Origin: a virus | IMG/VR virus record: IMGVR_UViG_3300049789_000029 | Span: 1-55,910 of that record | Reading direction: 5' to 3' (one strand) | DNA length: 55,910 nucleotides | In this document: piece after piece, positions 1 to 55,910 of the stretch | Position numbering within the stretch: position 1 is the first letter of the stretch | How the letters are laid out: every line of letters starts with the position of its first letter | Notes under the pieces: generated by a model | What the model saw: only the letters and a program-made list of their open reading frames with translations | Databases searched by the model: none | What the model was told of the DNA's origin: nothing | Translations under genes and position numbers: made by a program

Positions 1-127
1 CGTCACCGTTGGCACCGGCCAGAACCCACTGGAAGGTGAACACGCCAGTCGTTCCCTGCACACCGAAGTTTCGGTTGGCAACGTTCTTCTGTTTTGACCA
101 GAGGAGCGTGCGCTTGCGCAAGAAGTT
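1..127. repeat. Terminal direct repeat, left copy (circular closure)
   Basis: These 127 bases are identical to the last 127 bases of the window. The major capsid reading frame runs through the junction without interruption, so the ends join. A length of exactly 127 equals a common maximum assembly k-mer, which points to an assembly overlap of a circular or circularly permuted genome rather than a packaged terminal repeat. Confidence 0.95.
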
Positions 128-568
128 ACTGGAGATGGCGGAGGTTGCCGGACGCAGAATCTCATTGATGACCTGATCAATGTGCTGTTCGGCGTGGGTG
201 ATGTGCATGTCTTGGTCGTAACAGATGAGGGGAGTTCCCCACGTCTGTTGTTCGGCGTAGTAGGTGAGACGATCCGCACCCCAGCCGATTTGATTCTCGG
301 TAGGATCACACGGATTGCCAGTACAGCCGGGACCGTTGGCCGTGACGCGATTCCACGTCTTGGTGGTGTTGGGCCACACAGAGCGGAAACGGTCTTGGGT
401 GATTTCAACGGGAGTCCCCATCGGAGTTGTTCCGGTGGAAACGTTGCCAAGCCATCCATCGGTGGGACGGATGTCTTCCATGATCAGTTCGTCAAACTTG
501 GGCGTCTGATCAACGAAGAATTGTCCAAAATCGCAAGAGCGGACGATTTGTCCTGTGGGACATGACAT
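1..568 (-). CDS. Major capsid protein, N-terminal part (continues at the right end of the window)
   Basis: This is the first part of a 491-residue protein split by the window ends; the rest lies at 54876-55910. The reading frame from the ATG at 566-568 (MSCPTGQIVRS...) passes the 127-base junction in frame. The protein is mixed alpha/beta and aromatic-rich, with no signal peptide or membrane segment. The capsid call rests on its length, its position directly after a scaffold-type gene in the late operon, and a small acidic virion-type gene downstream; I see no diagnostic motif. No Shine-Dalgarno site precedes the ATG. Instead a large nested stem-loop (574-656) ends 5 bases upstream. N-terminal cysteines (C3, C12 and a CTGNPC motif) are notable for a capsid subunit. 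Confidence 0.75.
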   Translation of the reverse strand, partial: MSCPTGQIVRSCDFGQFFVDQTPKFDELIMEDIRPTDGWLGNVSTGTTPMGTPVEITQDRFRSVWPNTTKTWNRVTANGPGCTGNPCDPTENQIGWGADRLTYYAEQQTWGTPLICYDQDMHITHAEQHIDQVINEILRPATSAISSNFLRKRTLLWSKQKNVANRNFGVQGTTGVFTFQWVLAGANGD

Positions 569-573
569 AAATT

Positions 574-656
574 CTAAAACGTAAACGGTTAAGTTTTTCG
601 AAACGCTTTTGTGAAACCGCCAATGCGGAACACACGTTTCGTTTGGGACGTTTTAG
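574..656 (-). promoter_or_regulatory. Nested stem-loop in the leader of the capsid gene
   Basis: Three nested perfect inverted repeats lie just before the capsid ATG: CTAAAACGT (574-582) with ACGTTTTAG (648-656), CGAAACG (599-605) with CGTTTCG (635-641), and CCGC (617-620) with GCGG (625-628) around a CAAT tetraloop; GTG/CAC at 611-613/631-633 adds a further step. On the transcript the stem ends 5 bases before the start codon, where a ribosome site would lie. It could stabilise the 5' end of an abundant mRNA or control initiation. The pairing is seen in the sequence; the function is inferred. Confidence 0.55.
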
Positions 657-748
657 AAGCTACGTCTCGGAAGCGGGCGTGAGATTAAAGCTCTCAGTCG
701 GCTTTCGGTTGCTGCCACACACCAACCTACCGCAATGACAGTGATCGG

Positions 749-778
749 CTTTTACTCCTTCGGACAGAAATCTGTCAA
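749..778 (-). promoter_or_regulatory. Candidate promoter with operator-like palindrome upstream of the capsid gene
   Basis: On the minus strand TTGACA (773-778) is followed after 18 bases by TAAAAG (749-754), a fair sigma-70-type pair. A perfect inverted repeat GACAGA-AA-TCTGTC (763-776) overlaps the -35 box and could be an operator. It lies in the 219-base spacer between the scaffold stop and the capsid ATG, where a separate strong capsid promoter would make sense. The spacer 569-787 holds no gene I can support. Confidence 0.35.
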
Positions 779-787
779 CGAAGAAAT

Positions 788-2104
788 TTATTGAGGCACG
801 GCTCGCTTGCGCAATTCTTGGTGCATCCGGTCCCGGGCAGATGACGGAACTGATGGGTTTTCCGGAGGCTTGCCGCCGCCGTCTGTAGTCGGAGAACTCG
901 ATTTGATTTCGGAAAGTTCCTTCTCCAGTTCAGCGATTCGATTATCGCGCTCCTCGATCCAACTCACGAGCCTTCCGTATGCCGCTGCCCGGTTACGGAC
1001 TGCTGCTTGGCGCTTGATAATCGTCGCTCTCTGTTCCGGTGACAGATTCGGGTCTTTCGGGTTTTCTCGAAACGCCTTGTCAACCATCTCAAACCCGTTT
1101 GTAAGGCGTTGATTGCCGTCCTCGTCTCCTTCGACTTTGGAAAAATACTTGCCGTGCTTCTCATGCTTGAGCGCTTCGTCGTTGGCTGCCTGCCAAGTCG
1201 TGTTCATCTGCTCCTGAATCTCTCCAAGCTTTTTCTGGGTCATCTCGTTGTGTTGCCGTTCACGCTCCGCTCCGTTCTTTTCGGCATCCTCCAACGCTTG
1301 GGCTTGAGCTTCCCAGAGTTGCTTCAGAGTCTTGCGATGAGCCATCACGTCATTTGCAAACGGACCGAAGAATTGTTCGGCTTGTTCGCGTGCGGCTCCC
1401 AGCGGCATGTTGACCAGCGCCAGCAAATCGTCCGTGGTTGCCGGACGAGTCTGACCCTCTCCGATGATCACGGGAATTTCCTTCAACTCCGACATCGCGG
1501 CCTTCCACGCCTTCTCGTACGGCTGCTGATATTTCGTCACGAACTCCGATGACTTGGAGTAGTTGACGAATCGGATGTGGTCTTCCAGTTCCTTCGCTCT
1601 GGCTTCAGCTTTTTCGATTCGGTCAAGGAACCCCTTCTTCTCCTGTTCGGGTAGCTTCGAACTCTCCAGAAGTTTCGATTCCAGTTCAACGATCTTGGCT
1701 TTGTGCTGGTCAAGAAGCTTCCACGGACTGGCTTTCTTGTCGCCTTTGCCCGGTTCCCCGGCGGGGACAGAGCCGGGTTCTGCCGGAGGTTTCGGTTCTC
1801 CCGGCTCTGTGGAGGCATCGGGTTTCTCTGGAGTCTGGAGAGATTTGCCCGCTGAAGGTTTGTCTGATGGCTTGTCTCCGGGATTGGGTGCAGCCGGTGC
1901 TTCCGGCTCTTCTGTGATGCCGACTTTCTTGCGCAACTCCTGCCGCATCCGGTCCCGGGCCGAACCGGGCTTTGGTGGTGCCATCGGCTCAACAGCCGGT
2001 GGAATGGCGTGAATCGTCTGTTTGGATTCTGGATTTGTGGGAGCGGGTGGCTGTACTGGCGCTGATGGAGCGGGTGCAGCCGGTGCTTCAGGAGCGGCTG
2101 GCAT
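788..2104 (-). CDS. Probable capsid scaffolding protein
   Basis: The 438-residue protein has a Pro/Ala-rich disordered N-terminus (about 1-125), then long charged helical and coiled-coil stretches (about 130-400), and a polar C-terminus. This composition and its place immediately upstream of the capsid gene fit a scaffold protein, which assembles inside the procapsid and is later removed. The motif SARDRM-x-QELRK occurs twice, at residues 48-60 and 422-434 (the very C-terminus). In known scaffolds a basic helical C-terminus binds the capsid protein, so the repeated motif could be the capsid-binding element. No protease motif (His/Ser/Asp triad) is evident. Only 5 bases separate it from the 110-residue gene upstream. 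Confidence 0.6.
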   Translation of the reverse strand: MPAAPEAPAAPAPSAPVQPPAPTNPESKQTIHAIPPAVEPMAPPKPGSARDRMRQELRKKVGITEEPEAPAAPNPGDKPSDKPSAGKSLQTPEKPDASTEPGEPKPPAEPGSVPAGEPGKGDKKASPWKLLDQHKAKIVELESKLLESSKLPEQEKKGFLDRIEKAEARAKELEDHIRFVNYSKSSEFVTKYQQPYEKAWKAAMSELKEIPVIIGEGQTRPATTDDLLALVNMPLGAAREQAEQFFGPFANDVMAHRKTLKQLWEAQAQALEDAEKNGAERERQHNEMTQKKLGEIQEQMNTTWQAANDEALKHEKHGKYFSKVEGDEDGNQRLTNGFEMVDKAFRENPKDPNLSPEQRATIIKRQAAVRNRAAAYGRLVSWIEERDNRIAELEKELSEIKSSSPTTDGGGKPPENPSVPSSARDRMHQELRKRAVPQ

Positions 2105-2109
2105 AAAAA

Positions 2110-2442
2110 TTAAACTCTGTGGTTGAGATTATCGGGAGTTGATCCTTCGGCCTTCACCGGCACTGGCGTGAATTCAGCAAGCTTCCTCATGCAACCGAGA
2201 AACTCATACGCTCCCTGAATCCGGTAGAATGACGCGAGCGCAATTTGAGGATTGGACGTGTCCATCTCGCAGTTCGCACGAACGTATTCCAAGAGCGCGT
2301 GATCCGTGCTCACTTGGAACTGTGGACTTGAAACCATGTCCCGATGACCGCCAATGACGCTTCCGGGCTGTGCCATGAAGCGAGTCTTGGGAGTTGGATT
2401 TACGATGATCGGTTTGAGCGGAGGAGGTGTGGTGGTTTCCAT
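2110..2442 (-). CDS. Small late-operon protein of unknown function
   Basis: The 110-residue protein has a Thr/Pro-rich N-terminus (METTTPPPLKP) followed by a likely globular helical part with aromatic residues. No signal peptide, membrane segment or catalytic motif is visible. It sits between the 137-residue gene and the scaffold gene in the portal-to-capsid segment, a slot that often encodes head-completion or virion-minor proteins; that role is only positional inference. Confidence 0.6.
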   Translation of the reverse strand: METTTPPPLKPIIVNPTPKTRFMAQPGSVIGGHRDMVSSPQFQVSTDHALLEYVRANCEMDTSNPQIALASFYRIQGAYEFLGCMRKLAEFTPVPVKAEGSTPDNLNHRV

Positions 2443-2483
2443 AATCTTTTTCGGGTTATACGAGCGTTGTCACAATCGTGCAA

Positions 2484-2897
2484 TCACAAAAGAATCTTTT
2501 TGTCACGGAGCGAGAAGATCAGTTGATCACGTTCCTCCTTCGTTGGGAGCTTGTTGATCTGCTGACACAACTCGTAACCGTTGGGTTCTGATCCAAGTGG
2601 ATTGGCCATCCACACATAGTAGTTTGTCCACTGACCTTGGTTGTGAAAGTGATCCGGTGCGCCTTCAGACGGCCCAAGAATCCGAACGGACGGTGAGCAA
2701 TGAAGGAACGGACTATCCTCCACGAAATCCCACACGGGTCCGAAGTGGCTTTCAGGTTGTGGAGTTCCCGCTCGCTTCATTGGAATGTGGGAGTGACCAA
2801 TCATCCCATCGTGCCGGGTGTACTGGAACCACATGTTGAAGATTCCCGGCTCAAGAGATTCTTGTAATACAAGAACCCCGGTGATCATGTCGCTCAT
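2484..2897 (-). CDS. Small conserved-looking late protein of unknown function
   Basis: The 137-residue protein is rich in His, Trp, Phe and Gly in its first 100 residues (HDGMIGHSHIP, HFHNQGQW) and ends in a charged helix. The clustered histidines suggest a compact beta fold or a metal site, but I do not recognise the family. Its ATG overlaps the stop of the preceding 51-residue gene as ATGA (2894-2897), which supports the start and indicates translational coupling. Confidence 0.6.
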   Translation of the reverse strand: MSDMITGVLVLQESLEPGIFNMWFQYTRHDGMIGHSHIPMKRAGTPQPESHFGPVWDFVEDSPFLHCSPSVRILGPSEGAPDHFHNQGQWTNYYVWMANPLGSEPNGYELCQQINKLPTKEERDQLIFSLRDKKILL

Positions 2898-3049
2898 AGG
2901 AACTTTGCCTTCTTCCGTTTGTCCGGCCTGATGATGCCGGATTTGCTCAATACCTGATTCTCACGGCGCTTCTTCTTCCGGACGGCGTTGTCGTAGACCG
3001 GAGTCTGATTCACCATGGCCTGAGCGAACTGGCAACCTGATCCGTTCAT
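2894..3049 (-). CDS. Very small basic protein in the late operon
   Basis: A 51-residue protein (MNGSGCQFAQAMVNQTPVYD...) with two Lys/Arg clusters (VRKKKRREN and RPDKRKKAKF). It starts one base after the stop of the 66-residue gene, and its TGA overlaps the next gene's ATG as ATGA. That tight fit on both sides is the main evidence that it is a gene. The basic charge suggests nucleic-acid or acidic-protein binding, but the function is unknown. Confidence 0.55.
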   Translation of the reverse strand: MNGSGCQFAQAMVNQTPVYDNAVRKKKRRENQVLSKSGIIRPDKRKKAKFL

Positions 3050-3050
3050 G

Positions 3051-3251
3051 TCAGTAGAACTTCACCTTGTTGTGTTTTATGGCCACGTTCTGATTCGCAC
3101 TCAAGCCTTTTCCTCTTGAGCGATTGGGAGCCTTTCCCTTGAACATTCTTCCAATCAACTTCTGCAACGGCTTGGCTTGGTCCCGTGTCGCATGAAATGG
3201 AGCGGTTGGCGCGGATGGAAACTGCGGAGCGGGATACTGTTCGTTGTTCAT
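3051..3251 (-). CDS. Small basic protein, unknown function
   Basis: A 66-residue protein with a Pro-rich N-terminus (QYPAPQFPSAP) and a strongly basic C-terminal half (GRMFKGKAPNRSRGKGL). The start overlaps the ATP-grasp gene's stop as ATGA (3248-3251). Together with the following 51-residue basic gene it forms a pair of small cationic late proteins. They could be DNA-condensing or minor virion proteins; no family is recognised. Confidence 0.55.
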   Translation of the reverse strand: MNNEQYPAPQFPSAPTAPFHATRDQAKPLQKLIGRMFKGKAPNRSRGKGLSANQNVAIKHNKVKFY

Positions 3252-4534
3252 TGTACGACGATTTCAGGTTGTGGAATGGTGTCAGCAAACTCAATCCCTT
3301 CGGCTTCTCCTACGTTAATCTCTTTGATCAGTTCGGAGAGCAGAAGCGTGTTTGCGCTCACTCCATCTGGAAGCTTACCAGCCTTGTCCAGTATGTCGTC
3401 AACGCACTCCTTCAAAGTGTTTCCAATCGACACAATCCATCCCAATCGATCTTCACGGAATTCAATCGGAGGGAAGGAGACAACGCCATCGATCTTTCCA
3501 CAGTTGGAGAGCTTGAGCCACTCCTTCATGTCGTCCGGCACGGTGATGTTTAACCAATCCTTTTTGTCGCCCTTCATCTTCACGCACACTTCCGCGCTGA
3601 ACCGTTTCTTGGGTTGGAGAGGGACGACGATTCCATTTGCCGATGACCAGATGAACTCTGGCAGATTCGACAAAAGCGCCAGCTTGGAACTTGTGCCCGG
3701 TTGAGGGAACCGGCAGCACGGGTCAATGAAGTAAGCTTTGTCCTTCGCAACGCGGAACTCTGCGGACAGGGAGTTGCAGTAGCCGGATTCTGTAAGCCGT
3801 GGAGTCAGAGCTTCCATCGCCTCTTCAATGAACGGAGGGAGTTGCTTCTTGTTCTGAACGGCGGACACGTATGCTTCGTCTTTCTTCTCGTAACCGATTT
3901 GCGTCACGTCCGGCCACTGACCGTCAACGAAGAAGGTGTCCAGTCCGACTTCAATTTCCGTTTCGATGTTGTCAAACACGAGGAACGGAATCTTCTCGCG
4001 CCACGGTCCGAACTGATGTGCTACCCCGTCAATCATTCCCTCATCCAGCTTCCAGTTGCGGAAGCATCCCGTTTCCCAGTCTCCACGGAACTTGGAGATT
4101 TTGATGTAAACGTCCTCTTTGTCTTTGAGGTAATCCCGAAGTTCGGTGACTCCGTAACGGACTTTGTGAGGAGGGACATGCAATCCGGACTCGTCCAAAA
4201 AGTTCAGAAACTTGCGCCGGTTGATTTCCAGCTTGTCGGCCGTACCGGAACCCCAGACCGGCTTTCCAATCGATTTCAGGTAACTCTGCAATCCTCCGTG
4301 TTGAATGTCCGGGAACACGAATAGATCAATCTCATCGATCAGCGGCCAGAAATCTTCACACCGCTCTACTCCACTCACGTCGGAACCGATGACGCACTTG
4401 GAGATTTGCGGGAACGACTCTTCCCAAGGCGTGTGATACAGGACGCGCTTGAACTTTCCCGCCAATGTCTGGGCCACGGGAAGGAATAGTCCGTGATCAA
4501 ATACGAGAGCGGTGATGTCGCTGGCCTCTTTCAT
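3248..4534 (-). CDS. ATP-grasp superfamily protein, PurD-like
   Basis: At 428 residues this has the length and apparent order of phosphoribosylamine-glycine ligase (PurD)-type ATP-grasp enzymes: an N-terminal part ending in VWGSGTADKLEINRRKFLNF (like the PurD segment before the ATP-grasp), a central ATP-grasp region with VYIKISKFRGDWETG, and a metal-site-like strand YFIDPCCRFPQPG near residue 275, followed by a C-terminal region with a GWIVSIGNTLKECVDDI helix. Where ATP-grasp enzymes usually carry E-x-N-x-R, this protein reads D-P-C-C-R, so activity may be altered. ATP-grasp enzymes join carboxylates to amines or thiols. A gene of this type between portal and scaffold is unexpected; it could ligate a peptide or amino acid to a virion component. 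Family moderately supported, substrate unknown. Confidence 0.5.
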   Translation of the reverse strand: MKEASDITALVFDHGLFLPVAQTLAGKFKRVLYHTPWEESFPQISKCVIGSDVSGVERCEDFWPLIDEIDLFVFPDIQHGGLQSYLKSIGKPVWGSGTADKLEINRRKFLNFLDESGLHVPPHKVRYGVTELRDYLKDKEDVYIKISKFRGDWETGCFRNWKLDEGMIDGVAHQFGPWREKIPFLVFDNIETEIEVGLDTFFVDGQWPDVTQIGYEKKDEAYVSAVQNKKQLPPFIEEAMEALTPRLTESGYCNSLSAEFRVAKDKAYFIDPCCRFPQPGTSSKLALLSNLPEFIWSSANGIVVPLQPKKRFSAEVCVKMKGDKKDWLNITVPDDMKEWLKLSNCGKIDGVVSFPPIEFREDRLGWIVSIGNTLKECVDDILDKAGKLPDGVSANTLLLSELIKEINVGEAEGIEFADTIPQPEIVVQ

Positions 4535-4611
4535 TGTGTCACCGGTTTGGTGTGTGTCATGCGTGATCGTTTGAGCGATTCTCTCACCGCTCGTGAGTCG
4601 AAGACCAGCAT
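4531..4611 (-). CDS. Possible 26-residue coupled mini-gene
   Basis: The frame MLVFDSRAVRESLKRSRM... encodes 26 residues and its TGA overlaps the ATP-grasp start codon as ATGA (4531-4534). The overlap matches the habit of this genome and the spacer has no other use. It could be a real basic micropeptide or only a translational coupler. Length alone gives no proof. Confidence 0.35.
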   Translation of the reverse strand: MLVFDSRAVRESLKRSRMTHTKPVTQ

Positions 4612-4621
4612 CCCGAAAACT

Positions 4622-4702
4622 TCAGTCTTCGTCTTCGGAATCGTCTTCTTGGTCTTCTGGGAGTCCGTCACCTTCATCGTAATCAACCCAGCCTTCAGGC
4701 AT
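4622..4702 (-). CDS. Possible 26-residue acidic mini-gene after the portal gene
   Basis: The ATG overlaps the last base of the portal stop (TGATG), and the frame MPEGWVDYDEGDGLPEDQED... ends in a run of Asp and Glu. The composition is extreme, about half acidic, which is unlike random reading. It may be a small virion or regulatory peptide. It may also be the remnant of a longer portal C-terminus. Confidence 0.35.
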   Translation of the reverse strand: MPEGWVDYDEGDGLPEDQEDDSEDED

Positions 4703-7020
4703 CACTCCTCCATGTTGGATGCGGATGCGGATGCCCGGGCTTTGGCGATGTCAATTCCAGCTAGAGCGGTTTCGGTTGCCACCTGCAAGCGTGAACGTTC
4801 GGCCTCTTGTTGCTGTTGTTGCTCGAACTGCACCTTCCGCTGGGCAGTCTTGGCCGCGTGGCTCTTGTTGCTCTGATCGATCTTTTGCTGGCCTCTCATC
4901 TTCTCCAGTTCCAGCTTGGCCATGTCTTCAGGTTTGATGCCGTTTCCGTTCTGTTGCTGCTGTGCCTTCATCGCTTCGGCCAGCCGTTGAGTAAACGCCT
5001 TGATGAAATTGTTGAGCTTGCCGAGTTGGTCTCCCAGTTGACGCACGAGTTGTTTCTGACTCTGGTCCGGTTCCATCGCGGTCAACACCTGTTGGACATG
5101 CTGGCCCATCATGTTCAAGCCTTTCAGTTTCTCCGGTGAAACCATGCCGCCGTTCTTCTGGGCTTCTCCGATGACCATGGCCATGTCTGCCAGCAGCGCT
5201 TGAGCGTATTCTCCAAGGTTGATTCCGTCCTTCATCGCGACGGGCAATCCTTGCATCAGTGAACCCGCTGCAAGCTGTGCATCGTGGATGGAGTTGGACA
5301 CCTGTGGTTGCTCCGGCACCAGTGCTTCGGCCTTTGCCGGATCGTCTGTGATGGCTGTGGTGACATCGCGAAGGATCATTCTCTGTGCAGATGGATCGTA
5401 GAGCGGGCGGAAGTTCATCAACTGCTCTGCGACGGCCATTTCCAGAGTCTTGTTGCCAGCGCCCATGACGCGCTCCGGATGGACTTCCCATGCTTCGGGA
5501 ACGAGCAGTTTTGCTGAGACTCCCTTCTTCATGCACGCGGCTCGGAACTCGCGCACGTCCGGGTCTTTGGAGTTGGGGCGCATGAATCGCCGTTTGATTT
5601 CGGCATACTCGAAATACTGATACTGAGTCGCCTGCATGACGGCGGCAGAGAGGAGCGCCGTGCTCGCGTTGACTTCCGCCATCACTTGAAAGCGAGTCTT
5701 CTCAACGCGGTCCCGGGAGAAGTTGGCGTTCTGCGTACTGGAAGAAGCGTTCTCTGTGATCAAATTCTTGTTTTCACCAAGACCCAGTTCCACCAACTGA
5801 GAGTTCAGTTGAAACCGTTCGGCAGCCGGGACGATGGTGACTCCTTCTTCAATGAAGCCTTTGTTCGCCAGTTCCACCTTCAGAGCGTGCTGAACATCGT
5901 CGGCGCTCTTCACCCGGAAATACATCATCATCTGCTCGAACACGGCTTCGTTGAATTTACAACGAAGCCGGTTCTGGAGGTGGCAGACGGCGTACTGCAA
6001 AAAGCCAAGTGACCTGACGGAGTGGTAACGGAAAGGAGCCACGGCGGACAAATCCGCAAACTGGAACGAGAAGATATTTTGCAGACTATCCGCAAACCGA
6101 TGGTTGCCGGACGTATAGAGAAAATCGGCTTTCTTGATCTTGTCCAAGTCGCCACGGTCTGAACGGCGGGGCATGGAATATCCGTTGGCTTGAACGCCCG
6201 CGTTACCCCATGCGTCAAGGATGATTCTTCGAATCCATTTGCTCTCCTTGCCGCTGTCGTCATAGGCGTAGATGTCGAAGCAATCGATTGTCGGAAGTTG
6301 ATCACTGGCGTAGAACCCTCCATCGCTCTTCACTCGTTCCGCCGTCTTTTCCGGAGACCACACTTCCGGCCAGTTCGTCCCCATCAGTTGAGTCCCCTGC
6401 TTGTCAATGTAATCGATAACACTGTTTACGAGCTTCATGTTCCAGCCCGGGTCACGGTTCCTTGCATCGGTAAGCTTTCGAAGTTCGTATGCCGTGAACG
6501 AACGATAAGCAACGATGAACGGAAGATTGTCGAATCCAAGCAGTGTGTTTGCCGGAACCAGAGCGTCTTCAACGCCGATGCACTTGGGACACCATCTCTC
6601 CTGATCCTGCCACACTGCCGGGGAGATGCCGTGGAGAACCAGCAGGCCGAACTTTGAACGCATCGTTTCAAAGTAGTTCAGCGAGCGCTTCATGATCCTG
6701 TTCATCTCCGTGGTCACAATCGTGTTGAAAGCGTCCCGTTTATGAACTGGAGCGGCATCTGAAGTGAGAGTGAAATACTTCCCGGGCTTGAGAAAGTTTT
6801 GAGCAAACTGAGCGCGTGCATCGTGGAGGAGCCGTGTCCCCTCAAGGAAGTTCACGTTCACGTCAATCGCGTTGGTCTTTACCTCGTCCTCTGTGTAAGG
6901 TGGAAGTCCGTTGTAAAGATCGTTGAGGAGAGAGCGATTCAAGCCACGCGGGTAATCCGCCAGCTTCAGGTCATAGCAAATCGAATCGCACAACCGTGCA
7001 TCGTTCCAGTCGTAACTCAT
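4702..7020 (-). CDS. Portal protein
   Basis: This 772-residue protein is the expected size for a P22-type portal, the dodecameric ring at the capsid vertex through which DNA is packaged and ejected. The start is the ATG at 7018-7020 (MSYDWNDARLCDS), which overlaps the upstream stop as ATGA. An open frame continues upstream but that part is antisense-like noise from the methyltransferase gene. The N-terminal two thirds are globular, with portal-like segments such as LTSDAAPVHKRDAF and a WSPEKTAERV stretch. The C-terminal 200 residues are helical and Gln-rich, including a KAQQQQNGNG linker and a long charged helix, like a portal barrel and its coiled-coil tail. The late-operon position before scaffold and capsid supports the call. 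Confidence 0.7.
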   Translation of the reverse strand: MSYDWNDARLCDSICYDLKLADYPRGLNRSLLNDLYNGLPPYTEDEVKTNAIDVNVNFLEGTRLLHDARAQFAQNFLKPGKYFTLTSDAAPVHKRDAFNTIVTTEMNRIMKRSLNYFETMRSKFGLLVLHGISPAVWQDQERWCPKCIGVEDALVPANTLLGFDNLPFIVAYRSFTAYELRKLTDARNRDPGWNMKLVNSVIDYIDKQGTQLMGTNWPEVWSPEKTAERVKSDGGFYASDQLPTIDCFDIYAYDDSGKESKWIRRIILDAWGNAGVQANGYSMPRRSDRGDLDKIKKADFLYTSGNHRFADSLQNIFSFQFADLSAVAPFRYHSVRSLGFLQYAVCHLQNRLRCKFNEAVFEQMMMYFRVKSADDVQHALKVELANKGFIEEGVTIVPAAERFQLNSQLVELGLGENKNLITENASSSTQNANFSRDRVEKTRFQVMAEVNASTALLSAAVMQATQYQYFEYAEIKRRFMRPNSKDPDVREFRAACMKKGVSAKLLVPEAWEVHPERVMGAGNKTLEMAVAEQLMNFRPLYDPSAQRMILRDVTTAITDDPAKAEALVPEQPQVSNSIHDAQLAAGSLMQGLPVAMKDGINLGEYAQALLADMAMVIGEAQKNGGMVSPEKLKGLNMMGQHVQQVLTAMEPDQSQKQLVRQLGDQLGKLNNFIKAFTQRLAEAMKAQQQQNGNGIKPEDMAKLELEKMRGQQKIDQSNKSHAAKTAQRKVQFEQQQQQEAERSRLQVATETALAGIDIAKARASASASNMEE

Positions 7021-8228
7021 ATCACTTCCAGTTTGGGAACGAAGAAAATGAACTTCCCTCCACGCTTCCGATATTCCTCCTGAGACTTGAGAACCGATTC
7101 TCGAAAGTTCCAGCAAAAGCACACAGCGTAATCCGGCTGCTGGATGAGCAACTCGTCCTCCGACACTACTGGGATGTCTGTGCCCGGACAAAGCCTGCCT
7201 TGCTTCAACTCCGTCGTGTCCGTGACGAATCGAAGTTCCTTCCGGGTGAAGACACAGGCATTGATGGCGACTGTGCTCTTGGCCGATGCGCCAAATCCCA
7301 CCACGGTCTTTCCCTCTTGGATCAACTTCTCCACGTACTGCCGAAGCTGTAAAATCTGAAACTCCGATTCGGCAGCGAACAGCTTCCACTCCTGTTGGTT
7401 CACGGTCTCCGTCTGAAGAAGCTCGTCCACGCTGATGTCCCGGATGCTGCTGTGATCGTTTCTTCGGAGCATCAACATCACTGACCCTCCGTGAATCGGA
7501 TACTTGATCACTCGATGAAGGTGGAATGCGGTGTCTGACAACATCGTGTTCATTGCCTTGACCGTCATGTAAGACAGGTGCTCGTGGTAGATCGTATCCC
7601 ACTCGTGCTTTTCCAGCATGTCCGGACAGTAGGGACACTCAATGCACACTAGAGTGTTCTGGTGAGCGATGGAATCAATCAGGGCGATGAATGAATGCCA
7701 GTTGTCAATGTGAGCAAAGACGTGGCGAGCGATTACCGTGTCAACGTGCCCAAGCAATTCCTTCGCGGAGCGTGCCGAATCGGAATCGAAAAGACTCGTG
7801 ATCGTCCGAACTGAACGCTTAGACGCCGCCGTCGCGAGGTTCTCAGCCGGGTCAATCCCGATGCACTTGTTGAACCCGTTTGTGTAGAGGAATTCCAGAA
7901 GTGAACCGTCGTTGCTGCCGATTTCAAGGACGTTTCCATGCCTGTTTTCTTCAACGATGTCTTTCGTGATTGCTGCAAAATGTCTGCGCATCGTCTCCGT
8001 TGGCGATGTCACGTAGCTGTAGTAATCGTAGAGAATGGATGGATTGACGACAACGGAAAGCTGGGCCAGCGAACAGTCTTTGCACAGGAGAACTTTCAGT
8101 GGAGCGTAACCGGAACGCTCTTCCGCTGGCTTGCGGAAGTCGTTTGCCAGTGGTTGCACTCCAAGGTCAAAGACAGGAGTGAGATTCGCGCTCCGACAGG
8201 CACGGCATTTAGAGTGGTCCGTGAACAT
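7017..8228 (-). CDS. Sugar C-methyltransferase of the TylC3/NovU type
   Basis: The 403-residue protein has the full three-part layout of NDP-hexose C-methyltransferases: an N-terminal zinc domain (CRAC at residues 9-12, CKDC near 50), a SAM-binding Rossmann domain with VLEIGSNDGSLL around residue 100, and a C-terminal domain with VVGFGASAKSTV and FVPKLEV. The ECPYCPDMLEKHEWDTIYHEHLSY segment, split over positions 190-213, is typical of the family. These enzymes add a methyl carbon to a keto-sugar nucleotide. It belongs to the phage glycan cluster at 7-14 kb and is coupled to the portal gene by an ATGA overlap. Confidence 0.85.
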   Translation of the reverse strand: MFTDHSKCRACRSANLTPVFDLGVQPLANDFRKPAEERSGYAPLKVLLCKDCSLAQLSVVVNPSILYDYYSYVTSPTETMRRHFAAITKDIVEENRHGNVLEIGSNDGSLLEFLYTNGFNKCIGIDPAENLATAASKRSVRTITSLFDSDSARSAKELLGHVDTVIARHVFAHIDNWHSFIALIDSIAHQNTLVCIECPYCPDMLEKHEWDTIYHEHLSYMTVKAMNTMLSDTAFHLHRVIKYPIHGGSVMLMLRRNDHSSIRDISVDELLQTETVNQQEWKLFAAESEFQILQLRQYVEKLIQEGKTVVGFGASAKSTVAINACVFTRKELRFVTDTTELKQGRLCPGTDIPVVSEDELLIQQPDYAVCFCWNFRESVLKSQEEYRKRGGKFIFFVPKLEVI

Positions 8229-8260
8229 CTACCGGCTTTTACGCCGGGAGTTACGGTGCG

Positions 8261-9130
8261 TCAATGCTTTTCCGGAACCCAGTGCTTGAGCGATTCGAAA
8301 ATTGCGTCCTCAACTGGAGGCATGTTGAACCCGGTTGCGAGTAATTTCTCGACGCTCAACTTGCAATTACTCTTCGGAGTGCGGGCGACTGTGTTTTGAA
8401 ATTCTTCGTCGTTCCAGAACTGGAATTCCTTTCCCGGTTTCAGGACATGAGTGATCAGTTCGCACACACGACGAGAAGAAATCTGATCCTTGTTGGTGGC
8501 ATTGTAGATGCCGAACGGCGCTCTCACTCTCCAAAGGTGAAGGCACGCCTTCACGAAGTCCGAACGTCGGCTGAGTGAGTTGGTTGCCCGGACAACTTTC
8601 TCGTAGCGCATGAGCTTGGAAATGTAATTCCGGTGACAATCGAACTCATCGAACGGGAGACGAATCCGACAGATGTAGCTCATCGGATTCTTAGAGACGA
8701 TTTGCTCTGCCAGTTCTTTGCTGCCGACATACACCCCGCAATGGGTGTTGAACGAAAGCTGTGGAGTATCCTTCTCAGTCCACCCTTTTCCGCCGTTGTC
8801 TCCGAAATAAAGGCACCCCGTTGAGACGTGGAGTAGCTTGGTTCCTGTCTCCTCGCAAGCGTTGGACAGCACCGAAGGGAACACCAAATTGGTGCGTAGC
8901 GTGTCAGACTTCCTGTCCTCGCACGCATCAGCAAGACCTTTGTGGATGAACGCTGCGCAGTTGATCACCAACTCCGGTTTTAACGAACTCAGAATCCAGA
9001 AGAGATTCTTGAATTGGGTGTAATCAACGATGTCGCGAGATAGCTCCATCACTCCCAACCCTTGAGCTTTGAGTTCGCGGGAGAACGCTTGTGCGATGTA
9101 GCCCTTGGCTCCGAGTAAGATCATTCTCAT
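8261..9130 (-). CDS. NAD(P)-dependent sugar reductase/epimerase, RmlD-like SDR
   Basis: The 289-residue protein starts with the Rossmann motif GAKGYIAQ (residues 6-13), carries VINCAAF, then STGCLYFG and the active-site pair YVGSK (Tyr-x3-Lys) near residue 135. This matches extended short-chain dehydrogenases of the dTDP-4-dehydrorhamnose reductase or sugar epimerase type. It probably reduces or epimerises a nucleotide sugar after the C-methyltransferase encoded next to it. Thirty-two bases separate the two genes. Confidence 0.75.
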   Translation of the reverse strand: MRMILLGAKGYIAQAFSRELKAQGLGVMELSRDIVDYTQFKNLFWILSSLKPELVINCAAFIHKGLADACEDRKSDTLRTNLVFPSVLSNACEETGTKLLHVSTGCLYFGDNGGKGWTEKDTPQLSFNTHCGVYVGSKELAEQIVSKNPMSYICRIRLPFDEFDCHRNYISKLMRYEKVVRATNSLSRRSDFVKACLHLWRVRAPFGIYNATNKDQISSRRVCELITHVLKPGKEFQFWNDEEFQNTVARTPKSNCKLSVEKLLATGFNMPPVEDAIFESLKHWVPEKH

Positions 9131-9132
9131 GT

Positions 9133-9861
9133 TTATCCTCCGTCTGAGAGCTTTGACAGTCTCTCTCGTTCTTCATCGCTGGCGTGTTTGAAAATTTCAG
9201 TGTGCCGGTCAAGGACAAGGATGTTGCTCTGATCACCACGGCGGAAGATGTTGTCCGGCTTGCGCCAGTCCGGGAACGAATACTCTCCATCCCAAGTCAC
9301 GAGCATGGACGGCTTGCCTTCGTTCACATACTGTCGGGAGATGTTCCATTCCCGTGATTCGAACGTCCATGTCCCGCCTCTGTCCCGCACTTGCTGTGGA
9401 AAGTCACGGAGCACTTTCGGATCAATGCCGTAGAAGTTCGTCCGGAGATGCGGCATTCCCTCATTCGAACTCATAGTTGCGTACATCCCATCTCCGTGTT
9501 TCTCCCGCACTTCAACCAACCGCTTGAGCCAGCCTTCTTTCCAGAAGAATGAACGCGCTGAACTGAAGAGTGCAAAATCAGAATCCAGAAATTGTGCCGC
9601 CCATTGATGGACTCCGGTGCACCATCGGTCTCCTTTGTAAAACAGGAACGTGCAATCCAGTCCTTCGTAAAGCTTTGGTGTTGGCGGCAATCCATTTGTG
9701 AACACGATGACGAGTTCATGTTCCGCTCCTGCCGGGAACTTCTTGTAGGTTTCGATGAACCTCCAAGCGTTGTCCTCGTATGTGCCGGACTGAAGGTCTA
9801 AGGCCGTATCATATCCCTCGTTCGGAGTGACGACGTGAAGGTAAACAACGGAAGTTTTCAT
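9133..9861 (-). CDS. Glycosyltransferase-like protein
   Basis: A 242-residue soluble protein beginning with a beta strand (MKTSVVYLHVVTP) followed by helix-strand alternation typical of a GT-A fold: HELVIVFTNGLPP, LDCTFLFYKGDRWCTG, then LDSDFALFSSARSFF, where GT2 proteins carry their metal-site strand. I see no clear DxD (it reads DSDF). Context supports a glycan role, since it is flanked by a sugar reductase and near two clear glycosyltransferases. The start overlaps the 65-residue gene as ATGA. Confidence 0.5.
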   Translation of the reverse strand: MKTSVVYLHVVTPNEGYDTALDLQSGTYEDNAWRFIETYKKFPAGAEHELVIVFTNGLPPTPKLYEGLDCTFLFYKGDRWCTGVHQWAAQFLDSDFALFSSARSFFWKEGWLKRLVEVREKHGDGMYATMSSNEGMPHLRTNFYGIDPKVLRDFPQQVRDRGGTWTFESREWNISRQYVNEGKPSMLVTWDGEYSFPDWRKPDNIFRRGDQSNILVLDRHTEIFKHASDEERERLSKLSDGG

Positions 9862-10055
9862 CGGGGTTTGAATCGGCCCTGAATGACGAGCGCTTTTGCG
9901 AACACACCCCCACGTTTAATCACAACCAAGAAGTGTGTCCCGGCAAGCACTTTGGCCAGCGCTTCGACTGTTGATTGATCAGTGACATCAACGCCAAGCT
10001 TGCACGCTCGCTTGGTTAGCTTTGTTGCCACTGCGAGGCTGGGTTGCTTAATCAA
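9858..10055 (-). CDS. Small basic/hydrophobic protein with TTG start
   Basis: A 65-residue product is predicted from a TTG codon (10053-10055) with a GGAGG sequence 6 bases upstream, inside the end of the nuclease-like gene. The stop overlaps the next start as ATGA (9858-9861). The sequence (IKQPSLAVATKLTKRACK..., ending in a beta-hairpin-like VVIKRGGVFAKALVIQGRF) looks like a small globular domain. Function unknown. Confidence 0.5.
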   Translation of the reverse strand: MIKQPSLAVATKLTKRACKLGVDVTDQSTVEALAKVLAGTHFLVVIKRGGVFAKALVIQGRFKPR

Positions 10056-10410
10056 AGCGCACCTCCACGACACGACAGTCCCAGAGTTTGCGTTTGCCGC
10101 GCTCTCCGCGTTTGGCCCATCCGTGCACGACAATCCGATTTCCGGACGCGAGCCAGATTCCAGCTTCAGCGATTCCTTTGATTTTCGTGATGTGGTCTGC
10201 GACGTGTGCCCCGCTAGTTGTCTGGACGAGCGTGGCTCCGATTTGTCCAACCTTGGTTGCAAGGATGTCTCCGAACCCCCACACATCGCACCGGATGATC
10301 TTGCCCTTGTAACCAAGTGGCGTGGTGGGAATCCATTTTTCAACAATGTGAACAGTGAATCCCTGATCACGAAGAAACTTCAGACTTCTCTGAGTGGGAG
10401 TGATTGGCAT
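10048..10410 (-). CDS. Putative PD-(D/E)XK-like small nuclease/resolvase-type protein
   Basis: The 120-residue protein opens with a helix (RSLKFLRDQGFTVHIVEKW), then RCDVWGFGDILATK and IGATLVQTTSGAHVADHITK, and ends in a KLWDCRVVEVRF strand. The order 'helix - D-x-x-G-F-G-D - strand Q-T-T - helix' resembles small PD-(D/E)XK folds such as phage resolvases, with the acidic D-G-F-D region and a Q replacing the usual E-x-K. It could resolve packaging intermediates. This is a fold-level guess. Confidence 0.4.
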   Translation of the reverse strand: MPITPTQRSLKFLRDQGFTVHIVEKWIPTTPLGYKGKIIRCDVWGFGDILATKVGQIGATLVQTTSGAHVADHITKIKGIAEAGIWLASGNRIVVHGWAKRGERGKRKLWDCRVVEVRFD

Positions 10411-10419
10411 TGTGGTGGT

Positions 10420-10968
10420 TCATGGTTTTACGTAGCTCCAAAGGCGCGGTACGGGAATGTCGAATCGCGGCAGACTCGCAATCACGCCAAGCGCTACATC
10501 GTTGTGAGGGACATCGAAATCGTGTCCGAAGATGACACCTCCGGAACACAGCAACGGGAGAAAGCACCGAATGTCACGCTTTACGTCTTCTGTCGCGTGC
10601 CCGTCATCAACCCATACCCGTTGAATCCTTCCGCGCATGTGCTGAAGCATGTCAGCAGCCCGGGCTGAATCGCCTTTGATGAGTTCGCACCTTCCCTGTG
10701 CGATTTCTTTTCCGAGGTATCCTCGTGCGGTGTGTTCAATGCCCGGGACATCAAACGTATCAACACACCACAGGTGCAACGCGGGATTGGCGTCCAGCAT
10801 CACCTTGGCGCTTCGGCCAAGATAAGTTCCCAACTCAACGGCAACGGTGCACTGCGATGCCATCTCTGCGCAATACGCAAGACAGTGATCTTCTGTCCAC
10901 GTCCAGATGTGATCGGACTGCCGGATGACAGTCCGCCATTTTTCGGTGAGTTGTTCTGCGAGATACAT
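10420..10968 (-). CDS. Class I SAM-dependent methyltransferase (Methyltransf_24 type)
   Basis: The 182-residue protein contains motif I as VAVELGTYLGRSAKVML (residues 43-59), LWCVDTFD with the ribose-binding acidic residue, CELIKGDSARAADML, and RVWVDDGHATEDVKRDI followed by GGVIFGHDFD. This is the pattern of small class I methyltransferases common beside glycosyltransferase genes. The substrate may be a sugar or aglycone of the phage glycan. Confidence 0.75.
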   Translation of the reverse strand: MYLAEQLTEKWRTVIRQSDHIWTWTEDHCLAYCAEMASQCTVAVELGTYLGRSAKVMLDANPALHLWCVDTFDVPGIEHTARGYLGKEIAQGRCELIKGDSARAADMLQHMRGRIQRVWVDDGHATEDVKRDIRCFLPLLCSGGVIFGHDFDVPHNDVALGVIASLPRFDIPVPRLWSYVKP

Positions 10969-10971
10969 GCT

Positions 10972-11439
10972 TCAATCCAGTTGTTGAATTCGGAAGAAGT
11001 GATGGTCCGGAGACGGAATGCCGTTCGTTCGAAACGCGAAGTTCGTTGTCGCCAGAAATGTGTTGAGCGGAATCCACTCTCCGGAGTTCAGGTCGTTCGC
11101 ACGCTCCCACCTGTAGTGATGTCCATTCGTGAGATTGTTCGCCTTCGTCACGATGTAGAACGGCACTACGAAGTTCGTGTCCGGAGCGAGCAAGTTGTAT
11201 TGCTCCACGTTCAGCCAAATCTGGTTTGTGTCCAAAGGAGGAATGGTGTTCGTCATGCAGTTGGTGCACGGCGGACATGGGTCCGGATCACACGGAGTAG
11301 GCGGGCCTTCGGACTTCCGAATCGCTTGAAATACCGGAGCCGGTTTCTTCGTCACGCATCCCGCCACCAGAACGGCGATGATGGCCACGAATGCCATAAT
11401 CGAAATGATGATGACCCATGTTTGTGTTTTTGTTTTCAT
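10972..11439 (-). CDS. Exported lipoprotein-like protein with Verrucomicrobia-type C-terminal module
   Basis: The 155-residue protein has a basic N-terminus, a hydrophobic segment and a lipobox-like LVAGC near residue 28, so it is probably a membrane-attached lipoprotein. A Cys/Pro-rich stretch follows (PCDPDPCPPCTNC). The C-terminal half reads ERANDLNSGEW...HFFRIQQL, a version of the 'STNLxxW...FYR' module frequent in secreted Verrucomicrobia proteins and also present in the products at 16258 and 52544. It may act at the host envelope during lysis or exclusion. The gene is coupled to the GT2 gene (ATGA, 11436-11439). Confidence 0.55.
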   Translation of the reverse strand: MKTKTQTWVIIISIMAFVAIIAVLVAGCVTKKPAPVFQAIRKSEGPPTPCDPDPCPPCTNCMTNTIPPLDTNQIWLNVEQYNLLAPDTNFVVPFYIVTKANNLTNGHHYRWERANDLNSGEWIPLNTFLATTNFAFRTNGIPSPDHHFFRIQQLD

Positions 11440-12197
11440 ACGCTATAACCTCTCTCTCTGAGCCAATCGTGAATGATCGTCGGATGTGTTCCGTTGTATT
11501 CCAACAGCCGGTCTTGCCAGTCGTTCAGGCCCGGGCTTTCCATCCAGTTGCCTTGAAAGTTCTCAGCGTCCACGAGCCGTTGATCGTAAGAGTTGACCCA
11601 AATCTTGTGAACCACTCTGGCCTTTTTGAAATACGCATCGCGCTTTCGAAGGCACCCGTAGTGCATGATCTTCACTCCGCTGTTCTCTGCGATGCGTTCG
11701 ATAGGCCCGGAGTTCGGGTCCGGATAATCGCTGGGCATCCACATGTTTGCCGCGCCAACCCGTATCACGCGATGGCCAAGGCACTCACCGTGAGGAACGA
11801 GGTGTCTGGAATCCTTGAAAAAGTTGTAGCGCTCACACATGAGCGTTCGATGTTCACGAGCCGCCCGTAGAACTTCCTCGTAAGAATCCTCGTGAAGGAT
11901 TTCGTCGGCATCCAACTGAACGTGCCACTCCGTCTTCAGATGTTGGCGAGCGTAATTCAGATACTCCGGCCACCAGAGATTGGTGTGCACCGGATCAGTC
12001 CACGGAAAGTTGAGAGTGTTGATCTTCGGCTCTCGTGCGGCCCATTCGTCAATAGCGGCTCGTGTTCCATCGTCGGAGTCGCAATCGCAGATGACAACTT
12101 CGTCGCAGATGGGAAGCAGACTCTTCACCGCTTCAATCCAACAATAATCGAGTCTAAATCCGTTTCGAACACAGACGTTGCCGCCAAGTGTGCTCAT
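11436..12197 (-). CDS. Family 2 glycosyltransferase
   Basis: The start MSTLGGNVCVRNG at 12197 is chosen because its ATG overlaps the stop of the upstream homing endonuclease as ATGA. The 253-residue protein shows ICDEVVICDCDSDDGT (nucleotide-sugar binding, residues ~31-46) and HVQLDADEI (the DxD metal site, ~88-96), the hallmark of GT2 enzymes that copy sugars from nucleotide donors. The C-terminal His/Arg-rich part is typical of phage GT2s. It probably decorates a virion protein or a host surface glycan. Confidence 0.8.
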   Translation of the reverse strand: MSTLGGNVCVRNGFRLDYCWIEAVKSLLPICDEVVICDCDSDDGTRAAIDEWAAREPKINTLNFPWTDPVHTNLWWPEYLNYARQHLKTEWHVQLDADEILHEDSYEEVLRAAREHRTLMCERYNFFKDSRHLVPHGECLGHRVIRVGAANMWMPSDYPDPNSGPIERIAENSGVKIMHYGCLRKRDAYFKKARVVHKIWVNSYDQRLVDAENFQGNWMESPGLNDWQDRLLEYNGTHPTIIHDWLRERGYSV

Positions 12198-12637
12198 AGG
12201 AACGTTGTGAGTGCTCTTTTCACTGGCCATCCATATAGACCCAGACGATTCACAAGGGTAGTCTTTTTAATTCCCGTTCTGTCGGCCCATTGAGAGATCG
12301 TCAATGTGATGCCCTTAAACGTAATTCTGACATTATCTCTTCTGTTGTTTTCCTGTTCTTTCCATGTCGCCCATTTGCAGTTCGCAGGACAATATCCCCT
12401 CTCGTTGTTTACCCGCTCTATCGTCAATCCCTTTCTCCACGACGGAAACATATCCGTGGCAAAGTTCTTGAACTCTTGCCATCGCTTGCAAAGCCTTATT
12501 CCCCGGCCTCCATAATTTTTGAACATTGGATGTCGCTGGTTTGAACACCGCTTTCTGATACTCCTCCAGCAGTCGTATATCGGGTGTGATTTACCGTTTC
12601 TGCAAAACCCGTGCTTTGTGTTCTTGTGCGGTTTCAT
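12194..12637 (-). CDS. Free-standing homing-endonuclease-like protein (HNH/AP2-type)
   Basis: The 147-residue protein has the common phage layout HPIYDCWRSIRKRC, then YGGRGIRLCKRW-x-F, then LTIERVNNERGYCPANCKWAT and EQENNRRDN, a form widely found in selfish phage endonucleases. A C-terminal helix-turn-helix-like segment (ISQWADRTGIKKTTLVNRL) resembles NUMOD1 DNA-binding modules. It is inserted between two glycosyltransferase genes with ATGA overlaps on both sides, so it has become part of the operon. Confidence 0.7.
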   Translation of the reverse strand: MKPHKNTKHGFCRNGKSHPIYDCWRSIRKRCSNQRHPMFKNYGGRGIRLCKRWQEFKNFATDMFPSWRKGLTIERVNNERGYCPANCKWATWKEQENNRRDNVRITFKGITLTISQWADRTGIKKTTLVNRLGLYGWPVKRALTTFL

Positions 12638-14316
12638 TCGTAGTCAAATGACCCCGGGATTCTGTGCAGGTTATGGTCAAGATATTTGCCCCAAATAGCA
12701 TTGAATGTTGCGTTGGCCTGCCCCACCAACTCTTGAATGTTGCCTAGCTTTGCGGTGCTTTGATGTTCAAGATGGACTCCGGTAGCATGTGGAGTATATC
12801 GTATCCGCCATCCCGCTCTTCGCATCGCGAGACAGAACGCATCATCTTCCGCATAAATTTTAAAGCGCTCGTCAAAGCCATCTATTCCGTAAAATGCTTC
12901 TCTGCGAACAAGGACACTAGCGCCGTTGATATTTTCCATGTCCACGGCCTGTTTGATAGTCGGATCACGGTGCCGGTAATCGATGTGACCCCAGCCTCTT
13001 GCTCCCGGCTCTCTCATTTTTCCTGCATGGTAGATAGTCCCATCCGGATACCGAAGTAGATGTCCCACCATTCCGACTTCCGAATCCATTTCGAACTTCA
13101 TCCGTGACACGGCTTCCGGGTCCAAGAACACGTCATCGTTCAACAGCAGCAGAAACTTCCCGTTGGAGTGGCGAGCGCCGAAGTTCACGTTTCGACCGTA
13201 ACCGATTTGATTCACGAACTTCTGCACGTATTTGATCTTGGGATGTTGCAGCGCTCCCGGTGGAATGCGTGAGTAACCTTCCCCGGTGACAATCACTTCC
13301 TGCACTTGGGGGAGCACGCACTCCAAAGTCCGGTTGAGCGTGTTCACGTCCGGCTGATATATCGGAATGATGGCCGACACGTCGTCACCGAACCGATACC
13401 GCAACCGTGCGTTGGCCCAATTCGCTACAAGCTCCGGGTCAATCTGCTGGCAAGGCGGCATGTGCTCCGACTTGGGGCAGAGGTTCTGCTGGCAGTTCAA
13501 GCAGTCCAGCTTCGGGGCTACTGAAATGAAATCGTTCTGATCATTCAGGTGAAGGTCCGGGCTGGAGGACTGGGAGATTGTCACCATCGGAATTCCCAAG
13601 GCAGCAGCGACGTGCATCGGACCTGTGTCCACGCTGATCATCAAATCCGCCACGGAGATGTATTCGATCACGTTGTCAAAGTGGCGGCAGTTTAGATCAA
13701 CGAAGTTCTTGGGAGCGGGATGACGTCCAACCCAAAACTTTGTTCCCTTCGTTTTCTCTGCAACGATTTCCCAAATCCAATCCGGAACATTGCGCACGTT
13801 GTAAGAGTCGGAGCGCGGGCACACGAATACCCACGGCCTCTCATACTGTGAAAGCTTTTGGCGGACGGCGTGCTTCACATTCTGGTTCACCCGAATCTTG
13901 GGTTTGCAGTTGAGTGCATCACCGATGAGGATTCCACGAGCACGCAACTGGAGTTGGGCCTTCTCAAAGAACATCGTGTGAAAATGTTTCTGCGTTCTCT
14001 GAGGATCGTTCTCGTAAGCACCGTCAAGATCGATGTGGCAGAACCCACCCGGCTCCGTGACATCGAACAGGTTGGGATGCCGTTTCAACAGGCAATGACA
14101 ATGCGGGTGAGATTGCATCGTCACTTCGAAGTTCATTTGAATCAGCCTGTCCGCAACAACCGTGGCGCACAAAGCATCTCCAAGAGCAGCAGTGCGACGA
14201 AGGATGATCGGTGTGGCGTTGGCTCGCTCTTGGTCTCGCTTGGCGAGAAAGGCGGCGTTACCTCCGCCGCCCGGGTCTGGTTTCAGCATAAAGCAGGAAT
14301 CCTTGCTCACTTCCAC
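12634..14316 (-). CDS. Bifunctional glycosyltransferase: GT9-like plus GT2 fusion
   Basis: The 560-residue protein joins two enzymes. Residues ~35-315 are GT9/heptosyltransferase-like: RRTAALGDALCATVVADRL near the start and the diagnostic ISVDTGPMHVAAALGIP near residue 226. Residues ~320-560 are GT2: VSAIIPIYQPDVNTL, then FLLLLNDDVFLDPEAV (metal site near 390) and ERFKIYAEDDAFCLAMRRAG with the ED catalytic motif. GT9 enzymes build LPS cores, GT2s extend polysaccharides, so the fusion could add two consecutive sugars. The start may alternatively be the internal ATG at 14289 (MLKPDPGGGG). Confidence 0.8.
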   Translation of the reverse strand: MEVSKDSCFMLKPDPGGGGNAAFLAKRDQERANATPIILRRTAALGDALCATVVADRLIQMNFEVTMQSHPHCHCLLKRHPNLFDVTEPGGFCHIDLDGAYENDPQRTQKHFHTMFFEKAQLQLRARGILIGDALNCKPKIRVNQNVKHAVRQKLSQYERPWVFVCPRSDSYNVRNVPDWIWEIVAEKTKGTKFWVGRHPAPKNFVDLNCRHFDNVIEYISVADLMISVDTGPMHVAAALGIPMVTISQSSSPDLHLNDQNDFISVAPKLDCLNCQQNLCPKSEHMPPCQQIDPELVANWANARLRYRFGDDVSAIIPIYQPDVNTLNRTLECVLPQVQEVIVTGEGYSRIPPGALQHPKIKYVQKFVNQIGYGRNVNFGARHSNGKFLLLLNDDVFLDPEAVSRMKFEMDSEVGMVGHLLRYPDGTIYHAGKMREPGARGWGHIDYRHRDPTIKQAVDMENINGASVLVRREAFYGIDGFDERFKIYAEDDAFCLAMRRAGWRIRYTPHATGVHLEHQSTAKLGNIQELVGQANATFNAIWGKYLDHNLHRIPGSFDYE

Positions 14317-14984
14317 TCCTTCACTAACCAGCAGTAATCGGGAAGAGTAGCCCTGATTTCATCAGTTACTTTGGGCTGAATTTTCTCCATCGGCAAATGC
14401 ACCTTCAATCGTAATGGACACGAACAGAGTTCGCACACTCCAAGCTTTGCATCATGCGAAGTCTCAAGCTTCATGTCGTTCTTCAACTGAATCGTTTTCC
14501 GAATCGCTTCGCTGGCTTGCCGCGTGAAGAAAGACGACAGGTCTCCCTCCATGTTGAACCGACAGCCAGCGCAAACTCCAGCGCGTGCGTTGCTCTGTTC
14601 CGGGGGCACTGCCTCCGCACCGCTTGCAATCCATTCCACGAGGGTTTCACCGCCCGCCACAACACGTTGACTTTTTTGGAGCAACGTCTGTTGCGGGCGG
14701 ATTGAAAGTGGGGGGCTTGGGTCTCCTGATCCTGTGATGTATTTCGTCCACCCCATTTGCTCGCAAATCTTGGCGTTGTAGGCGTCCAACTCTTCGCGCA
14801 CGTTGTCAACGTCTGTCGGCCAGCCGTGCTTCTCTTTCAAAAACGGATTGGCATTGCGATGAGAGATAATCGCCTGCACTATCGATTCGAAGCTGCTATA
14901 TCTTGGTGGTCGCCACCCTGTCTCGGGTTGATAATACGAGAGGCCATTTGGTATTTGCCGATTTCTGTCAATGAGTCGTGCCAT
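14307..14984 (-). CDS. Zinc-binding phage protein of unknown function
   Basis: The 225-residue protein has two cysteine knuckles in its C-terminal half, VCAGCRF near residue 138 and VCELCSCPL near 185, plus a final CWLVKEW. The N-terminal half (MARLIDRNRQIPNGL...) is soluble and Pro-rich, with SFESIVQAIISHRNANPF. Such proteins accompany glycosyltransferase genes in other phages as far as I recall, but I cannot assign a role. It overlaps both neighbours by 10-17 bases. Confidence 0.55.
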   Translation of the reverse strand: MARLIDRNRQIPNGLSYYQPETGWRPPRYSSFESIVQAIISHRNANPFLKEKHGWPTDVDNVREELDAYNAKICEQMGWTKYITGSGDPSPPLSIRPQQTLLQKSQRVVAGGETLVEWIASGAEAVPPEQSNARAGVCAGCRFNMEGDLSSFFTRQASEAIRKTIQLKNDMKLETSHDAKLGVCELCSCPLRLKVHLPMEKIQPKVTDEIRATLPDYCWLVKEWK

Positions 14985-15507
14985 AAGCTGGAGTGTTGCA
15001 TCTTTCCCCCCTTCTCACCATGCATACGTAAGATACTGAGAGGCCAAACCGTCTTGCCAGTTCTGTTGCTGACAGTGGGGAGTGCTTAATCATTTTGATT
15101 TTGTTTCGGTTGAGAATCTTGGATGTTCTGGTACGCCCTTTTTGTGATGCATCTCGCATATTGTCCTTCTGCGTCCCCAGAAAAAGGTGAGCAGGATTCA
15201 CGCATTTAGGATTATCACATGTGTGGCAGAGAAATTCTTTGTTTGTGATCTTTCTTCCACATAGTTTCCAACAGAGGCGAGATACCTGAATGCATTTCCT
15301 CTTATTGGTAATCGCTGCATATCCATTTCTCAATGCTGCCATCCAGTTCCAGCAGCCCGTTTGCGAGTCTTTCTGAACTCGTCTAATAATCTCCTTCAAA
15401 GTCCACCGCTTCGGAAGGATTCTTCCACTCGCGTCCCTTTGTACTTCCCACCATTTAGAGCGGCCCATATTGATGCGGGTTATAAACTCATGTCTCTGTG
15501 GAGTCAA
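14968..15507 (-). CDS. HNH homing endonuclease (HNH_3 type)
   Basis: The 179-residue protein carries the HNH_3 core FLCHTCDNPKCVNPAHLF followed by GTQKDNMRDASQKGR, and upstream a GCWNW-type beta segment common in these enzymes. The C-terminus has a helix-turn-helix-like stretch (SATELARRFGLSVSYVCMVRRG) for DNA recognition. The second possible start, MGRSKWW (15468), would remove 13 residues. It is the first gene of the leftward late operon and abuts the divergent XRE gene, a typical insertion point for mobile endonucleases. Confidence 0.85.
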   Translation of the reverse strand: MTPQRHEFITRINMGRSKWWEVQRDASGRILPKRWTLKEIIRRVQKDSQTGCWNWMAALRNGYAAITNKRKCIQVSRLCWKLCGRKITNKEFLCHTCDNPKCVNPAHLFLGTQKDNMRDASQKGRTRTSKILNRNKIKMIKHSPLSATELARRFGLSVSYVCMVRRGERCNTPAYGTTH

Positions 15508-15553
15508 ACAAAATAGTTGACAGATGTTAGCTGGTTATGCGAATTGTCTGAAC

Positions 15554-15781
15554 ATGCCTGCTACTGACAAATGTCCAAAGTGCAAAGGAACCGGGCGAGT
15601 CCCCAATCAAAAAAGTGTGGGTGAGGAAATGCGCCAGCTTCGCGAGAAGCACGGCAAGTCACTGCGACAAATCGCCAAGATTCTTGGATTTTCCGCGCCT
15701 TACATTTCTGATTTAGAACACGGAAGGCGGGACTGGAATCCGGCAACAATGCTCAACTACACCAACGCCTGTAAACAATGA
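15554..15781 (+). CDS. XRE-family transcriptional regulator with an N-terminal zinc knuckle
   Basis: The 75-residue protein starts MPATDKCPKCKGTGRVP, a single CxxC knuckle, then an XRE helix-turn-helix: EEMRQLREKHGKSLRQIAKILGFSAPYISDLEHGRRDW, split by the recognition helix SAPYISDLE. Such proteins bind operators as dimers. The ATG at 15554 is preferred over one at 15524 since the extra residues look non-coding. Its stop overlaps the GroES start as ATGA. It faces the leftward late operon, so it is well placed to switch between the two directions. Confidence 0.8.
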   Translation: MPATDKCPKCKGTGRVPNQKSVGEEMRQLREKHGKSLRQIAKILGFSAPYISDLEHGRRDWNPATMLNYTNACKQ

Positions 15782-16062
15782 AACTCCTCTCTGATCGAAT
15801 GCTCGTTGAAATGATGGAACGTCCCAAGATGTCCGGCATGATCCATTTGCCAGACCAACACCACGACTTTGCGGACGGCAACTTCTGCCGAGTGCTGAAC
15901 GTTGGTCCGGAGTGCAAGGAGGTGAAGAAGGACGATCTGGTTTTCTTCCACTCCTACCACGAAGGCGGAGTCGCTCTGCCGGATGGCACGAAGATCATCC
16001 GCGAGAAAAACGTTTTGCTCGTCATCCCACAACAACCACCGAATCAAAATAAACAACTATGA
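15778..16062 (+). CDS. GroES-like co-chaperonin (Cpn10)
   Basis: The 94-residue protein matches Cpn10 length and layout: an initial DRMLVEM strand, a mobile-loop region (MERPKMSGMIHLPD), VLNVGPECKEVKKDDLVFF, and the final IIREKNVLLVI strand. GroES caps GroEL; phages such as T4 (gp31) supply their own cap to fold the major capsid protein. No GroEL gene is in the window, so it would work with host GroEL. The gene sits directly after the XRE regulator. Confidence 0.85.
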   Translation: MKLLSDRMLVEMMERPKMSGMIHLPDQHHDFADGNFCRVLNVGPECKEVKKDDLVFFHSYHEGGVALPDGTKIIREKNVLLVIPQQPPNQNKQL

Positions 16063-16358
16063 AAGTTCCAAAACTTCATTGGACCCTGTGGGCGTGGTTC
16101 GTCTTCTCACTGGGATTCGGAATCACAATCAAACTCGCCGCCGACGTGGACAAGAACACCGGATGGCGAATGTTCATCTGGGCTGTTGTCATCTCGTGCA
16201 CATTCGCGCTGGCTGCCTTTTTCCTATCCCTCCGCAACTACCTCAAACTCAAATCCTATGAAAACCAAATGGATCATCACACTGGTTATCGTTTCGGCAC
16301 TGGTAGGAGTGTCGCAAGTCAAACCCAGCAGCGCACAACCCGCAAGCCAAGACCCTAA
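16059..16358 (+). CDS. Small membrane protein with two transmembrane segments
   Basis: The 99-residue protein has two hydrophobic segments, WTLWAWFVFSLGFGITIKLA (8-27) and FIWAVVISCTFALAAFFL (39-56), with a short charged turn between. The tail after residue 67 overlaps the next gene by about 100 bases and looks unlike coding sequence, so the functional part may end near residue 70. A holin or envelope role is possible. The start overlaps the GroES stop as ATGA. Confidence 0.55.
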   Translation: MKVPKLHWTLWAWFVFSLGFGITIKLAADVDKNTGWRMFIWAVVISCTFALAAFFLSLRNYLKLKSYENQMDHHTGYRFGTGRSVASQTQQRTTRKPRP

Positions 16359-16923
16359 TCGTCCGAAGCTTGTTGACTGCACGGCTGAGTTCATTATCGG
16401 CGGACTCGTCCTTGTGGTTGGAGTCGTCATCTACGTTGGCCTCAAAAAGTTTTGTGAAAAACATCTGCCGCCTGATCAACCACCCGCTCCGCCTCCGCCA
16501 CCGTGCACAAACTGCAACCCGGCTCATCCATCGTGGCCGTGCACCAACTGTCCTCCACCCGCTAAGTCACTCGTAAAAAGCTTCGCTCCTTTTCCGCTTC
16601 TCCAGTTGGATTCCGGCAGCGCCGTGGATTACTCCGACATCACCAGCTACGGCTGGTTCGATGCGTTCTCCAATCGCTTCCAGATTTACTTCACGACGAA
16701 GATTGAGGAGAGCACAAATCTGATCGACTGGACTTCACGCTTCTCTCTGGAAGGTTACGTGAGCTTCGGTGATCTGGCTCTGAGATGGCCTTCCAACGCT
16801 GTGACCGTAGTTCGCTCGAACGGCGTGGCTGTCGGCACGAACTGGTCTTGGCTTCAGACAGAGCCGGTGTCCATCGACTCGCAACCGGCAGCAAGGAAGT
16901 TCTATCGGCTGGCACATGAGTAA
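16258..16923 (+). CDS. Exported Pro/Cys-rich protein with Verrucomicrobia-type C-terminal module
   Basis: The ATG at 16258 gives 221 residues starting MKTKWIITLVIVSALVGVSQ, a typical signal peptide. A second hydrophobic segment follows (FIIGGLVLVVGVVIYVGL), then a proline run with two PCTNC motifs, and a C-terminal domain containing EESTNLIDWT and ending KFYRLAHE. The latter is the module common in secreted Verrucomicrobia proteins. The same PCTNC plus module pairing is seen in the product at 10972, so the two are likely paralogues acting at the envelope. Confidence 0.6.
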   Translation: MKTKWIITLVIVSALVGVSQVKPSSAQPASQDPNRPKLVDCTAEFIIGGLVLVVGVVIYVGLKKFCEKHLPPDQPPAPPPPPCTNCNPAHPSWPCTNCPPPAKSLVKSFAPFPLLQLDSGSAVDYSDITSYGWFDAFSNRFQIYFTTKIEESTNLIDWTSRFSLEGYVSFGDLALRWPSNAVTVVRSNGVAVGTNWSWLQTEPVSIDSQPAARKFYRLAHE

Positions 16924-17167
16924 GAGGAGCGAAGACCCACAGATAGAATTCACACTTCCCGATGAACCCCGATTCTTCCTCAACTACGGGCTGTTGTGTC
17001 CGAACTGCAACCTCACGGTCAAGGTGCTCAAGCAGACGCACCGAGAGACGAAGAAGCAATACTGGACACTCGGATGTCCGTATTGTCGGTTACAAACTGA
17101 GCCGTGCGAATCTCTTGAGATAGCACGGCGCACATTCAAACTCCTCAAGAAGATCATCGCATCATGA
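16916..17167 (+). CDS. Zinc-ribbon protein
   Basis: An 83-residue protein with CPNC at about residues 28-31 and CPYC near 54-57, which together form a zinc ribbon, followed by a helix (LEIARRTFKLLKKI). Its start overlaps the upstream stop by 8 bases and its stop overlaps the next ATG as ATGA. Such small ribbons in phages often modulate transcription or bind nucleic acid; the role here is unknown. Confidence 0.6.
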   Translation: MSKRSEDPQIEFTLPDEPRFFLNYGLLCPNCNLTVKVLKQTHRETKKQYWTLGCPYCRLQTEPCESLEIARRTFKLLKKIIAS

Positions 17168-17418
17168 CGTTCAAAGAAGCTCTCTCTGAAGCCAGCCGTC
17201 GCATGGGGTGGACTGAAGAACAAATCGCCAAGGCGATGCAACAAGCCAGCCTTGTTGTGCCAATGCCAAAGGAAATGTTGTATCACGAAATTCCTCCGGA
17301 CAAAGCGGAGGAGTTGGTTCAACGCTTGGTGTCAGTTCTTAAGAAGGTGGACGCCCATTTTGATCATGCGGAGAAGATGCTGAACCAGAGACTTCGAAAT
17401 CTTTCATCGAACAATTAG
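17164..17418 (+). CDS. Small helical protein of unknown function
   Basis: The 84-residue protein is predicted mostly helical (MTFKEALSEASRRMGWTEEQIAKAMQQ..., then ELVQRLVSVLKKVDAHFDHAEKMLNQRL). No signal peptide or metal site is visible. It is coupled to the zinc-ribbon gene by ATGA at 17164-17167. Confidence 0.55.
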   Translation: MTFKEALSEASRRMGWTEEQIAKAMQQASLVVPMPKEMLYHEIPPDKAEELVQRLVSVLKKVDAHFDHAEKMLNQRLRNLSSNN

Positions 17419-17446
17419 TAAACCCACAACAGAAAGAACAACCAAC

Positions 17447-17722
17447 ATGACAAGACCGAAAACAGAAGCGCTGCCCGGAATGGAGCGCAAGGGAATCAAG
17501 GAAATCGAAACGCTGGCTGATGATTACGTCTCTCACCGTGACAAGCGGATGGCCGCGCTCAAGAAAGAGCTTGAGGCAAAGACGAAACTCATTGACGCCA
17601 TGAAGAAGCACGGGCAAAAGACTTACGAGTTCGAAGAGGACGGCCTGACCGTGACGGTGGAGTTGCAGATCGGAGACGAGAGCGTCAAGGTCAAGAAGGC
17701 CGAACTCGGAGAAGGCGATTGA
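17447..17722 (+). CDS. Small coiled-coil protein, conserved phage type
   Basis: The 91-residue protein has a charged helical centre (YVSHRDKRMAALKKELEAKTKLIDAMKKHG) and a C-terminal beta-hairpin-like end (TYEFEEDGLTVTVELQIGDESVKVKK). The helix-plus-hairpin pattern recalls small phage proteins found near recombination or host-takeover genes. I do not assign a function. Confidence 0.6.
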   Translation: MTRPKTEALPGMERKGIKEIETLADDYVSHRDKRMAALKKELEAKTKLIDAMKKHGQKTYEFEEDGLTVTVELQIGDESVKVKKAELGEGD

Positions 17723-17904
17723 TCGGAATTCTTCCAAACCAAAGAAAAAGTACACAGCAGCAACCTGATGCTAAGTTCAGATTCAAACCTGAGCGGAATC
17801 AAAGAGAACAGTGCTGGCTGTCCGACCCGGCAGATGGTAGTTCGCGAACAGAGTATGCAGCGGGAAGGCAGAAAGGAAAAGCATCCGGATTGATGTCCGG
17901 CTAA
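17719..17904 (+). CDS. Doubtful small reading frame with TTG start
   Basis: This 61-codon frame would start at TTG overlapping the previous stop (TTGA) and encodes a basic, low-complexity product (KFRFKPERNQREQ...). An alternative 41-codon frame starts at the ATG at 17768. Neither has a clear ribosome site. The stretch 17723-18033 may be largely non-coding; it also holds the two hairpins listed below. Confidence 0.25.
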   Translation: MIGILPNQRKSTQQQPDAKFRFKPERNQREQCWLSDPADGSSRTEYAAGRQKGKASGLMSG

Positions 17905-17941
17905 CGTGACGGGGATAAACTTAAGGAATCTCACCGTCACG
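17905..17941. other. Hairpin upstream of the terminator-like element
   Basis: CGTGACGG (17905-17912) pairs perfectly with CCGTCACG (17934-17941) around a 21-base loop. A shorter CCGGA/TCCGG pair lies just before it. Together with the strong hairpin at 17986 they make this gene-poor stretch a block of RNA structure between two operon segments. No T-run follows this hairpin. Confidence 0.4.
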
Positions 17942-17985
17942 GGACTCAGCAAAAACTCTGCGATATGGCCAAGTGTGTGTGTGCA

Positions 17986-18018
17986 CCCCGGGAGCCTGCA
18001 ACTCCCGGGGTAATTTTT
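17986..18018 (+). terminator. Rho-independent terminator
   Basis: A perfect 9-base stem CCCCGGGAG (17986-17994) and CTCCCGGGG (18002-18010) closes a 7-base loop and is followed by TAATTTTTCT. This is a textbook intrinsic terminator on the plus strand. It would end transcription of the XRE-GroES operon. A 60-codon gene begins 24 bases downstream, either by read-through or from its own promoter. Confidence 0.8.
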
Positions 18019-18033
18019 CTCCCCTTGAAAATT

Positions 18034-18216
18034 ATGACGATGAACAAGTATCAGGGAACTTCCGGCAAAGGCACGAAGTACACCCGCACTCGCTATCAAT
18101 ACAAAACCGAAGAGACTAGCATGGCAAAGAAGCACTGGTCTGCTGATCACAAACCTATCTGTGGCGGATCACTGGCCGTGCTGGATGAGATGCTGAAGAA
18201 GGCTGGCTCAAAGTAG
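18034..18216 (+). CDS. Small basic protein of unknown function
   Basis: The 60-residue frame starts at ATG 18034 just after the terminator (MTMNKYQGTSGKGTKYTRTRYQ...) and contains MAKKHWSADHKPICGGSL and a final helix. The longer open frame reading through the hairpin is rejected. It overlaps the convergent leftward gene by 9 bases at the 3' end. Confidence 0.5.
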   Translation: MTMNKYQGTSGKGTKYTRTRYQYKTEETSMAKKHWSADHKPICGGSLAVLDEMLKKAGSK

Positions 18217-18408
18217 GTTTGCCTGTTTCACCACCGGAGAGTTCCTGTGCCAGTGAAGAATCCACAGGGACTTTCCGGGTTTTCCTCTTTCGATCATCGT
18301 CACGATCTTGCCCGCCTGCTGTAGCCTGAGTAACTCGCCGTTGAATTCGTCTGATGATCGGACTTCGACTTTGCCCGTGCGCGGCGCTTCCGTCGCTGCA
18401 TCACTCAC
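18208..18408 (-). CDS. Small leftward protein with GTG start
   Basis: A 66-residue frame starts at the GTG at 18406-18408, overlapping the stop of the upstream 66-residue gene as GTGA. The product (VSDAATEAPRTGKVEVRSS..., then DEFNGELLRLQQAGKIVTMIERG) resembles a small alpha/beta or winged-helix-like domain, but no family is recognised. These two leftward genes form an isolated minus-strand pair inside the rightward region. Confidence 0.45.
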   Translation of the reverse strand: MSDAATEAPRTGKVEVRSSDEFNGELLRLQQAGKIVTMIERGKPGKSLWILHWHRNSPVVKQANLL

Positions 18409-18605
18409 GAGATGACTCCCTTCTCTTTCAACAATTCGTGAACTCTCTTGTGTGCGTCCTGTTTGTGTCGCGCACATTCCGAGAGCGCGTGCTCCATCGC
18501 CGCCTGCGCTTCCTCTCTCGTTGGAAATCCTTCCGGAGGCTGATTGCGTTCGTTCTCCAGTGCGGTTTCCATGCGGCGCAAATCTTTGACAACAGAAGCG
18601 GACAT
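18405..18605 (-). CDS. Small leftward helical protein
   Basis: The 66-residue protein is charged and helical (MSASVVKDLRRMETALENERNQ..., REEAQAAMEHALSECARHKQ). It starts next to the DnaA-box-like region and diverges from the primase-helicase gene. Such placement fits a replication or copy-control regulator, but this is only positional. Confidence 0.5.
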   Translation of the reverse strand: MSASVVKDLRRMETALENERNQPPEGFPTREEAQAAMEHALSECARHKQDAHKRVHELLKEKGVIS

Positions 18606-18610
18606 GCTGC

Positions 18611-18668
18611 TGTGAATAAACCCGTGGAAAACTTTTTACAACTCTGACTTGTTGGAAAGTTATCAACA
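18611..18668. other. Candidate replication origin: three DnaA-box-like sites
   Basis: The 103-base divergent spacer 18606-18708 holds TGTGAATAA (18611-18619, reverse of TTATTCACA, an exact TTWTNCACA match), CGTGGAAAA (18623-18631, reverse of TTTTCCACG, one mismatch) and TTATCAACA (18660-18668, one mismatch). An AT-rich stretch lies between them. It directly precedes the primase-helicase gene. DnaA boxes beside a replication gene are a usual origin layout; the site assignment is inferred. Confidence 0.45.
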
Positions 18669-18708
18669 GGCGTAGAGTCGAAATCGTTTTCGTAAAACGG
18701 ACAGTTCT

Positions 18709-20715
18709 ATGACCACTCATGTTGAGGATTTTCGTGCGGCCATGTCTAAAGCGGGGCTTGTGTACGGCGGGTTAATTTTCGGTGACGGGAAAGTGCACCG
18801 CTTCAAATCCGAAGGCGATTCAGATGCGGCAAGCTGGTACGTTCTTTACGGCAATGACCCTGATTTTGCAGCCGGTGCGTTCGGTTGCTGGAGAAGGCAA
18901 TTCAAGGAAAACTGGCACTCCACAAACGGGCACGAGATGTCCAACGAAGAGCGCCAGCGAATCGCAAACATGCTTCGCGACTCTGAGAACGCTCGCAAGA
19001 CCGAAGAAGAAAAGCGTCACTCCGAAGCCAAGAGTAAAGCCTCTCAACTTCTCTCCGCCGCGTCCCCAGCAACTCCTGATCATCCGTATTTGACCCGCAA
19101 GAAAGTCGGCGTGCACGGGCGCATCCGCATTGATGCGGACGGCTGTCTTGTTCTGCCGGTGGACGACGTGGACGGTCATTTGCAATCGCTCCAACTCATC
19201 GCTCCGGACAAACGCTTCGGCATCGGTGAGAATAAACGGGACAGGGACTTTCTTGTTGGCGGCAAGATGCAGGGTTCTTTTTACACGATTGCTAACACCT
19301 CGTCCGGTCCCTTGATCATTTGTGAAGGTTACTCCACTGGAGCCTCGATCTTCGAAGCAACCGGATGGTCAACCGTGTGCGCCATGTTCTGCGGCAACCT
19401 CCTGTCCGTGGCGACGGCACTACGCAAAAAGTATCCGCATCGGAACATCATCATCGCAGCCGACAACGACAGGTTCAATTCCAAGCAAGGCCAGCCTCAC
19501 AACCCGGGAGTTCTCAAAGCCGAAGAAGCAGCCAAGGCCATCCGCGCTTTCGTCGCTGTGCCGGAATTTGCCGATGAAGATTTGCGCTCATCCGATTTCA
19601 ATGACCTTGCTGCTGTCTCAGGTCCGTCCGCCGTACGTGCCACCCTCATGAAGTGCCTGCCGATAATCGCAGTGCCTATCGGAGACCTGAGAGCCGCCCG
19701 CGTGGATGACCCCACCGAACTCCTGAAGAATAGATTCCTTTGCCAGAAGATGGCCGTCATGCTCGCGGGCGCAACCGGGAAGGGAAAATCTTCGCTCGCT
19801 CTCCAAGCCTTCGCGCTTTGGGCCAATAACCGTGAGTGCTTCGACATCGTCCCGGCACGTCCGCTCCGCACGATCTACGTTCAGGCTGAGAATGACGACG
19901 GAGACATCGCCGCAATTCGCGACGGCATTTGCAAGGGGCTTGAGTTCACCGAAAACGAACGGCGCATCTTCTGTGAGAGTGTCCTCGTCTTCACCGAAAC
20001 CGCTTTGTCCGGAAAACGTTTCTGTCAGGAGGTGCTCCGCAAGCTTTTGGATTTTCATGAAGGCACGGACATACTGGCGATTGACCCAGCGCTCTCCTAC
20101 CTCGGAGGTGATGTGCGTGATCAGAAGGACGTAGGATCATTCCTTCGCAATCATCTGTCTCCCATCCTGCACGATTACAACTGTGGAGGTTTCATCCTGC
20201 ATCACGCCAGCAAGCCCCCACCGATGATGAACAAACGTTCGTTCGGTTCCTATCAGGACTTTGCCTACTACGGCACGGGGTCCATTGAATGGGCAAACTG
20301 GGCACGCGGCGTTCTGGCTTTGGAATCCACTCCGGTAAAAGGCATCTTCAAACTCCACGCGGGCAAGCGCGGCCAGAAACTCGGATGGAAGGACGCGGAC
20401 GGCAAACCGATTTACTCCAAGGCCGTCGCTCACAGCAAAGACCCGCACGTCATCTTCTGGCGTGAACCTTCCCCGGACGAACTGCCACAGGGCCGTGACG
20501 CCAACTACGATCCGGAAGCTGTGGCCGAACTTTTGGAAGAGAAATCGCTCTCCACTTCCGAGTGGCAGAAGGAAGCCAATGACGAACTGGGTCTGTCCCG
20601 CGCCACGTTCTTTCGCGCAAAGAAGGAACTGGAAGGCTCAGAGCGCGTGATCAAATCCAAGATCAACAAAAAGTGGCAACTCGTCACCGAACAACAAGGA
20701 AAGCTGGACACATGA
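18709..20715 (+). CDS. Primase-helicase (TOPRIM plus RecA-like ATPase)
   Basis: The 668-residue protein is the main replication protein. Residues ~1-190 resemble the start of phage primase-like proteins (including GAFGCWRRQFKENW). The TOPRIM domain follows (LIICEGYSTGASIFEATG, near 203, and IIAADND near 245). The ATPase has Walker A AGATGKGKSS (~353-362) and Walker B ILAIDPALSY (~455). The C-terminal 90 residues form a winged-helix-like end (LSTSEWQKEANDELGLSRATFFRAKKEL). This layout is known from RepA-like replication proteins of phages and plasmids that use the host polymerase. No DNA polymerase gene is present. The start lies after ACGGACAG, a variant of the AAAGGACAG box. Confidence 0.85.
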   Translation: MTTHVEDFRAAMSKAGLVYGGLIFGDGKVHRFKSEGDSDAASWYVLYGNDPDFAAGAFGCWRRQFKENWHSTNGHEMSNEERQRIANMLRDSENARKTEEEKRHSEAKSKASQLLSAASPATPDHPYLTRKKVGVHGRIRIDADGCLVLPVDDVDGHLQSLQLIAPDKRFGIGENKRDRDFLVGGKMQGSFYTIANTSSGPLIICEGYSTGASIFEATGWSTVCAMFCGNLLSVATALRKKYPHRNIIIAADNDRFNSKQGQPHNPGVLKAEEAAKAIRAFVAVPEFADEDLRSSDFNDLAAVSGPSAVRATLMKCLPIIAVPIGDLRAARVDDPTELLKNRFLCQKMAVMLAGATGKGKSSLALQAFALWANNRECFDIVPARPLRTIYVQAENDDGDIAAIRDGICKGLEFTENERRIFCESVLVFTETALSGKRFCQEVLRKLLDFHEGTDILAIDPALSYLGGDVRDQKDVGSFLRNHLSPILHDYNCGGFILHHASKPPPMMNKRSFGSYQDFAYYGTGSIEWANWARGVLALESTPVKGIFKLHAGKRGQKLGWKDADGKPIYSKAVAHSKDPHVIFWREPSPDELPQGRDANYDPEAVAELLEEKSLSTSEWQKEANDELGLSRATFFRAKKELEGSERVIKSKINKKWQLVTEQQGKLDT

Positions 20716-20716
20716 T

Positions 20717-21628
20717 ATGAGAACTCTGACCGACAACGATAGACATTGGGGTCCGTTCACCTTCGGGAAATGGACCGGAACGTTTTCACTCACACTGAGC
20801 AGCGCTGGTGATGACGAGGATCATCCGGAAGAGAAATACAACACACTCCGATTGATTGCCTTTGGGTGGGTTCTCCGCATCCGAATCCCTCAACTCCTCC
20901 AGCCCTTCCGAATCAAACACCTCGCTGACTCGTGGGACGAAGCTACCATCAAGAGACTTGGCCGGAACTGGTATTACGAAGTCCACGAAAAAACGTTTGG
21001 CATTTCCCTGAGCGACATGGGAAACGGATACGACTTCCTTCAACTCTACTTCGGGCCACAGACACACGATAGCAGAACAACGAAGTCATGGTGCAAGCAC
21101 CTTCCGTGGAAACAGTGGAGGCATGTTCGGTTCAGCCTGTATCTTCCAACAGGAGGCCATTACTTCACTCACATCGAAAGCAACAGGCGTGACAGACTGG
21201 ATTCATTTGTTGCGCACATGGCTATTGAGGAGTCGTGCCCAAAAGTGCATTTCGGTTTCGAGGATTACGACGGGGAATTGATCATCGCTACTTGCAACGT
21301 AGAAGAGCGAGAGTGGCTCTTTGGCACCGGCTGGTTCAAGTGGTTAAGCCTCTTTCGCGCTCCTAAAATACGACGCTCGTTGAATCTCCAATTCAGCGCC
21401 GAAGTCGGCCCGCAAAAAAAATCATGGAAAGGCGGAACAGTCGGACACGGCATTGACATGCGCGAAGGCGAGACGCCTGAACAGGCTTTCCGCCGCTACT
21501 GCGAAATGGATCACGAGCGTAAAGGCAAACACTTCAAGCTTCGCTTCATTGGGCCATGCGATGCTCCTGCGAAAAAGGTGCCACAGATGAGTCATGAGGC
21601 TTCACCAGATCAATCCAAAGACTTATGA
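20717..21628 (+). CDS. Conserved phage protein of unknown function
   Basis: The 303-residue protein is rich in Trp and His and begins with a beta-rich part (HWGPFTFGKWTGTFSLTL). A GISLSDMGNGYDFLQLYFGPQTHDS segment (split by position ~95-120) and LPWKQWRHVRFSLY are hallmarks I recall from unannotated proteins of diverse phages. It follows the primase-helicase with one base between. A replication-linked role is plausible by position. Confidence 0.65.
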   Translation: MRTLTDNDRHWGPFTFGKWTGTFSLTLSSAGDDEDHPEEKYNTLRLIAFGWVLRIRIPQLLQPFRIKHLADSWDEATIKRLGRNWYYEVHEKTFGISLSDMGNGYDFLQLYFGPQTHDSRTTKSWCKHLPWKQWRHVRFSLYLPTGGHYFTHIESNRRDRLDSFVAHMAIEESCPKVHFGFEDYDGELIIATCNVEEREWLFGTGWFKWLSLFRAPKIRRSLNLQFSAEVGPQKKSWKGGTVGHGIDMREGETPEQAFRRYCEMDHERKGKHFKLRFIGPCDAPAKKVPQMSHEASPDQSKDL

Positions 21629-21903
21629 AAGGCACCTACCTCGAAATCCCTTACGACGCCAAGACCGGCAGAACCCGCAAGCTGGAGGATCACGAAAAGG
21701 CCGCGATGATGCTGCCGCTCCTCTGGGGAACCATCCCGGGCAACGATCTTGGAGCCGCCATGGTCATGATTGCCGCGCTCTGTTTCGATGGCGATGCCAA
21801 CAGAGCCAAGGACGCCATTGACCGCGCCGAATACCTGAACATGATCAGTGTCGAAAACAATCCCTTCACGGATGATGGCACACCTCCGCCCGGGAAAGTG
21901 TGA
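21625..21903 (+). CDS. Small protein coupled to the replication genes
   Basis: The 92-residue protein has a soluble N-terminus (MKGTYLEIPYDAKTGRTRKL), then a hydrophobic helical centre (KAAMMLPLLWGTIPG and AAMVMIAALCFDGD) and a polar tail. The ATG overlaps the upstream stop as ATGA. Function unknown; the hydrophobic centre may be a membrane or oligomer interface. Confidence 0.55.
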   Translation: MKGTYLEIPYDAKTGRTRKLEDHEKAAMMLPLLWGTIPGNDLGAAMVMIAALCFDGDANRAKDAIDRAEYLNMISVENNPFTDDGTPPPGKV

Positions 21904-22022
21904 CAGCTTTTGTCCGGTCCGTCCCACAGTACCTCAACCCCTCTGCAACTGTAGCCTCCGAACAAAGTCAACTGGAGAAAAGTGCGGTAACTTTTCCGCC
22001 GCTCCCACAACACCAGCACCTT

Positions 22023-22412
22023 ATGAACAACCAACAACCCGCAAACCCCTCACCCATCACCCAACTGCCGGACGGCTCCGGCTGTTTCACCGCCACAATC
22101 ATGTCCCGGGAGGAAGCGATGAAGCTCCCGCTCAAGGACCGCCCACTCTGCTACCGCATCTCCTCCGACATGTATCGCGCCGTCTTCGAAGCTATCGGAG
22201 CCGCGTCCATGTGCTGGCAACCACGCCCGGGCACGGAAGTCTTCAAAGCTGAAGAAGCCTCCAACATCGCCGTCGCACTCTGCTTCCAAATCGCAGGCGA
22301 AATCGAAGGAGCCGTGGAAGCCCGCCTCGCCATCATTCAGTTGAAAGCTGATCAGTTGGAAACCCGACTCAATGAAATCATCAACCACCCGCCACAAACT
22401 CCCCCGGCGTGA
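22023..22412 (+). CDS. Small helical protein of unknown function
   Basis: The 129-residue product from ATG 22023 (MNNQQPANPSPITQL...) has a helical body with CYRISSDMYRAVFEAIGAAS and a long C-terminal helix rich in Ala, Glu and Ile (AEEASNIAVALCFQIAGEIEG). A GTG start at 21900 would couple it to the previous gene (GTGA overlap) and add 41 residues of low-complexity sequence. That extra part contains a 7-base hairpin (GAAAAGT 21977-21983, ACTTTTC 21990-21996), so I prefer the internal ATG. Confidence 0.5.
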   Translation: MNNQQPANPSPITQLPDGSGCFTATIMSREEAMKLPLKDRPLCYRISSDMYRAVFEAIGAASMCWQPRPGTEVFKAEEASNIAVALCFQIAGEIEGAVEARLAIIQLKADQLETRLNEIINHPPQTPPA

Positions 22413-22590
22413 CCGCATCCACCTCTTGGCCGTCCGCGCTCACCACCTGACCGACAACCAGTCCGCCAACGCTTGGACCACTCTCATAGATCAACTGGAT
22501 GAACTCTCCACCAGAGATGTCCCCAAGTTCGATGACCTGTTCCGCGCCGTACGCCTCGCCACCATCCGGGGCCGTCAGTCCTCTCCCTGA
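22372..22590 (+). CDS. Small protein overlapping the previous gene
   Basis: The 72-residue frame overlaps the preceding gene by 41 bases. Its body (RRDRIHLLAVRAHHLTDNQ..., LIDQLDELSTRDVPKFDDLFRAVRLATIRG) looks like a compact helical protein. The start could lie further in. It is the last gene before the regulatory block at 22.6-22.85 kb. Confidence 0.45.
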   Translation: MKSSTTRHKLPRRDRIHLLAVRAHHLTDNQSANAWTTLIDQLDELSTRDVPKFDDLFRAVRLATIRGRQSSP

Positions 22591-22596
22591 CTGTCC

Positions 22597-22618
22597 CATT
22601 TACAGACAACCGTAAATG
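22597..22618 (+). other. Hairpin after the 72-residue gene
   Basis: CATTTAC (22597-22603) and GTAAATG (22612-22618) form a perfect 7-base stem with an 8-base loop, just after the last stop codon. The sequence following it is GCCGCCCTTTAA with no long T-run, so it is at best a weak terminator or a processing site. Confidence 0.35.
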
Positions 22619-22638
22619 CCGCCCTTTAATGGATTCTG

Positions 22639-22834
22639 GTCTCCCAAACTGAGGTGCTCTCTCATGCCAATTTCTCGTGAGACTTTCTCCACCCCTGAGA
22701 GCCTCAAAAACTGTCTCCTGCTGCATGTTAGTCTCAAGTCTCAAATAGTCCCTATAAGGACTATTCTATTTGAGACACTTGATACTAAATGCAGCCGAAG
22801 TCTCATGAGACTCTCGTGAGATGTATTTGAGACT
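22639..22834. repeat. TGAGACT repeat array in a gene-free block
   Basis: The GAGAC pentamer (either strand) occurs nine times in 195 bases, at 22639, 22679, 22713, 22731, 22738, 22772, 22800, 22807 and 22829. Seven are TGAGAC and six of those TGAGACT. Two form a direct tandem with 7-base spacing (22731/22738), two a perfect palindrome GTCTCATGAGAC (22800-22811), and two frame a larger inverted repeat (GTCTCAAAT 22738-22746 with ATTTGAGAC 22768-22776) that encloses TAGTCC...GGACTA. This density is far above chance. It looks like an operator or iteron array for a repressor or initiator. The stretch 22591-22890 contains no gene I can support. Confidence 0.65.
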
Positions 22835-22890
22835 GATACCTTTCTGTAATAGTCTTGCAGTAATTAGAGGCACCACGTATAACCCAAATA

Positions 22891-23085
22891 ATGAACAATA
22901 AAAAGTGTCTCGTTCCCGATTGTCACAGACATCCAACCGCCAGAGGTCTGTGCCATATCTGCTACAACATCGCTCTCAAAATGGTCAAACGAGGTGAAAC
23001 AACTTGGGAGCAACTTGCTGCTTCCGGAAAAGCCCTCCAATGGCGCGGCAAAGCCAAAACACTTCAGTGGTTCAGACAAAAATAA
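22891..23085 (+). CDS. Small zinc-knuckle protein
   Basis: The 64-residue protein has CLVPDCHRHPTARGLCHIC, a C-x4-C...C-x2-C type zinc site, then a basic helical stretch. It begins 57 bases after the TGAGACT array, so it is a candidate for the protein that binds, or is controlled from, that array. It faces a convergent leftward gene. Confidence 0.55.
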   Translation: MNNKKCLVPDCHRHPTARGLCHICYNIALKMVKRGETTWEQLAASGKALQWRGKAKTLQWFRQK

Positions 23086-23107
23086 AATGTCTTACGTATG
23101 TGGGCTA

Positions 23108-23512
23108 TTAACTCTCAATCCGCCTCGCTTTTGGCCCCGGTCCGGGTGGGGGGTGTGGGGACGGGTCGGCCTGCGAAAGAGATTCCTTCGAAAGATTCTC
23201 CGTGGCCTGTGGGGGAGAAGTCGGCGGCGCGGCGTCCGGCTCTTCGAAGTCTCCGGGAGCGGACGGCTCACGAGTGGGCTTGGGGTTGGGAGCAACAGCA
23301 GCACGAGACCGCTTTCCGTTCCTCATCTTCAACTTGGTTTGCTCAAGCTCGTCCCAAGCGCGGACAAGAGTGATGCGTGTCTTCGGGTTCTTGCATTCGC
23401 GGATGTCCTTTGCGAGGAGCGCTTGAAATTCAACGGCTTGAAGGAATGCCAGTGATTGGTGCGGTCGGGTCTTGGTACTGAACGGTTTGCCGGGTGGTTG
23501 GGGAGCAAACAT
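23108..23512 (-). CDS. Leftward protein with helical core and acidic Pro-rich tail
   Basis: The 134-residue product from ATG 23512 has a helical N-terminal half (SLAFLQAVEFQALLAKDIREC..., RITLVRAWDELEQTKLKMRNG) and a Pro/Glu-rich disordered tail. The upstream extension of the open frame looks non-coding and is left out. It is the only leftward gene between 18.6 and 36.8 kb, and its start faces the first AAAGGACAG-box gene. Function unknown; an adaptor or regulatory role is possible. Confidence 0.5.
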   Translation of the reverse strand: MFAPQPPGKPFSTKTRPHQSLAFLQAVEFQALLAKDIRECKNPKTRITLVRAWDELEQTKLKMRNGKRSRAAVAPNPKPTREPSAPGDFEEPDAAPPTSPPQATENLSKESLSQADPSPHPPPGPGPKARRIES

Positions 23513-23514
23513 TG

Positions 23515-23531
23515 GAGCATCATGGAACACC
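23515..23531 (+). repeat. Variant copy of the GCATCATAGGACACC element
   Basis: This 17-base site (GAGCATCATGGAACACC) matches the repeat at 24401 and 25839 at 14 of 17 positions. It lies in the divergent spacer between the leftward 134-residue gene and the 182-residue gene, 66 bases before the latter's start. The exact copy at 25839 lies at the same distance from its downstream start. Confidence 0.4.
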
Positions 23532-23597
23532 GTATGTGAAGACCAGTCAACAACTGATTGGTGACAACAAACAACAGAACAGAAAAAAGGACAGACA

Positions 23598-24146
23598 ATG
23601 AAACAGATACAGTTATTCAACGGCGTAGTGATTGGTGAGACCAGTGACGTGCTGAAGGCGTGCGCGGTGAAGCATGTGACGAACCCGGGGGAGAAGAAAG
23701 TCAATGCGAAGGGTAAGGAGCGGATTGTGGGAGTGAAGGACGTGACGCAAGTGCAGTTGTTTCCGAGAACGGCGGGAGATGGCAAGCAAAGTTTGGCGAA
23801 ACTCTTTCCGGACCAGAAGGGTCAAGGGTTGATGGCGTTCGAGGTGAAGATGCGCAGTGAGATTGCCGAAGCGGTTCTGAAGGACTTGTCGGGCAAGATC
23901 ATGTCAGGTGAGTACGTGTTCGGTGCGGCCAAGCTGAACAATCGGAACGGCAATTACGATTTGAAGTTCAAGCGGGCGGCTGTCCGGATTGTGCGGGATG
24001 AAGTGACGGAGGAGGCGGCGTGCAAAGCGCTGGGGATTACGGCGGAGCAACTGGCGGCGATAAAGGCGGCGGGATTGCCGGTGCCAGCGGGCAAGGCCAA
24101 GGGTAACAAAACCACGGTGGAAACGCTGACACTGAAGGCGGCTTAA
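23598..24146 (+). CDS. Protein of unknown function, first AAAGGACAG-box gene
   Basis: The 182-residue protein is basic and beta-rich in the first half (MKQIQLFNGVVIGETSDVLKAC), then YDLKFKRAAVRIVRD, and has an Ala/Lys-rich helix-containing C-terminus (ITAEQLAAIKAAGLPVPAG). No catalytic motif is visible. The start follows an AAAGGACAG box (23586-23594) by 3 bases. A nucleic-acid-binding role is conceivable. Confidence 0.6.
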   Translation: MKQIQLFNGVVIGETSDVLKACAVKHVTNPGEKKVNAKGKERIVGVKDVTQVQLFPRTAGDGKQSLAKLFPDQKGQGLMAFEVKMRSEIAEAVLKDLSGKIMSGEYVFGAAKLNNRNGNYDLKFKRAAVRIVRDEVTEEAACKALGITAEQLAAIKAAGLPVPAGKAKGNKTTVETLTLKAA

Positions 24147-24180
24147 TCCAACAGAGACCAAGCGAACAATCAACAGAGCG

Positions 24181-24209
24181 ACAGACCAGCGAAGCGGAGC
24201 GCTGGCTGT
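24181..24209 (+). other. Intergenic hairpin
   Basis: CCAGCG pairs with CGCTGG around an 8-base loop, extended by ACAG/CTGT across a one-base bulge (24181-24209). It lies between the 182- and 56-residue genes. No T-run follows, so it may be a processing or regulatory stem rather than a terminator. Confidence 0.35.
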
Positions 24210-24230
24210 TGCCGTTGGGAAAGGAACACA

Positions 24231-24401
24231 GTGAAGCGATTGATTGAACTCTTGTTTGTGATCGAATGCCACGAGTCGGACATGATCTGGCACTTGCAAC
24301 ACGGGACAGTTGCGGAGTTTGAAGAGAGCAAAAGGCTTCGGGCTAAAAGTCTGCGTATGCTGGCCAAAGTCGTCCGCTTCGCTGTGCCAACATTCGACTG
24401 A
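24231..24401 (+). CDS. Small GTG-start protein
   Basis: A 56-residue product (M/V-KRLIELLFVIECHESDMIWHLQ, then helical and basic) begins at GTG 24231 with AAAGGAACACA just upstream. Its stop is immediately followed by the 17-base repeat at 24401. The product combines a hydrophobic helix with a basic tail; function unknown. Confidence 0.5.
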   Translation: MKRLIELLFVIECHESDMIWHLQHGTVAEFEESKRLRAKSLRMLAKVVRFAVPTFD

Positions 24402-24417
24402 AGCATCATAGGACACC
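24401..24417 (+). repeat. 17-base intergenic repeat, copy 1
   Basis: AAGCATCATAGGACACC here is identical to 25839-25855. A near copy lies at 23515, and looser copies occur at gene ends near 28996 and 31036. This copy directly follows the stop of the 56-residue gene and precedes an AAAGGACAG-box gene by 25 bases. Confidence 0.55.
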
Positions 24418-24442
24418 ATTAGTGAAGAAAGGACAGACATCT

Positions 24443-24670
24443 ATGCCGAAACATCTCCGAAAGAACAAAGCGCCCGTGTGTCTGCACATACTGGGCCAGC
24501 CACTCGTCAATCAGGTATGGGAAGAAGGTCACGAGCTACACAAGGCCGTGGTAGACCTTCTCGCGCATCACCGGATCAAAGCGCTGGATGGAGTCAGCGA
24601 CACGTTGCAGCCCCGGCTGGACAGGCTGCGCGAACTGACGCGGGATGAACCCAAGATCGATAGCATCTGA
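24443..24670 (+). CDS. Small protein of unknown function
   Basis: The 75-residue protein starts MPKHLRKNKAPVCLHILG at 24443, 6 bases after an AAAGGACAG box (24428-24436). A GTG at 24422 would read through the box itself and is rejected. The product looks soluble and helical (VNQVWEEGHELHKAVVDLLAHH). Confidence 0.5.
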   Translation: MPKHLRKNKAPVCLHILGQPLVNQVWEEGHELHKAVVDLLAHHRIKALDGVSDTLQPRLDRLRELTRDEPKIDSI

Positions 24671-24720
24671 TTGCGGTCTGTCTCGTGACAGGGGACAGAG
24701 CGCAGTTAAATCGACTGCAC

Positions 24721-24741
24721 AACGAAGAAAGGACAGTTATG
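24721..24741 (+). promoter_or_regulatory. Extended ribosome site (AACGAAGAAAGGACAGTT box)
   Basis: This site is identical over 21 bases to 31761-31781, including the start codon, and nearly so to 32410-32432. The AGGA part is a Shine-Dalgarno sequence; the fixed CAG after it and the AACGAAG before it are not needed for that role. Two short hairpins precede it (CTGTC/GACAG 24678-24691, GCAGT/ACTGC 24702-24718). Confidence 0.6.
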
Positions 24742-24963
24742 AGCAAAGCAACAGAGACCAGTTACAAAGGACATCCCACCATCTCACTTGGGACTGACAC
24801 GCGGTTCCCGTTCAACTTCGGTTTGGAGAAGGCCAAGCTGGTTGTTGAGCACATAGACGCCATTCGTGCGTTCGTGGCCAAGCATGACAAGGCTGCGCGT
24901 CATCAGCCCGACCAGTTTGACATGCAGGTGGAAGACAACATGCGGGATGCTTGTGGCCTGTGA
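24739..24963 (+). CDS. Small protein of unknown function
   Basis: The 74-residue protein (MSKATETSYKGHPTISLG...) starts directly after the extended ribosome site. It contains a helical LEKAKLVVEHIDAIRAFVAKHD stretch. A longer frame upstream would translate the ribosome site and is not used. Its stop overlaps the next gene's GTG as GTGA. Confidence 0.55.
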   Translation: MSKATETSYKGHPTISLGTDTRFPFNFGLEKAKLVVEHIDAIRAFVAKHDKAARHQPDQFDMQVEDNMRDACGL

Positions 24964-25169
24964 AACAGCGCTTCCATTTCTCCAAGCAGCAAACGCAAAC
25001 GGGGAGCACCGCATTTGGTGCGCCCCGGGAGCGCCAGTTCTTGCGCTTGCGAGTTCGATACTGGCCCATGTGGAGACATCTCTCCCCATGGGATATTCGA
25101 GTGATCAAACAGAACCGAACGCTCCAAGTCTGGGCGCTGGAGTTCACAGTCACACGGAGGATGCAATGA
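24960..25169 (+). CDS. Small basic protein coupled on both sides
   Basis: The 69-residue frame from GTG 24960 (M/V-KQRFHFSKQQTQTG..., WPMWRHLSPWDIRVIKQ) overlaps the previous stop as GTGA and the next start as ATGA. The double coupling argues that it is real despite the GTG. The product is Arg/Trp-rich; function unknown. Confidence 0.5.
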   Translation: MKQRFHFSKQQTQTGSTAFGAPRERQFLRLRVRYWPMWRHLSPWDIRVIKQNRTLQVWALEFTVTRRMQ

Positions 25170-25387
25170 ACGAATTCGAAAAGCTGATTGCGGCGATTGT
25201 TGCGGACTACAAGGCAGGCACAAAGCCAGCGGTGCTTGCGCTCCGGATCATCGCCATCAAGCCGCACCCTATTCAGATGGCATTCATCGCGTTGGAGGTG
25301 GCTTCGTACATGACGGATCATGACGAATGCGAGTTCCGCTCACAGTTCCTTTGGACATGCACGGAGGTGATGAATGCGCGTGGTTAA
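25166..25387 (+). CDS. Small helical protein of unknown function
   Basis: The 73-residue protein (MNEFEKLIAAIVADYKAGTK...) is chosen to start at 25166 because GGAGG lies 5 bases upstream and the ATG overlaps the preceding stop. It is helical with a hydrophobic face (PIQMAFIALEVASYMTDHDE). Confidence 0.55.
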   Translation: MNEFEKLIAAIVADYKAGTKPAVLALRIIAIKPHPIQMAFIALEVASYMTDHDECEFRSQFLWTCTEVMNARG

Positions 25388-25808
25388 GGTTCCGTGGAAG
25401 CTGGATGCCAAGTGGCTCACTCGCTTCAACAGGCGTTTCAACGTGGACAAGGGCACCTATGATGGCCGCTTCACCTCACGTCTGGGCCGTGGCTATTGCA
25501 CAGGCAATCCGTGGCAGAAGATGGAATACACGTTCACAGAGCAACCGGCCAAAAGAAAGGGGCCGAACAGGAAGACAATGATAACGCAATACGTGATCGA
25601 AGCACGAACTGAGGAAGGGACATTGAAGTTCGATTGTCCCCAGCCTGAAGAGTTCTTCGGCCAAGAGGCCATCACCGGCATCACAACGAACCAGATGGCA
25701 CAGGCCATCTACCGCGCCAAGCCAGACGCGGTGCTAACCGGAGACACAGTTGCCATCTGGCCGCGACTGATCAACGAGCATTGGACAGCACGTCCGATGA
25801 CGTGGTGA
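25374..25808 (+). CDS. Protein of unknown function
   Basis: The 144-residue protein starts at ATG 25374 (MRVVKVPWKLDAKWL) with GGAGG upstream, overlapping the previous gene by 14 bases. The N-terminus is basic, the middle contains RLGRGYCTGNPWQKM and the rest is soluble and mixed alpha/beta (QYVIEARTEEGTLKF). No family recognised. Confidence 0.55.
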   Translation: MRVVKVPWKLDAKWLTRFNRRFNVDKGTYDGRFTSRLGRGYCTGNPWQKMEYTFTEQPAKRKGPNRKTMITQYVIEARTEEGTLKFDCPQPEEFFGQEAITGITTNQMAQAIYRAKPDAVLTGDTVAIWPRLINEHWTARPMTW

Positions 25809-25822
25809 AAAAGACTTGAGTT

Positions 25823-25872
25823 CAGCGCAACATCTACCAAGCATCATAGGACACCTTGGTAGATGGACGCTG
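25823..25872 (+). promoter_or_regulatory. Strong hairpin displaying a repeated loop, upstream of the AAA+ gene
   Basis: CATCTACCAAG (25831-25841) pairs perfectly with CTTGGTAGATG (25855-25865); CAGCG/CGCTG (25823-25827/25868-25872) extends the stem across a small internal loop. The 13-base loop CATCATAGGACAC is part of the 17-base repeat also found at 24401. A stem that presents a conserved loop is typical of a protein- or RNA-binding site in a leader. It lies 50 bases before the AAA+ start codon. Confidence 0.55.
25839..25855 (+). repeat. 17-base intergenic repeat, copy 2
   Basis: Identical to 24401-24417. Here it spans the loop of the hairpin at 25823-25872 and the last bases of its arms. 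It lies 66 bases before the AAA+ start codon, the same distance as the variant at 23515 from its downstream gene. Confidence 0.55.
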
Positions 25873-25921
25873 GGCGCAACGTTCAGCACAAAACATCAAC
25901 CAACAGAAAGGACAGTTAAGT

Positions 25922-26968
25922 ATGAGAATAAGTGAGTACGGAGACCTTATGGAGAAGGCGCTCCCCAAAGGACGGAAAGTCTTGTCAGTCGGCCCGCCCG
26001 GAGTCGGCAAGACAGAACAGGCTGGCACATCCGCACGGCGTTGCGGGATGGAATTCATCGGCCTGTGTTCAGCGTTGGAAGACCCAAGCTCCATTCGGGG
26101 CTATCCGTCACGAGGAGCCAACGGGGAAGCAACGCATTGCCTGTTCGATGGCATTGCCAAGGCGTTCAAAGCGGAGAAGCCCACGCTTCTCTTTTTCGAT
26201 GACTTGGGCATGGCCAGTGAGAGCACGATGCGAGCGATTGTTCGGCTCGTGCAGTTCGGTGAGATTGATAACCGCAAGCTCCCGGATCATGTGGTGATCG
26301 GTGCGGCGACGAATGACGTAGGGCACGGCGCTGGCGTCTACGGGATGATTGAACCGCTGAAGAGCCGGTTTCATTCCATCGTCAACGTGGAGACGAGTCT
26401 GGAGGACGTGATTGCCTACGGTCTTGCCCATGGCTGGCCAACGGATATGTGCGCCTATCTGCGCAATGCGCCAGATGCATTGCATGATTGGAAGCCTACA
26501 AAGGACATGAAGATCGGTGGCGCGTGTCCGCGTGGCTGGGCATATGCGGCGGACTGGGTGAACGATGGCGTTCTTGACCCGGAGGTGTTGGCTGGCTGTA
26601 TCGGCAAAGGCAGAGCCACGGCTTACATCGCGTTTCGCCAGTTGATCAACGAACTGCCGGACGTGCATCAGGTGTTGATGAATCCGGATTCGGCTCCGGT
26701 GCCTGAGAATCCGTCTGCGCGGTTTTTGGTGTCCATGGCCTTAGCAGGTCACATGGATGGCGGCAACTTCGGCAACGCGATGAAATACCTTGGTCGCTTG
26801 CCCGGGATGTTCCGTGGGTTCGCAATCCGCGACTCCATCAGAGCGGAGAACGAGAAGCGCAAGAATGATACGCTCAAGCCCGGGTATCGGCAGATTAGCG
26901 CCAGTCGTGACTTCACGGCATGGGCCTGTTCTGAGGACGGCAAAGCCATCATGTCGGCGGCATCGTGA
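25922..26968 (+). CDS. MoxR/CobS-like AAA+ ATPase
   Basis: The 348-residue protein has Walker A GPPGVGKT (residues 24-31), Walker B LLFFDDLG (~88-95), sensor-1-like VVIGAATND, and an arginine-bearing EPLKSRFHSI segment, the pattern of the MoxR/CobS clade. These rings remodel partner proteins with the help of VWA proteins, and a VWA partner is encoded next but one. The start at 25922 follows an AAAGGACAG box (25907-25915). The upstream extension from 25856 would translate the leader hairpin and is rejected. Confidence 0.8.
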   Translation: MRISEYGDLMEKALPKGRKVLSVGPPGVGKTEQAGTSARRCGMEFIGLCSALEDPSSIRGYPSRGANGEATHCLFDGIAKAFKAEKPTLLFFDDLGMASESTMRAIVRLVQFGEIDNRKLPDHVVIGAATNDVGHGAGVYGMIEPLKSRFHSIVNVETSLEDVIAYGLAHGWPTDMCAYLRNAPDALHDWKPTKDMKIGGACPRGWAYAADWVNDGVLDPEVLAGCIGKGRATAYIAFRQLINELPDVHQVLMNPDSAPVPENPSARFLVSMALAGHMDGGNFGNAMKYLGRLPGMFRGFAIRDSIRAENEKRKNDTLKPGYRQISASRDFTAWACSEDGKAIMSAAS

Positions 26969-27156
26969 AAAGGTTCAAGGTTCCCAAAGGAGCCGCCATC
27001 ACTGAGCACCTGTCTCCCCAACAGATTGAAGCGGCTGGCCGCTATCACTACTACGTGGAGAGAAAGCGCACAGCGAGCAAGAGTATGCGCAAGCGTCTGC
27101 TGGAACTACAACGACAGGCGCTTGCCGACTACATGACGGCAACTTTGATCAAGTGA
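26965..27156 (+). CDS. Small basic protein between the AAA+ and VWA genes
   Basis: The 63-residue protein (M/V-KRFKVPKGAAITEHLSPQ...) starts at GTG, overlapping the AAA+ stop as GTGA. The C-terminal two thirds form a basic helix (YYVERKRTASKSMRKRLLELQRQALADY). By position it may be an adaptor of the AAA+/VWA pair. Confidence 0.55.
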   Translation: MKRFKVPKGAAITEHLSPQQIEAAGRYHYYVERKRTASKSMRKRLLELQRQALADYMTATLIK

Positions 27157-27168
27157 AAGGACAGAAAA

Positions 27169-28434
27169 GTGAGTAAAGAAACGATGCGAAACAAACGTGT
27201 CGAGAAGGCGCAACTGCGCGTTCTCTTCAACGTGCCGTTCTTCGCACCCGGAGTGGCGCAACTCCAGCAAGTGATCTGGGATGCGACGATTCCAACGGCG
27301 TGCACGGACGGAAAGGTCATCCGGTGGAATCCGGATTGGTTCGATCAACTGGAAGATGAGGTGATCGTCACGGTATTGTGTCACGAAGTCGCACACGCAC
27401 TTCTTGGCCATCTGTGGCGGATTCCCCCGGGAGGTGATCCCAAGGTCTGGAATCAAGCCTGTGATCATGCGGTCAACCTGATGCTGAAGGAGTTCGGCAA
27501 GACGGTGACAAACCGGAACATGGCTGATCCATTTCCGTTCCCGAAGCCGGAAAGTGCGTATTGCATGGACCCGCGTTTCTCCGGGATGTCGGAGGAAGCC
27601 ATCTACCAACAACTGGCACAGAACTCCGGTGGAGGTGGTGGGGGAGGCCAAGGACAGGCCGTGGCGGGTTCGGGGGGTAGTTCCGGCCAGCCAAGCGGGA
27701 GAAAAGGGCAGAGCGGGCAGGGAGCAAGCGGCAATACCCCTCAGAATGGTTCTCCTCCTCCGTTCGGAGAGTTCACTCCCCAGCCAGCGACAGACCAGCA
27801 AGCCAAGCAGGACAAGACCCAATGGGAGAACACCCTATTGCAGAGCATTGCGGCCAGCAAAGGCCGTGGTGATGTCCCCGGGATGCTGGACAGGTTTGTT
27901 GAGGAGTTGATGAACCCCAAAGTTCCTTGGACAGAGCTGGTCAAGAACTGGCTTCGCGAGAAGGCAGAGGATGACTGGGACTGGACCAAGCCGAATCCTT
28001 ACTTCGATGACGGGGACTTCATCCTCCCCAGTCTGCACAGCGAGCGGATGGGAACGGCAGTGTTCGCGACGGATACGTCCGGCAGTATCGATCAAACGGT
28101 GCTGGCCAAGTTCCAAGCGGAGAAGCAAGGATTCTTGGACGAGATGAAGCCGACGAAGCTCGTGGACATCTGCTGTGACACCCGGATCACTCAGGAGAAG
28201 GAATACAGGGTGGGTGATCAGATTGACACCAACTGCCCGGGTGGAGGCGGGACACGGTTTGAGCCGGTGTTCGAACATATTGAAGGGTTCACGGACAAGC
28301 CCAAGTTCGCGGTCTACCTGACAGACTTGGACGGAAGCTTCCCGGCACAGGAACCGGATTATCCGGTGCTCTGGGTGGTCTACGGATGCGGGGATAAGAA
28401 GGCACCGTTTGGAGACACCATTCAAGCGGAGTAA
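27169..28434 (+). CDS. VWA protein with zincin-like motif (CobT/DUF2201-like)
   Basis: The 421-residue protein has an N-terminal metallopeptidase-like domain with HEVAH (residues 72-76) followed by LLGH, a Gly/Ser/Gln-rich disordered linker (~150-210), and a C-terminal VWA-like domain with the MIDAS start DTSGS (~301-305). This is the domain order of DUF2201 proteins, which pair with MoxR-type AAA+ ATPases. The start is GTG 27169, 4 bases after an AAAGGACAG box (27156-27164). It probably acts as substrate adaptor of the ATPase. Whether the zinc site is catalytic is unknown. Confidence 0.75.
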   Translation: MSKETMRNKRVEKAQLRVLFNVPFFAPGVAQLQQVIWDATIPTACTDGKVIRWNPDWFDQLEDEVIVTVLCHEVAHALLGHLWRIPPGGDPKVWNQACDHAVNLMLKEFGKTVTNRNMADPFPFPKPESAYCMDPRFSGMSEEAIYQQLAQNSGGGGGGGQGQAVAGSGGSSGQPSGRKGQSGQGASGNTPQNGSPPPFGEFTPQPATDQQAKQDKTQWENTLLQSIAASKGRGDVPGMLDRFVEELMNPKVPWTELVKNWLREKAEDDWDWTKPNPYFDDGDFILPSLHSERMGTAVFATDTSGSIDQTVLAKFQAEKQGFLDEMKPTKLVDICCDTRITQEKEYRVGDQIDTNCPGGGGTRFEPVFEHIEGFTDKPKFAVYLTDLDGSFPAQEPDYPVLWVVYGCGDKKAPFGDTIQAE

Positions 28435-28438
28435 TCAA

Positions 28439-28720
28439 ATGCCAAATCCGGAGAACTTGCCCGGTGGTTCGCTGACTCATGACTTCCTGACTGTGGAAGC
28501 GTGGAAGCCAAAAGGCGAGAAAAGCGAATTGCCGTTCAAGTTCCCGGACTGGCTCTACAACGATGACGGCAGAGAGGACGTGGAATCTATTCGTGCCTTC
28601 TGCCTTCATCACATTGAGAATTATGACCAGCAATACAAGTTCTGGCACACGGAACGATGGCGGACTTTTATTCAGCAGAGGCAAGCGGCCTGTTGCGCGT
28701 GGCTCCTCGCTCACTCATGA
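28439..28720 (+). CDS. Small protein of unknown function
   Basis: The 93-residue protein starts MPNPENLPGGSLTHDF, 4 bases after the VWA stop. It contains LPFKFPDWLYNDDGRED and a Trp/Gln-rich helical end (YKFWHTERWRTFIQQRQAACC). Soluble; no family recognised. It ends in an ATGA overlap. Confidence 0.5.
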   Translation: MPNPENLPGGSLTHDFLTVEAWKPKGEKSELPFKFPDWLYNDDGREDVESIRAFCLHHIENYDQQYKFWHTERWRTFIQQRQAACCAWLLAHS

Positions 28721-29022
28721 ATAATCTTCCTCCAATCAACCTGAATCAGGACGGCTGGAAGTGGGAAGCCTTTGTTGTGGATTCCATGCCCGTTCAATCG
28801 GCAAAGGAAGCCGTAGCTGCTGGACAGTGCGACAATTACCACGCTTGCCTTGTGAACATGATCTTGTGCGGCATCACCGAACAGAAAGGAACCGCCCGGA
28901 CTTGGTTCATGTATGGCAACAAGCGAGTCTTTATTCGGTTCACTCGTTTGAGCGACGGAGTTCGAATGACGGAGTGGGGCAATACGGACGACAACCGAAG
29001 CATCATGGAACGCCTTAGATGA
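28717..29022 (+). CDS. Small alpha/beta protein of unknown function
   Basis: The 101-residue protein (MNNLPPINLNQDGWKWEAF...) starts in an ATGA overlap and ends in another. It has beta strands with Arg/Thr (RTWFMYGNKRVFIRFTRL) and a C-terminus RSIMERLR. A longer start at 28657 exists but would overlap 60 bases of the preceding gene. Confidence 0.5.
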   Translation: MNNLPPINLNQDGWKWEAFVVDSMPVQSAKEAVAAGQCDNYHACLVNMILCGITEQKGTARTWFMYGNKRVFIRFTRLSDGVRMTEWGNTDDNRSIMERLR

Positions 29023-29213
29023 AGACGTGGATAGATGACATCCGGAACAAGCTTATGACTCCGGAAGAGAAGGCCATCTTTGAAGAGCGCAAGATTATCG
29101 CTCGGATGGAAGACTTTCTGAGCCGTGCGACATCGCCAAAGAAGATTGTGCGGTACACGCATCGAATGAACCGAGCACGAACAAGGCTCACGGTGTTGTT
29201 GCTGATCAAATGA
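29019..29213 (+). CDS. Small basic helical protein
   Basis: The 64-residue protein (MKTWIDDIRNKLMTPEEKAIFEE...) is charged and helical with a basic C-terminal half (RYTHRMNRARTRLTVLLLIK). ATGA overlap with the preceding stop. Function unknown. Confidence 0.5.
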   Translation: MKTWIDDIRNKLMTPEEKAIFEERKIIARMEDFLSRATSPKKIVRYTHRMNRARTRLTVLLLIK

Positions 29214-29256
29214 ATTTCTGCACTGAGATTGGTCTGTGGTGTGATTCCACGCGGAA

Positions 29257-29337
29257 CGCGCAGGATAGTTCCCGGGTGGCCAACGGTGGTGACGCCTGCG
29301 TCAGTAGAAACTGGGTTCGATTCCCGGCAGTGCGCCA
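29257..29337 (+). tRNA. Degenerate tRNA-like element
   Basis: CTGGG-TTCGATT-CCCGG (29311-29327) is a full T-arm whose loop matches the B-box consensus, and CCA follows ten bases after its end (29335-29337). GCGCA (29258-29262) can pair with TGCGC (29331-29335) as a partial acceptor. A D-arm-like GTT...AAC pair lies in between. The anticodon region folds as TGACG-CCTG-CGTCA with a 4-base loop, which cannot hold a normal anticodon. It is probably a decayed tRNA or a tRNA mimic. It fills the gene-free spacer 29214-29390. Confidence 0.3.
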
Positions 29338-29390
29338 GATTTCCCGGTTAAAGTGATCGGGGATAACCAAGAAGAAAGGACAGTTAAAAA

Positions 29391-30287
29391 ATGAGCACAC
29401 AGTTAGCAAAGCGAGCCGTTCTTATGCGGCTCACCATGGGATTGCCGGGTGAATTCCGGCAGGATGACAGCCTGACACAGGACGTGAAGAAGGAACACAA
29501 CTTGGGTCAACAGGCTGGCAAGTGGGTCAAGGCGTTGTATCCGCCCGAAGCGCTGGCCGACATCAAGAAGCTGGACAACGAAGCCAGAACGTATCATGAC
29601 GCCATCACGCTCCCGTTCGATAAGGGCATCGGTATTCTCCCGGCTGCACTGATCATGGAACACGCTGAGAGAATGCGGACGTTCATGGGACGACGGGAAG
29701 CGCTGGTCAACGCTCGCTTCATGGCTGATCCCCAGAAGTGGATTGACTGGGCGCATACCAATCACAACGGGACGTTTGACCCTAGCCTGTATCCGGGTTG
29801 CTACAAGGACGAAGCTACCGGGACGTGGATGGTGGACGCGGACAAGTTCCGTAAGGAGATGAAGGCCAAGTTCTACTTCCGCACGGAACCGTTGCCGGTG
29901 CCGGACTCGAAACACTTTGAGACCAGCGTCAAGGACTTGCTGGGACTGGACTCGGAGTCGGTGAATATCCGGATTGAAGATGCCGCAAAGGAAGCGCAAC
30001 AGGAGTTGCTCCGAAGAATGCTCAAGCCAGTGGCACACATGGCGGCAACTCTGAAGAAGGAAGACCCGCGCATCTTTGATTCGCTGATCGGGAACGTGAA
30101 GGAGATTGCGGACATCGCTCCGAAGCAGAATCTCACGGATGATCCGGTGATCAACGAACTGGCAAAGGAGATGGCTGGCCTTGTTCAGTACACTCCGGAC
30201 AACTTGCGCAAGTCAGCTGGGACGAGAGAGGCAGCGGCGATGAAGGCACAAGCGCTGATGGACCGGCTCAGTGGTTACAAGCTGTGA
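29391..30287 (+). CDS. DUF3150-like partner of the AAA+/VWA module
   Basis: The 298-residue protein is almost entirely helical, starting MSTQLAKRAVLMRLTMGLPG and containing a Lys/Glu-rich core (LGQQAGKWVKALYPPEALADIKKLDNEARTYHD split over 35-70) and LPVPDSKHFE. Its size, composition and place beside a CobS-like ATPase and VWA protein fit the DUF3150 group, which co-occurs with them in phages and integrative elements. It may be the third subunit of the complex. It follows an AAAGGACAG box (29375-29383). Confidence 0.5.
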   Translation: MSTQLAKRAVLMRLTMGLPGEFRQDDSLTQDVKKEHNLGQQAGKWVKALYPPEALADIKKLDNEARTYHDAITLPFDKGIGILPAALIMEHAERMRTFMGRREALVNARFMADPQKWIDWAHTNHNGTFDPSLYPGCYKDEATGTWMVDADKFRKEMKAKFYFRTEPLPVPDSKHFETSVKDLLGLDSESVNIRIEDAAKEAQQELLRRMLKPVAHMAATLKKEDPRIFDSLIGNVKEIADIAPKQNLTDDPVINELAKEMAGLVQYTPDNLRKSAGTREAAAMKAQALMDRLSGYKL

Positions 30288-30502
30288 AGTTCAGCGGCTA
30301 TCCATCGGACGACGTTGTGACAATGCAACAATTCAAGAAGCACTTGGATTCCATTGACGAACGACGGATTGAACGGCAAATCGCGGCCCTGAGACACAAA
30401 CTCGGGGCTGCGAGGAGCCTTCGAAAACGAGAGCGTTACGCCAAACGGATTCAATCCAAGAAAGCTCAGTTGTTGGTGGCTGTCATCTGTAGAGAACGAT
30501 GA
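30284..30502 (+). CDS. Small basic helical protein
   Basis: The 72-residue protein starts at GTG overlapping the previous stop as GTGA (M/V-KFSGYPSDDVVTMQQFKKHL...). It is a basic coiled-coil type (IERQIAALRHKLGAARSLRKRERYAKRI). Function unknown. Confidence 0.5.
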   Translation: MKFSGYPSDDVVTMQQFKKHLDSIDERRIERQIAALRHKLGAARSLRKRERYAKRIQSKKAQLLVAVICRER

Positions 30503-30708
30503 TGCCAGAAACCTACATGCTGATTCGGAGTGAGTTGCCGCATCTGAAGCTGCCTCACTGGATAGACCTATTACCAACAAGCCGAAGGAAAGCGAAGCGC
30601 CTGAACAGGGAACAACTGATAGCCAAGCGCACATATGTGTTGATGGCTTCTGAGTTTCCAAAGGAACAGATTCAGAGTGAAAACCTTTGGCCCCGGAAGC
30701 TCAAATGA
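30499..30708 (+). CDS. Small basic protein
   Basis: The 69-residue protein (MMPETYMLIRSELPHLKL...) has ATGA overlaps on both sides and a Lys/Arg-rich middle (SRRKAKRLNREQLIAKR). Function unknown. Confidence 0.5.
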   Translation: MMPETYMLIRSELPHLKLPHWIDLLPTSRRKAKRLNREQLIAKRTYVLMASEFPKEQIQSENLWPRKLK

Positions 30709-31055
30709 ACAAGCCGAAATACATCATCGGTGAAGCGGTCTACGTGGACTTTAGTGGAGTCGTTGAAGGTGTGCCGGTGAAGGTGCGCAAACATCTCTGG
30801 GTGTTTGGTGTCCAGATTGGAGTAGATGCTTACCCGAAGTTCGCTCCAGTGTTCGTGTACAAGTTGAGCGAAAATCCTCCGATTGTCGGAGAGCGGCCCG
30901 GGAAATTTTACGAGAAACAGGAATCTGAAATCATTGGCCCGGTGGAACCTGTGGTTGCGGAGGTGACGAAGGCTCAAGCGGAAGAGAAAGCACAACAGCA
31001 ACAGAACGCGCAGAAGATCATCGATGTGATGACCAAGCATCATGAGACACCATAA
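30705..31055 (+). CDS. Small protein with beta domain and Gln/Lys-rich tail
   Basis: The 116-residue protein starts MNKPKYIIGEAVYVDF in an ATGA overlap. The first 75 residues look like a small beta barrel (VKVRKHLWVFGVQIG), and the C-terminus is a charged helix (AEEKAQQQQNAQKIIDVMTKHHE). It may be an SH3-like nucleic-acid or protein binder. Confidence 0.5.
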   Translation: MNKPKYIIGEAVYVDFSGVVEGVPVKVRKHLWVFGVQIGVDAYPKFAPVFVYKLSENPPIVGERPGKFYEKQESEIIGPVEPVVAEVTKAQAEEKAQQQQNAQKIIDVMTKHHETP

Positions 31056-31365
31056 GAGAGTGATTGGGGCCAGAGTGCCGAAGCAGTTCAAGGAATCAGG
31101 GATGGAGTCATTTCCAGCACTTCACAAACCGTTAGTGATTTCTGAACTGAGTCGGCAAGAGCGGTTGTTGCTGGGATATGCTGGAGCGATGGGAATGCGG
31201 GAGTTCGCGTGGAGTCGGTTTCATCCAAGCGCCATCATCGGCAAACTGCCGGACTCGGATGTCTATTATCGGCTGACACTGGTGATAGAGGGTAAGATCG
31301 AAAAGAATCCCGATGCGGAACTGGTGGCAATGATCTACCTAGCCAGCATCGGAGAGCAACTGTAA
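31042..31365 (+). CDS. Small protein of unknown function
   Basis: The 107-residue frame starts at ATG 31042, overlapping the previous gene by 14 bases; a start at 31102 (MESFPALHKPL) is an alternative. It contains SRQERLLLGYAGAMGMREFAWSR and a C-terminal alpha/beta part. Its first codons coincide with a loose copy of the GCATCATGAGACACC element. Confidence 0.45.
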   Translation: MRHHKRVIGARVPKQFKESGMESFPALHKPLVISELSRQERLLLGYAGAMGMREFAWSRFHPSAIIGKLPDSDVYYRLTLVIEGKIEKNPDAELVAMIYLASIGEQL

Positions 31366-31386
31366 CAAACAAAAGGACAGAACAGT

Positions 31387-31671
31387 ATGAGTGAAGAGAC
31401 AGAGAATCAAAGCGAGCCAAGCCAGAGCACAGCCAATGCGATGCTCCGTGTCTTGAACGGCAAGCGGTTGAAGTGGACCGTCGTGATTCACCTGCCAGAC
31501 GGGAAAAAGCTGGAGTGGCAAGCCGTGGCCAAACCGCATGTGAAGTGGAACGATGAAGACCGATGCCTCTGGCTGATGGATAGCTCAGGCTACAGCAACA
31601 GTCCCGTCATGAAGTGGCCAGAAGGAGCCGTCATCCTCTGTGAGGACAATGAACCCGACAAGAAGCCATGA
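31387..31671 (+). CDS. Small soluble protein after an AAAGGACAG box
   Basis: The 94-residue protein (MSEETENQSEPSQSTANAM...) has an acidic, disordered N-terminus and a beta-rich rest (LKWTVVIHLPDGKKLEWQAVAK). The start lies 6 bases after AAAGGACAG (31372-31380). Its stop overlaps the next possible start as ATGA. Function unknown. Confidence 0.55.
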   Translation: MSEETENQSEPSQSTANAMLRVLNGKRLKWTVVIHLPDGKKLEWQAVAKPHVKWNDEDRCLWLMDSSGYSNSPVMKWPEGAVILCEDNEPDKKP

Positions 31672-31994
31672 ACTTTGATCGATTCAAACCCATTTGGAGA
31701 GAGCGCCGTCCGGTGGACGAACGGAACCCGGACGATGGCATCACAGGGGATGTAAACCACAACGAAGAAAGGACAGTTATGGTAAGAGACAAACGCATCT
31801 CGTTCGTCAATGAACGAGCCACAGACAGCAACGGGCTGGTGATCGTTTTCACCGGCAAATACGAACCCGATAAGAAACGACTCAAGGTATATCGAATCGA
31901 AGGAAACATCACGGACATGGAGGCTGTTGCCGAAGTGATCCGGGAGCGAGTGCAATCCATGGGACATCCAGTGGACAAGGTGTTGGTCCTCTGA
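31668..31994 (+). CDS. Small protein with two possible starts
   Basis: The upstream ATG at 31668 is coupled to the previous stop (ATGA) and gives 108 residues; the ATG at 31779 follows an extended AAAGGACAG site (31761-31781) and gives 71 residues (MVRDKRISFVNERATDSNG). Both may be used, yielding two products that share the C-terminus. The shared part is alpha/beta (VIVFTGKYEPDKKRLKVYRI). Confidence 0.5.
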   Translation: MNFDRFKPIWRERRPVDERNPDDGITGDVNHNEERTVMVRDKRISFVNERATDSNGLVIVFTGKYEPDKKRLKVYRIEGNITDMEAVAEVIRERVQSMGHPVDKVLVL

Positions 31995-32003
31995 CAACCA
32001 ACT

Positions 32004-32246
32004 ATGGCAATCAGACCAAGATCGGAGATGAAAGATCGGAAACCGGAAATCGATCTGAGCGGCCCGGACGGTAACGCTTACGCACTCATGGGCCACGCGA
32101 GAAACTTCGCGAAGCAACTGAACATTGATCCGGAGCCAATCATCACAGACATGATGTCCAGTAATTACGAGCATCTGCTGGAGGTGTTTGAGAAACACTT
32201 CGGAGAATACGTCACGCTCTACAGGGACACCGGGGACGACGAATGA
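32004..32246 (+). CDS. Small protein of unknown function
   Basis: The 80-residue protein (MAIRPRSEMKDRKPEIDLSG...) has a helical middle (YALMGHARNFAKQLNIDPEP) and an acidic end (LYRDTGDDE). It lies 9 bases after the previous stop and ends in an ATGA overlap. Confidence 0.5.
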   Translation: MAIRPRSEMKDRKPEIDLSGPDGNAYALMGHARNFAKQLNIDPEPIITDMMSSNYEHLLEVFEKHFGEYVTLYRDTGDDE

Positions 32247-32428
32247 AACCGCCCGAAGGCTACCGGCTCCTCCGACGTGGAGAACTGACAGAGCCGGGAG
32301 ACCTTGGGTGCATCGATGTCAAACGTGGCTGGACGGAACTCCGGGCTGGCCACGTCATTTACCAGAGAGTGTCAGTATCCGGGCGTGTTGCTCGGAAGAT
32401 AGAAAACAAAACGAAGAAAGGACAGTAA
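32243..32428 (+). CDS. Small basic protein
   Basis: The 61-residue protein (MKPPEGYRLLRRGELTEPGD...) starts in an ATGA overlap. It reads into the next gene's AAAGGACAG box, ending NKTKKGQ. The GYRLLxxGExxxxGD pattern is common in small phage proteins of unknown role. Confidence 0.5.
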   Translation: MKPPEGYRLLRRGELTEPGDLGCIDVKRGWTELRAGHVIYQRVSVSGRVARKIENKTKKGQ

Positions 32429-32429
32429 C

Positions 32430-32666
32430 ATGAACGCAGAAACACAAACACCGAAGCCGAAGGCCGGACGCACCAAAACGGACCCGGCAATCGTGGCAGT
32501 CAAGAAAGCGTATCGTTCCACACCGTTGTTCGAAGTGGACGAACTGATGAAGCAGCAATCCCGGTGGATGCGAAAGCGCACCATTGCGGAGAACAAGCTG
32601 GCCGACGTGCGCAAGCGCATGGACGAACTGTTGAAGGAACTGGCTACACCCAAGATGTCGTCATGA
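32430..32666 (+). CDS. Small basic helical protein
   Basis: The 78-residue protein (MNAETQTPKPKAGRTKTDPA...) has a Lys-rich disordered start and a helical, charged rest (MKQQSRWMRKRTIAENKLADVRKRMDELLKE). It follows an extended AAAGGACAG site (32417-32425). Confidence 0.5.
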   Translation: MNAETQTPKPKAGRTKTDPAIVAVKKAYRSTPLFEVDELMKQQSRWMRKRTIAENKLADVRKRMDELLKELATPKMSS

Positions 32667-32908
32667 TCAACGTGTGCTCAGAGAACCACGACGAAGTGGC
32701 CTACATTGACCGCGAGTGTCCGATGTGCGTCCTGATCGGACAGCACAAAGAGGCACTCTCGGACGAGAGGGATAAGGTCAAGGTGTTGGAAAGCGAATTA
32801 TCCGACGCTCTTGCCGAAATCCAACTCCTTCGCGAGCCGGTCATCTGTGCCGTGAAGGTGATCAGAGAGGAGATGCTCAATGAGTCACCCCTTGCGCAAT
32901 CACCGTAG
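32663..32908 (+). CDS. Small zinc-knuckle and coiled-coil protein
   Basis: The 81-residue protein has a cysteine start (MINVCSENHDEVAYIDRECPMC), which can form a zinc knuckle, then a coiled coil (RDKVKVLESELSDALAEIQLLRE). This type, a short CxxC start followed by a coiled coil, recurs among phage early proteins. ATGA overlap with the previous gene. Confidence 0.55.
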   Translation: MINVCSENHDEVAYIDRECPMCVLIGQHKEALSDERDKVKVLESELSDALAEIQLLREPVICAVKVIREEMLNESPLAQSP

Positions 32909-32971
32909 CTCGTGATATGGAACAGCAGCAGAAAACAGGACAGACAGGACAGTAACCAACAAAACCAATTC

Positions 32972-33036
32972 GGAGTGCGGGCCTGCGAGTAGCTCACTTC
33001 TCGCCGTCAACTGTCCGACGCTTCGGCCCGCACTCC
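32972..33036 (+). ncRNA. Three-way-junction structured RNA upstream of the annealing-protein gene
   Basis: A perfect 12-base stem, GGAGTGCGGGCC (32972-32983) with GGCCCGCACTCC (33025-33036), encloses 41 bases that fold into two hairpins: GCGAG/CTCGC (32985-32989/33000-33004) and CGTC/GACG (33005-33008/33017-33020). This is the shape of a compact three-way junction, as in small riboswitches or protein-binding leaders. No T-run follows, so it is not an intrinsic terminator. It fills most of the gene-free spacer 32909-33062 and ends 26 bases before the start codon. Confidence 0.5.
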
Positions 33037-33062
33037 ACCCCTTAAACAGAAAGACAGAAACC

Positions 33063-34124
33063 ATGACTGATAATAAAAACCAACCCGTGGAAGAACTGGA
33101 AGTGCTTGCGCCATCGGCTGTGATGTCCCTTGAACGGGCATCCATCGATTGCCAAGTCGCCACGGCACACCAATACCCTCGCAGCTTGGAACTGTTCAAG
33201 AAGCGTGCGCTCTCCATGGCCACGCTGGACTTGCCGACAGCGGAAAGCTGTATCTACTCCCGGCCTGTCGGAGACGGCAAGGTTGCGGAAGGTGCCAGCA
33301 TTCGTCTGGCAGAAATCGTAGCAGCCAGCTACGGCAATCTTCGTGTTGCTTCGCGCATCGTGGAACAGACTGAACGCTACGTGAAGTGCGAAGGAGTTGC
33401 TCACGATCTTGAATCCAATTACGCGGGCAAGTCCGAGTGCATTGAGCCAACCGTCACGAAGATGGGAAAGCCCTACTCCGAAGGGCAACGCGCAGTTGTG
33501 GCCAAGGCGTGTCTGGCCAAGGCTTACCGGGATGCCGTGTTCAAGGTTGTCCCCAAGGCGTTGTGCAAAGCGGTGATCGATGCCGCCATCGGTGTCATCA
33601 ACAAGGATGTGGTCTCTCTGGAAGACCGTCGCAAACGAGTGCGTGACTGGCTGAAGGCAATCAAGGTGGATGACCGCCGCGTGTTCACCGTCCTGAAAGT
33701 AAAGGGCTGGAGTGAAGTGTCGGACGATCACTTGATTGTTCTCACTGGACTCAAGACCGCCATCAACGACGGAGACACAACGGTTGAGGAAGCGTTCCCG
33801 AACATTCCCAGCAAGCCGTTGTTCAACGAGCCAACTCCTCCGGCAGGAGCGCCACAGGAAGCGAACCCGGCAGGAGCAACTCCGCCAACGCCGCCCGCAC
33901 CTCAACAGAAGCAGCAGACTCCGGTGGAGAAGGTTCGTTCCTTCTCCAAGATTGCCGGAGTAAAAGAGGAAACGGTGATCTATTTCCTGACAGAAGTAGG
34001 CATTGCTGAACAGGGCACTCAGACGTTCGAACAGTTGAACGAGAGCGCTCTTGAGACGCTGCTCAACCAGTGGGAAGACATTGTTAAGCGCGTGAAGGAG
34101 ATGGCGACAGCGGCGAATATGTAA
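33063..34124 (+). CDS. Candidate single-strand annealing protein (recombinase)
   Basis: The 353-residue protein has an N-terminal helical and beta core (YPRSLELFKKRALSMATLDL, TAESCIYSRPVGDGKVAEGAS, IRLAEIVAASYGNLRVASRIV), a Pro/Gln-rich linker (~260-300) and a C-terminal helical domain (EKVRSFSKIAGVKEETVIYFL). The core resembles phage recombinases that anneal DNA single strands, and the PD-(D/E)XK nuclease encoded two genes downstream is the usual partner. I assign this mainly from context. Upstream is the structured leader at 32972, and an AAAGACAG box variant precedes the ATG. Confidence 0.45.
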   Translation: MTDNKNQPVEELEVLAPSAVMSLERASIDCQVATAHQYPRSLELFKKRALSMATLDLPTAESCIYSRPVGDGKVAEGASIRLAEIVAASYGNLRVASRIVEQTERYVKCEGVAHDLESNYAGKSECIEPTVTKMGKPYSEGQRAVVAKACLAKAYRDAVFKVVPKALCKAVIDAAIGVINKDVVSLEDRRKRVRDWLKAIKVDDRRVFTVLKVKGWSEVSDDHLIVLTGLKTAINDGDTTVEEAFPNIPSKPLFNEPTPPAGAPQEANPAGATPPTPPAPQQKQQTPVEKVRSFSKIAGVKEETVIYFLTEVGIAEQGTQTFEQLNESALETLLNQWEDIVKRVKEMATAANM

Positions 34125-34244
34125 CCAATTTAACAACGCGACCGGAGCAACGTGGCTGGCATGATGGTCTTTTGGTAACTGTCCCCGTCATGTATCAGTC
34201 TGGAAATTGCCTGGGCAGAAAAAGGACTGGCTCTCTCGTGAAAT

Positions 34245-34312
34245 GAGGATACGGGTCACAGCTTCCTCTATAAGCGGAGAGTTGGTTCATGCACCCCACT
34301 TGCAGGGTGCAT
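34245..34312 (+). promoter_or_regulatory. Two leader hairpins between recombinase and zinc-ribbon genes
   Basis: GAGGA/TCCTC (34245-34249/34264-34268) forms a small hairpin. ATGCACCC/GGGTGCAT (34289-34296/34305-34312) forms a perfect 8-base stem with an 8-base loop, with AGAG/CTCT outside it. They lie in the 221-base gene-free stretch 34125-34345 and may control the zinc-ribbon and nuclease genes. Confidence 0.4.
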
Positions 34313-34345
34313 CCTCTGTACGGGCGCGTTGTTTGTTACGAAATT

Positions 34346-34657
34346 ATGAGCCGACAACTTCTTTGCCGGAAGTGCGGTGATCCGTACGATCTTCACGCAT
34401 TGGACAAGCAGCATGGATTCTTCATGCGCAAAACCTTCGTGGCGCTGGGAGCAAATGCTCACGGTGTCACGGTGAACGGAGAGTTTACTCCAATGAACAA
34501 CTACCATTGTGACAAGTGTGATGAATTGATCGACAACACTGTTGTCGTCGCGGCGAGCATCTTCACACTGGAGAAACCGCTGGGAAACTGGGAAGAAGAC
34601 TTCGGAGAAGTCATGCCGATAGAAGCAGTTCAAGCCTTAGACAAATTATTAAAATGA
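34346..34657 (+). CDS. Zinc-ribbon protein
   Basis: The 103-residue product from ATG 34346 starts MSRQLLCRKCGDPYDLHAL and has a second knuckle at CDKCDELI, giving a zinc ribbon. The earlier ATG at 34289 would read through the hairpin and is rejected. It is coupled to the nuclease gene (ATGA 34654-34657), so it may be an accessory of the recombination pair. Confidence 0.6.
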   Translation: MSRQLLCRKCGDPYDLHALDKQHGFFMRKTFVALGANAHGVTVNGEFTPMNNYHCDKCDELIDNTVVVAASIFTLEKPLGNWEEDFGEVMPIEAVQALDKLLK

Positions 34658-35778
34658 CAACACAACCTGACATCATAGACGAAAGGGGTGGATTCACCTC
34701 TGCATCCAACGCTGAGTACGATCTTCTCTGCCAAGGCCGTCACCTTGCGCAGAAAGGAAAGACGGCTGGCCCTGAGAGCGCCGACGCTTCGCATGGACGA
34801 TTGATCCATGACGCACTCAGAACTGGCGACACATCCAAGCTATCCATCGAACAGCATGACATCTATGAGTCGTGCGTGACGATTGAGAACAAGTTGTTGA
34901 TGGAACTCTTTCCTGAAATGGCACACAGCAAGGAACAAATCAAAGCGTGGCGAGAGGAAAGACTCTGGGTGACTATCACCGCCACTGGACACAAGCACAG
35001 TGCCAAGCCTGATGTTGTCTACCGCTTTGGCCAGCGAGCGCTGATCATCGAATACAAGACTCTGGCGGGTGAAATCCCTGAGTCTCCGAAGAATCAACAA
35101 CTCCGTGATCAAGCCGTGTTGGTAAGCGGAAACAAAATTGTTTCCGACATTGCTGTTGCCGTAATCCAACCGCTGGTCACTCACAGTCCGGAAGTTTGCT
35201 ACTACGCACGGGAAGATTTGAAGCGAGCCGAAACGGAAATGTTCGCACGAGTCAACGCCAGCCATGATCCGACAGCCAAGCGCACGGCGGGTGAAGCTCA
35301 GTGCAAATTCTGTTTGGCTCGCAACGAGTGTGCCGACTACCAGAAATTCGCTGGCTCCATGGTTCCTCACATGCTCTCTCTGCTGGATGTCCCGGTTGTT
35401 GCGTGGAGTCCTGACCAGCGAGCGATGTTCTTGGACAAGGCTAAGGTTGCGCAGAAGTGGCTGGATGAAACTCAGTCGGAGATGAAGAGGCTGATGGCCG
35501 AAGACCCACACGCGGTCACTGGTTACATCCTCAAACCCGGAGTGATCCGGGAGAGCGTCACCAACGCGCAAGGCGTTTACGAACGGTTCTCCGAACTTGG
35601 CGGCACAGCCGAACAGTTTCTTCAGACAGTCACGGTGAAGAAGGGAGAACTGAAGGAGCAACTGTCTGCCGTCACCAAGAAGAAAGGCAAGGAACTCAAC
35701 TCAATGATGTCCACCCTCCTTGAAGGAATGGTGGAAGCAAAACAAACCGCACCCACAATAGAGAAGGTGATCAAGTGA
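34654..35778 (+). CDS. PD-(D/E)XK nuclease (RecB/Cas4-like, DUF2800 type)
   Basis: The 374-residue protein shows ASHGRLIHDAL early, then KPDVVYRFGQRALIIEYKTL near residues 118-138, with the D and E-x-K of a PD-(D/E)XK active site, and a downstream QLRDQAVL helix. CKFCLARNEC near residue 216 is the cysteine cluster of an Fe-S or zinc lobe, as in Cas4-type nucleases. This enzyme likely makes 3' tails for the annealing protein. The C-terminal 120 residues are helical and may contact it. Coupled to its neighbours by ATGA and GTGA overlaps. Confidence 0.75.
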   Translation: MTTQPDIIDERGGFTSASNAEYDLLCQGRHLAQKGKTAGPESADASHGRLIHDALRTGDTSKLSIEQHDIYESCVTIENKLLMELFPEMAHSKEQIKAWREERLWVTITATGHKHSAKPDVVYRFGQRALIIEYKTLAGEIPESPKNQQLRDQAVLVSGNKIVSDIAVAVIQPLVTHSPEVCYYAREDLKRAETEMFARVNASHDPTAKRTAGEAQCKFCLARNECADYQKFAGSMVPHMLSLLDVPVVAWSPDQRAMFLDKAKVAQKWLDETQSEMKRLMAEDPHAVTGYILKPGVIRESVTNAQGVYERFSELGGTAEQFLQTVTVKKGELKEQLSAVTKKKGKELNSMMSTLLEGMVEAKQTAPTIEKVIK

Positions 35779-36041
35779 CGAACACAGACATTGCTCGTGA
35801 TGCCATTCTTGAGGACTTGCGAATAAGGTTTCAGGCAAACGACAAGACGGTTAAACCACTTGACCCCAAAACAGCGCATCACTGGTGGAATGTTGGCCTT
35901 CAAAAGAATTGCTACAGCGGAAGCGGGATAATGCAATGTCCCATTTGCAAAGTGGGAAAGCTGCGATACTCGCGCAATTCGTATAACGGTCACGTCCATG
36001 CAGCATGTTCCACAAAAGAGTGCGTTAGATGGATGGAATGA
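35775..36041 (+). CDS. Small zinc-finger protein
   Basis: The 88-residue protein starts at GTG overlapping the nuclease stop as GTGA. It has CPICKVGKLRY and HAACSTKEC, giving a treble-clef or ribbon type zinc site. Such proteins are common in phages and may bind nucleic acid. Confidence 0.55.
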   Translation: MTNTDIARDAILEDLRIRFQANDKTVKPLDPKTAHHWWNVGLQKNCYSGSGIMQCPICKVGKLRYSRNSYNGHVHAACSTKECVRWME

Positions 36042-36045
36042 AATT

Positions 36046-36228
36046 ATGAACGACACAAAGAAACACATCATCTGGGCAACGGCTTTCACGGCCATTGCAT
36101 ACATCGTCTGCCTGATGGTTGTCGGAAGCGTCAAGTCCTGCAACCAGTTGGAAGGCGAATACATCAAAGCCGGATTCGTCTACGTTCCGGCAAATTCTCA
36201 AGGGCATTGGGAGAAGGTCCGGGAATGA
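36046..36228 (+). CDS. Small single-pass membrane protein
   Basis: The 60-residue protein (MNDTKKHIIWATAFTAIAYI...) has one hydrophobic segment (IIWATAFTAIAYIVCLMVVG) and a soluble outer part. It pairs with the next two-TM protein and its stop overlaps that start as ATGA. It may take part in lysis. Confidence 0.5.
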   Translation: MNDTKKHIIWATAFTAIAYIVCLMVVGSVKSCNQLEGEYIKAGFVYVPANSQGHWEKVRE

Positions 36229-36380
36229 AAGCCTTCTACTTCTGGATTGGAACAAGCTCTCTGCTTTTGCTGGGAGCTTTGTTCTTTAAAAACCTACCCG
36301 TCCTCCAAGGCTGGATGCTGACTCTGTTCCTTCTGGCCTTGGTTGTCGGATTCATGATCAAACTATGCCGTGGACAGTAA
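36225..36380 (+). CDS. Small two-TM membrane protein, holin candidate
   Basis: The 51-residue product has two hydrophobic segments (FYFWIGTSSLLLLGALFF and MLTLFLLALVVGFMIKL) separated by a short turn, typical of small holins or membrane accessories. Coupled to the previous gene by ATGA. No endolysin gene was recognised nearby, so the holin role is a weak inference from size and topology. Confidence 0.4.
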   Translation: MKAFYFWIGTSSLLLLGALFFKNLPVLQGWMLTLFLLALVVGFMIKLCRGQ

Positions 36381-36841
36381 AACGCAAAACGATTCCGGCA
36401 TTTGACAGGTTCATTCGAAAACTACGACGATGTGATAACGGATGCTGGAAGTGGTGCGGACACGTCAACAAGCAACTGGGTTATGGCTTCTTCATGGTGA
36501 AGAGGCCCGCTCCAGTATTGGCGCATCGGTTTTCCTTTGAAGCGTTTCGCTATCCCATTCCCACAGGAATGACTATCGATCATCTCTGTCGCAACCGATG
36601 GTGTGTAAATCCATTTCATCTGCAAGTGGTGACGATCAGAGAAAACATTCTGAGGGGTACAGGTCAAAGCGCACGCAATGCAGTCAAGACACATTGTAAA
36701 TTCGGTCACGAATTCACCAAGCAGAACACATATCTTACAGGAACAGGCGGCAGGCAGTGCCGAATTTGCAGGAGGCTTCGATTTATTCTGTGGTCATGTA
36801 AAACGAAAGGAAATCATTCCAAAGCTTCTGCCGCTGGGTGA
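36365..36841 (+). CDS. HNH homing endonuclease with C-terminal zinc finger
   Basis: The 158-residue protein has CWKWCGHVNKQLGYGFF, then the HNH_3 core MTIDHLCRNRWCVNPFHLQVV and RENILRGTG, and a zinc-binding tail (HCKFGHEF...RQCRICRRLR). It overlaps the convergent ejection-protein gene by 59 bases at their 3' ends, as if it had been inserted at the end of the rightward operon. Confidence 0.85.
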   Translation: MPWTVKRKTIPAFDRFIRKLRRCDNGCWKWCGHVNKQLGYGFFMVKRPAPVLAHRFSFEAFRYPIPTGMTIDHLCRNRWCVNPFHLQVVTIRENILRGTGQSARNAVKTHCKFGHEFTKQNTYLTGTGGRQCRICRRLRFILWSCKTKGNHSKASAAG

Positions 36842-39800
36842 CTGACTTGGAGTAGAGCGCGAACGTCTTCGGGTCCATATCCTGCAACCACTGCATCTCA
36901 TTCTTCCAGCTTCCAGTGAGCGGACGCTTCGCCCATAACCGCATGGCCTTCAAAATCTGGGCATCGTTGCGCCCTTTCTTCAGAGCTTCGAAGTTCGCCC
37001 GCGCTGCTTTGATGTCACCACTACGCAGTGCGCTTCTCAGCTTCGCATAACTGGGTTCATCAGTCGGAACCTGCATGAACCCGGTGTCCTTCTTCAATCC
37101 GTGCTTCTCAACAAACTCCTCCGCCAGATGTTGCGCCTGAACCAAGGCTGATTCCCCGGGCTGAACTTTGAGTCCACCTGCACCCAGCAAGCGCTGTTGA
37201 ATCGCTCCGGGCGGAGGAGGTGACACCATGGACGGCGCAATCTTGCTGGCGATGTATCGGGCGGGTGTCCCCAGTGAAATCGGTGCGGGTGCCAGTTGGC
37301 TCCCCATCTCCTTCGCAAATCCCCAACTGCTGGTGAGCCGCTGACCTTGCGCATTCTCCCGCGTGCCAAGAACCCACAGGAGCCGCCCCAGCGGTCCAAG
37401 TTTGTTGGCTCCCACCTGCCGGAATCCTTCCACAACCGTTGGCTTGCTGCTGGAGAGCCGCTGGATGTCGTGCGTCACTTCCGCAAAGACAGACATCGGA
37501 GACACCCAGAAGCCTGAGTCTTCCCCTGTCGGAATCCATGCGTCCAGCTTGTGACCCTCTTCCTCGTTCTGGAACGTGAGCTTGCGCCTCGTCATCAGGT
37601 TCAGCAGTTGGGTGAGCACCAGGTAACTGACAAATCCCTTGGCCATGCCTGAACCCAGAGCGCCCATGACCGGCTGGCCCTTGTAAATCGAGTAAGGGGC
37701 TTTCGCAATCCGTCCGTAGGTTCGCAGTTCCTTCTGAACCAATCCTTCCACCCACTGCGGAGCCAAGAACACAATCTGCGAGAGTTCGCGCAACGTGGGG
37801 TTCCTGATCCACCCCTGTCGTCCCAGTGATCCGTAATAGATGTTCACATCCTTGACGACATCGCGCATCAGCTTCCCGGCATCCATGTTCGGATACTTCT
37901 TGTTGAGCTTCTCAAACGAACGCACAGCCGATTCAGCCATGAGTCCACGAGTGAGCTTATCGAATGTGAACTTGTTCAGCGTGCCGATGATCGGCCAGCT
38001 TCGAACAAGGTCGGAGTAAATCGCATCCTGAATCCGTCCAACGTTCAAGCCCTGCTTCTGCATCGCGTTCAGGATTTCACGGCGAGTGTATCTCAGCGTT
38101 CGTCCTGCGATGTTCACATTGACCGGCGCGTCCGCCCATGCCGCTTGCTTGGGAGTGACGTAGCCTTGTCTGATTGCGTTGGGAAGATCGGCGGCTCTGT
38201 ATTCCAGTGCTGACCATCCTCCACGGAAACCGGCTTCCTTCGGACCCATCATGGAGAGAGCATACTGGCCAAGGCGTCCCGGGTGGAACGTGTCCAAGAT
38301 CAGGATGACTCCGTGCTTCAGTAGTCCGCTGAAGGCCAATGCCACACGTCCGCCCGCTGACTTCGAAATCTTTCCGGGCTGTGTCATCGCGTCCAGAACG
38401 TCCGTGTATCCCTTGCGCACAGCGAACGGTTCTTGTCCGTGAGCCAGCGCATAGAGTTCGTAATTGTTGTTCGGCGGCTGGGGCTTCCCGTTCTTCTTCA
38501 CCGGCTGTGCGATGACAGCTTCACCTGACACTGGGTCTGTGACACCGTAGAGGGATTTCATCCACAGGTCACGGTTGACGAACTGCCGTCCGGCTCGGAC
38601 TCGGTGTTCAACCAAGTTGGAAATGTCGTAGTCCTTCGGGATGTAAGGTCCGGCCTGAATCGCAGAGTAGTAGTTGTCGAAGAGTCGTGGCTTGCGGAAG
38701 TTTCTTCCAAGCACCTGTTCTCCAAACATGACGTTCTTGTCGTTGAAGAATTCCGCATCGTATCTGCCGGGGACATAATCACGAACGGGTTCAATCTTCA
38801 CACCGTTCAGCAATTCGAAATTCATTTGCGAGTCCAACTCTTCCCGCGCCACTCGCGCCACTTCACGAAGGTCGGTGTCGTTCCAATGGGCCTTCGCATA
38901 CTCAACTTCCGCCTTCAACTTGTCGGCTGCTTCAATCCATCGCTTGGCGATGATGGCATCCTCTGGAGCAACACCGGCAATCATCCGTCCACGGTTCAAC
39001 AGGAGTTCAGCTTTTGCGCGTCCACGAGCGATGGAAGCCAAGAACGTGTCCAGTCGCGCTCTGTCTCCGCCAGCCGATAGCATTGCCTTGGCCGCTGCTC
39101 TGACCATCGGGTCTTTCGATTGAACACGAACGGCGTTGCCGACTTGTCGCGCATCGTTGTTGGCCAGCGTCTCAGCGCCGTCTCTCCACCGAACGATGTC
39201 AGCGGTTGTCTGGCGACGTTTGTTCCATGCGTAGAGACCGCCAACGATTTTCAGGAACTCGTCTTCAGCGTACTGCTTGCTCTTGCGCAGAGCTTTCGGA
39301 GCGGACTCTTCACGAGGGTATGGCCAGTTCTCCTCCGGTGTTTCCACCTTCGGAGCGTGAGCCATCTTGTTGACGAAATTCCGTTGACGCTTGGTGAGCA
39401 TCTCCGGAGGAGTAGGAGGAGGAAGCGTGGGTTCCGGACCCGTACCCTTGGGGAGCGTGAGGTTTGGATCAACTGTCGGCGGGATTCTCTCCCGCATCGT
39501 TAGCTCGCGGCCTGTTTGGGTTGCTGCGCCCGCTTGCGATTCGCTTGGAAAAGTTCTTCCAGTTTCCGGTGCGTATCTTTGGATGGCTTGCGCAACGAAG
39601 TCGCCTGAGCTTTCGGATTTTTTGGCAAGGTCATAGAGTTCGTCAAAGGCTTGATCCTTCGCTTGATCTGGCGGGAGATTCCATCGCTCTTGAAGAGCGT
39701 CAGTGACTTTCTGTAACGTCGTGATCGTCTGCCAGTCCCGGCCAGTGAGAGTGCCCGATTCGAACTTCGCGTGGAGCGCGTCAACCAAGAGGCGCACGTC

Positions 39801-42800
39801 GTCCGGTGATTCGATCTTCGAGACTTCATCGTAAAGGTTATCGAGGAATGATTGCGCTTCAGCATCGGTCAACTTGCCTCCAGTTTCAAGTACGCTGGGC
39901 ACAGAAGTTTCAACGTTCCCTTCCAACTTCCCAGCGTCTTCTGATAGAGAAGCCTCAGCCGTCGCGTTCTCCGCTTGCCGGTTACGAGCTTCTGTCAGGA
40001 ACTCCTGTCCGAATTCCTCGCGGTTTTTGTATGACTTGCGAAAGTTCTGTACCGGCTCATCGAGGAGAAAGGAATAGATCGGCTTGTAACGCCTGAGCAT
40101 GGACGGCAACGGGCTGTGCGTCTGTCCCGGCGATGCCGGGTCAAGAAGCACGGCTCCCCGTCGTGGATCACGGAACGTAGAGACGAGTTCGATCTTGCCA
40201 GTCTTCGGGTCAAGAAGTGCAGTCAGCCGTTTCGTGACGGAAACTGGAGGAGCCTTCTGTTGATAGGTCCGTCCGCCACGGGTGATCTTCGTGCTGGCTT
40301 CGGAGCGTGCATCAGATGTCAGCTTTCTGCCAAGGACTTGAACGTTGCTCAATTCATCCGGAGCAATGGCGGACATGGCTGGCTCTTCGCTCTGTCTCCA
40401 AAAACCGATTTCATCCGCGCCAACATCCTTACGGTTCCAAGCTTTCTTACCCTCTTCGGCTGAACGGATCAGCTTCTCACCCAGAAGTGAGATGACGGCA
40501 TTGCGGTACTTCTGTGCCGGAGTCTTGGCCTGAGCTTCGATGGCACGAACACCTTTTGGTCTTCGGCCCAAAGGTTCGAACGACAGACGTGGCTTAACTG
40601 CTGGCAGTTCGGGAAGTGGATCAGCGATGGCCTGTGTGTGACCGACTTCTTTTCCAATTCCGAACGCGGAGCGGAGCCGTGATAATTCTGTGCCCGGAGC
40701 CTTCATCAGGTAATCCCACACGCCAGAGACCCAAGCGTCACGCAACTGTCCGGGCTGCACGTCACCGTATTTGGCCTTGACCTGATTGGAGAAGCTTTCG
40801 AAGTCCGGGCGCTGCACGCTGGCAACAAAGTTCTTTGCCTCCTGTGTGGCTGAACCTCCTTTGAACGTCATCGGATGAAGACTCCCGCCGCCAAGCTCTG
40901 CTTGGATTTCTCCAGTCACAGCTTTCGGTGTGATCGGCGCGTGAGTCTCGCGGGACTCGCCTGCACCCATCGGCGGCAGGAAAAATTCAGGATGTTCCTT
41001 CGGAGCCTTCCCCTTGCGCATGGCTGCTGGCTCAGTCTGTAGTCGCTCCACTTCAGCCAGAGGTGTTCCGCTCTGGTAATCCAATGGCGTGACGCCTTCA
41101 ACTTCCGGTTCCGCCTTGGCTCTGTCACGCTCGACAGCATCCATCAATCCCTTCCCTTCTTCCCGCGCTCCAACTCCATGCTTAATGGCAATCTCTCCGA
41201 ACTCCTTCAGTGTCTTCGCTCCCGTTTCCTTGGCTTCGTCAATCGCTCTCCGCCATTTGATAGCTTCGCGAGCAAACTGGTTCTTCATCCCGGCCTTCAT
41301 GCCGTTCTGCATCACCTCTGTTGCAGCGCGATTGTACTCTTCAGGATCATCGATCTGCCGCCTCAAGTCTTCCAACTTGCCGTGGATGTTCTTCTGTTCG
41401 GCCATGGCGTCCTTGCCAGCCTGTTCCAAGGTCGGGATGTCTTCAGCCGTGATTCGCTCGCCAATCAGGTAAGCGTCTTCAGTGCTCTTGGCCTGATCGA
41501 TTTCATTTCGTGCCTGATCCTTGCGCAGTGCTGCCGGAGTTGATCCACCAGCAATAGCCTTGGCCACATCCAGATTGCTCTGCATTCGGTCAATGATAGC
41601 TTTGCCCGTACCAGCGGCCTTGGTGCCGAAAGCTTCACGGGTTCCACGGATGGCCGACTCCACGGCGGTCAATCCTTTGAGCGTCCACTTCTCGCGGAAC
41701 GCCGCTTCAGCAATCTCTCGTGGTTCCATGCGGGCAAGCTGTTGCATCCGGAACCGAATCGCTTCATGTCCAAGATCAGTGGCGGACAGTGCGCTTGGCT
41801 CACTCGGAACTCCCCAGCGTCCGCTGTACCGACGCATGACGATGGCCTTTTCCGGGCCAGTGAGTGTCCCCCAATAGGACTTGGCTGAAGTGTCGTCAAC
41901 AGACAGATGGATGCGCTCTTCCCAGAGCAACGAACGAACAGCTTTACTTCGTGCTCGCTCCGGGACGCTCTTGAGCCAGGCGGAGAACTCCGCTGAGTTG
42001 ATGACAATGGAACCATTCTTTCGGTTGATCGTGGCAATCTCTCCAGCGAACGGTTGACCCGGTTCTGTGGCCGACACGAATTCAATCGGAGAATCAATCC
42101 CTTGACGTTCAGCCTCAAGATACTTGGCGTCCTCTTCGTTCAGTGGAACTTGTGTTTCTTTGGCCACTCCTTTTTTACTCCCTCGTGTGCCAGCTTTTTT
42201 GCCACTTGGCGTGACGGGCACTTGCCCCGGGCTTTCTCCGGGTTGTGTTGGCACATTCGGAAGAATCGGTTCTGCTTCGGGGTGTAAGGCATAGGTTACG
42301 TCCTCAAGTTGCTGCCGGAGTGAACGCGGCATTTGTGGATTGTTGACTGACTCCCACAGGTTGCGGTAAGCGATTCTCTGGACATCTCCCTGTGTTAGAG
42401 GCACTCGTTCTCCAACGGTGCGTCCAAGGTTCTTGGCTTCGGGAAGTCCAACCAGTCCACCCATTCCCACCTCTCCGGTTCCCTCAATGTATTTCTGAAC
42501 GTCTCCTTCAGCGTATGCCTCTCCAAGTTTTTCGGCTCCGCTCTTGACCATGCCGGGAGCGAACGCCAGTCCAAGCAGTCGTTGAATGAACGGGCCAGCG
42601 CCAGCGGTGTAGAGACCCAGAGGCGAGTTGAGAAATCGTCCCGGGCTTGTCAGCAGGTTGAACGTGCCAGCGGCCACTCGTGCTCCGGTCTTGTTGGGAA
42701 TGATGCCCTGCCACTCTTCAGCAGACAAAGGTTCAGGCATCGGAATCAGCGGCTCCTGAGCGGCCTCCATCAATTCGTGTCCGGCAGAACCACTTGGAGC

Positions 42801-43016
42801 AAGCGGCATCCCATACTCCTTAGCCATGTACAATCCAAGATCGGCACCAGCTTCCGGCATCATTGGAGGGACGACGGCTGGCTGGAGCATCCGCTCCATC
42901 ACCTGCTTGTCTTGTTCCGTGGGTTTGGACTGTGGGGCGAAATCCTCTTCGCTGAACGTTAAGCTCTTTGAAGAAGGTTCGGTTCCGAAATCATTCTCTG
43001 TGAAAGAGAGCGGCAT
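36783..43016 (-). CDS. Very large internal virion / ejection protein (polyvalent-protein type)
   Basis: The 2077-residue protein has a repeated short motif at its N-terminus (LSFTENDFG and LTFSEEDFA), disordered Pro/Lys/Glu linkers, long helical stretches and a C-terminal region (~1600-2077) with hydrophobic helices that resembles the large-polyvalent-protein-associated domains of phage megaproteins. Such proteins are carried in the virion and ejected into the host, like the internal proteins of N4- or P22-like phages. A structural role is supported by its position before the two Ala/Gln-rich genes and the tail genes. I see no transglycosylase or protease motif by eye. Confidence 0.65.
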   Translation of the reverse strand: MPLSFTENDFGTEPSSKSLTFSEEDFAPQSKPTEQDKQVMERMLQPAVVPPMMPEAGADLGLYMAKEYGMPLAPSGSAGHELMEAAQEPLIPMPEPLSAEEWQGIIPNKTGARVAAGTFNLLTSPGRFLNSPLGLYTAGAGPFIQRLLGLAFAPGMVKSGAEKLGEAYAEGDVQKYIEGTGEVGMGGLVGLPEAKNLGRTVGERVPLTQGDVQRIAYRNLWESVNNPQMPRSLRQQLEDVTYALHPEAEPILPNVPTQPGESPGQVPVTPSGKKAGTRGSKKGVAKETQVPLNEEDAKYLEAERQGIDSPIEFVSATEPGQPFAGEIATINRKNGSIVINSAEFSAWLKSVPERARSKAVRSLLWEERIHLSVDDTSAKSYWGTLTGPEKAIVMRRYSGRWGVPSEPSALSATDLGHEAIRFRMQQLARMEPREIAEAAFREKWTLKGLTAVESAIRGTREAFGTKAAGTGKAIIDRMQSNLDVAKAIAGGSTPAALRKDQARNEIDQAKSTEDAYLIGERITAEDIPTLEQAGKDAMAEQKNIHGKLEDLRRQIDDPEEYNRAATEVMQNGMKAGMKNQFAREAIKWRRAIDEAKETGAKTLKEFGEIAIKHGVGAREEGKGLMDAVERDRAKAEPEVEGVTPLDYQSGTPLAEVERLQTEPAAMRKGKAPKEHPEFFLPPMGAGESRETHAPITPKAVTGEIQAELGGGSLHPMTFKGGSATQEAKNFVASVQRPDFESFSNQVKAKYGDVQPGQLRDAWVSGVWDYLMKAPGTELSRLRSAFGIGKEVGHTQAIADPLPELPAVKPRLSFEPLGRRPKGVRAIEAQAKTPAQKYRNAVISLLGEKLIRSAEEGKKAWNRKDVGADEIGFWRQSEEPAMSAIAPDELSNVQVLGRKLTSDARSEASTKITRGGRTYQQKAPPVSVTKRLTALLDPKTGKIELVSTFRDPRRGAVLLDPASPGQTHSPLPSMLRRYKPIYSFLLDEPVQNFRKSYKNREEFGQEFLTEARNRQAENATAEASLSEDAGKLEGNVETSVPSVLETGGKLTDAEAQSFLDNLYDEVSKIESPDDVRLLVDALHAKFESGTLTGRDWQTITTLQKVTDALQERWNLPPDQAKDQAFDELYDLAKKSESSGDFVAQAIQRYAPETGRTFPSESQAGAATQTGRELTMRERIPPTVDPNLTLPKGTGPEPTLPPPTPPEMLTKRQRNFVNKMAHAPKVETPEENWPYPREESAPKALRKSKQYAEDEFLKIVGGLYAWNKRRQTTADIVRWRDGAETLANNDARQVGNAVRVQSKDPMVRAAAKAMLSAGGDRARLDTFLASIARGRAKAELLLNRGRMIAGVAPEDAIIAKRWIEAADKLKAEVEYAKAHWNDTDLREVARVAREELDSQMNFELLNGVKIEPVRDYVPGRYDAEFFNDKNVMFGEQVLGRNFRKPRLFDNYYSAIQAGPYIPKDYDISNLVEHRVRAGRQFVNRDLWMKSLYGVTDPVSGEAVIAQPVKKNGKPQPPNNNYELYALAHGQEPFAVRKGYTDVLDAMTQPGKISKSAGGRVALAFSGLLKHGVILILDTFHPGRLGQYALSMMGPKEAGFRGGWSALEYRAADLPNAIRQGYVTPKQAAWADAPVNVNIAGRTLRYTRREILNAMQKQGLNVGRIQDAIYSDLVRSWPIIGTLNKFTFDKLTRGLMAESAVRSFEKLNKKYPNMDAGKLMRDVVKDVNIYYGSLGRQGWIRNPTLRELSQIVFLAPQWVEGLVQKELRTYGRIAKAPYSIYKGQPVMGALGSGMAKGFVSYLVLTQLLNLMTRRKLTFQNEEEGHKLDAWIPTGEDSGFWVSPMSVFAEVTHDIQRLSSSKPTVVEGFRQVGANKLGPLGRLLWVLGTRENAQGQRLTSSWGFAKEMGSQLAPAPISLGTPARYIASKIAPSMVSPPPPGAIQQRLLGAGGLKVQPGESALVQAQHLAEEFVEKHGLKKDTGFMQVPTDEPSYAKLRSALRSGDIKAARANFEALKKGRNDAQILKAMRLWAKRPLTGSWKNEMQWLQDMDPKTFALYSKSVTQRQKLWNDFLSFYMTTE

Positions 43017-43019
43017 CTC

Positions 43020-43883
43020 TTACTGTTGGAACTCTTCATTAACTGCGTCAATGATTTCTTCTCGCGTCCAATCCGGGTTCTCATTGGCAAGTTCGTTGGC
43101 GCGTTGAGCTTTTTGAGCGGAGAGCGACGGACCGGCAGGAGCGGCTGCTGCTGTCGGAAGCGCGGATTCGGAACCCGCTTTACCTGCCTTGAGCTTGATC
43201 ATTTCCATCGCGGCTTCAGCATCACTCATCGTGGGGATGTTGTGGATGCGAGGGATACCGTTTGGTCCGGGAGTTCCAAACACACCACGGATAGGTTGTC
43301 CATCGGCACCCAAGATCGGAAGGCTCCGGATGGATGTTGGAACCTTTGCTTGCTTGGGCATGATACGGAATTGATTCGGACCCGTTTGAATCGCGTCAAG
43401 GTCCGTCCTACCCGGCACCGGCTGTGCTCCGGTGAAACGGAACGGTTGCTTGAGCACGTTGGCGAGACCGGCTCCCGTAAGACCCAGTTGCGGTCCAAGT
43501 TCTGACCACACTTTTGTGGGGTCTTCTCCGGCTGAAATTCTCCGTGCTGCTTGCTGTTGAGCGGCTGACTTCATCGCCGCCATGGATACTTCGTGTTCGA
43601 ACGCCTGTTGCTCCTGATCCAACGAGCGAGCACGCAAACCAATTTGAGCCTGTTCGTACTGGTGCGAGACTTCAGCCTCATGTTGCTTGCGAAGACTCTC
43701 CTCTTCCTGAGCTTTGGCTTCTTGAGCCATCTGTTGAGAGGTGAGCATGGCCCGCACTCTGGCCGCTCGTGATTCCTCTGCCAGTTGTGCTCTTCCAAGA
43801 TCGATGCGTGCTCCCGTTCCCGCTGCTTCACCAAACTGAGCGGGAGTCACACTGAGCCAAGGAGGAATCGGATACGCTGGCAT
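43020..43883 (-). CDS. Ala/Gln-rich helical virion protein, ejection-protein candidate
   Basis: The product from ATG 43883 is 287 residues (MPAYPIPPWLSVTPAQFGEAAG...). Its first half is a long Ala/Gln/Glu coiled coil (QLAEESRAARVRAMLTSQQ, AQEEESLRKQHEAEVSHQYE) and the rest is Pro/Gly-rich and soluble. The start overlaps the upstream stop by one base (TAATG). It resembles P22-type ejection proteins in size and composition. Confidence 0.5.
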   Translation of the reverse strand: MPAYPIPPWLSVTPAQFGEAAGTGARIDLGRAQLAEESRAARVRAMLTSQQMAQEAKAQEEESLRKQHEAEVSHQYEQAQIGLRARSLDQEQQAFEHEVSMAAMKSAAQQQAARRISAGEDPTKVWSELGPQLGLTGAGLANVLKQPFRFTGAQPVPGRTDLDAIQTGPNQFRIMPKQAKVPTSIRSLPILGADGQPIRGVFGTPGPNGIPRIHNIPTMSDAEAAMEMIKLKAGKAGSESALPTAAAAPAGPSLSAQKAQRANELANENPDWTREEIIDAVNEEFQQ

Positions 43884-44602
43884 TAGAACACTCCTCCTCC
43901 AACCGATGGCATCCACTGTCCCATCGGACTGTAGTGAGCACCGCCCGGACTCGACAGTGCAGCGCGTTCTCCAGCGCTCACGTACCACGGCAACTCTTCA
44001 GCGCCAGCGCCACCGCGAGCCAGCGCTTCCATGTGTTGTCCAGCAGCAGCCGGGTCGGGAGCGGAAGCATAAACGTTCGCCATAGTCTGTGCTTCCTGCA
44101 CCTGCTCCGGAGTGATGAACAAACTGGAGATGTCGAAAGGCTTGGCGATTGGACTGCGAGCGACGGCTCCGCTCAAGTTCTGTTCTCCAAGTCCAGTCAT
44201 GTTCAATGAGGTGAGACCTAGCGAGCGGAGCAATGCGGCTTCGGCATTTCCTGAACCGGAAGTCCCGGTGATGATCCCGCGCTCCGCCGCGTTCTGAGTG
44301 ATCTGGTTGATGACATCTTGCGGAAGTTCTCCACGAAGTTCGGAGCCGATGTTCTGGGAAGACTGTGCGGCCAAACCTGAGTAATCGGGAATCGCGACGT
44401 TGTAGTTATTGACCAGTTGGTCTTCCAGATAATTCGATACACCAGTGCCAAGGGTCTTGAGACCGGGGAGCGCGGCTGTGTCACCAGCTACGGCGCTCCC
44501 CATCGTAGCGACGGGAGACGGAACCTTGGGTTTCCCTCCGTAGGTAGGACTGTAATTGGTTCGTTGGCCCGGGAGAGTGGCCGGTCCGGACATTGTGATC
44601 AT
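43883..44602 (-). CDS. Gly/Ala-rich virion protein
   Basis: The 239-residue protein (MITMSGPATLPGQRTNYS...) is Gly/Ala/Ser-rich with helical middle (ELPQDVINQITQNAAERGI). The ATG overlaps the upstream stop as ATGA; a second start (MSGPATL, 44593) is possible. By position with its two neighbours it is probably an internal or ejected virion protein. Confidence 0.5.
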   Translation of the reverse strand: MITMSGPATLPGQRTNYSPTYGGKPKVPSPVATMGSAVAGDTAALPGLKTLGTGVSNYLEDQLVNNYNVAIPDYSGLAAQSSQNIGSELRGELPQDVINQITQNAAERGIITGTSGSGNAEAALLRSLGLTSLNMTGLGEQNLSGAVARSPIAKPFDISSLFITPEQVQEAQTMANVYASAPDPAAAGQHMEALARGGAGAEELPWYVSAGERAALSSPGGAHYSPMGQWMPSVGGGVF

Positions 44603-45642
44603 ATCAGTGTTCCGATGCTTTTCTTTTCCAGCCGCGCACTGCCAAAAGGAGCAACTGAAATCGCTGGCTTCGTGACGCCAACGTAGTGCTTGAGTTCACC
44701 GTTCAACATGGCGATAGCGGCTTTGTGCCGGTCCATGGCCATCTGTTTTGCAACAGCCTTATCCACCTCCGAAAGACGAAGTGATTGGCACTCTTCGATC
44801 AGTGCCTCAAGGTTTTGGATGAGACAGTAATCGGTGTCGAAAGCGACAGGGATGAATTCCAGCTTGGCAATCGCTGTGACCTGAACCGTTGTTCCGGAGC
44901 CGGTGCCTTGGCAGCAGTTTAGCGGAACTGGATTCAAAAAGTAGCGCCTATACCAGCCAGTGGTTTCTCCCGGTTCCATCGTGAGCAAGAGAATCTCTTC
45001 ACCTGTGTCCGGATGCACCTGAAAGAACTGAACGTTGCCGTAGGTTTGATCCTTCTGAATGCCAGTGATCGTGTTGAGCATAGTGGGACACGACACAAAC
45101 GGAGCATCCAGCGGGACGTAAACTCCAATCAGTTTGTTTGTTCCGTCCTGTGTGTAAATCGTGTTGCTGTTGGAATCGAAGCCTTGGATCAACACGCGCT
45201 TGCCGATGTCACGGGAGTCCGTGAGCACGAGCTTCAGGATTTGCGGAGGATTCGAAAGATCACGGAATGTGGCAGCGTTGTTCCGGGAGTAGAACTGAAT
45301 CAATCCCGGGCAGTTCGTGAATCTCTTGGGCATCCTTCCGTTACCGAACTCCAGATATTCGAAGAACTGGTTGTTGACGGCAACGGGATGGTTGCACACG
45401 TTCACCGCTTCCAGCCGTGCGATGTCTCGCGGCAACGTAATGACCGGCTGAGTCCTGTCCACATTGAAGGCAATCTCCGCCCAAGTTCCCCACCATCCCT
45501 CATCACCTGCTTCCTTGGCGTAAAGTAATCGGCGTTGGGCGGAGTTCACAGCGTTGGCCACTCCGTTAATGTCGGACTGGCAGAGCCTCATCACGGTTGG
45601 AAGGCGGCTCATCCGGCAATCGTAAAGTCGCAATCGCTGCAT
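44599..45642 (-). CDS. Head-tail connector or tail-tube type protein
   Basis: The 347-residue product from ATG 45642 (MQRLRLYDCRMSRLPTVMRL) has AGGA 8 bases upstream; a TTG at 45684 would add 14 residues. Helices at the start (MRLCQSDINGVANAVNSAQRRLL) precede a beta-rich body with ITLPRDIARLEAVNVC and a final helix (RLSEVDKAVAKQMAMDRHKAAI). The layout resembles podovirus tail-tube A (T7 gp11-like) or connector proteins that sit between portal and tail. No exact family recognised. Confidence 0.5.
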   Translation of the reverse strand: MQRLRLYDCRMSRLPTVMRLCQSDINGVANAVNSAQRRLLYAKEAGDEGWWGTWAEIAFNVDRTQPVITLPRDIARLEAVNVCNHPVAVNNQFFEYLEFGNGRMPKRFTNCPGLIQFYSRNNAATFRDLSNPPQILKLVLTDSRDIGKRVLIQGFDSNSNTIYTQDGTNKLIGVYVPLDAPFVSCPTMLNTITGIQKDQTYGNVQFFQVHPDTGEEILLLTMEPGETTGWYRRYFLNPVPLNCCQGTGSGTTVQVTAIAKLEFIPVAFDTDYCLIQNLEALIEECQSLRLSEVDKAVAKQMAMDRHKAAIAMLNGELKHYVGVTKPAISVAPFGSARLEKKSIGTLI

Positions 45643-45684
45643 ACTCGTTCCTGCTGCTTTACTCCTCCCGTTCTGTTTTGGCAA

Positions 45685-47445
45685 TCACAGACATGGAGTC
45701 GCGTTCTTGTAAGGATGGTTTGCTGGAAGGTTTGCCTGCAATCCCCACTTCAAGGCGAGGTATCCGAAATACTTGTCAATCTGGTCTTGGGTCAACAAGT
45801 TCGCATCAAGAATCAGTTCACCCCAGTCCCTTTGTTCACCAGCCGTGGATTGCGGAAGGCTCGTCTGTGAGTTCTGTGCAGAGGCTCCCGTCGTGCTACA
45901 TCCAGAACCGTTGTAATAGGTTGTTCCATCAACATCGATGCGGGCTGTTCCGGCAGCGAAGTTGATGTGCCACATGATCATGTTCCACTGTCCAACTGTG
46001 GTGATGAAGGTGGAGTCCATGTGAGCCTGAGCTTCTCCAGCCCGGGAGTAGATCATTCCCACCGATTGATTGACGTTGGAACTGCGCACGTAGAAAACAC
46101 CTCCACCTGCCCCAATGAAATTGGCTTCCAAAACACCGTGTTGAGCGCCTGCACTGGTGTTGGCCCCAGCCCAAAACACATACAGTTGGTTCAGTCCGTT
46201 CAACACAAAGTTGTAGTTTCCGATTCCGATGGCCTTTTGAATCTGGCCAGCGTTGGAGTTGTCCGCTGGGGCAGTCTGCCACCTGAGAATGTTCCGTCCG
46301 TTTCGTGCAGCCACTTTCAGAATCGGAGGCAGATGGATGCCGCCTTGGACAAGCCAATCGTTGTGGTTAGACGTGCTGTCCTTGAAGCTGCTCACCTGAT
46401 CACCGTCTGACCCCGCAAGCTGGCTTGCATCGTACCAATGGAAGGCCGTGCTCGGATAGAACGCGATGCACGGAACCACTGTCAGAACAAAGGAGCGGCG
46501 GCACTGCACAATGCCATCGGTGATCTGGAGAGTGAAGTTGAACGTCCCGCCTTCTGTTGGTGTTCCTGAAAGAGTTTGGTTTGCCGGGTTGAACGACAAT
46601 CCAGCCGGTAGCGAGCCTGACACCAGAGACCACACCATTGTTCCGAAGCTCAACGTGGACCCGACGAACGTAACAGAATAAGGAATGAGCGCCTGAGAGG
46701 ATGGAATGGAAGACGTGATGATTCCAGCCGTGATCATCTGAAACGCCTTCTGCATGTAATCCCCGTTTGCATCTGTCGCTCTCAGCGCGAACTGAAACTG
46801 TCCAACGGCTGTGGGAGTGCCGGAGATGAGTCCCGTGGTTGGGTTCAACTGGCTAATCCTCAATCCTGTTGGAAGAGCGCCAGAGAACACGGAGAAATTC
46901 GCGGGCTTGGTAGAGGTGATCGTCGTGGAGAACGGCTGATTGAGGCAGCACTCCGGAGGACTGATGGAACCTACGCACAACCTTGCGGCAACAACATTGG
47001 TGCACGCAAACGAATGAGCCATCTGATCGGCTTCGATCTGGCTGAATGCGGTGAACCGTCCAGCCGGAACGATGAACGTGAAAGGCAACCCGTCCGGGCA
47101 CAGAGCCGTGCACAACTGATCAGCGTTCTGGAACACATTCGGATCACGATTCTCCGGAGGAGTTCCGGGAGGGTCCGGGAGAATCTGTGTCGGAGGAGTC
47201 ACTCCATGAGAGGCGATGCAGTCCACCACGGATGACAGTGCATTTCCTTGCGCCTCTTCCAACGTCTCTCCCTGTTCAATCGCATAACAATTACTTGTCA
47301 CGAAGTTTGAACCAAGCGGTGGAGGCATGAAGTTCTGTGTCTGTGTGGCAAACACAATCTCTTTGTCCGGGGCTTCACTGCTGTAGTCTGTCAGCGGGTC
47401 CGAGTCCTCCGGGCAGTTACGCTTTGAATTGCACTCTCTGTTCAT
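45685..47445 (-). CDS. Tail adhesin with Ig-like and lectin-like domains
   Basis: The 586-residue protein has a Cys-rich N-terminus with GETLEEAQGNALSSVVDC (DUF5977-like), two putative Ig domains of the He_PIG type, seen as ISQLNPTTGLISGTP and FNPANQTLSGTPTEGGTFNF (about residues 165-330), and a concanavalin-like C-terminal domain (WYDASQLAGSDGD..., ending FGYLALKWG). This is a receptor-binding or adhesin architecture, and the two domain types are frequent in Verrucomicrobia and Planctomycetes surface proteins. Coupled to the upstream tail gene by ATGA. Confidence 0.7.
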   Translation of the reverse strand: MNRECNSKRNCPEDSDPLTDYSSEAPDKEIVFATQTQNFMPPPLGSNFVTSNCYAIEQGETLEEAQGNALSSVVDCIASHGVTPPTQILPDPPGTPPENRDPNVFQNADQLCTALCPDGLPFTFIVPAGRFTAFSQIEADQMAHSFACTNVVAARLCVGSISPPECCLNQPFSTTITSTKPANFSVFSGALPTGLRISQLNPTTGLISGTPTAVGQFQFALRATDANGDYMQKAFQMITAGIITSSIPSSQALIPYSVTFVGSTLSFGTMVWSLVSGSLPAGLSFNPANQTLSGTPTEGGTFNFTLQITDGIVQCRRSFVLTVVPCIAFYPSTAFHWYDASQLAGSDGDQVSSFKDSTSNHNDWLVQGGIHLPPILKVAARNGRNILRWQTAPADNSNAGQIQKAIGIGNYNFVLNGLNQLYVFWAGANTSAGAQHGVLEANFIGAGGGVFYVRSSNVNQSVGMIYSRAGEAQAHMDSTFITTVGQWNMIMWHINFAAGTARIDVDGTTYYNGSGCSTTGASAQNSQTSLPQSTAGEQRDWGELILDANLLTQDQIDKYFGYLALKWGLQANLPANHPYKNATPCL

Positions 47446-49835
47446 GGCGGATTCTGAGTGTTACAGGTCATCACAGGGAAGTCCGTCTTCTCAACCGGAT
47501 TGGCGTGCAATAGGAATCCGCGCACGCGGCAGAAGCCGACAATGGTAAGACGCACTTGAAACTGATAACCCACGTAAGCCGGTCTTCCAGTCAGAGCTTC
47601 GCATCCTGCCACCGGAGGTTTCGGAGTGATCATCGTGGCGCGGAACGTTTCCTGAAAGGGTTGGATGGGATAACAAATGGGATTGAACACGTCCTCGCAG
47701 GTGTTGCGAGCGCTGCACTGTTTCCATTTGTGCCACGGATACCAGCACGGATCAGAGTCCGGACGGTAATCCAGATAGAAGGCGACTTCACCGGCCATCC
47801 TGTCCACCCACAGTTCGAACGCGATTAGCTCTTTGAGTTCGAACTCTTCTCCCCAGTTGAGAGCCGGGAACTCCATTGACCATTTGACTCGTGTGTCGTC
47901 CGCTTCGAACCGTTCGGACTTGGTGAGTTCCCACAGCATGAACGAGGAGTCCGTATCCGAGAGAGCAATCGCGAAGGCTCGCTCGACATTGTTGATCGTT
48001 CCAACAAGCAACTGCAACACGCTCAAGCCTTGCTGGATTCCCTCCCACGTTGGCGGGTGAGTTTCTCCAAAGGTGCTGATGGGCATGAAGTCCAACGGAA
48101 TCACGGCTGAGTGAATCACGCCTTGAGCCACTTGCCGGGGAAGAGTGGACTGCAACATCCGATTGTTGAAGTTGATTCCCGTGGCGAATCTCAACAGGTC
48201 TGTCTGAGCCAGAGCCAGCACACGGTTTTCGTTCGCACTGAACTGGATGTTTCCCCACTGGCCGAAGTATCGGATGGAAGTCATCGCCGAACGGATTGCC
48301 GGTTCCAGAGATTGGAAGAACAAGTCTCCGTTCACCGGGACAACGGACCTGTCATTGACACTCCCGTTTGCAATCTGCACGACTGATTGAAGCGGCTGAT
48401 TCGCGCTGGTTGAAGCAATCCAATCCGTGCGCGTCACCGGCACAACGAGGTTGTAGACGGTCTTCAGCGTGAAGATGAACAGCCGTCCCTGTCCAAGCGC
48501 TGCATCCAAGTTCGCATTGTGAGAGAGCGCGGTGATGTTTCCAGAACTGTCCGGAACACGGAATCCATCTCCTCCAATCGCCAGCGGATTCTCTGTCACG
48601 TTCAACACCGAATCCCGAAAGTTGTAGGTGCCTGTTCCAGACGGTCCCCCAACGATGTCACCGGCTGAGTATGATCTTCCCTGAGCGTACCACACCCGGC
48701 CCATGTAATAGTCCATCGGTCCAGCGGCAGGAATCTCGTTCTGCCCGTTGATCTGGGAAGCCAGAGCCGTATTTGTGATCCCTCGTGATCGTCTCAGAGT
48801 GGTTCCGTCCCAGAAGAGAGGCAGCGTCTTGTAATCGCCAGCTTGGATAATGAGGAACTCTTCGGCCTGACAAAAATAAAAGTAATCCAAAAATGCGGGC
48901 ATCCCTCCGACGTTGGTTTCATCCGGAGGGAATGACGAGTTGACCAGAAGGAGGTTAATCTGATCGAACAGAATAGATGTGATCTGAGAAGTGAAGGCAG
49001 TGTTACTGAAGGCTCCTGCTGTAGAGCGCACAGCGCAACTCACGCTCACCGTAACAGTCCCTCCTAAAGCGGGTGTCACGAAAGACGGCACTGTAAATAG
49101 GACCGGGGGTCCGACATACGGAGCCAATGGTTGCACGTTCAATCCGCCGTTGGGTTGCACTCCAACGATAACACCGGGCGGCATGTTCTCATTCCTGATC
49201 GTCAAATCCGCAGTCCAATATCCAAGCGAGTTGGCTGGAGGATTGGTGATGTGCAGTGTCGTGTTGGCGGCAGAGATTAAAGTGAAACGATTCGTGATCG
49301 GAACCGTGATGTTGACTGCACCTCGGTACGCTGTGGCCAGAGCAGCGAACACGGTTCCGTTCACAGCCGGTGCGGTGTAGTTCCCCAGCAATCCAATGGA
49401 AGTGTTGGCTTGGGTTCCGGCTTCAACTGTGATGATTGAACCGGGAGGAGCGTTGAGATTCTTCAAATACACTCCAACAGGAAATGGAGTCAGGTTAAAC
49501 GCAGTATCCGAAAGATTGATGGCAACGCCTGTCTCCGGATCAATCTTGTAGATTTTTCCACCCTTAGCCACGATGGGATATGTCGTGCCGTCCGGCGCGT
49601 CATACATGAAGGCACCCTGAAAGATTCCGTCCCCCGCGAACATTCTGCCCTTGAGCTTGTAAGCTGCACGTTGGGTGATGCCTCCGTCTCTGACTGTCGC
49701 GTTGTTCAGCCACGCGAGTTCATTTCGGGAAAGACCGTTCGGGTTGCGCGGGCCTTGGACAGTTGTAACCTTGATGGAGTTGACTCCACCGGAGAAGTCA
49801 ACGCTGCCGTCTGGTTTGCTAACATCGCTTCCCAT
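47442..49835 (-). CDS. Large tail protein, stabilisation/tail-tube-B type
   Basis: The 797-residue protein starts with VDFSGGVNSIKVTTV... and LAWLNNATVRDGGITQRAAY, a pattern I recognise from podovirus tail proteins (P22 gp10-like, T7 gp12-like) that close the portal channel. Inside are beta-rich repeats with YFYFCQAEEFLIIQ, LFWDGTTLRRS and DLFFQSLEPAIRS that suggest a propeller-like fold. Cysteines cluster near the C-terminus (CWYPWHKWKQC). It is the first gene of the leftward tail operon and starts 55 bases from the divergent terminase. Confidence 0.65.
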   Translation of the reverse strand: MGSDVSKPDGSVDFSGGVNSIKVTTVQGPRNPNGLSRNELAWLNNATVRDGGITQRAAYKLKGRMFAGDGIFQGAFMYDAPDGTTYPIVAKGGKIYKIDPETGVAINLSDTAFNLTPFPVGVYLKNLNAPPGSIITVEAGTQANTSIGLLGNYTAPAVNGTVFAALATAYRGAVNITVPITNRFTLISAANTTLHITNPPANSLGYWTADLTIRNENMPPGVIVGVQPNGGLNVQPLAPYVGPPVLFTVPSFVTPALGGTVTVSVSCAVRSTAGAFSNTAFTSQITSILFDQINLLLVNSSFPPDETNVGGMPAFLDYFYFCQAEEFLIIQAGDYKTLPLFWDGTTLRRSRGITNTALASQINGQNEIPAAGPMDYYMGRVWYAQGRSYSAGDIVGGPSGTGTYNFRDSVLNVTENPLAIGGDGFRVPDSSGNITALSHNANLDAALGQGRLFIFTLKTVYNLVVPVTRTDWIASTSANQPLQSVVQIANGSVNDRSVVPVNGDLFFQSLEPAIRSAMTSIRYFGQWGNIQFSANENRVLALAQTDLLRFATGINFNNRMLQSTLPRQVAQGVIHSAVIPLDFMPISTFGETHPPTWEGIQQGLSVLQLLVGTINNVERAFAIALSDTDSSFMLWELTKSERFEADDTRVKWSMEFPALNWGEEFELKELIAFELWVDRMAGEVAFYLDYRPDSDPCWYPWHKWKQCSARNTCEDVFNPICYPIQPFQETFRATMITPKPPVAGCEALTGRPAYVGYQFQVRLTIVGFCRVRGFLLHANPVEKTDFPVMTCNTQNPP

Positions 49836-49890
49836 AACTTGATTCTGATTGGCACGCTACTACCGCACCTGTTAAAGACAAGAACATTGT

Positions 49891-51729
49891 ATGGGACGCA
49901 TTGCCAAGTATGGCGGCTTCTGGCGGGACACGATGCACCCGCTCCAAATCGAATTCGATTGCATTCGGCGCGGAGGAAAATGGTTATCGAAGAACGGACA
50001 GACAACTTACGGTAACGGACTTTTCTTCCACTACAAAGCAGCCATCTCAATCCTGTGGCCAGAAATCGTCTGGCACAAATGGAATGAACTCTTCCTCCAA
50101 GAATACATCACGCACCGAACCATCGGCATCATCGGACCGGCATCTTCCGGCAAGACCAACTCTGCCGCACTGGTGGCTCTCATTGACTACTACCCGTATC
50201 CTGATCAGACAACCATCATCTGCTGTTCCACAACGAAGGAGCGGTTGGAAGATCGTATCTGGGGAGAAATCAAATCTCTGCACCGCCGTGCCAAGGAGCG
50301 CATCTCGTGGCTCCCCGGAAACCTGATTGAAGGAAGGCTCCGCATCATCACTGATCAACGCTCCGCTGTGTTCGAAGGCCGTGACTTCCGCAACGGTCTC
50401 GTTGGCGTGCCGTGCAAGAAGGGAGAGAGCTACATCGGTCTCGGTGATTTTGCCGGTCTCAAGAACAAGCGCGTGCGCCTCTTCGGTGATGAGTTGAGTC
50501 TTCTTCCCCGTGTGTTCGTGGATGCCATTTCCAACTTGGACAAGAACCCGGACTTCAAGGCCGTTGGCATGGGCAATCCGAAGGAGACAACCGACGCGCT
50601 GGGTGTGTTCTGCGAACCGGCTGCGCATCTTGGAGGATGGGACGGCGGAATCGATCAGCTTGCGGAAACCAAGACGTGGGAGACACGTCGTCCAAACGGC
50701 ATCTGTGTTCAACTGGTAGGAACGGATTCTCCGAATTTGGATGGCAAGCTGGGTATTCCGTTGATCACTCAGGAACAGATTGACCGTGACGTTGCCTTCT
50801 ACGGGCTGGAGTCCCAGTGGTTCACGATGATGAATCAGGGCATGATGCCAAAGGGTCAAGGCTCCCGCCGTGTCATCACTCGTCAAATGTGTCTCAAGTT
50901 CGGTGCGATGGAGGAGCCACTGTGGTTGAACCAGCAGCGGACGCGCATCGGCTCTCTGGACGCAGCCTTCCGTGGGACAGGCGGGGACCGCTGTGTCTTC
51001 TGTGAAATCCAATTCGGGCCTGAAGCACTTCCGATGGACGACGGCGCTCTCATCACTTCTATCGTGAATCAGCGTCGCGATGCACCACGGCGAAAGAACA
51101 TTCTCGCTCTGATTGACATGCTCATCGTGCCGGTCAATCCAATCGATTCGGAAATCCCGGAGGATCAGATTGCCAACTTTGTCCGCGCTCAGTGCATGTC
51201 CCGTGGAATTCCGCCTGAGAACTTCTTCTTCGATGCCGGTATGCGCAGTTCGCTGGTCAGTTCGTTCGCTCGACTCTGGTCTCCGAACGTTGTCCCGATT
51301 GATTGCGGTGGGAAGCCTTCAGACCGTCCTGTCTCTTCGCAGATTACGATGCTCTGCAAGGACTACTACTCCAAGTTCGTCACGGAGTTGTGGTACTCCG
51401 TCCGCTACGTCGTGGAAGCCGGACAGTTCCGGGGCATGACAGAGGACGTGATGCTGGAAGGATGCGCTCGCGAATGGACTCGTGTCGGTGCCAACAAGAT
51501 CGAAGTCGAAACCAAGGAGAAGATGAAACAGAAGACGGGACGAAGCCCGGACCTGTTTGACTGTCTTGCCGTGGGAATCGAAGGAGCCAGACGAAGAGGT
51601 TTCGTGATCACCGAAATGGTAAACAAACGCGCCAACAGGCCCAATCCATTTGCTCGCGACTGGAGAGACGAGCTAAAAGAAAAAGCTCTTGGACTGTCAA
51701 AATCCAAGAGCCTCAACTACAAGGCGTGA
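49891..51729 (+). CDS. terL: Terminase large subunit
   Basis: The 612-residue protein contains Walker A GPASSGKT (residues 81-88), Walker B VRLFGDELSLL (~196-206) with the catalytic Glu, and a C-terminal nuclease with GSLDAAFRGTGGD (~354) and SPDLFDCLAVGIEGA. It pumps DNA into the capsid. It is alone on the plus strand, between leftward tail and leftward virion genes, with a separate divergent spacer (49836-49890). No small-terminase gene was recognised next to it. Confidence 0.85.
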   Translation: MGRIAKYGGFWRDTMHPLQIEFDCIRRGGKWLSKNGQTTYGNGLFFHYKAAISILWPEIVWHKWNELFLQEYITHRTIGIIGPASSGKTNSAALVALIDYYPYPDQTTIICCSTTKERLEDRIWGEIKSLHRRAKERISWLPGNLIEGRLRIITDQRSAVFEGRDFRNGLVGVPCKKGESYIGLGDFAGLKNKRVRLFGDELSLLPRVFVDAISNLDKNPDFKAVGMGNPKETTDALGVFCEPAAHLGGWDGGIDQLAETKTWETRRPNGICVQLVGTDSPNLDGKLGIPLITQEQIDRDVAFYGLESQWFTMMNQGMMPKGQGSRRVITRQMCLKFGAMEEPLWLNQQRTRIGSLDAAFRGTGGDRCVFCEIQFGPEALPMDDGALITSIVNQRRDAPRRKNILALIDMLIVPVNPIDSEIPEDQIANFVRAQCMSRGIPPENFFFDAGMRSSLVSSFARLWSPNVVPIDCGGKPSDRPVSSQITMLCKDYYSKFVTELWYSVRYVVEAGQFRGMTEDVMLEGCAREWTRVGANKIEVETKEKMKQKTGRSPDLFDCLAVGIEGARRRGFVITEMVNKRANRPNPFARDWRDELKEKALGLSKSKSLNYKA

Positions 51730-51733
51730 GCGC

Positions 51734-52159
51734 CTATTGCACTGGGGAACCCCGGGCTAAAGCAATTCCCTCCGCGATAGCTCTGGAAATCAACTGAACG
51801 TCCTTCACACGGTCAGCCGGTATCGGAGGTAGATCAACTCCCATGAGCAACAGTGTCGTGGACTGCACGATGATTGTTGCCGTGTCACTTTGAAACTGTT
51901 TGACGGGAAACCGCTGGAGAATCTGCACCACTTCGATGATGTCCAGATTGGTCCGGGTGGACGTGGCAATCTCCATCAAATCGTCGTGCGCCTTGTCGAA
52001 ACCCGGAGCGAGTTGAGGATGATCTTTCAGGGCTGCTTTGGTTCCCCCGTAAGCAGCGGAACGGGCTACGGCTGCCACTCGCTGGGGAGTGATTGTTTTA
52101 CAGCCGGTGAGGGTGAGGATACACGCGCAAGCACTGAGAGCGGCAATGAAGCGTTTCAT
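51734..52159 (-). CDS. Lipoprotein, o-spanin candidate
   Basis: The ATG at 52159 gives 141 residues starting MKRFIAALSACACILTLTGCK, a signal peptide with lipobox LTGC. The mature part is helical (VAAVARSAAYGGTKAALKDH) with a hydrophobic stretch near residue 98 (TIIVQSTTLLLMGVDLPP). It is preceded by a membrane-anchored coiled-coil gene, the arrangement of two-component spanins, but the lipoprotein is longer than usual o-spanins. Confidence 0.45.
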   Translation of the reverse strand: MKRFIAALSACACILTLTGCKTITPQRVAAVARSAAYGGTKAALKDHPQLAPGFDKAHDDLMEIATSTRTNLDIIEVVQILQRFPVKQFQSDTATIIVQSTTLLLMGVDLPPIPADRVKDVQLISRAIAEGIALARGSPVQ

Positions 52160-52191
52160 GCGGGCCGTATTAGACCCGCTGTGAAATCCTG

Positions 52192-52557
52192 TCAACGCTT
52201 CTTTCCGTTCTCCATCGCACGGATGCGGCTCTCGTGATCCTGAAGGATGATGTCCTGTCGCTGGTTGATTTCGTTCTTCACTTCCATCGTAGCTACCAGC
52301 GTCTTCAGTTCAGTGATGGCCGATTGCATCAGCGAGTCAGCAGCCTTTTGATCGGCCTTGTCTTGCTTATACTCGGCATCCCTGTCCTGTTTCTCCTTGT
52401 CATAATTGACCTGTGAGACGAACTGGGTCTTGAGAAAGAGATTGAGTAGGAGCAAGAGAATCGTTCCCACCTTCCACGCAAAATCCAAGCTGGCCTTCTG
52501 GCGTGAACTGATTCTCACTCCTAACGTCGTATCGGTCTTGTCTTCAGGGTGGCTCAT
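52192..52557 (-). CDS. Membrane-anchored coiled-coil protein, i-spanin candidate
   Basis: The 121-residue protein has a short basic N-terminus, one membrane segment (VGTILLLLLNLFLKTQFV, ~30-47) and a charged coiled coil (KEKQDRDAEYKQDKADQKAADS...). This is the topology of an inner-membrane spanin subunit. It precedes a lipoprotein gene in transcription order and overlaps the next upstream gene by 14 bases. Confidence 0.5.
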   Translation of the reverse strand: MSHPEDKTDTTLGVRISSRQKASLDFAWKVGTILLLLLNLFLKTQFVSQVNYDKEKQDRDAEYKQDKADQKAADSLMQSAITELKTLVATMEVKNEINQRQDIILQDHESRIRAMENGKKR

Positions 52558-53098
52558 TTAATGGGTTCCACACTTTTATGCGGATAGGTTCAATGTTTGT
52601 GCCGCTGACATTTCGTGACGTGCGGAAGAACTCTCTGTTGAACAACCGATTGAGAGTGACCGTGTTCGTTCCGCCAACCATCGCCGCTACTGACCACTGC
52701 CGTAAATTCGTAGAACTCCACAGCGTTGTAAAGTTCGTCCCGGACCACGTTACCGTGACTCTATCCGGAGGGTAAAGCGGGTATCTTACCTGTCCGGAGA
52801 AATCACTCTCCACATTTGTCCGGGAAAGCGTCACCGCGTAGAAGTGCGTGTCAAATGTTCCAGCCCAATTCGTTCGATCAATGACGTAGTTGGTGGATGA
52901 GCCGATGGCTGTCTTGTTCGTGAACGTCCATGGCTGGTTCCCATCGTAGAGATAAAAGAAATCTCCCGGAAGAAGCGGAGTAGGGTAACTCCACGTCAAC
53001 TCAACGTGATAGTAGATGTTTGTGTCTTCAGCCGGTGGCGGGGGCTGAACGAGTGCAAACAGTAATGGGGTCGTTGCGCATGTAATCAGCCAGTTCAA
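52544..53098 (-). CDS. Exported protein with Verrucomicrobia-type module
   Basis: The 184-residue protein has a short hydrophobic start (MNWLITCATTPLLFALVQ) and a fibronectin-like beta body (YYHVELTWSYPTPLLPGDFF..., TFDTHFYAVTLSRTNVES). The C-terminal part has LWSSTNLRQW followed by REFFRTSR, the 'STNLxxW...FFR' pattern found in secreted proteins of Verrucomicrobia. It shares this pattern with the products at 10972 and 16258. Confidence 0.55.
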   Translation of the reverse strand: MNWLITCATTPLLFALVQPPPPAEDTNIYYHVELTWSYPTPLLPGDFFYLYDGNQPWTFTNKTAIGSSTNYVIDRTNWAGTFDTHFYAVTLSRTNVESDFSGQVRYPLYPPDRVTVTWSGTNFTTLWSSTNLRQWSVAAMVGGTNTVTLNRLFNREFFRTSRNVSGTNIEPIRIKVWNPLNEPP

Positions 53099-53099
53099 A

Positions 53100-53573
53100 T
53101 CATTTGAAAGCGTAAATTTTCAACTTGTAATTGTTCCAAGAAGCGACGTTCGAACCTTCGATGGATACATCTCCCTCAAATCCCACTCTTGCCGCATCGT
53201 TGAAAAAATAAATGTTCGTCGCATCTGCCCACACTGAAAAGTTAGGAAACCCATCAACAGCAGCCCATGCAGATTCCGTTTGAAGTTCCTGACCTGCTAC
53301 CTTGTTGAGTCCAACGTCATTGATTACGCACACCAACACCATCCGAACAATGCGAGGAACAGAACCTAATCCGTGCGCCGATACGGGTTGGGGTAAGGCC
53401 GTTTGCAAATCGTACAAGCCACTCGTATAACCCGCACCAAGACCATCCGGTGGACCGCCTCCGCCAGCCGCGATTCTTGCGAGTAACGCGAGTTCAATCG
53501 CTTCAGCCTGAGAAATCCCAAGGCAAAGGTAACACTGTGATTCTGCAAATAAGGTGTTCGGATCGATGGCCAT
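53100..53573 (-). CDS. CYxC-module virion-type protein
   Basis: The 157-residue protein starts with MAIDPNTLFAESQCYLCLG, then helical IELALLARIA: the same 30-residue module repeated in the next two genes. After a Gly/Pro linker a beta-rich domain follows (VLVCVINDVGLNKV, NFSVWADATNIYFF). Placed next to the capsid gene, it may be a decoration or tail-spike component anchored by the module. Confidence 0.55.
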   Translation of the reverse strand: MAIDPNTLFAESQCYLCLGISQAEAIELALLARIAAGGGGPPDGLGAGYTSGLYDLQTALPQPVSAHGLGSVPRIVRMVLVCVINDVGLNKVAGQELQTESAWAAVDGFPNFSVWADATNIYFFNDAARVGFEGDVSIEGSNVASWNNYKLKIYAFK

Positions 53574-53577
53574 AGGG

Positions 53578-54111
53578 TTAGGGGTAGACGCAGATTTCGA
53601 CTGAACTCTTGTTCAGCACTCCATCCACCTCCACGGTAGTAAAGGTTTCAACGGTGATTGTGCTTGGGTCTTCGGGAAAGATTGTTGTTGTCTGGAAACT
53701 CGTTCGCGAAATGTTGGCCCATGTCTTGCCGTCCGGAAATCCGTTCACGAGAATGCCGACATACACCCCAACATCACTTCGATTCCACACGATGTTACCA
53801 AGTGTGTTCTCGTACACCGTGGCGACAGGATTATTGGTTCCGGATTGAGAGAGATTGGCGCGGTATCGCTTTGGCACAGCAATCCACTGCTGCATGGGCA
53901 CGTTCCAGTTATAGTAAAAGCCCGTCGCGGTATTGAGGAACGTGGCTGGAGAGTTTGGGGAACTCGGTGCTGATACCGGAGGCGCGGTGCCTGAAGTGAA
54001 CTGAGAAGTTATCTGAGCCAGCAGCGCAAGCTGGAGCGCTTCAGTCTGTGAAATCCCAAGGCACAGATAACACTTGGCCTGCTCGAACAAAGTTTGCGCG
54101 TCAACAGCCAT
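53578..54111 (-). CDS. CYxC-module virion-type protein
   Basis: The start at 54111 (MAVDAQTLFEQAKCYLCLG) is preferred over an ATG at 54123 that would overlap the upstream stop. The 177-residue protein has the CYxC module (residues 1-32), a Ser/Pro/Thr linker, then a beta-rich domain (ATVYENTLGNIVWNRSDVGVYV). It is paralogous in its N-terminus to the 157-residue neighbour. Confidence 0.55.
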   Translation of the reverse strand: MAVDAQTLFEQAKCYLCLGISQTEALQLALLAQITSQFTSGTAPPVSAPSSPNSPATFLNTATGFYYNWNVPMQQWIAVPKRYRANLSQSGTNNPVATVYENTLGNIVWNRSDVGVYVGILVNGFPDGKTWANISRTSFQTTTIFPEDPSTITVETFTTVEVDGVLNKSSVEICVYP

Positions 54112-54112
54112 G

Positions 54113-54454
54113 TCACGTTGCAATCTGAGCCAACAACGACAGTTCCATCATCCTCGCCATGGTCAGTTGTCCGGTGTTGCATACGTAGCACCGGGCCTGA
54201 ACGATCAACGCAGCGGGTGTGACATCGTTGCTTGGATTGTGAGCGATTGAAATTTGTGCCAGTAAGGAGAGCTTCATGATTTCGAAGGCGCTCGCTCCGT
54301 AACAAGCGTAGCACACTCCTTGCGTTAAAAGACTTTGAGCATCTGTTGCCATAGCTATTTGTGCCAGTAGTTCAAGCTCTAGCTGTTCATCCTCCGTCAA
54401 CCCGTAACACCCAAAGCATTTCGCAGCGCTAAGTAACTGGGATGGATCAGCCAC
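54113..54454 (-). CDS. Protein made of three tandem CYxC modules
   Basis: The 113-residue protein consists of three copies of one motif: LLSAAKCFGCYG...LELLAQIA (1-34), LLTQGVCYACYG...LSLLAQIS (35-69) and LIVQARCYVCNTG...LSLLAQIA (70-113). Each has a CxxC pair and a Leu-rich helix. The module also starts the two following proteins. It may be an assembly or anchoring unit of the virion; the cysteines could bind metal or form disulphides. Confidence 0.6.
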   Translation of the reverse strand: MADPSQLLSAAKCFGCYGLTEDEQLELELLAQIAMATDAQSLLTQGVCYACYGASAFEIMKLSLLAQISIAHNPSNDVTPAALIVQARCYVCNTGQLTMARMMELSLLAQIAT

Positions 54455-54458
54455 AGGA

Positions 54459-54788
54459 TCATTCCATCATCCCGCCCATTTCTGAGTCTGAACCCTCGCT
54501 CGCTTCTCCGTAGGATTTCTGGTCCCCACCGGACTTTTTCTCAGGAGCGTAGGACACTTCCACTTCGTCATCGTGAATCGCATCTATCTTGAGCACGATT
54601 TCATCTCCCGGCTTGAAGTCCTTCCCCGCCAGAATCGATTTTGGAAGGAGACCGCGTGCCGGTTCTGATTCCTCTTCGTGTGGTTCTTCTCCTTCGGGAG
54701 CGGAAGCTTCCGATTCCGGGGACGGGGTTTCAGCCGGTGCCTGTGCGGGCATCGCCGCATCCGAGTAAGGGTCTGTGTCGTTTGGCAT
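54459..54788 (-). CDS. Acidic disordered protein with small beta domain
   Basis: The 109-residue protein has an acidic Pro/Glu-rich N-terminal half (SPESEASAPEGEEPHEEES) and a compact centre (LPKSILAGKDFKPGDEIVLKID) followed by VEVSYAPEKK. This small domain commonly follows the capsid gene in phages I have seen annotated only as hypothetical. It could be a head-decoration or folding accessory. Confidence 0.55.
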   Translation of the reverse strand: MPNDTDPYSDAAMPAQAPAETPSPESEASAPEGEEPHEEESEPARGLLPKSILAGKDFKPGDEIVLKIDAIHDDEVEVSYAPEKKSGGDQKSYGEASEGSDSEMGGMME

Positions 54789-54875
54789 GGTGTGACTTCT
54801 GCGAACGTTTCCGAAAATCCCCCGGCTCCAGCCACCACGAAGGAGCCGGGGGCAACCAACTCAACACCAATCAGG

Positions 54876-55910
54876 TCACAGAATTGGACCGTCTTGGCTG
54901 CCAGTCGGAACACCAGTTCCGTAAACCCCATCAGGTGCCGGACAAGTCGGCAGGCTGGAGCTATAGCTCTGAGGCGGATAGCCCGGATTAACGGAGCAGG
55001 TTCCGATTTCGGGAATACAGAACTGTTCACGTTTGTGGAAGATGGCTTCCAAGAACTCGTAGTGCAGCGGGCGCACGTAGTATTTGAACCACGCGATGAA
55101 CTGACCTTTGTTCTCCCACTTGTTGGAGATGACGTTGCCTTGAGCATCCGCGCCCAAGTCGTGCATCGCGAAGCGCCACTTGCCGCCGAAGTCACGGTGT
55201 CCGAACGGCATTTCGGGACTTAGCGGACGAGCGTCCGGCACCAGCAGTTCAAGACCCTTCTTGTGAGAGATGAAGCTCACAGCGAACTGCGCTTTGTCGA
55301 AGTCCGTGTTTTCGTCCGAACCGATACCGGCAGCGCCTCCGGCACCCGTCGTGGTCGTGTTCACGTACGGCAGGACGATCTGGTAGCGGTAACGGTTGCC
55401 GTTGCCGCCGTGCGCGTTCGCGCCAAGATCGGTGACGTAGTTGAATCGCAATCCCATCTCATCCACGCGGACAAGATAGTTGCCGATTTGACCGGAGAAG
55501 CCGTAGCGCCAATACGCATTGGCCGCGCTCCATTCGGTGAAGCGCCAGTTTCCGGAAACGTCCGGGCCTTCACCGCCGCCCGTTCCGAGTTGGCCACCCA
55601 GCTTGTCCAAGAACCAGCAGGTGTCCATGTCGGTGACGAGTTCGATGTATGGTGCAGTCTCCTTGAAGGGATTCTTGCCGCCATAACCACGGCGCATGAG
55701 CGGGCTGAACCGGCTCTGCAACATCTGGGGGACCAGATGGAAGACGTTCGTCGGAGCGACGGAACAATCAAAATAGATTTCCTCGTCACCGTTGGCACCG
55801 GCCAGAACCCACTGGAAGGTGAACACGCCAGTCGTTCCCTGCACACCGAAGTTTCGGTTGGCAACGTTCTTCTGTTTTGACCAGAGGAGCGTGCGCTTGC
55901 GCAAGAAGTT
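54876..55910 (-). CDS. Major capsid protein, C-terminal part (starts at 1-568)
   Basis: This part holds the last ~345 residues and the stop codon of the 491-residue capsid protein, overlapping the left copy of the terminal repeat. It is beta-rich (GVFTFQWVLAGANGDEEIYFDC, YIELVTDMDTCWFLDKLGG) with a YRYQIVLPYVNTTTTG strand and a Cys/Pro/Gly-rich tail (CSVNPGYPPQSYSSSLPTCP). The N-terminal part, leader hairpin and candidate promoter are described at the left end of the window. Confidence 0.75.
   Translation of the reverse strand, partial: NFLRKRTLLWSKQKNVANRNFGVQGTTGVFTFQWVLAGANGDEEIYFDCSVAPTNVFHLVPQMLQSRFSPLMRRGYGGKNPFKETAPYIELVTDMDTCWFLDKLGGQLGTGGGEGPDVSGNWRFTEWSAANAYWRYGFSGQIGNYLVRVDEMGLRFNYVTDLGANAHGGNGNRYRYQIVLPYVNTTTTGAGGAAGIGSDENTDFDKAQFAVSFISHKKGLELLVPDARPLSPEMPFGHRDFGGKWRFAMHDLGADAQGNVISNKWENKGQFIAWFKYYVRPLHYEFLEAIFHKREQFCIPEIGTCSVNPGYPPQSYSSSLPTCPAPDGVYGTGVPTGSQDGPIL
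55784..55910. repeat. Terminal direct repeat, right copy
   Basis: Identical to 1-127; see the left copy. Removing one copy gives a circular map of 55,783 bp and an intact capsid gene. Confidence 0.95.

Follow-up and report, generated by a model that had tools for sequence, protein, structure and literature searches.

We analyzed a 55,910-base virus contig (hereafter the window, i.e. the whole stretch of DNA under study) and found that three of its predicted proteins, which end in a common STNL/ANDL..W...F[FY]R region, are not copies of a single protein: they comprise two phage families and one lone lipoprotein. Profile searches support the classification of this region as an unnamed C-terminal module typical of Verrucomicrobiota. 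In our preferred reading (probability of roughly 0.4), the window is the genome of a Verrucomicrobiota phage whose module proteins remodel the envelope of the infected cell, most likely excluding further phages. Known phages of Verrucomicrobiota are few, and the results provide a likely host phylum for an uncultured phage lineage of 41 related contigs, describe by a profile a module recurring in Verrucomicrobiota proteins, and single out a conserved overlapping membrane gene pair that has no family name.

The first 127 bases of the record are repeated as its last 127, and the capsid gene, split over the record ends (Table), joins in frame across them to give 492 codons. This direct terminal repeat, together with the in-frame join, indicates a complete genome that forms a circle of ~55.8 kb; it is read as circularly permuted, with positions 1-568 and 54876-55910 meeting at the junction. 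It contains no tRNA genes. When the three proteins, and also family A5 (see below), were used one by one as tblastn queries against viral contigs, no relatives emerged, the sequences being too divergent; relatives were then reached via the terminase large subunit, used both as a route to the phage lineage and as a host clue. This revealed 41 viral contigs with terminases of about 51-75% identity and none among 50,697 GenBank phages, where the capsid protein of a related contig likewise had no relatives. The window phage is a member of a soil-type, uncultured lineage without a cultured relative. Homologue searches covered 12 related phage genomes besides the window. Elsewhere in the window, an AAA+ ATPase is followed by a DUF2201 metallopeptidase/VWA protein (25856-28434; a pair kept in two relatives, G002 and G006), and three small ORFs (12194-12637, 14968-15507 and 36365-36841), HNH-like on visual inspection and probably homing endonucleases, are patchy among the relatives.

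Table. Features of the window and of related contigs (contig named before the position). ORFs are referred to in the text by their first coordinate.
Feature	Position	Strand	Remarks
Lone lipoprotein (10972)	10972-11439	-	155 aa; lipobox LVAGC; Pro/Cys-rich linker; marginal C-terminal module
GroES/Cpn10-like protein	15778-16062	+	Same operon as 16258; Pfam Cpn10 above cut-off
Two-TM hairpin protein (16059)	16059-16358	+	Overlaps 16258 by 101 nt, +1 frame
Family A5 protein (16258)	16258-16923	+	221 aa; Pro-rich linker with two PCTNC; C-terminal module
Terminase large subunit	49891-51729	+	PHROG terminase large subunit, 9.9e-9
Possible outer spanin (51734)	51734-52195	-	Lipobox LTGC; weak PHROG match to Rz-like spanin, E 0.0099
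Possible inner spanin (52192)	52192-52557	-	TM and coiled coil; overlaps end of 52544
Family A4 protein (52544)	52544-53098	-	184 aa, TTG start; fn3-like domain and C-terminal STNL..W..FFR module
Capsid gene	568 to 1 and 55910 to 54876	-	Split over record ends
Fibre-like protein	L119 4709-6118	-	
Fibre-like protein	L132 13131-14618	-	
Fibre-like protein	L032 1349-2899	-	
Fibre-like protein	L129 17115-19199	-	
Fibre-like protein	L013 5012-6061	-	
Fibre-like protein	L136 13623-15236	+	
Fibre-like protein	L136 9860-10870	+	

The three ORFs exist as originally predicted, each with the expected C-terminal pattern. The pattern is present in 3 of the 313 window ORFs versus 0.003 on average over 300 composition shuffles, a figure to be read with the fact that the pattern was fitted to the finding. 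A less biased test was provided by a bacterial-only profile of 38 Verrucomicrobiota module sequences, searched against all ORFs of at least 60 aa in the window and the 12 related phage genomes. This profile ranked the same three proteins of the window first (E-values of 9.9e-4 for 52544, 4.2e-3 for 16258 and 0.028 for 10972; best shuffled ORF, 1.0), with the caution that the 38 bacterial sequences had first been found with profiles containing phage sequences. Its eight best matches over the 13 phage genomes were members of families A4 and A5 (described below), plus 10972. Judged by these matches, 52544 is classified as a module member, 16258 is very probably one, and 10972 is one marginally. 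The F[FY]R element lies 4 residues from the protein end in 16258, 5 in 10972 and 25 in 52544; the module stops at most 6 residues short of the C-terminus in 31 of the 38 proteins from bacteria.

The PCTNC motif had been noted as common to two of the proteins: 10972 indeed contains one copy and 16258 two, and it occurs nowhere else among the ORFs of the 13 phage genomes. It is not conserved in the 16258 homologues, which lack it, and was set aside as a sign of common origin. The claim that the three genes lie in three different transcription units is doubtful, since in the circular genome 10972 and 52544 fall in one co-oriented minus-strand run. A tblastn search of plasmids and phages with the module consensus, 52544 and its homologue from G014 (a search of low sensitivity for so short a module) gave no match, nor did the module profile match any PDB entry significantly. 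An apparent single-sequence PDB match to designed beta-propellers (Cake, E 1e-15) was rejected as a sum over identical repeats: it consists of one short match repeated, and in the top rows no single stretch passes.

The module proved common in Verrucomicrobiota, in line with the original prediction. A mixed profile gave 174 matches in 40 of 115 genomes, with up to 23 per genome, and a phage-only profile found the same STNL..W..F[FY]R layout in 6 of 59. The bacterial carriers include PA14, cyclophilin and arabinofuranosidase-like proteins, and the module, in its phage and its bacterial form alike, falls outside every Pfam and NCBIfam model. The further claim of rarity elsewhere is weakly supported: 9.3 Mb of plasmid sequence from nine other phyla (Pseudomonadota, Gemmatimonadota, Planctomycetota, Acidobacteriota, Bacteroidota, Cyanobacteriota, Thermomicrobiota, Actinomycetota and Deinococcota) yielded a single weak match (16.5 bits), where some four would be expected at the average Verrucomicrobiota rate (estimated at ~0.4 per Mb). 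This is a fair control, if a small one, and secreted proteins may be scarcer on plasmids.

The terminase provides a second line of evidence on the host. Among 84,980 GTDB species genomes (one each), the terminase profile identified a sole relative, in "Verrucomicrobiia bacterium SKYB101", and a search of 387 Verrucomicrobiota genomes again returned SKYB101 as the only strong match (1.4e-203). The relative is located on a 3.8-kb contig, which may be a binned phage fragment, of a metagenome-assembled genome (MAG) that also carries 31 matches to the mixed module profile. The capsid protein of the lineage had no homologue in the 387 genomes. No CRISPR spacer matching the 20 kb of the window that were searched was found in them, the short blastn matches having been inspected for arrays at the best places only (0 arrays). 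We judge a Verrucomicrobiota host highly probable for the window phage, as a matter of judgement and not of proof.

Family A4 comprises 52544 and its homologues in related phages (L012/G007, L013, G014, L016/G008 and L002/G002), clustered near the terminase and sharing a layout of secretion signal (of lipoprotein or other type), fn3-like domain and module; five syntenic phage homologues were aligned with 52544. The Pfam fn3 model (PF00041) matched homologues with 24.7 and 24.2 bits versus a cut-off of 25, and gave no match to 52544 itself. Clear lipoprotein signals are present in the homologues of L012, L013, G008 and G014, and the N-terminus of 52544 is weakly hydrophobic, without a basic n-region. 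A structure model of 52544 (mean pLDDT 47) gave generic jelly-roll fold matches with Z below 7 and was left unused for its low confidence. As a separate observation, one relative encodes a papain-like C1 peptidase, recognized by eye, directly behind the terminase (L009, 11848-12609, minus strand), the place of lipoprotein genes in other relatives. Large fibre-like proteins with Sec-type signal peptides are also encoded near the terminase in related phages (Table). In two families of them the signal peptide diverges and the mature N-terminus is kept (SYFNxGFLRQP or YDTNxxA); Sec signals are unusual here, as tail fibres are assembled in the cytoplasm.

Family A5, represented by 16258, is defined by a signal peptide, a TM helix with Cys and Lys residues after it, a Pro-rich linker and a module-like C-terminus. 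Homologues were identified in G002 (E 4e-15), G004/L006 and L005, and by layout in G006, G012 and G009; 16258 and its L005 homologue had no match in GenBank phages, and the 387 Verrucomicrobiota genomes gave one weak partial match to the family (E 8.7e-4, residues 88-158). In 16258 itself, a hydrophobic N-terminal segment (signal peptide or first TM helix) precedes a second TM helix at about residues 43-66; its structure model was too poor for use. The A5 gene overlaps an upstream ORF for a two-TM protein of 92-99 aa (16059 in the window) in four phages (the window, G002, G004 and L005), by 101, 92, 95 and 89 nt and always in the +1 frame, while in G006 and G012 the two form one fused reading frame. 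This constant overlap geometry and the fusions suggest that the two-TM and A5 proteins work together. In the window and in G002, an HTH gene and a GroES-like gene precede the pair, with the GroES-like homologue adjoining it in G002, and the operon heads the plus-strand genes; the terminase immediately precedes the pair in G004 and L005. Family A5 proteins carry positive charges after the TM helix, from which a cytoplasmic C-terminal module is predicted. If this charge prediction holds, the module of 16258 would not be exposed on the outside, and the two proteins might instead act, or signal, across the inner membrane.

The third protein, 10972, has no homologue in the 12 related genomes. Its gene is flanked by a glycosyltransferase-like gene and a methyltransferase gene, to which it is coupled by overlaps of stop and start codons, inside a sugar-related cluster. 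This cluster (7017-14316) also encodes a two-domain glycosyltransferase (GT9 and GT2), methyltransferases and a sugar reductase-like protein.

All three module proteins are predicted to be directed to the membrane or beyond, signal peptides having been assessed visually and with a simple script: the proposed secretion or anchoring signals are a lipobox in 10972 and a hydrophobic N-terminus and TM helix in 16258, and that of 52544 is weak. As the module ends modular host proteins, it probably folds into a small beta domain with an attaching or packing role at the envelope; low-confidence structure models place beta strands in the module region. We favor surface remodelling or superinfection exclusion as the function, with lysis as the main rival. 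During infection the three proteins would enter the host envelope, with the module docking or packing there as it may do in the exported host proteins that end in it. The 16258/two-TM pair, expressed from its small operon with the HTH and GroES-like proteins, would reside in the inner membrane and the lipoproteins at the outer membrane, while 52544, adjoining the probable spanins, may instead aid late envelope disruption. Small phage membrane proteins and lipoproteins such as Cor, Llp and Imm are the usual agents of superinfection exclusion. None of the three proteins has a sequence match to any known exclusion protein, and several points count against the preferred reading: the A5 module is predicted to be cytoplasmic, which for 16258 also tells against the originally proposed and otherwise plausible envelope use, the terminase-side cluster resembles a lysis region, 10972 has a marginal module match and is unique, the secretion signal of 52544 is weak, and the MAG contig is only 3.8 kb long.

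The lysis alternative, which we regard as possible yet unlikely, holds that the terminase-side cluster consists of spanins with 52544 as an accessory, and that 16059 and 16258 act as partners, the former being class II holin-like. The gene order is 52544, 52192, 51734, the first two overlapping, and the best PHROG matches of 52192 (three weak ones, best E 0.011) and 51734 are Rz-like spanins, but with E-values of only about 0.01. (A match of 51734 to Cor was discarded as below noise, E 0.26.) Lysis genes of T7-like phages are usually sited behind the terminase, as is the A5 pair of G004 and L005. The size and two-TM layout of 16059 fit a candidate class II holin (a hairpin of ~100 aa), with no PHROG holin match to this protein. 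On the other hand, an endolysin was looked for and none was recognized, the pair in the window and G002 belongs to the operon with HTH and GroES-like genes at the head of the plus-strand genes, and family A5 has no coiled coil, the spanin candidates being separate genes.

Rather doubtful is the view of the module proteins as adhesins or virion-release aids, exported with the signal-peptide fibre-like proteins and coating the cell surface so as to bind polysaccharide or neighboring cells. The presence of such fibre-like proteins in the same cluster of relatives, the fn3 domains and the position of 10972 among sugar genes would fit it, but the window cluster has no signal-peptide fibre, no binding domain was recognized and the A5 C-terminus is predicted to be cytoplasmic. 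A broader idea that we hold to be similarly improbable is a lineage-wide exported apparatus, a phage-built cell coat of Sec-signal fibre-like proteins, fn3/module lipoproteins and the overlapping two-gene membrane pair, displayed via the C-terminal module shared with the host. Finally, the proteins could be pieces of host genes that the phage picked up and that serve no selected function, as the absence of 10972 from 12 of 12 relatives, the high divergence of the module and the differing layouts of the three proteins might suggest, but this seems improbable too, given that A4 keeps its terminase-side place and A5 its overlap geometry among phages whose terminases are 53-75% identical to that of the window. 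As for the related proposal that three host surface modules had been acquired, 52544 and 16258 at least belong to two distinct conserved phage families, which argues that they are old in the lineage and not recent captures.

Several known systems can be compared. The Verrucomicrobia phage P8625 is, as the window phage presumably is, a tailed phage of Verrucomicrobiota, but its terminase is unrelated and it contains no module match; its authors found signal peptides in none of its proteins (PMC4642752). Like the C-terminal domain of T9SS (TIGR04183) and PEP-CTERM, the module is a short, conserved region found at the very end of many exported proteins within a single bacterial group. However, no NCBIfam or Pfam model of these sorting domains matches the phage or bacterial module proteins; the likeness is one of position, and a sorting role for the module would be speculative. 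The Rz/Rz1 spanins resemble the 16059/16258 pair as an overlapping out-of-frame gene pair, and 52192 and 51734, the neighbors of 52544, have weak Rz-like matches; nevertheless, the layouts differ, since 16059 has two TM helices and no coiled coil, 16258 combines a TM helix with a beta-rich C-terminus, and neither protein matches a spanin profile. The closest functional parallel under our preferred reading would be Cor (T1/N15/phi80), Llp (T5) and Imm (T4), which are likewise small, phage-encoded, lipoprotein or membrane-anchored proteins made in the infected cell. They have no sequence match to the window proteins, which differ from them in their C-terminal fn3/STNL module, common to the phage and its presumed host.

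Follow-up and report, generated by a model that had tools for sequence, protein, structure and literature searches.

ATPase-VWA pairs are already known in phages, namely gp24/gp25 of phage N4 and a jumbo-phage pair described in 2021. Such pairs are found in hundreds of sequenced phages, the model phage N4 included, and the roles proposed for them in the literature conflict. In N4, gp24 and gp25 are middle genes, and the gp24/25 homologues of roseophage RPP1 lie close to genes for virion proteins (PMC4193335). PMC7824862 proposes that the MoxR-vWA-metallopeptidase pairs found in group 2.2 jumbo phages serve in virion assembly, an idea that draws on a tail-assembly pair of an archaeal virus. No description of a trio that includes a DUF3150 protein was found in the open literature searched. 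The window analyzed here is a viral stretch of 55,910 nucleotides (IMG/VR record IMGVR_UViG_3300049789_000029, positions 1 to 55,910), to which no nucleotide-level match was found in the phage collection; single-protein scans of viral contigs for close relatives of its proteins returned one or none.

The three-gene locus and its ATPase

The window encodes, at positions 25922-30287 of the plus strand, an ATPase, a VWA protein and a DUF3150-like protein, as a preliminary description of the sequence had proposed; the ATPase gene starts with its ATG at 25922 and the third gene ends with its stop at 30287. Each gene is preceded on the same strand by a leader or ribosome-binding motif, AGAAAGGACAG, at 25905-25915, 27154-27164 (with one mismatch) and 29373-29383, respectively; this motif matched the window 11 times, against 1.25 matches expected by chance. 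Scans for promoters and terminators gave fewer matches than in shuffled sequence. Small plus-strand ORFs also lie within the locus: a 63-aa ORF overlapping the ATPase stop (26965-27156; without a homologue at E < 0.01 among the fetched relatives), an ORF of uncertain start (28409-28720, from TTG at 28409 or later; not conserved), an ORF at 28657-29022, and another at 29019-29213 (not conserved). They had been taken for adaptor-like genes, a reading that we abandoned: among the small genes tested, only that at 28657-29022 has a recognizable homologue in the fetched relatives (L028, 34%), and they are therefore probably not parts of the machine.

Subunit 1 (25922-26968, plus strand, 348 aa) is a MoxR-clade AAA+ ATPase matching PHROG 1297 (E = 4e-50) and PF00004 (E = 7e-6), the latter being the only Pfam match above cut-off for the window protein alone. 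Its Walker motifs are indeed as clear as first reported, with Walker A GPPGVGKT at residues 24-31 (25991-26014, plus strand) and Walker B LLFFDD at residues 89-94 (26186-26203, plus strand), K30 and D93 being 100% conserved; across 82 sequences, Walker B D93, sensor 1 N131, arginine finger R149 and sensor 2 R204 were conserved at 99-100%. The second Walker B acid, at position 94, is Asp in place of the catalytic Glu, which marks one lineage and corresponds to one change on the ATPase tree. This Asp was found at 29/48 trio loci versus 3/34 pair-only loci, but its correlation with the third gene was dropped as evidence, since it reflects a single tree event and independent pairs give it no support. 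The ATPase profile was found in 496 of 50,697 records. Family members matched AAA_5 (37/51), AAA_3 (16/51) and bpMoxR (12/51), and the best PDB matches of the family profile were Midasin (8e-42) and NorQ (2e-10), CbbQ being matched as well; these profiles place the family nearer the MoxR/dynein-midasin group than any other AAA+ clade. Such groups have VWA partners, which favors the reading of the set as a remodeling machine.

The set is probably an ATP-driven machine in which a ring motor works with a clamp protein, itself fused to a zinc domain resembling a protease, and with a third partner. By analogy with NorQD, the best explanation, to which we assign a probability of about 0.6, would be a three-subunit protein-remodeling machine, made early in infection together with the replication genes and possibly also a protease. 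This reading is supported by the conservation, at 99-100%, of both the AAA+ catalytic residues and the MIDAS described below.

The VWA protein and its zincin-like half

Subunit 2 (27169-28434, plus strand, 421 aa) comprises a DUF2201_N zincin domain, a disordered linker and a VWA domain, as indicated by PF13203 (E = 8e-39), PF09967 (E = 1e-23), PHROG 1314 and an AF2 model (pLDDT 84). Structures were predicted as single chains for this protein and for the DUF3150-like protein. The VWA profile was found in 663 of 50,697 records, and in many records the VWA half carries the label "HNH endonuclease". Both motifs noticed at the outset are present, i.e. DTSGS at residues 302-306 (28072-28086, plus strand) and HEVAH at residues 72-76 (27382-27396, plus strand). 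The full MIDAS consists of D302, S304, S306, T362 and D386, all 100% conserved except T362 (99%), and residues 290-421 of the model match I-domains (Z ~13, rmsd ~2.4, ~128 residues); the protein thus combines a Rossmann-like VWA fold with the expected DxSxS, T and D.

The HEVAH motif opens an M48-type HExxHxxxxHxxR, preceded by an active-site strand, in an alignment with the M48 peptidase 3c37 and the minigluzincin MJ1213. In the model, strands 34-37, 44-46 and 50-53 are followed by helix 63-78, HExxH being placed, as in gluzincins, on an active-site helix that a small beta sheet precedes. M48 and SprT-like Pfam matches were obtained for 23/76 and 17/76 family members, respectively. Conservation of HEVAH in homologues, which had been singled out for checking, was confirmed in sequences not retrieved through the HExxH motif, 20 of the 22 having retained it. 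H72, E73, H76, H81, R84 and D99 were conserved at about the level of the MIDAS, a level partly biased by the search motif.

A serious alternative, to which we give somewhat less than even odds, is that the HExxH domain has degenerated into a non-catalytic binding module, leaving remodeling as the machine's only activity. In line with this, the Glu that is the canonical third ligand in M48 is not conserved here; helix 91-115, which comes next, is devoid of any conserved Glu and carries instead the 100% conserved N95 and D99 within NQACD (27451-27465, plus strand), a candidate third metal ligand. Moreover, HExxH is not intact in two natural members: L048 (HVTMH) has lost the catalytic Glu but retains both His and the trio, while L031 (EQVLH) has lost more, so that catalysis appears to be dispensable in some members. 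Both the ligand question and these two members also weigh against the preferred reading. The retention of HExxH in nearly all unselected sequences and the near-MIDAS conservation of the surrounding residues argue against a degenerate module, as does the HEAAH kept by the parallel IncA VWA family. HExxH retention, the M48-type motif and the parallel HEAAH set were counted in favor of the remodeling machine with a possible protease activity.

Gene neighborhood

In viral loci, the nearest annotated neighbors encode DNA polymerase, helicase, primase, ligase, thymidylate synthase and ribonucleotide reductase, and no head, tail or packaging family was found among the 25 most frequent neighbor families. 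Like the middle-gene status of N4 gp24/gp25, this context speaks for the preferred remodeling machine. The trio had been described as lying next to recombination genes, which is true in the window; a general link was rejected, RecT being present in 4/40 and YqaJ in 2/40 records. The window also encodes the CBASS inhibitor Acb3, 4.3 kb upstream, which was considered as a partner of the machine and rejected because of its presence in only 1/40 trio or pair records.

A counter-defense or host-takeover machine would have the same mechanics, with a host defense or regulatory protein as its target. Conflict systems use MoxR-vWA couples as switches (PMC7159879), the third gene behaves as an accessory one, gained or lost ~12 times on the tree, and Acb3 is encoded nearby in the window. 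However, given the rarity of Acb3 in other records and a context in which replication genes, not known anti-defense genes, prevail, we consider this target unlikely. Slightly less likely still is a virion-assembly chaperone with a peptidase, in which the pair would fold and trim structural proteins, as proposed for the jumbo-phage pairs in the accessible text of PMC7824862 and in line with the position of virion protein genes in RPP1. The prevalence of replication and nucleotide metabolism genes among the neighbors argues against such a role, as does the expression of N4 gp24/25 as middle rather than late genes, and the trio is also carried by Burkholderiales plasmids and bacterial genome contigs, where a virion role is unlikely.

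The third subunit

Subunit 3 (29391-30287, plus strand, 298 aa) was assigned through a family link to PF11348, a BFVD match to DUF3150 and co-occurrence. The window protein gave no direct Pfam, PHROG or NCBIfam match, while 15/53 of its relatives matched PF11348 (DUF3150) at E <= 0.1 (best 1e-8), and PF11348 searched over whole records matched neither the window nor the pair-only phages. As the window protein falls below the PF11348 cut-off, it is named DUF3150-like rather than DUF3150. In BFVD, the structure that best matched its model (pLDDT 93) bears the name DUF3150 domain-containing protein (TM 0.79/0.80, E = 5e-19), and the predicted structure suggests that it has the fold of DUF3150 proteins. 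This model is alpha/beta up to about residue 188, followed by a C-terminal helical bundle; the earlier label of a helical DUF3150-like protein was accordingly kept for its second part and corrected for its first. Foldseek against the PDB returned nothing below E = 0.1, and VIA-align yielded only generic helical bundles for residues 189-298; with the N-terminal part barely covered, no new fold is claimed. Pfam matches to VMAP, inactive STAND, FtsH or beta-propeller, the third components of MoxR-vWA ternary conflict systems, were not obtained in this subunit.

Co-occurrence of the three families, the other point marked for checking, was borne out: across the 48 non-redundant loci whose flanks were long enough, the VWA gene was accompanied by the ATPase gene in 48/48 and by the DUF3150-like gene in 34/48. 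The gene order took three forms, with the third gene always on the same strand and at most 1.9 kb away, and the retention of this gene through rearrangement argues for a functional linkage. The trio is not universal, since N4 and other pair-only systems do not have the third gene; over whole records, it was absent from 26/26 pair-only records searched (N4, JWAlpha, CRP-7, phage G and 22 others), so that the basic mechanism must be able to work without it. In an alignment reaching from N4 to cyanophages, the sequences were too diverse for any patterns to be read. Such absences would suit a passenger gene beside a machine made of the ATPase-VWA pair only, which we regard as improbable in view of the conserved linkage, of the leader motif common to all three genes, and of the reappearance of the DUF3150 family beside another type of VWA protein in the divergent IncA set.

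The least probable reading is that of a CobS/CobT cobaltochelatase that teams up with the host's CobN to raise cobalamin levels, a role proposed for related pairs of archaeal and bacterial tailed viruses (PMC8651126), since, even though both systems combine a MoxR-clade ATPase with a VWA protein, NCBIfam CobS/CobT models matched none of the ATPase and VWA proteins scanned, and the CobT families PF06213 and PF11775 were absent from the window VWA protein and 76 family members. The initial naming as a CobS/MoxR-type ATPase and a CobT/DUF2201-type VWA protein was thus retained for the MoxR clade and DUF2201_N, and given up for cobalt chelatase.

Proposed mechanism

For the preferred remodeling machine, the AAA+ subunits would form a hexamer, by analogy with NorQD as presented in the accessible part of PMC13036017. 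The VWA domain would dock on or in the hexamer pore, its MIDAS holding the target, and ATP-driven turning of the ring would pull the flexible linker (~residues 157-200) between the VWA half and the N-terminal zincin half. The latter would bind a metal through HExxH, and the target would probably be cleaved, or at least gripped. The DUF3150-like subunit would be an optional partner, choosing or presenting the substrate or else controlling the motor. A bolder proposal, which we hold to be doubtful, is a new type of ATP-dependent protease with a MoxR ring, a VWA clamp carrying its own M48/SprT-like metalloprotease and a DUF3150 adaptor, with which phages and conjugative elements would strip or cleave DNA-bound proteins at replication or recombination forks. 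The SprT-like proteases SPRTN/Wss1, which act with an AAA+ unfoldase, are its proposed counterpart.

These results argue against a chelatase, lower the case for virion assembly and place the set in a replication module. They also identify a recurrent third subunit common to phages and conjugative plasmids, and the function can now be tested in N4, in E. coli K-12 or by reconstitution.

Comparison with known systems

Among cellular systems, NorQ-NorD, CbbQ-CbbO and RavA-ViaA also associate a MoxR AAA+ ATPase with a VWA partner. In the accessible text of PMC13036017, NorD has an N-terminal domain, a linker and a VWA domain, like subunit 2, and NorQD inserts iron into NO reductase, with neither a zincin nor a third subunit described. 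Metal-ion insertion had been raised as a possibility for the present set, for which no evidence was found.

The recombination operon set of IncA/C plasmids and SXT/R391 elements has the same three kinds of subunits. In the IncA plasmid pRA1, the order is ATPase-bet-exo-DUF3150-VWA, and the VWA protein has an N-terminal domain with HEAAH. The ATPase is of the CbbQ_C type and the VWA protein of the CobT type, unlike those of the window; a CobT Pfam match was indeed found only in this divergent VWA protein. The alignment of the two VWA families is confined to the surroundings of HExxH, and tblastn from the window did not find the IncA set, which is a divergent parallel set. The statement that such trios occur in SXT-type elements thus has a basis, the pRA1 family sharing bet-exo with SXT, but concerns this parallel set with its CobT-type VWA protein. 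In SXT, s063 was rejected as the trio ATPase, as it is divergent from the recombination operon, and deletions of s067, s068 and s070, which are only candidate trio genes, lowered transfer by at most 10-fold. By contrast, plasmids of Burkholderiales and Acetobacteraceae, some of them conjugative, carry the same three families as the window, in the order ATPase-DUF3150-VWA, which differs from that of the window.

In phages, the group 2.2 jumbo-phage pair, as given in the accessible text of PMC7824862, has a MoxR ATPase and a vWA protein with an N-terminal metallopeptidase, an architecture found in the window; no third subunit is described there, and the gene context found here disfavors the virion-assembly role. 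N4 gp24/gp25 and their Schitoviridae homologues (PHROG 1297/PHROG 1314) have a homologous ATPase and zincin-VWA protein in the same order, with HExxH and MIDAS retained. Identity to the window proteins is ~25-30%, the Walker B Glu of N4 is replaced by Asp in the window and, unlike the window, the N4 record has no DUF3150 gene anywhere.

Genes and predicted domains

Inspection of the open reading frames of the window, a virus record of 55,910 bases, revealed, at 25922-30287 on the plus strand, three larger genes together with several small ones. Subunit 1 (25922-26968, +, 348 aa) is an AAA+ ATPase, subunit 2 (27169-28434, +, 421 aa) matches PF13203 (putative metallopeptidase, E=8e-39) and then PF09967 (VWA, E=1e-23), and subunit 3 (29391-30287, +, 298 aa) had no direct library match. 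The leader AGAAAGGACAG, or a form with one mismatch, was present at the start sites of all three, which suggests that they constitute a single expression set with other genes of the same arm. Allowing one mismatch, this leader was found 11 times in the window vs. 1.25 by chance, always on the plus strand, within 23584-34761.

Sequence comparison places the ATPase family in the MoxR clade: its profile had Midasin, NorQ and CbbQ as top PDB matches, and its members match AAA_5, AAA_3 and bpMoxR. In the model of the VWA protein (pLDDT 84), a zincin half with three strands, an active-site helix (63-78) and a further helix (91-115) is followed by a disordered linker (about 157-200), helices and a VWA domain (290-421) resembling I-domains (Z about 13). 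In alignments, both an M48 peptidase and the minigluzincin MJ1213 match this zincin half along the edge strand and HExxH, and the M48 peptidase also has the longer motif HExxHxxxxHxxR in common with it. On the helix after HExxH, where a Glu ligand would be expected, none was seen; N95 and D99 are invariant there. The VWA-metallopeptidase family is named 'HNH endonuclease' in PHROG 1314 and in many RefSeq phage records, and Pfam detected no HNH domain in 76 of its members. The third protein was modeled with high confidence (pLDDT 93, pTM 0.86), and its best viral structural match carries the name DUF3150 (TM 0.79/0.80). PF11348 was matched by 15 of its 53 relatives and not by the window protein itself, which is therefore named DUF3150-like.

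Co-occurrence and conservation

A tblastn search of 50,697 phage records recovered the VWA protein from 663 of them and the ATPase from 496; the third protein was found in only three, all cyanophages, and also in 15 plasmids, mostly of Burkholderiales. A set of 108 loci, drawn from viral contigs, bacterial genomes, phages and plasmids, was searched with profiles made from annotated plasmid loci in which all three are co-located. Among the 48 non-redundant loci with sufficient flanking DNA, the ATPase accompanied the VWA gene in all 48; the third gene, present in 34, invariably lay on the same strand and at most 1.9 kb away, in line with the co-occurrence anticipated in the preliminary description. 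Three gene orders were found: ATPase-third-VWA, ATPase-VWA-third (as in the window) and third-ATPase-VWA. The third gene was absent from the entire record in 26/26 systems made of the pair only, including N4, JWAlpha, CRP-7, phage G and six bacterial genomes, while three positive controls were recovered. On the VWA tree, its distribution required 12 changes vs. 21 with shuffled labels; it is thus phylogenetically clustered, yet has been gained or lost repeatedly. The ATPase-VWA pair is already known; in the open-licence literature searched, the name DUF3150 appeared in no paper and no account of the ATPase-VWA-DUF3150 trio was found.

ATPase residues K30, D93, N131 and R204 (100%) and R149 (99%) are conserved, as are D302, S304, S306, D386 (100%) and T362 (99%) of the VWA protein MIDAS. 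In the zincin half, H72, E73, H76, H81, R84, N95 and D99 reached 97-100%, a figure biased for HExxH because this motif was part of the pattern by which many loci were retrieved. Conservation of HExxH, proposed earlier as a check, was nevertheless borne out in 20/22 sequences retrieved independently of the motif, and in 9/9 found without any motif. The two exceptions are natural zinc-motif variants useful as test cases: locus L048 has HVTMH, losing the catalytic Glu while retaining the trio, and L031 has EQVLH and lacks the third gene.

Gene neighborhood

Upstream of the trio lie a toprim primase-helicase (18709-20715) and, adjoining it, the CBASS inhibitor Acb3 (20717-21628; PF25187, E=7e-63), a counter-defence gene present in only 1/40 related records. 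Downstream are a RecT-like annealing protein (33063-34124; PHROG 3657, no Pfam match), clustering with the RecT of another locus (L028), and then a DUF2800/PD-(D/E)XK exonuclease (34654-35778). The proximity to recombination genes described earlier thus holds in the window and does not extend to the systems at large: RecT and YqaJ are rare beside ATPase-VWA systems, and recombination is therefore not their general partner. Farther on, 36783-49835 (minus strand) contains large ORFs of 2077, 797, 586, 361 and 239 aa without PHROG match at E<=0.001, and a terminase (49891-51729) marks the window as phage.

A role in virion assembly, as proposed in PMC7824862, is weakened by this context. In viral loci, the larger genes closest to the set include those for DNA polymerases, helicases, primases, a ligase, thymidylate synthase and ribonucleotide reductase, and no named head, tail or packaging family was among the 25 most frequent neighboring PHROG families. 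The role is also weakened by the middle-gene timing of the N4 pair gp24/gp25 (PMC4193335) and by the occurrence of the set on plasmids and bacterial contigs, but it retains some likelihood because one roseophage encodes virion proteins near its gp24/25 homologues. A cobaltochelatase, to which the initial CobS/CobT labels pointed, was supported by none of the profiles tested.

Comparison with known systems

A parallel set was found in the IncA plasmid pRA1, in the order ATPase (AAA_5 plus CbbQ_C), unknown gene, bet, exo, DUF3150 protein (true DUF3150, 8e-89) and VWA (CobT-type with HEAAH). The third-subunit profile recovered the pRA1 DUF3150 protein (E=6e-7, in a search set of six proteins), and the VWA family profile aligned with the pRA1 VWA only around TDG...HExxH...N...D; distant versions of the set are thus built from the same three kinds of component. 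The HEAAH-bearing IncA VWA protein (L112:33513-35294) gives a match to the CobT Pfam model; in cobaltochelatase CobT, the N-terminal domain may be a decayed zincin. In SXT/R391, SetCD activates the bet-exo operon, and deletions of s067, s068 and s070, putative counterparts of the trio, lower transfer by at most 10-fold. On a Nitrospirota plasmid (L009:4746-7768), a DUF3150 protein adjoins an AAA ATPase of another kind, accompanied by DUF1257 and DUF2997; a VWA gene was not seen there, and this is possibly another DUF3150-based system.

From a mechanistic point of view, the best reading is that the trio would be a remodelling machine of the NorQD kind, extended by a zinc domain and a third subunit; its proteins would form a complex, by likeness to NorQD, and act during the replication phase. 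In NorQD, as described in PMC13036017, a VWA finger sits inside the ring pore and ATP hydrolysis remodels the linker; the layout of the window VWA protein, an N-terminal domain, a flexible linker and a VWA domain, fits this scheme.
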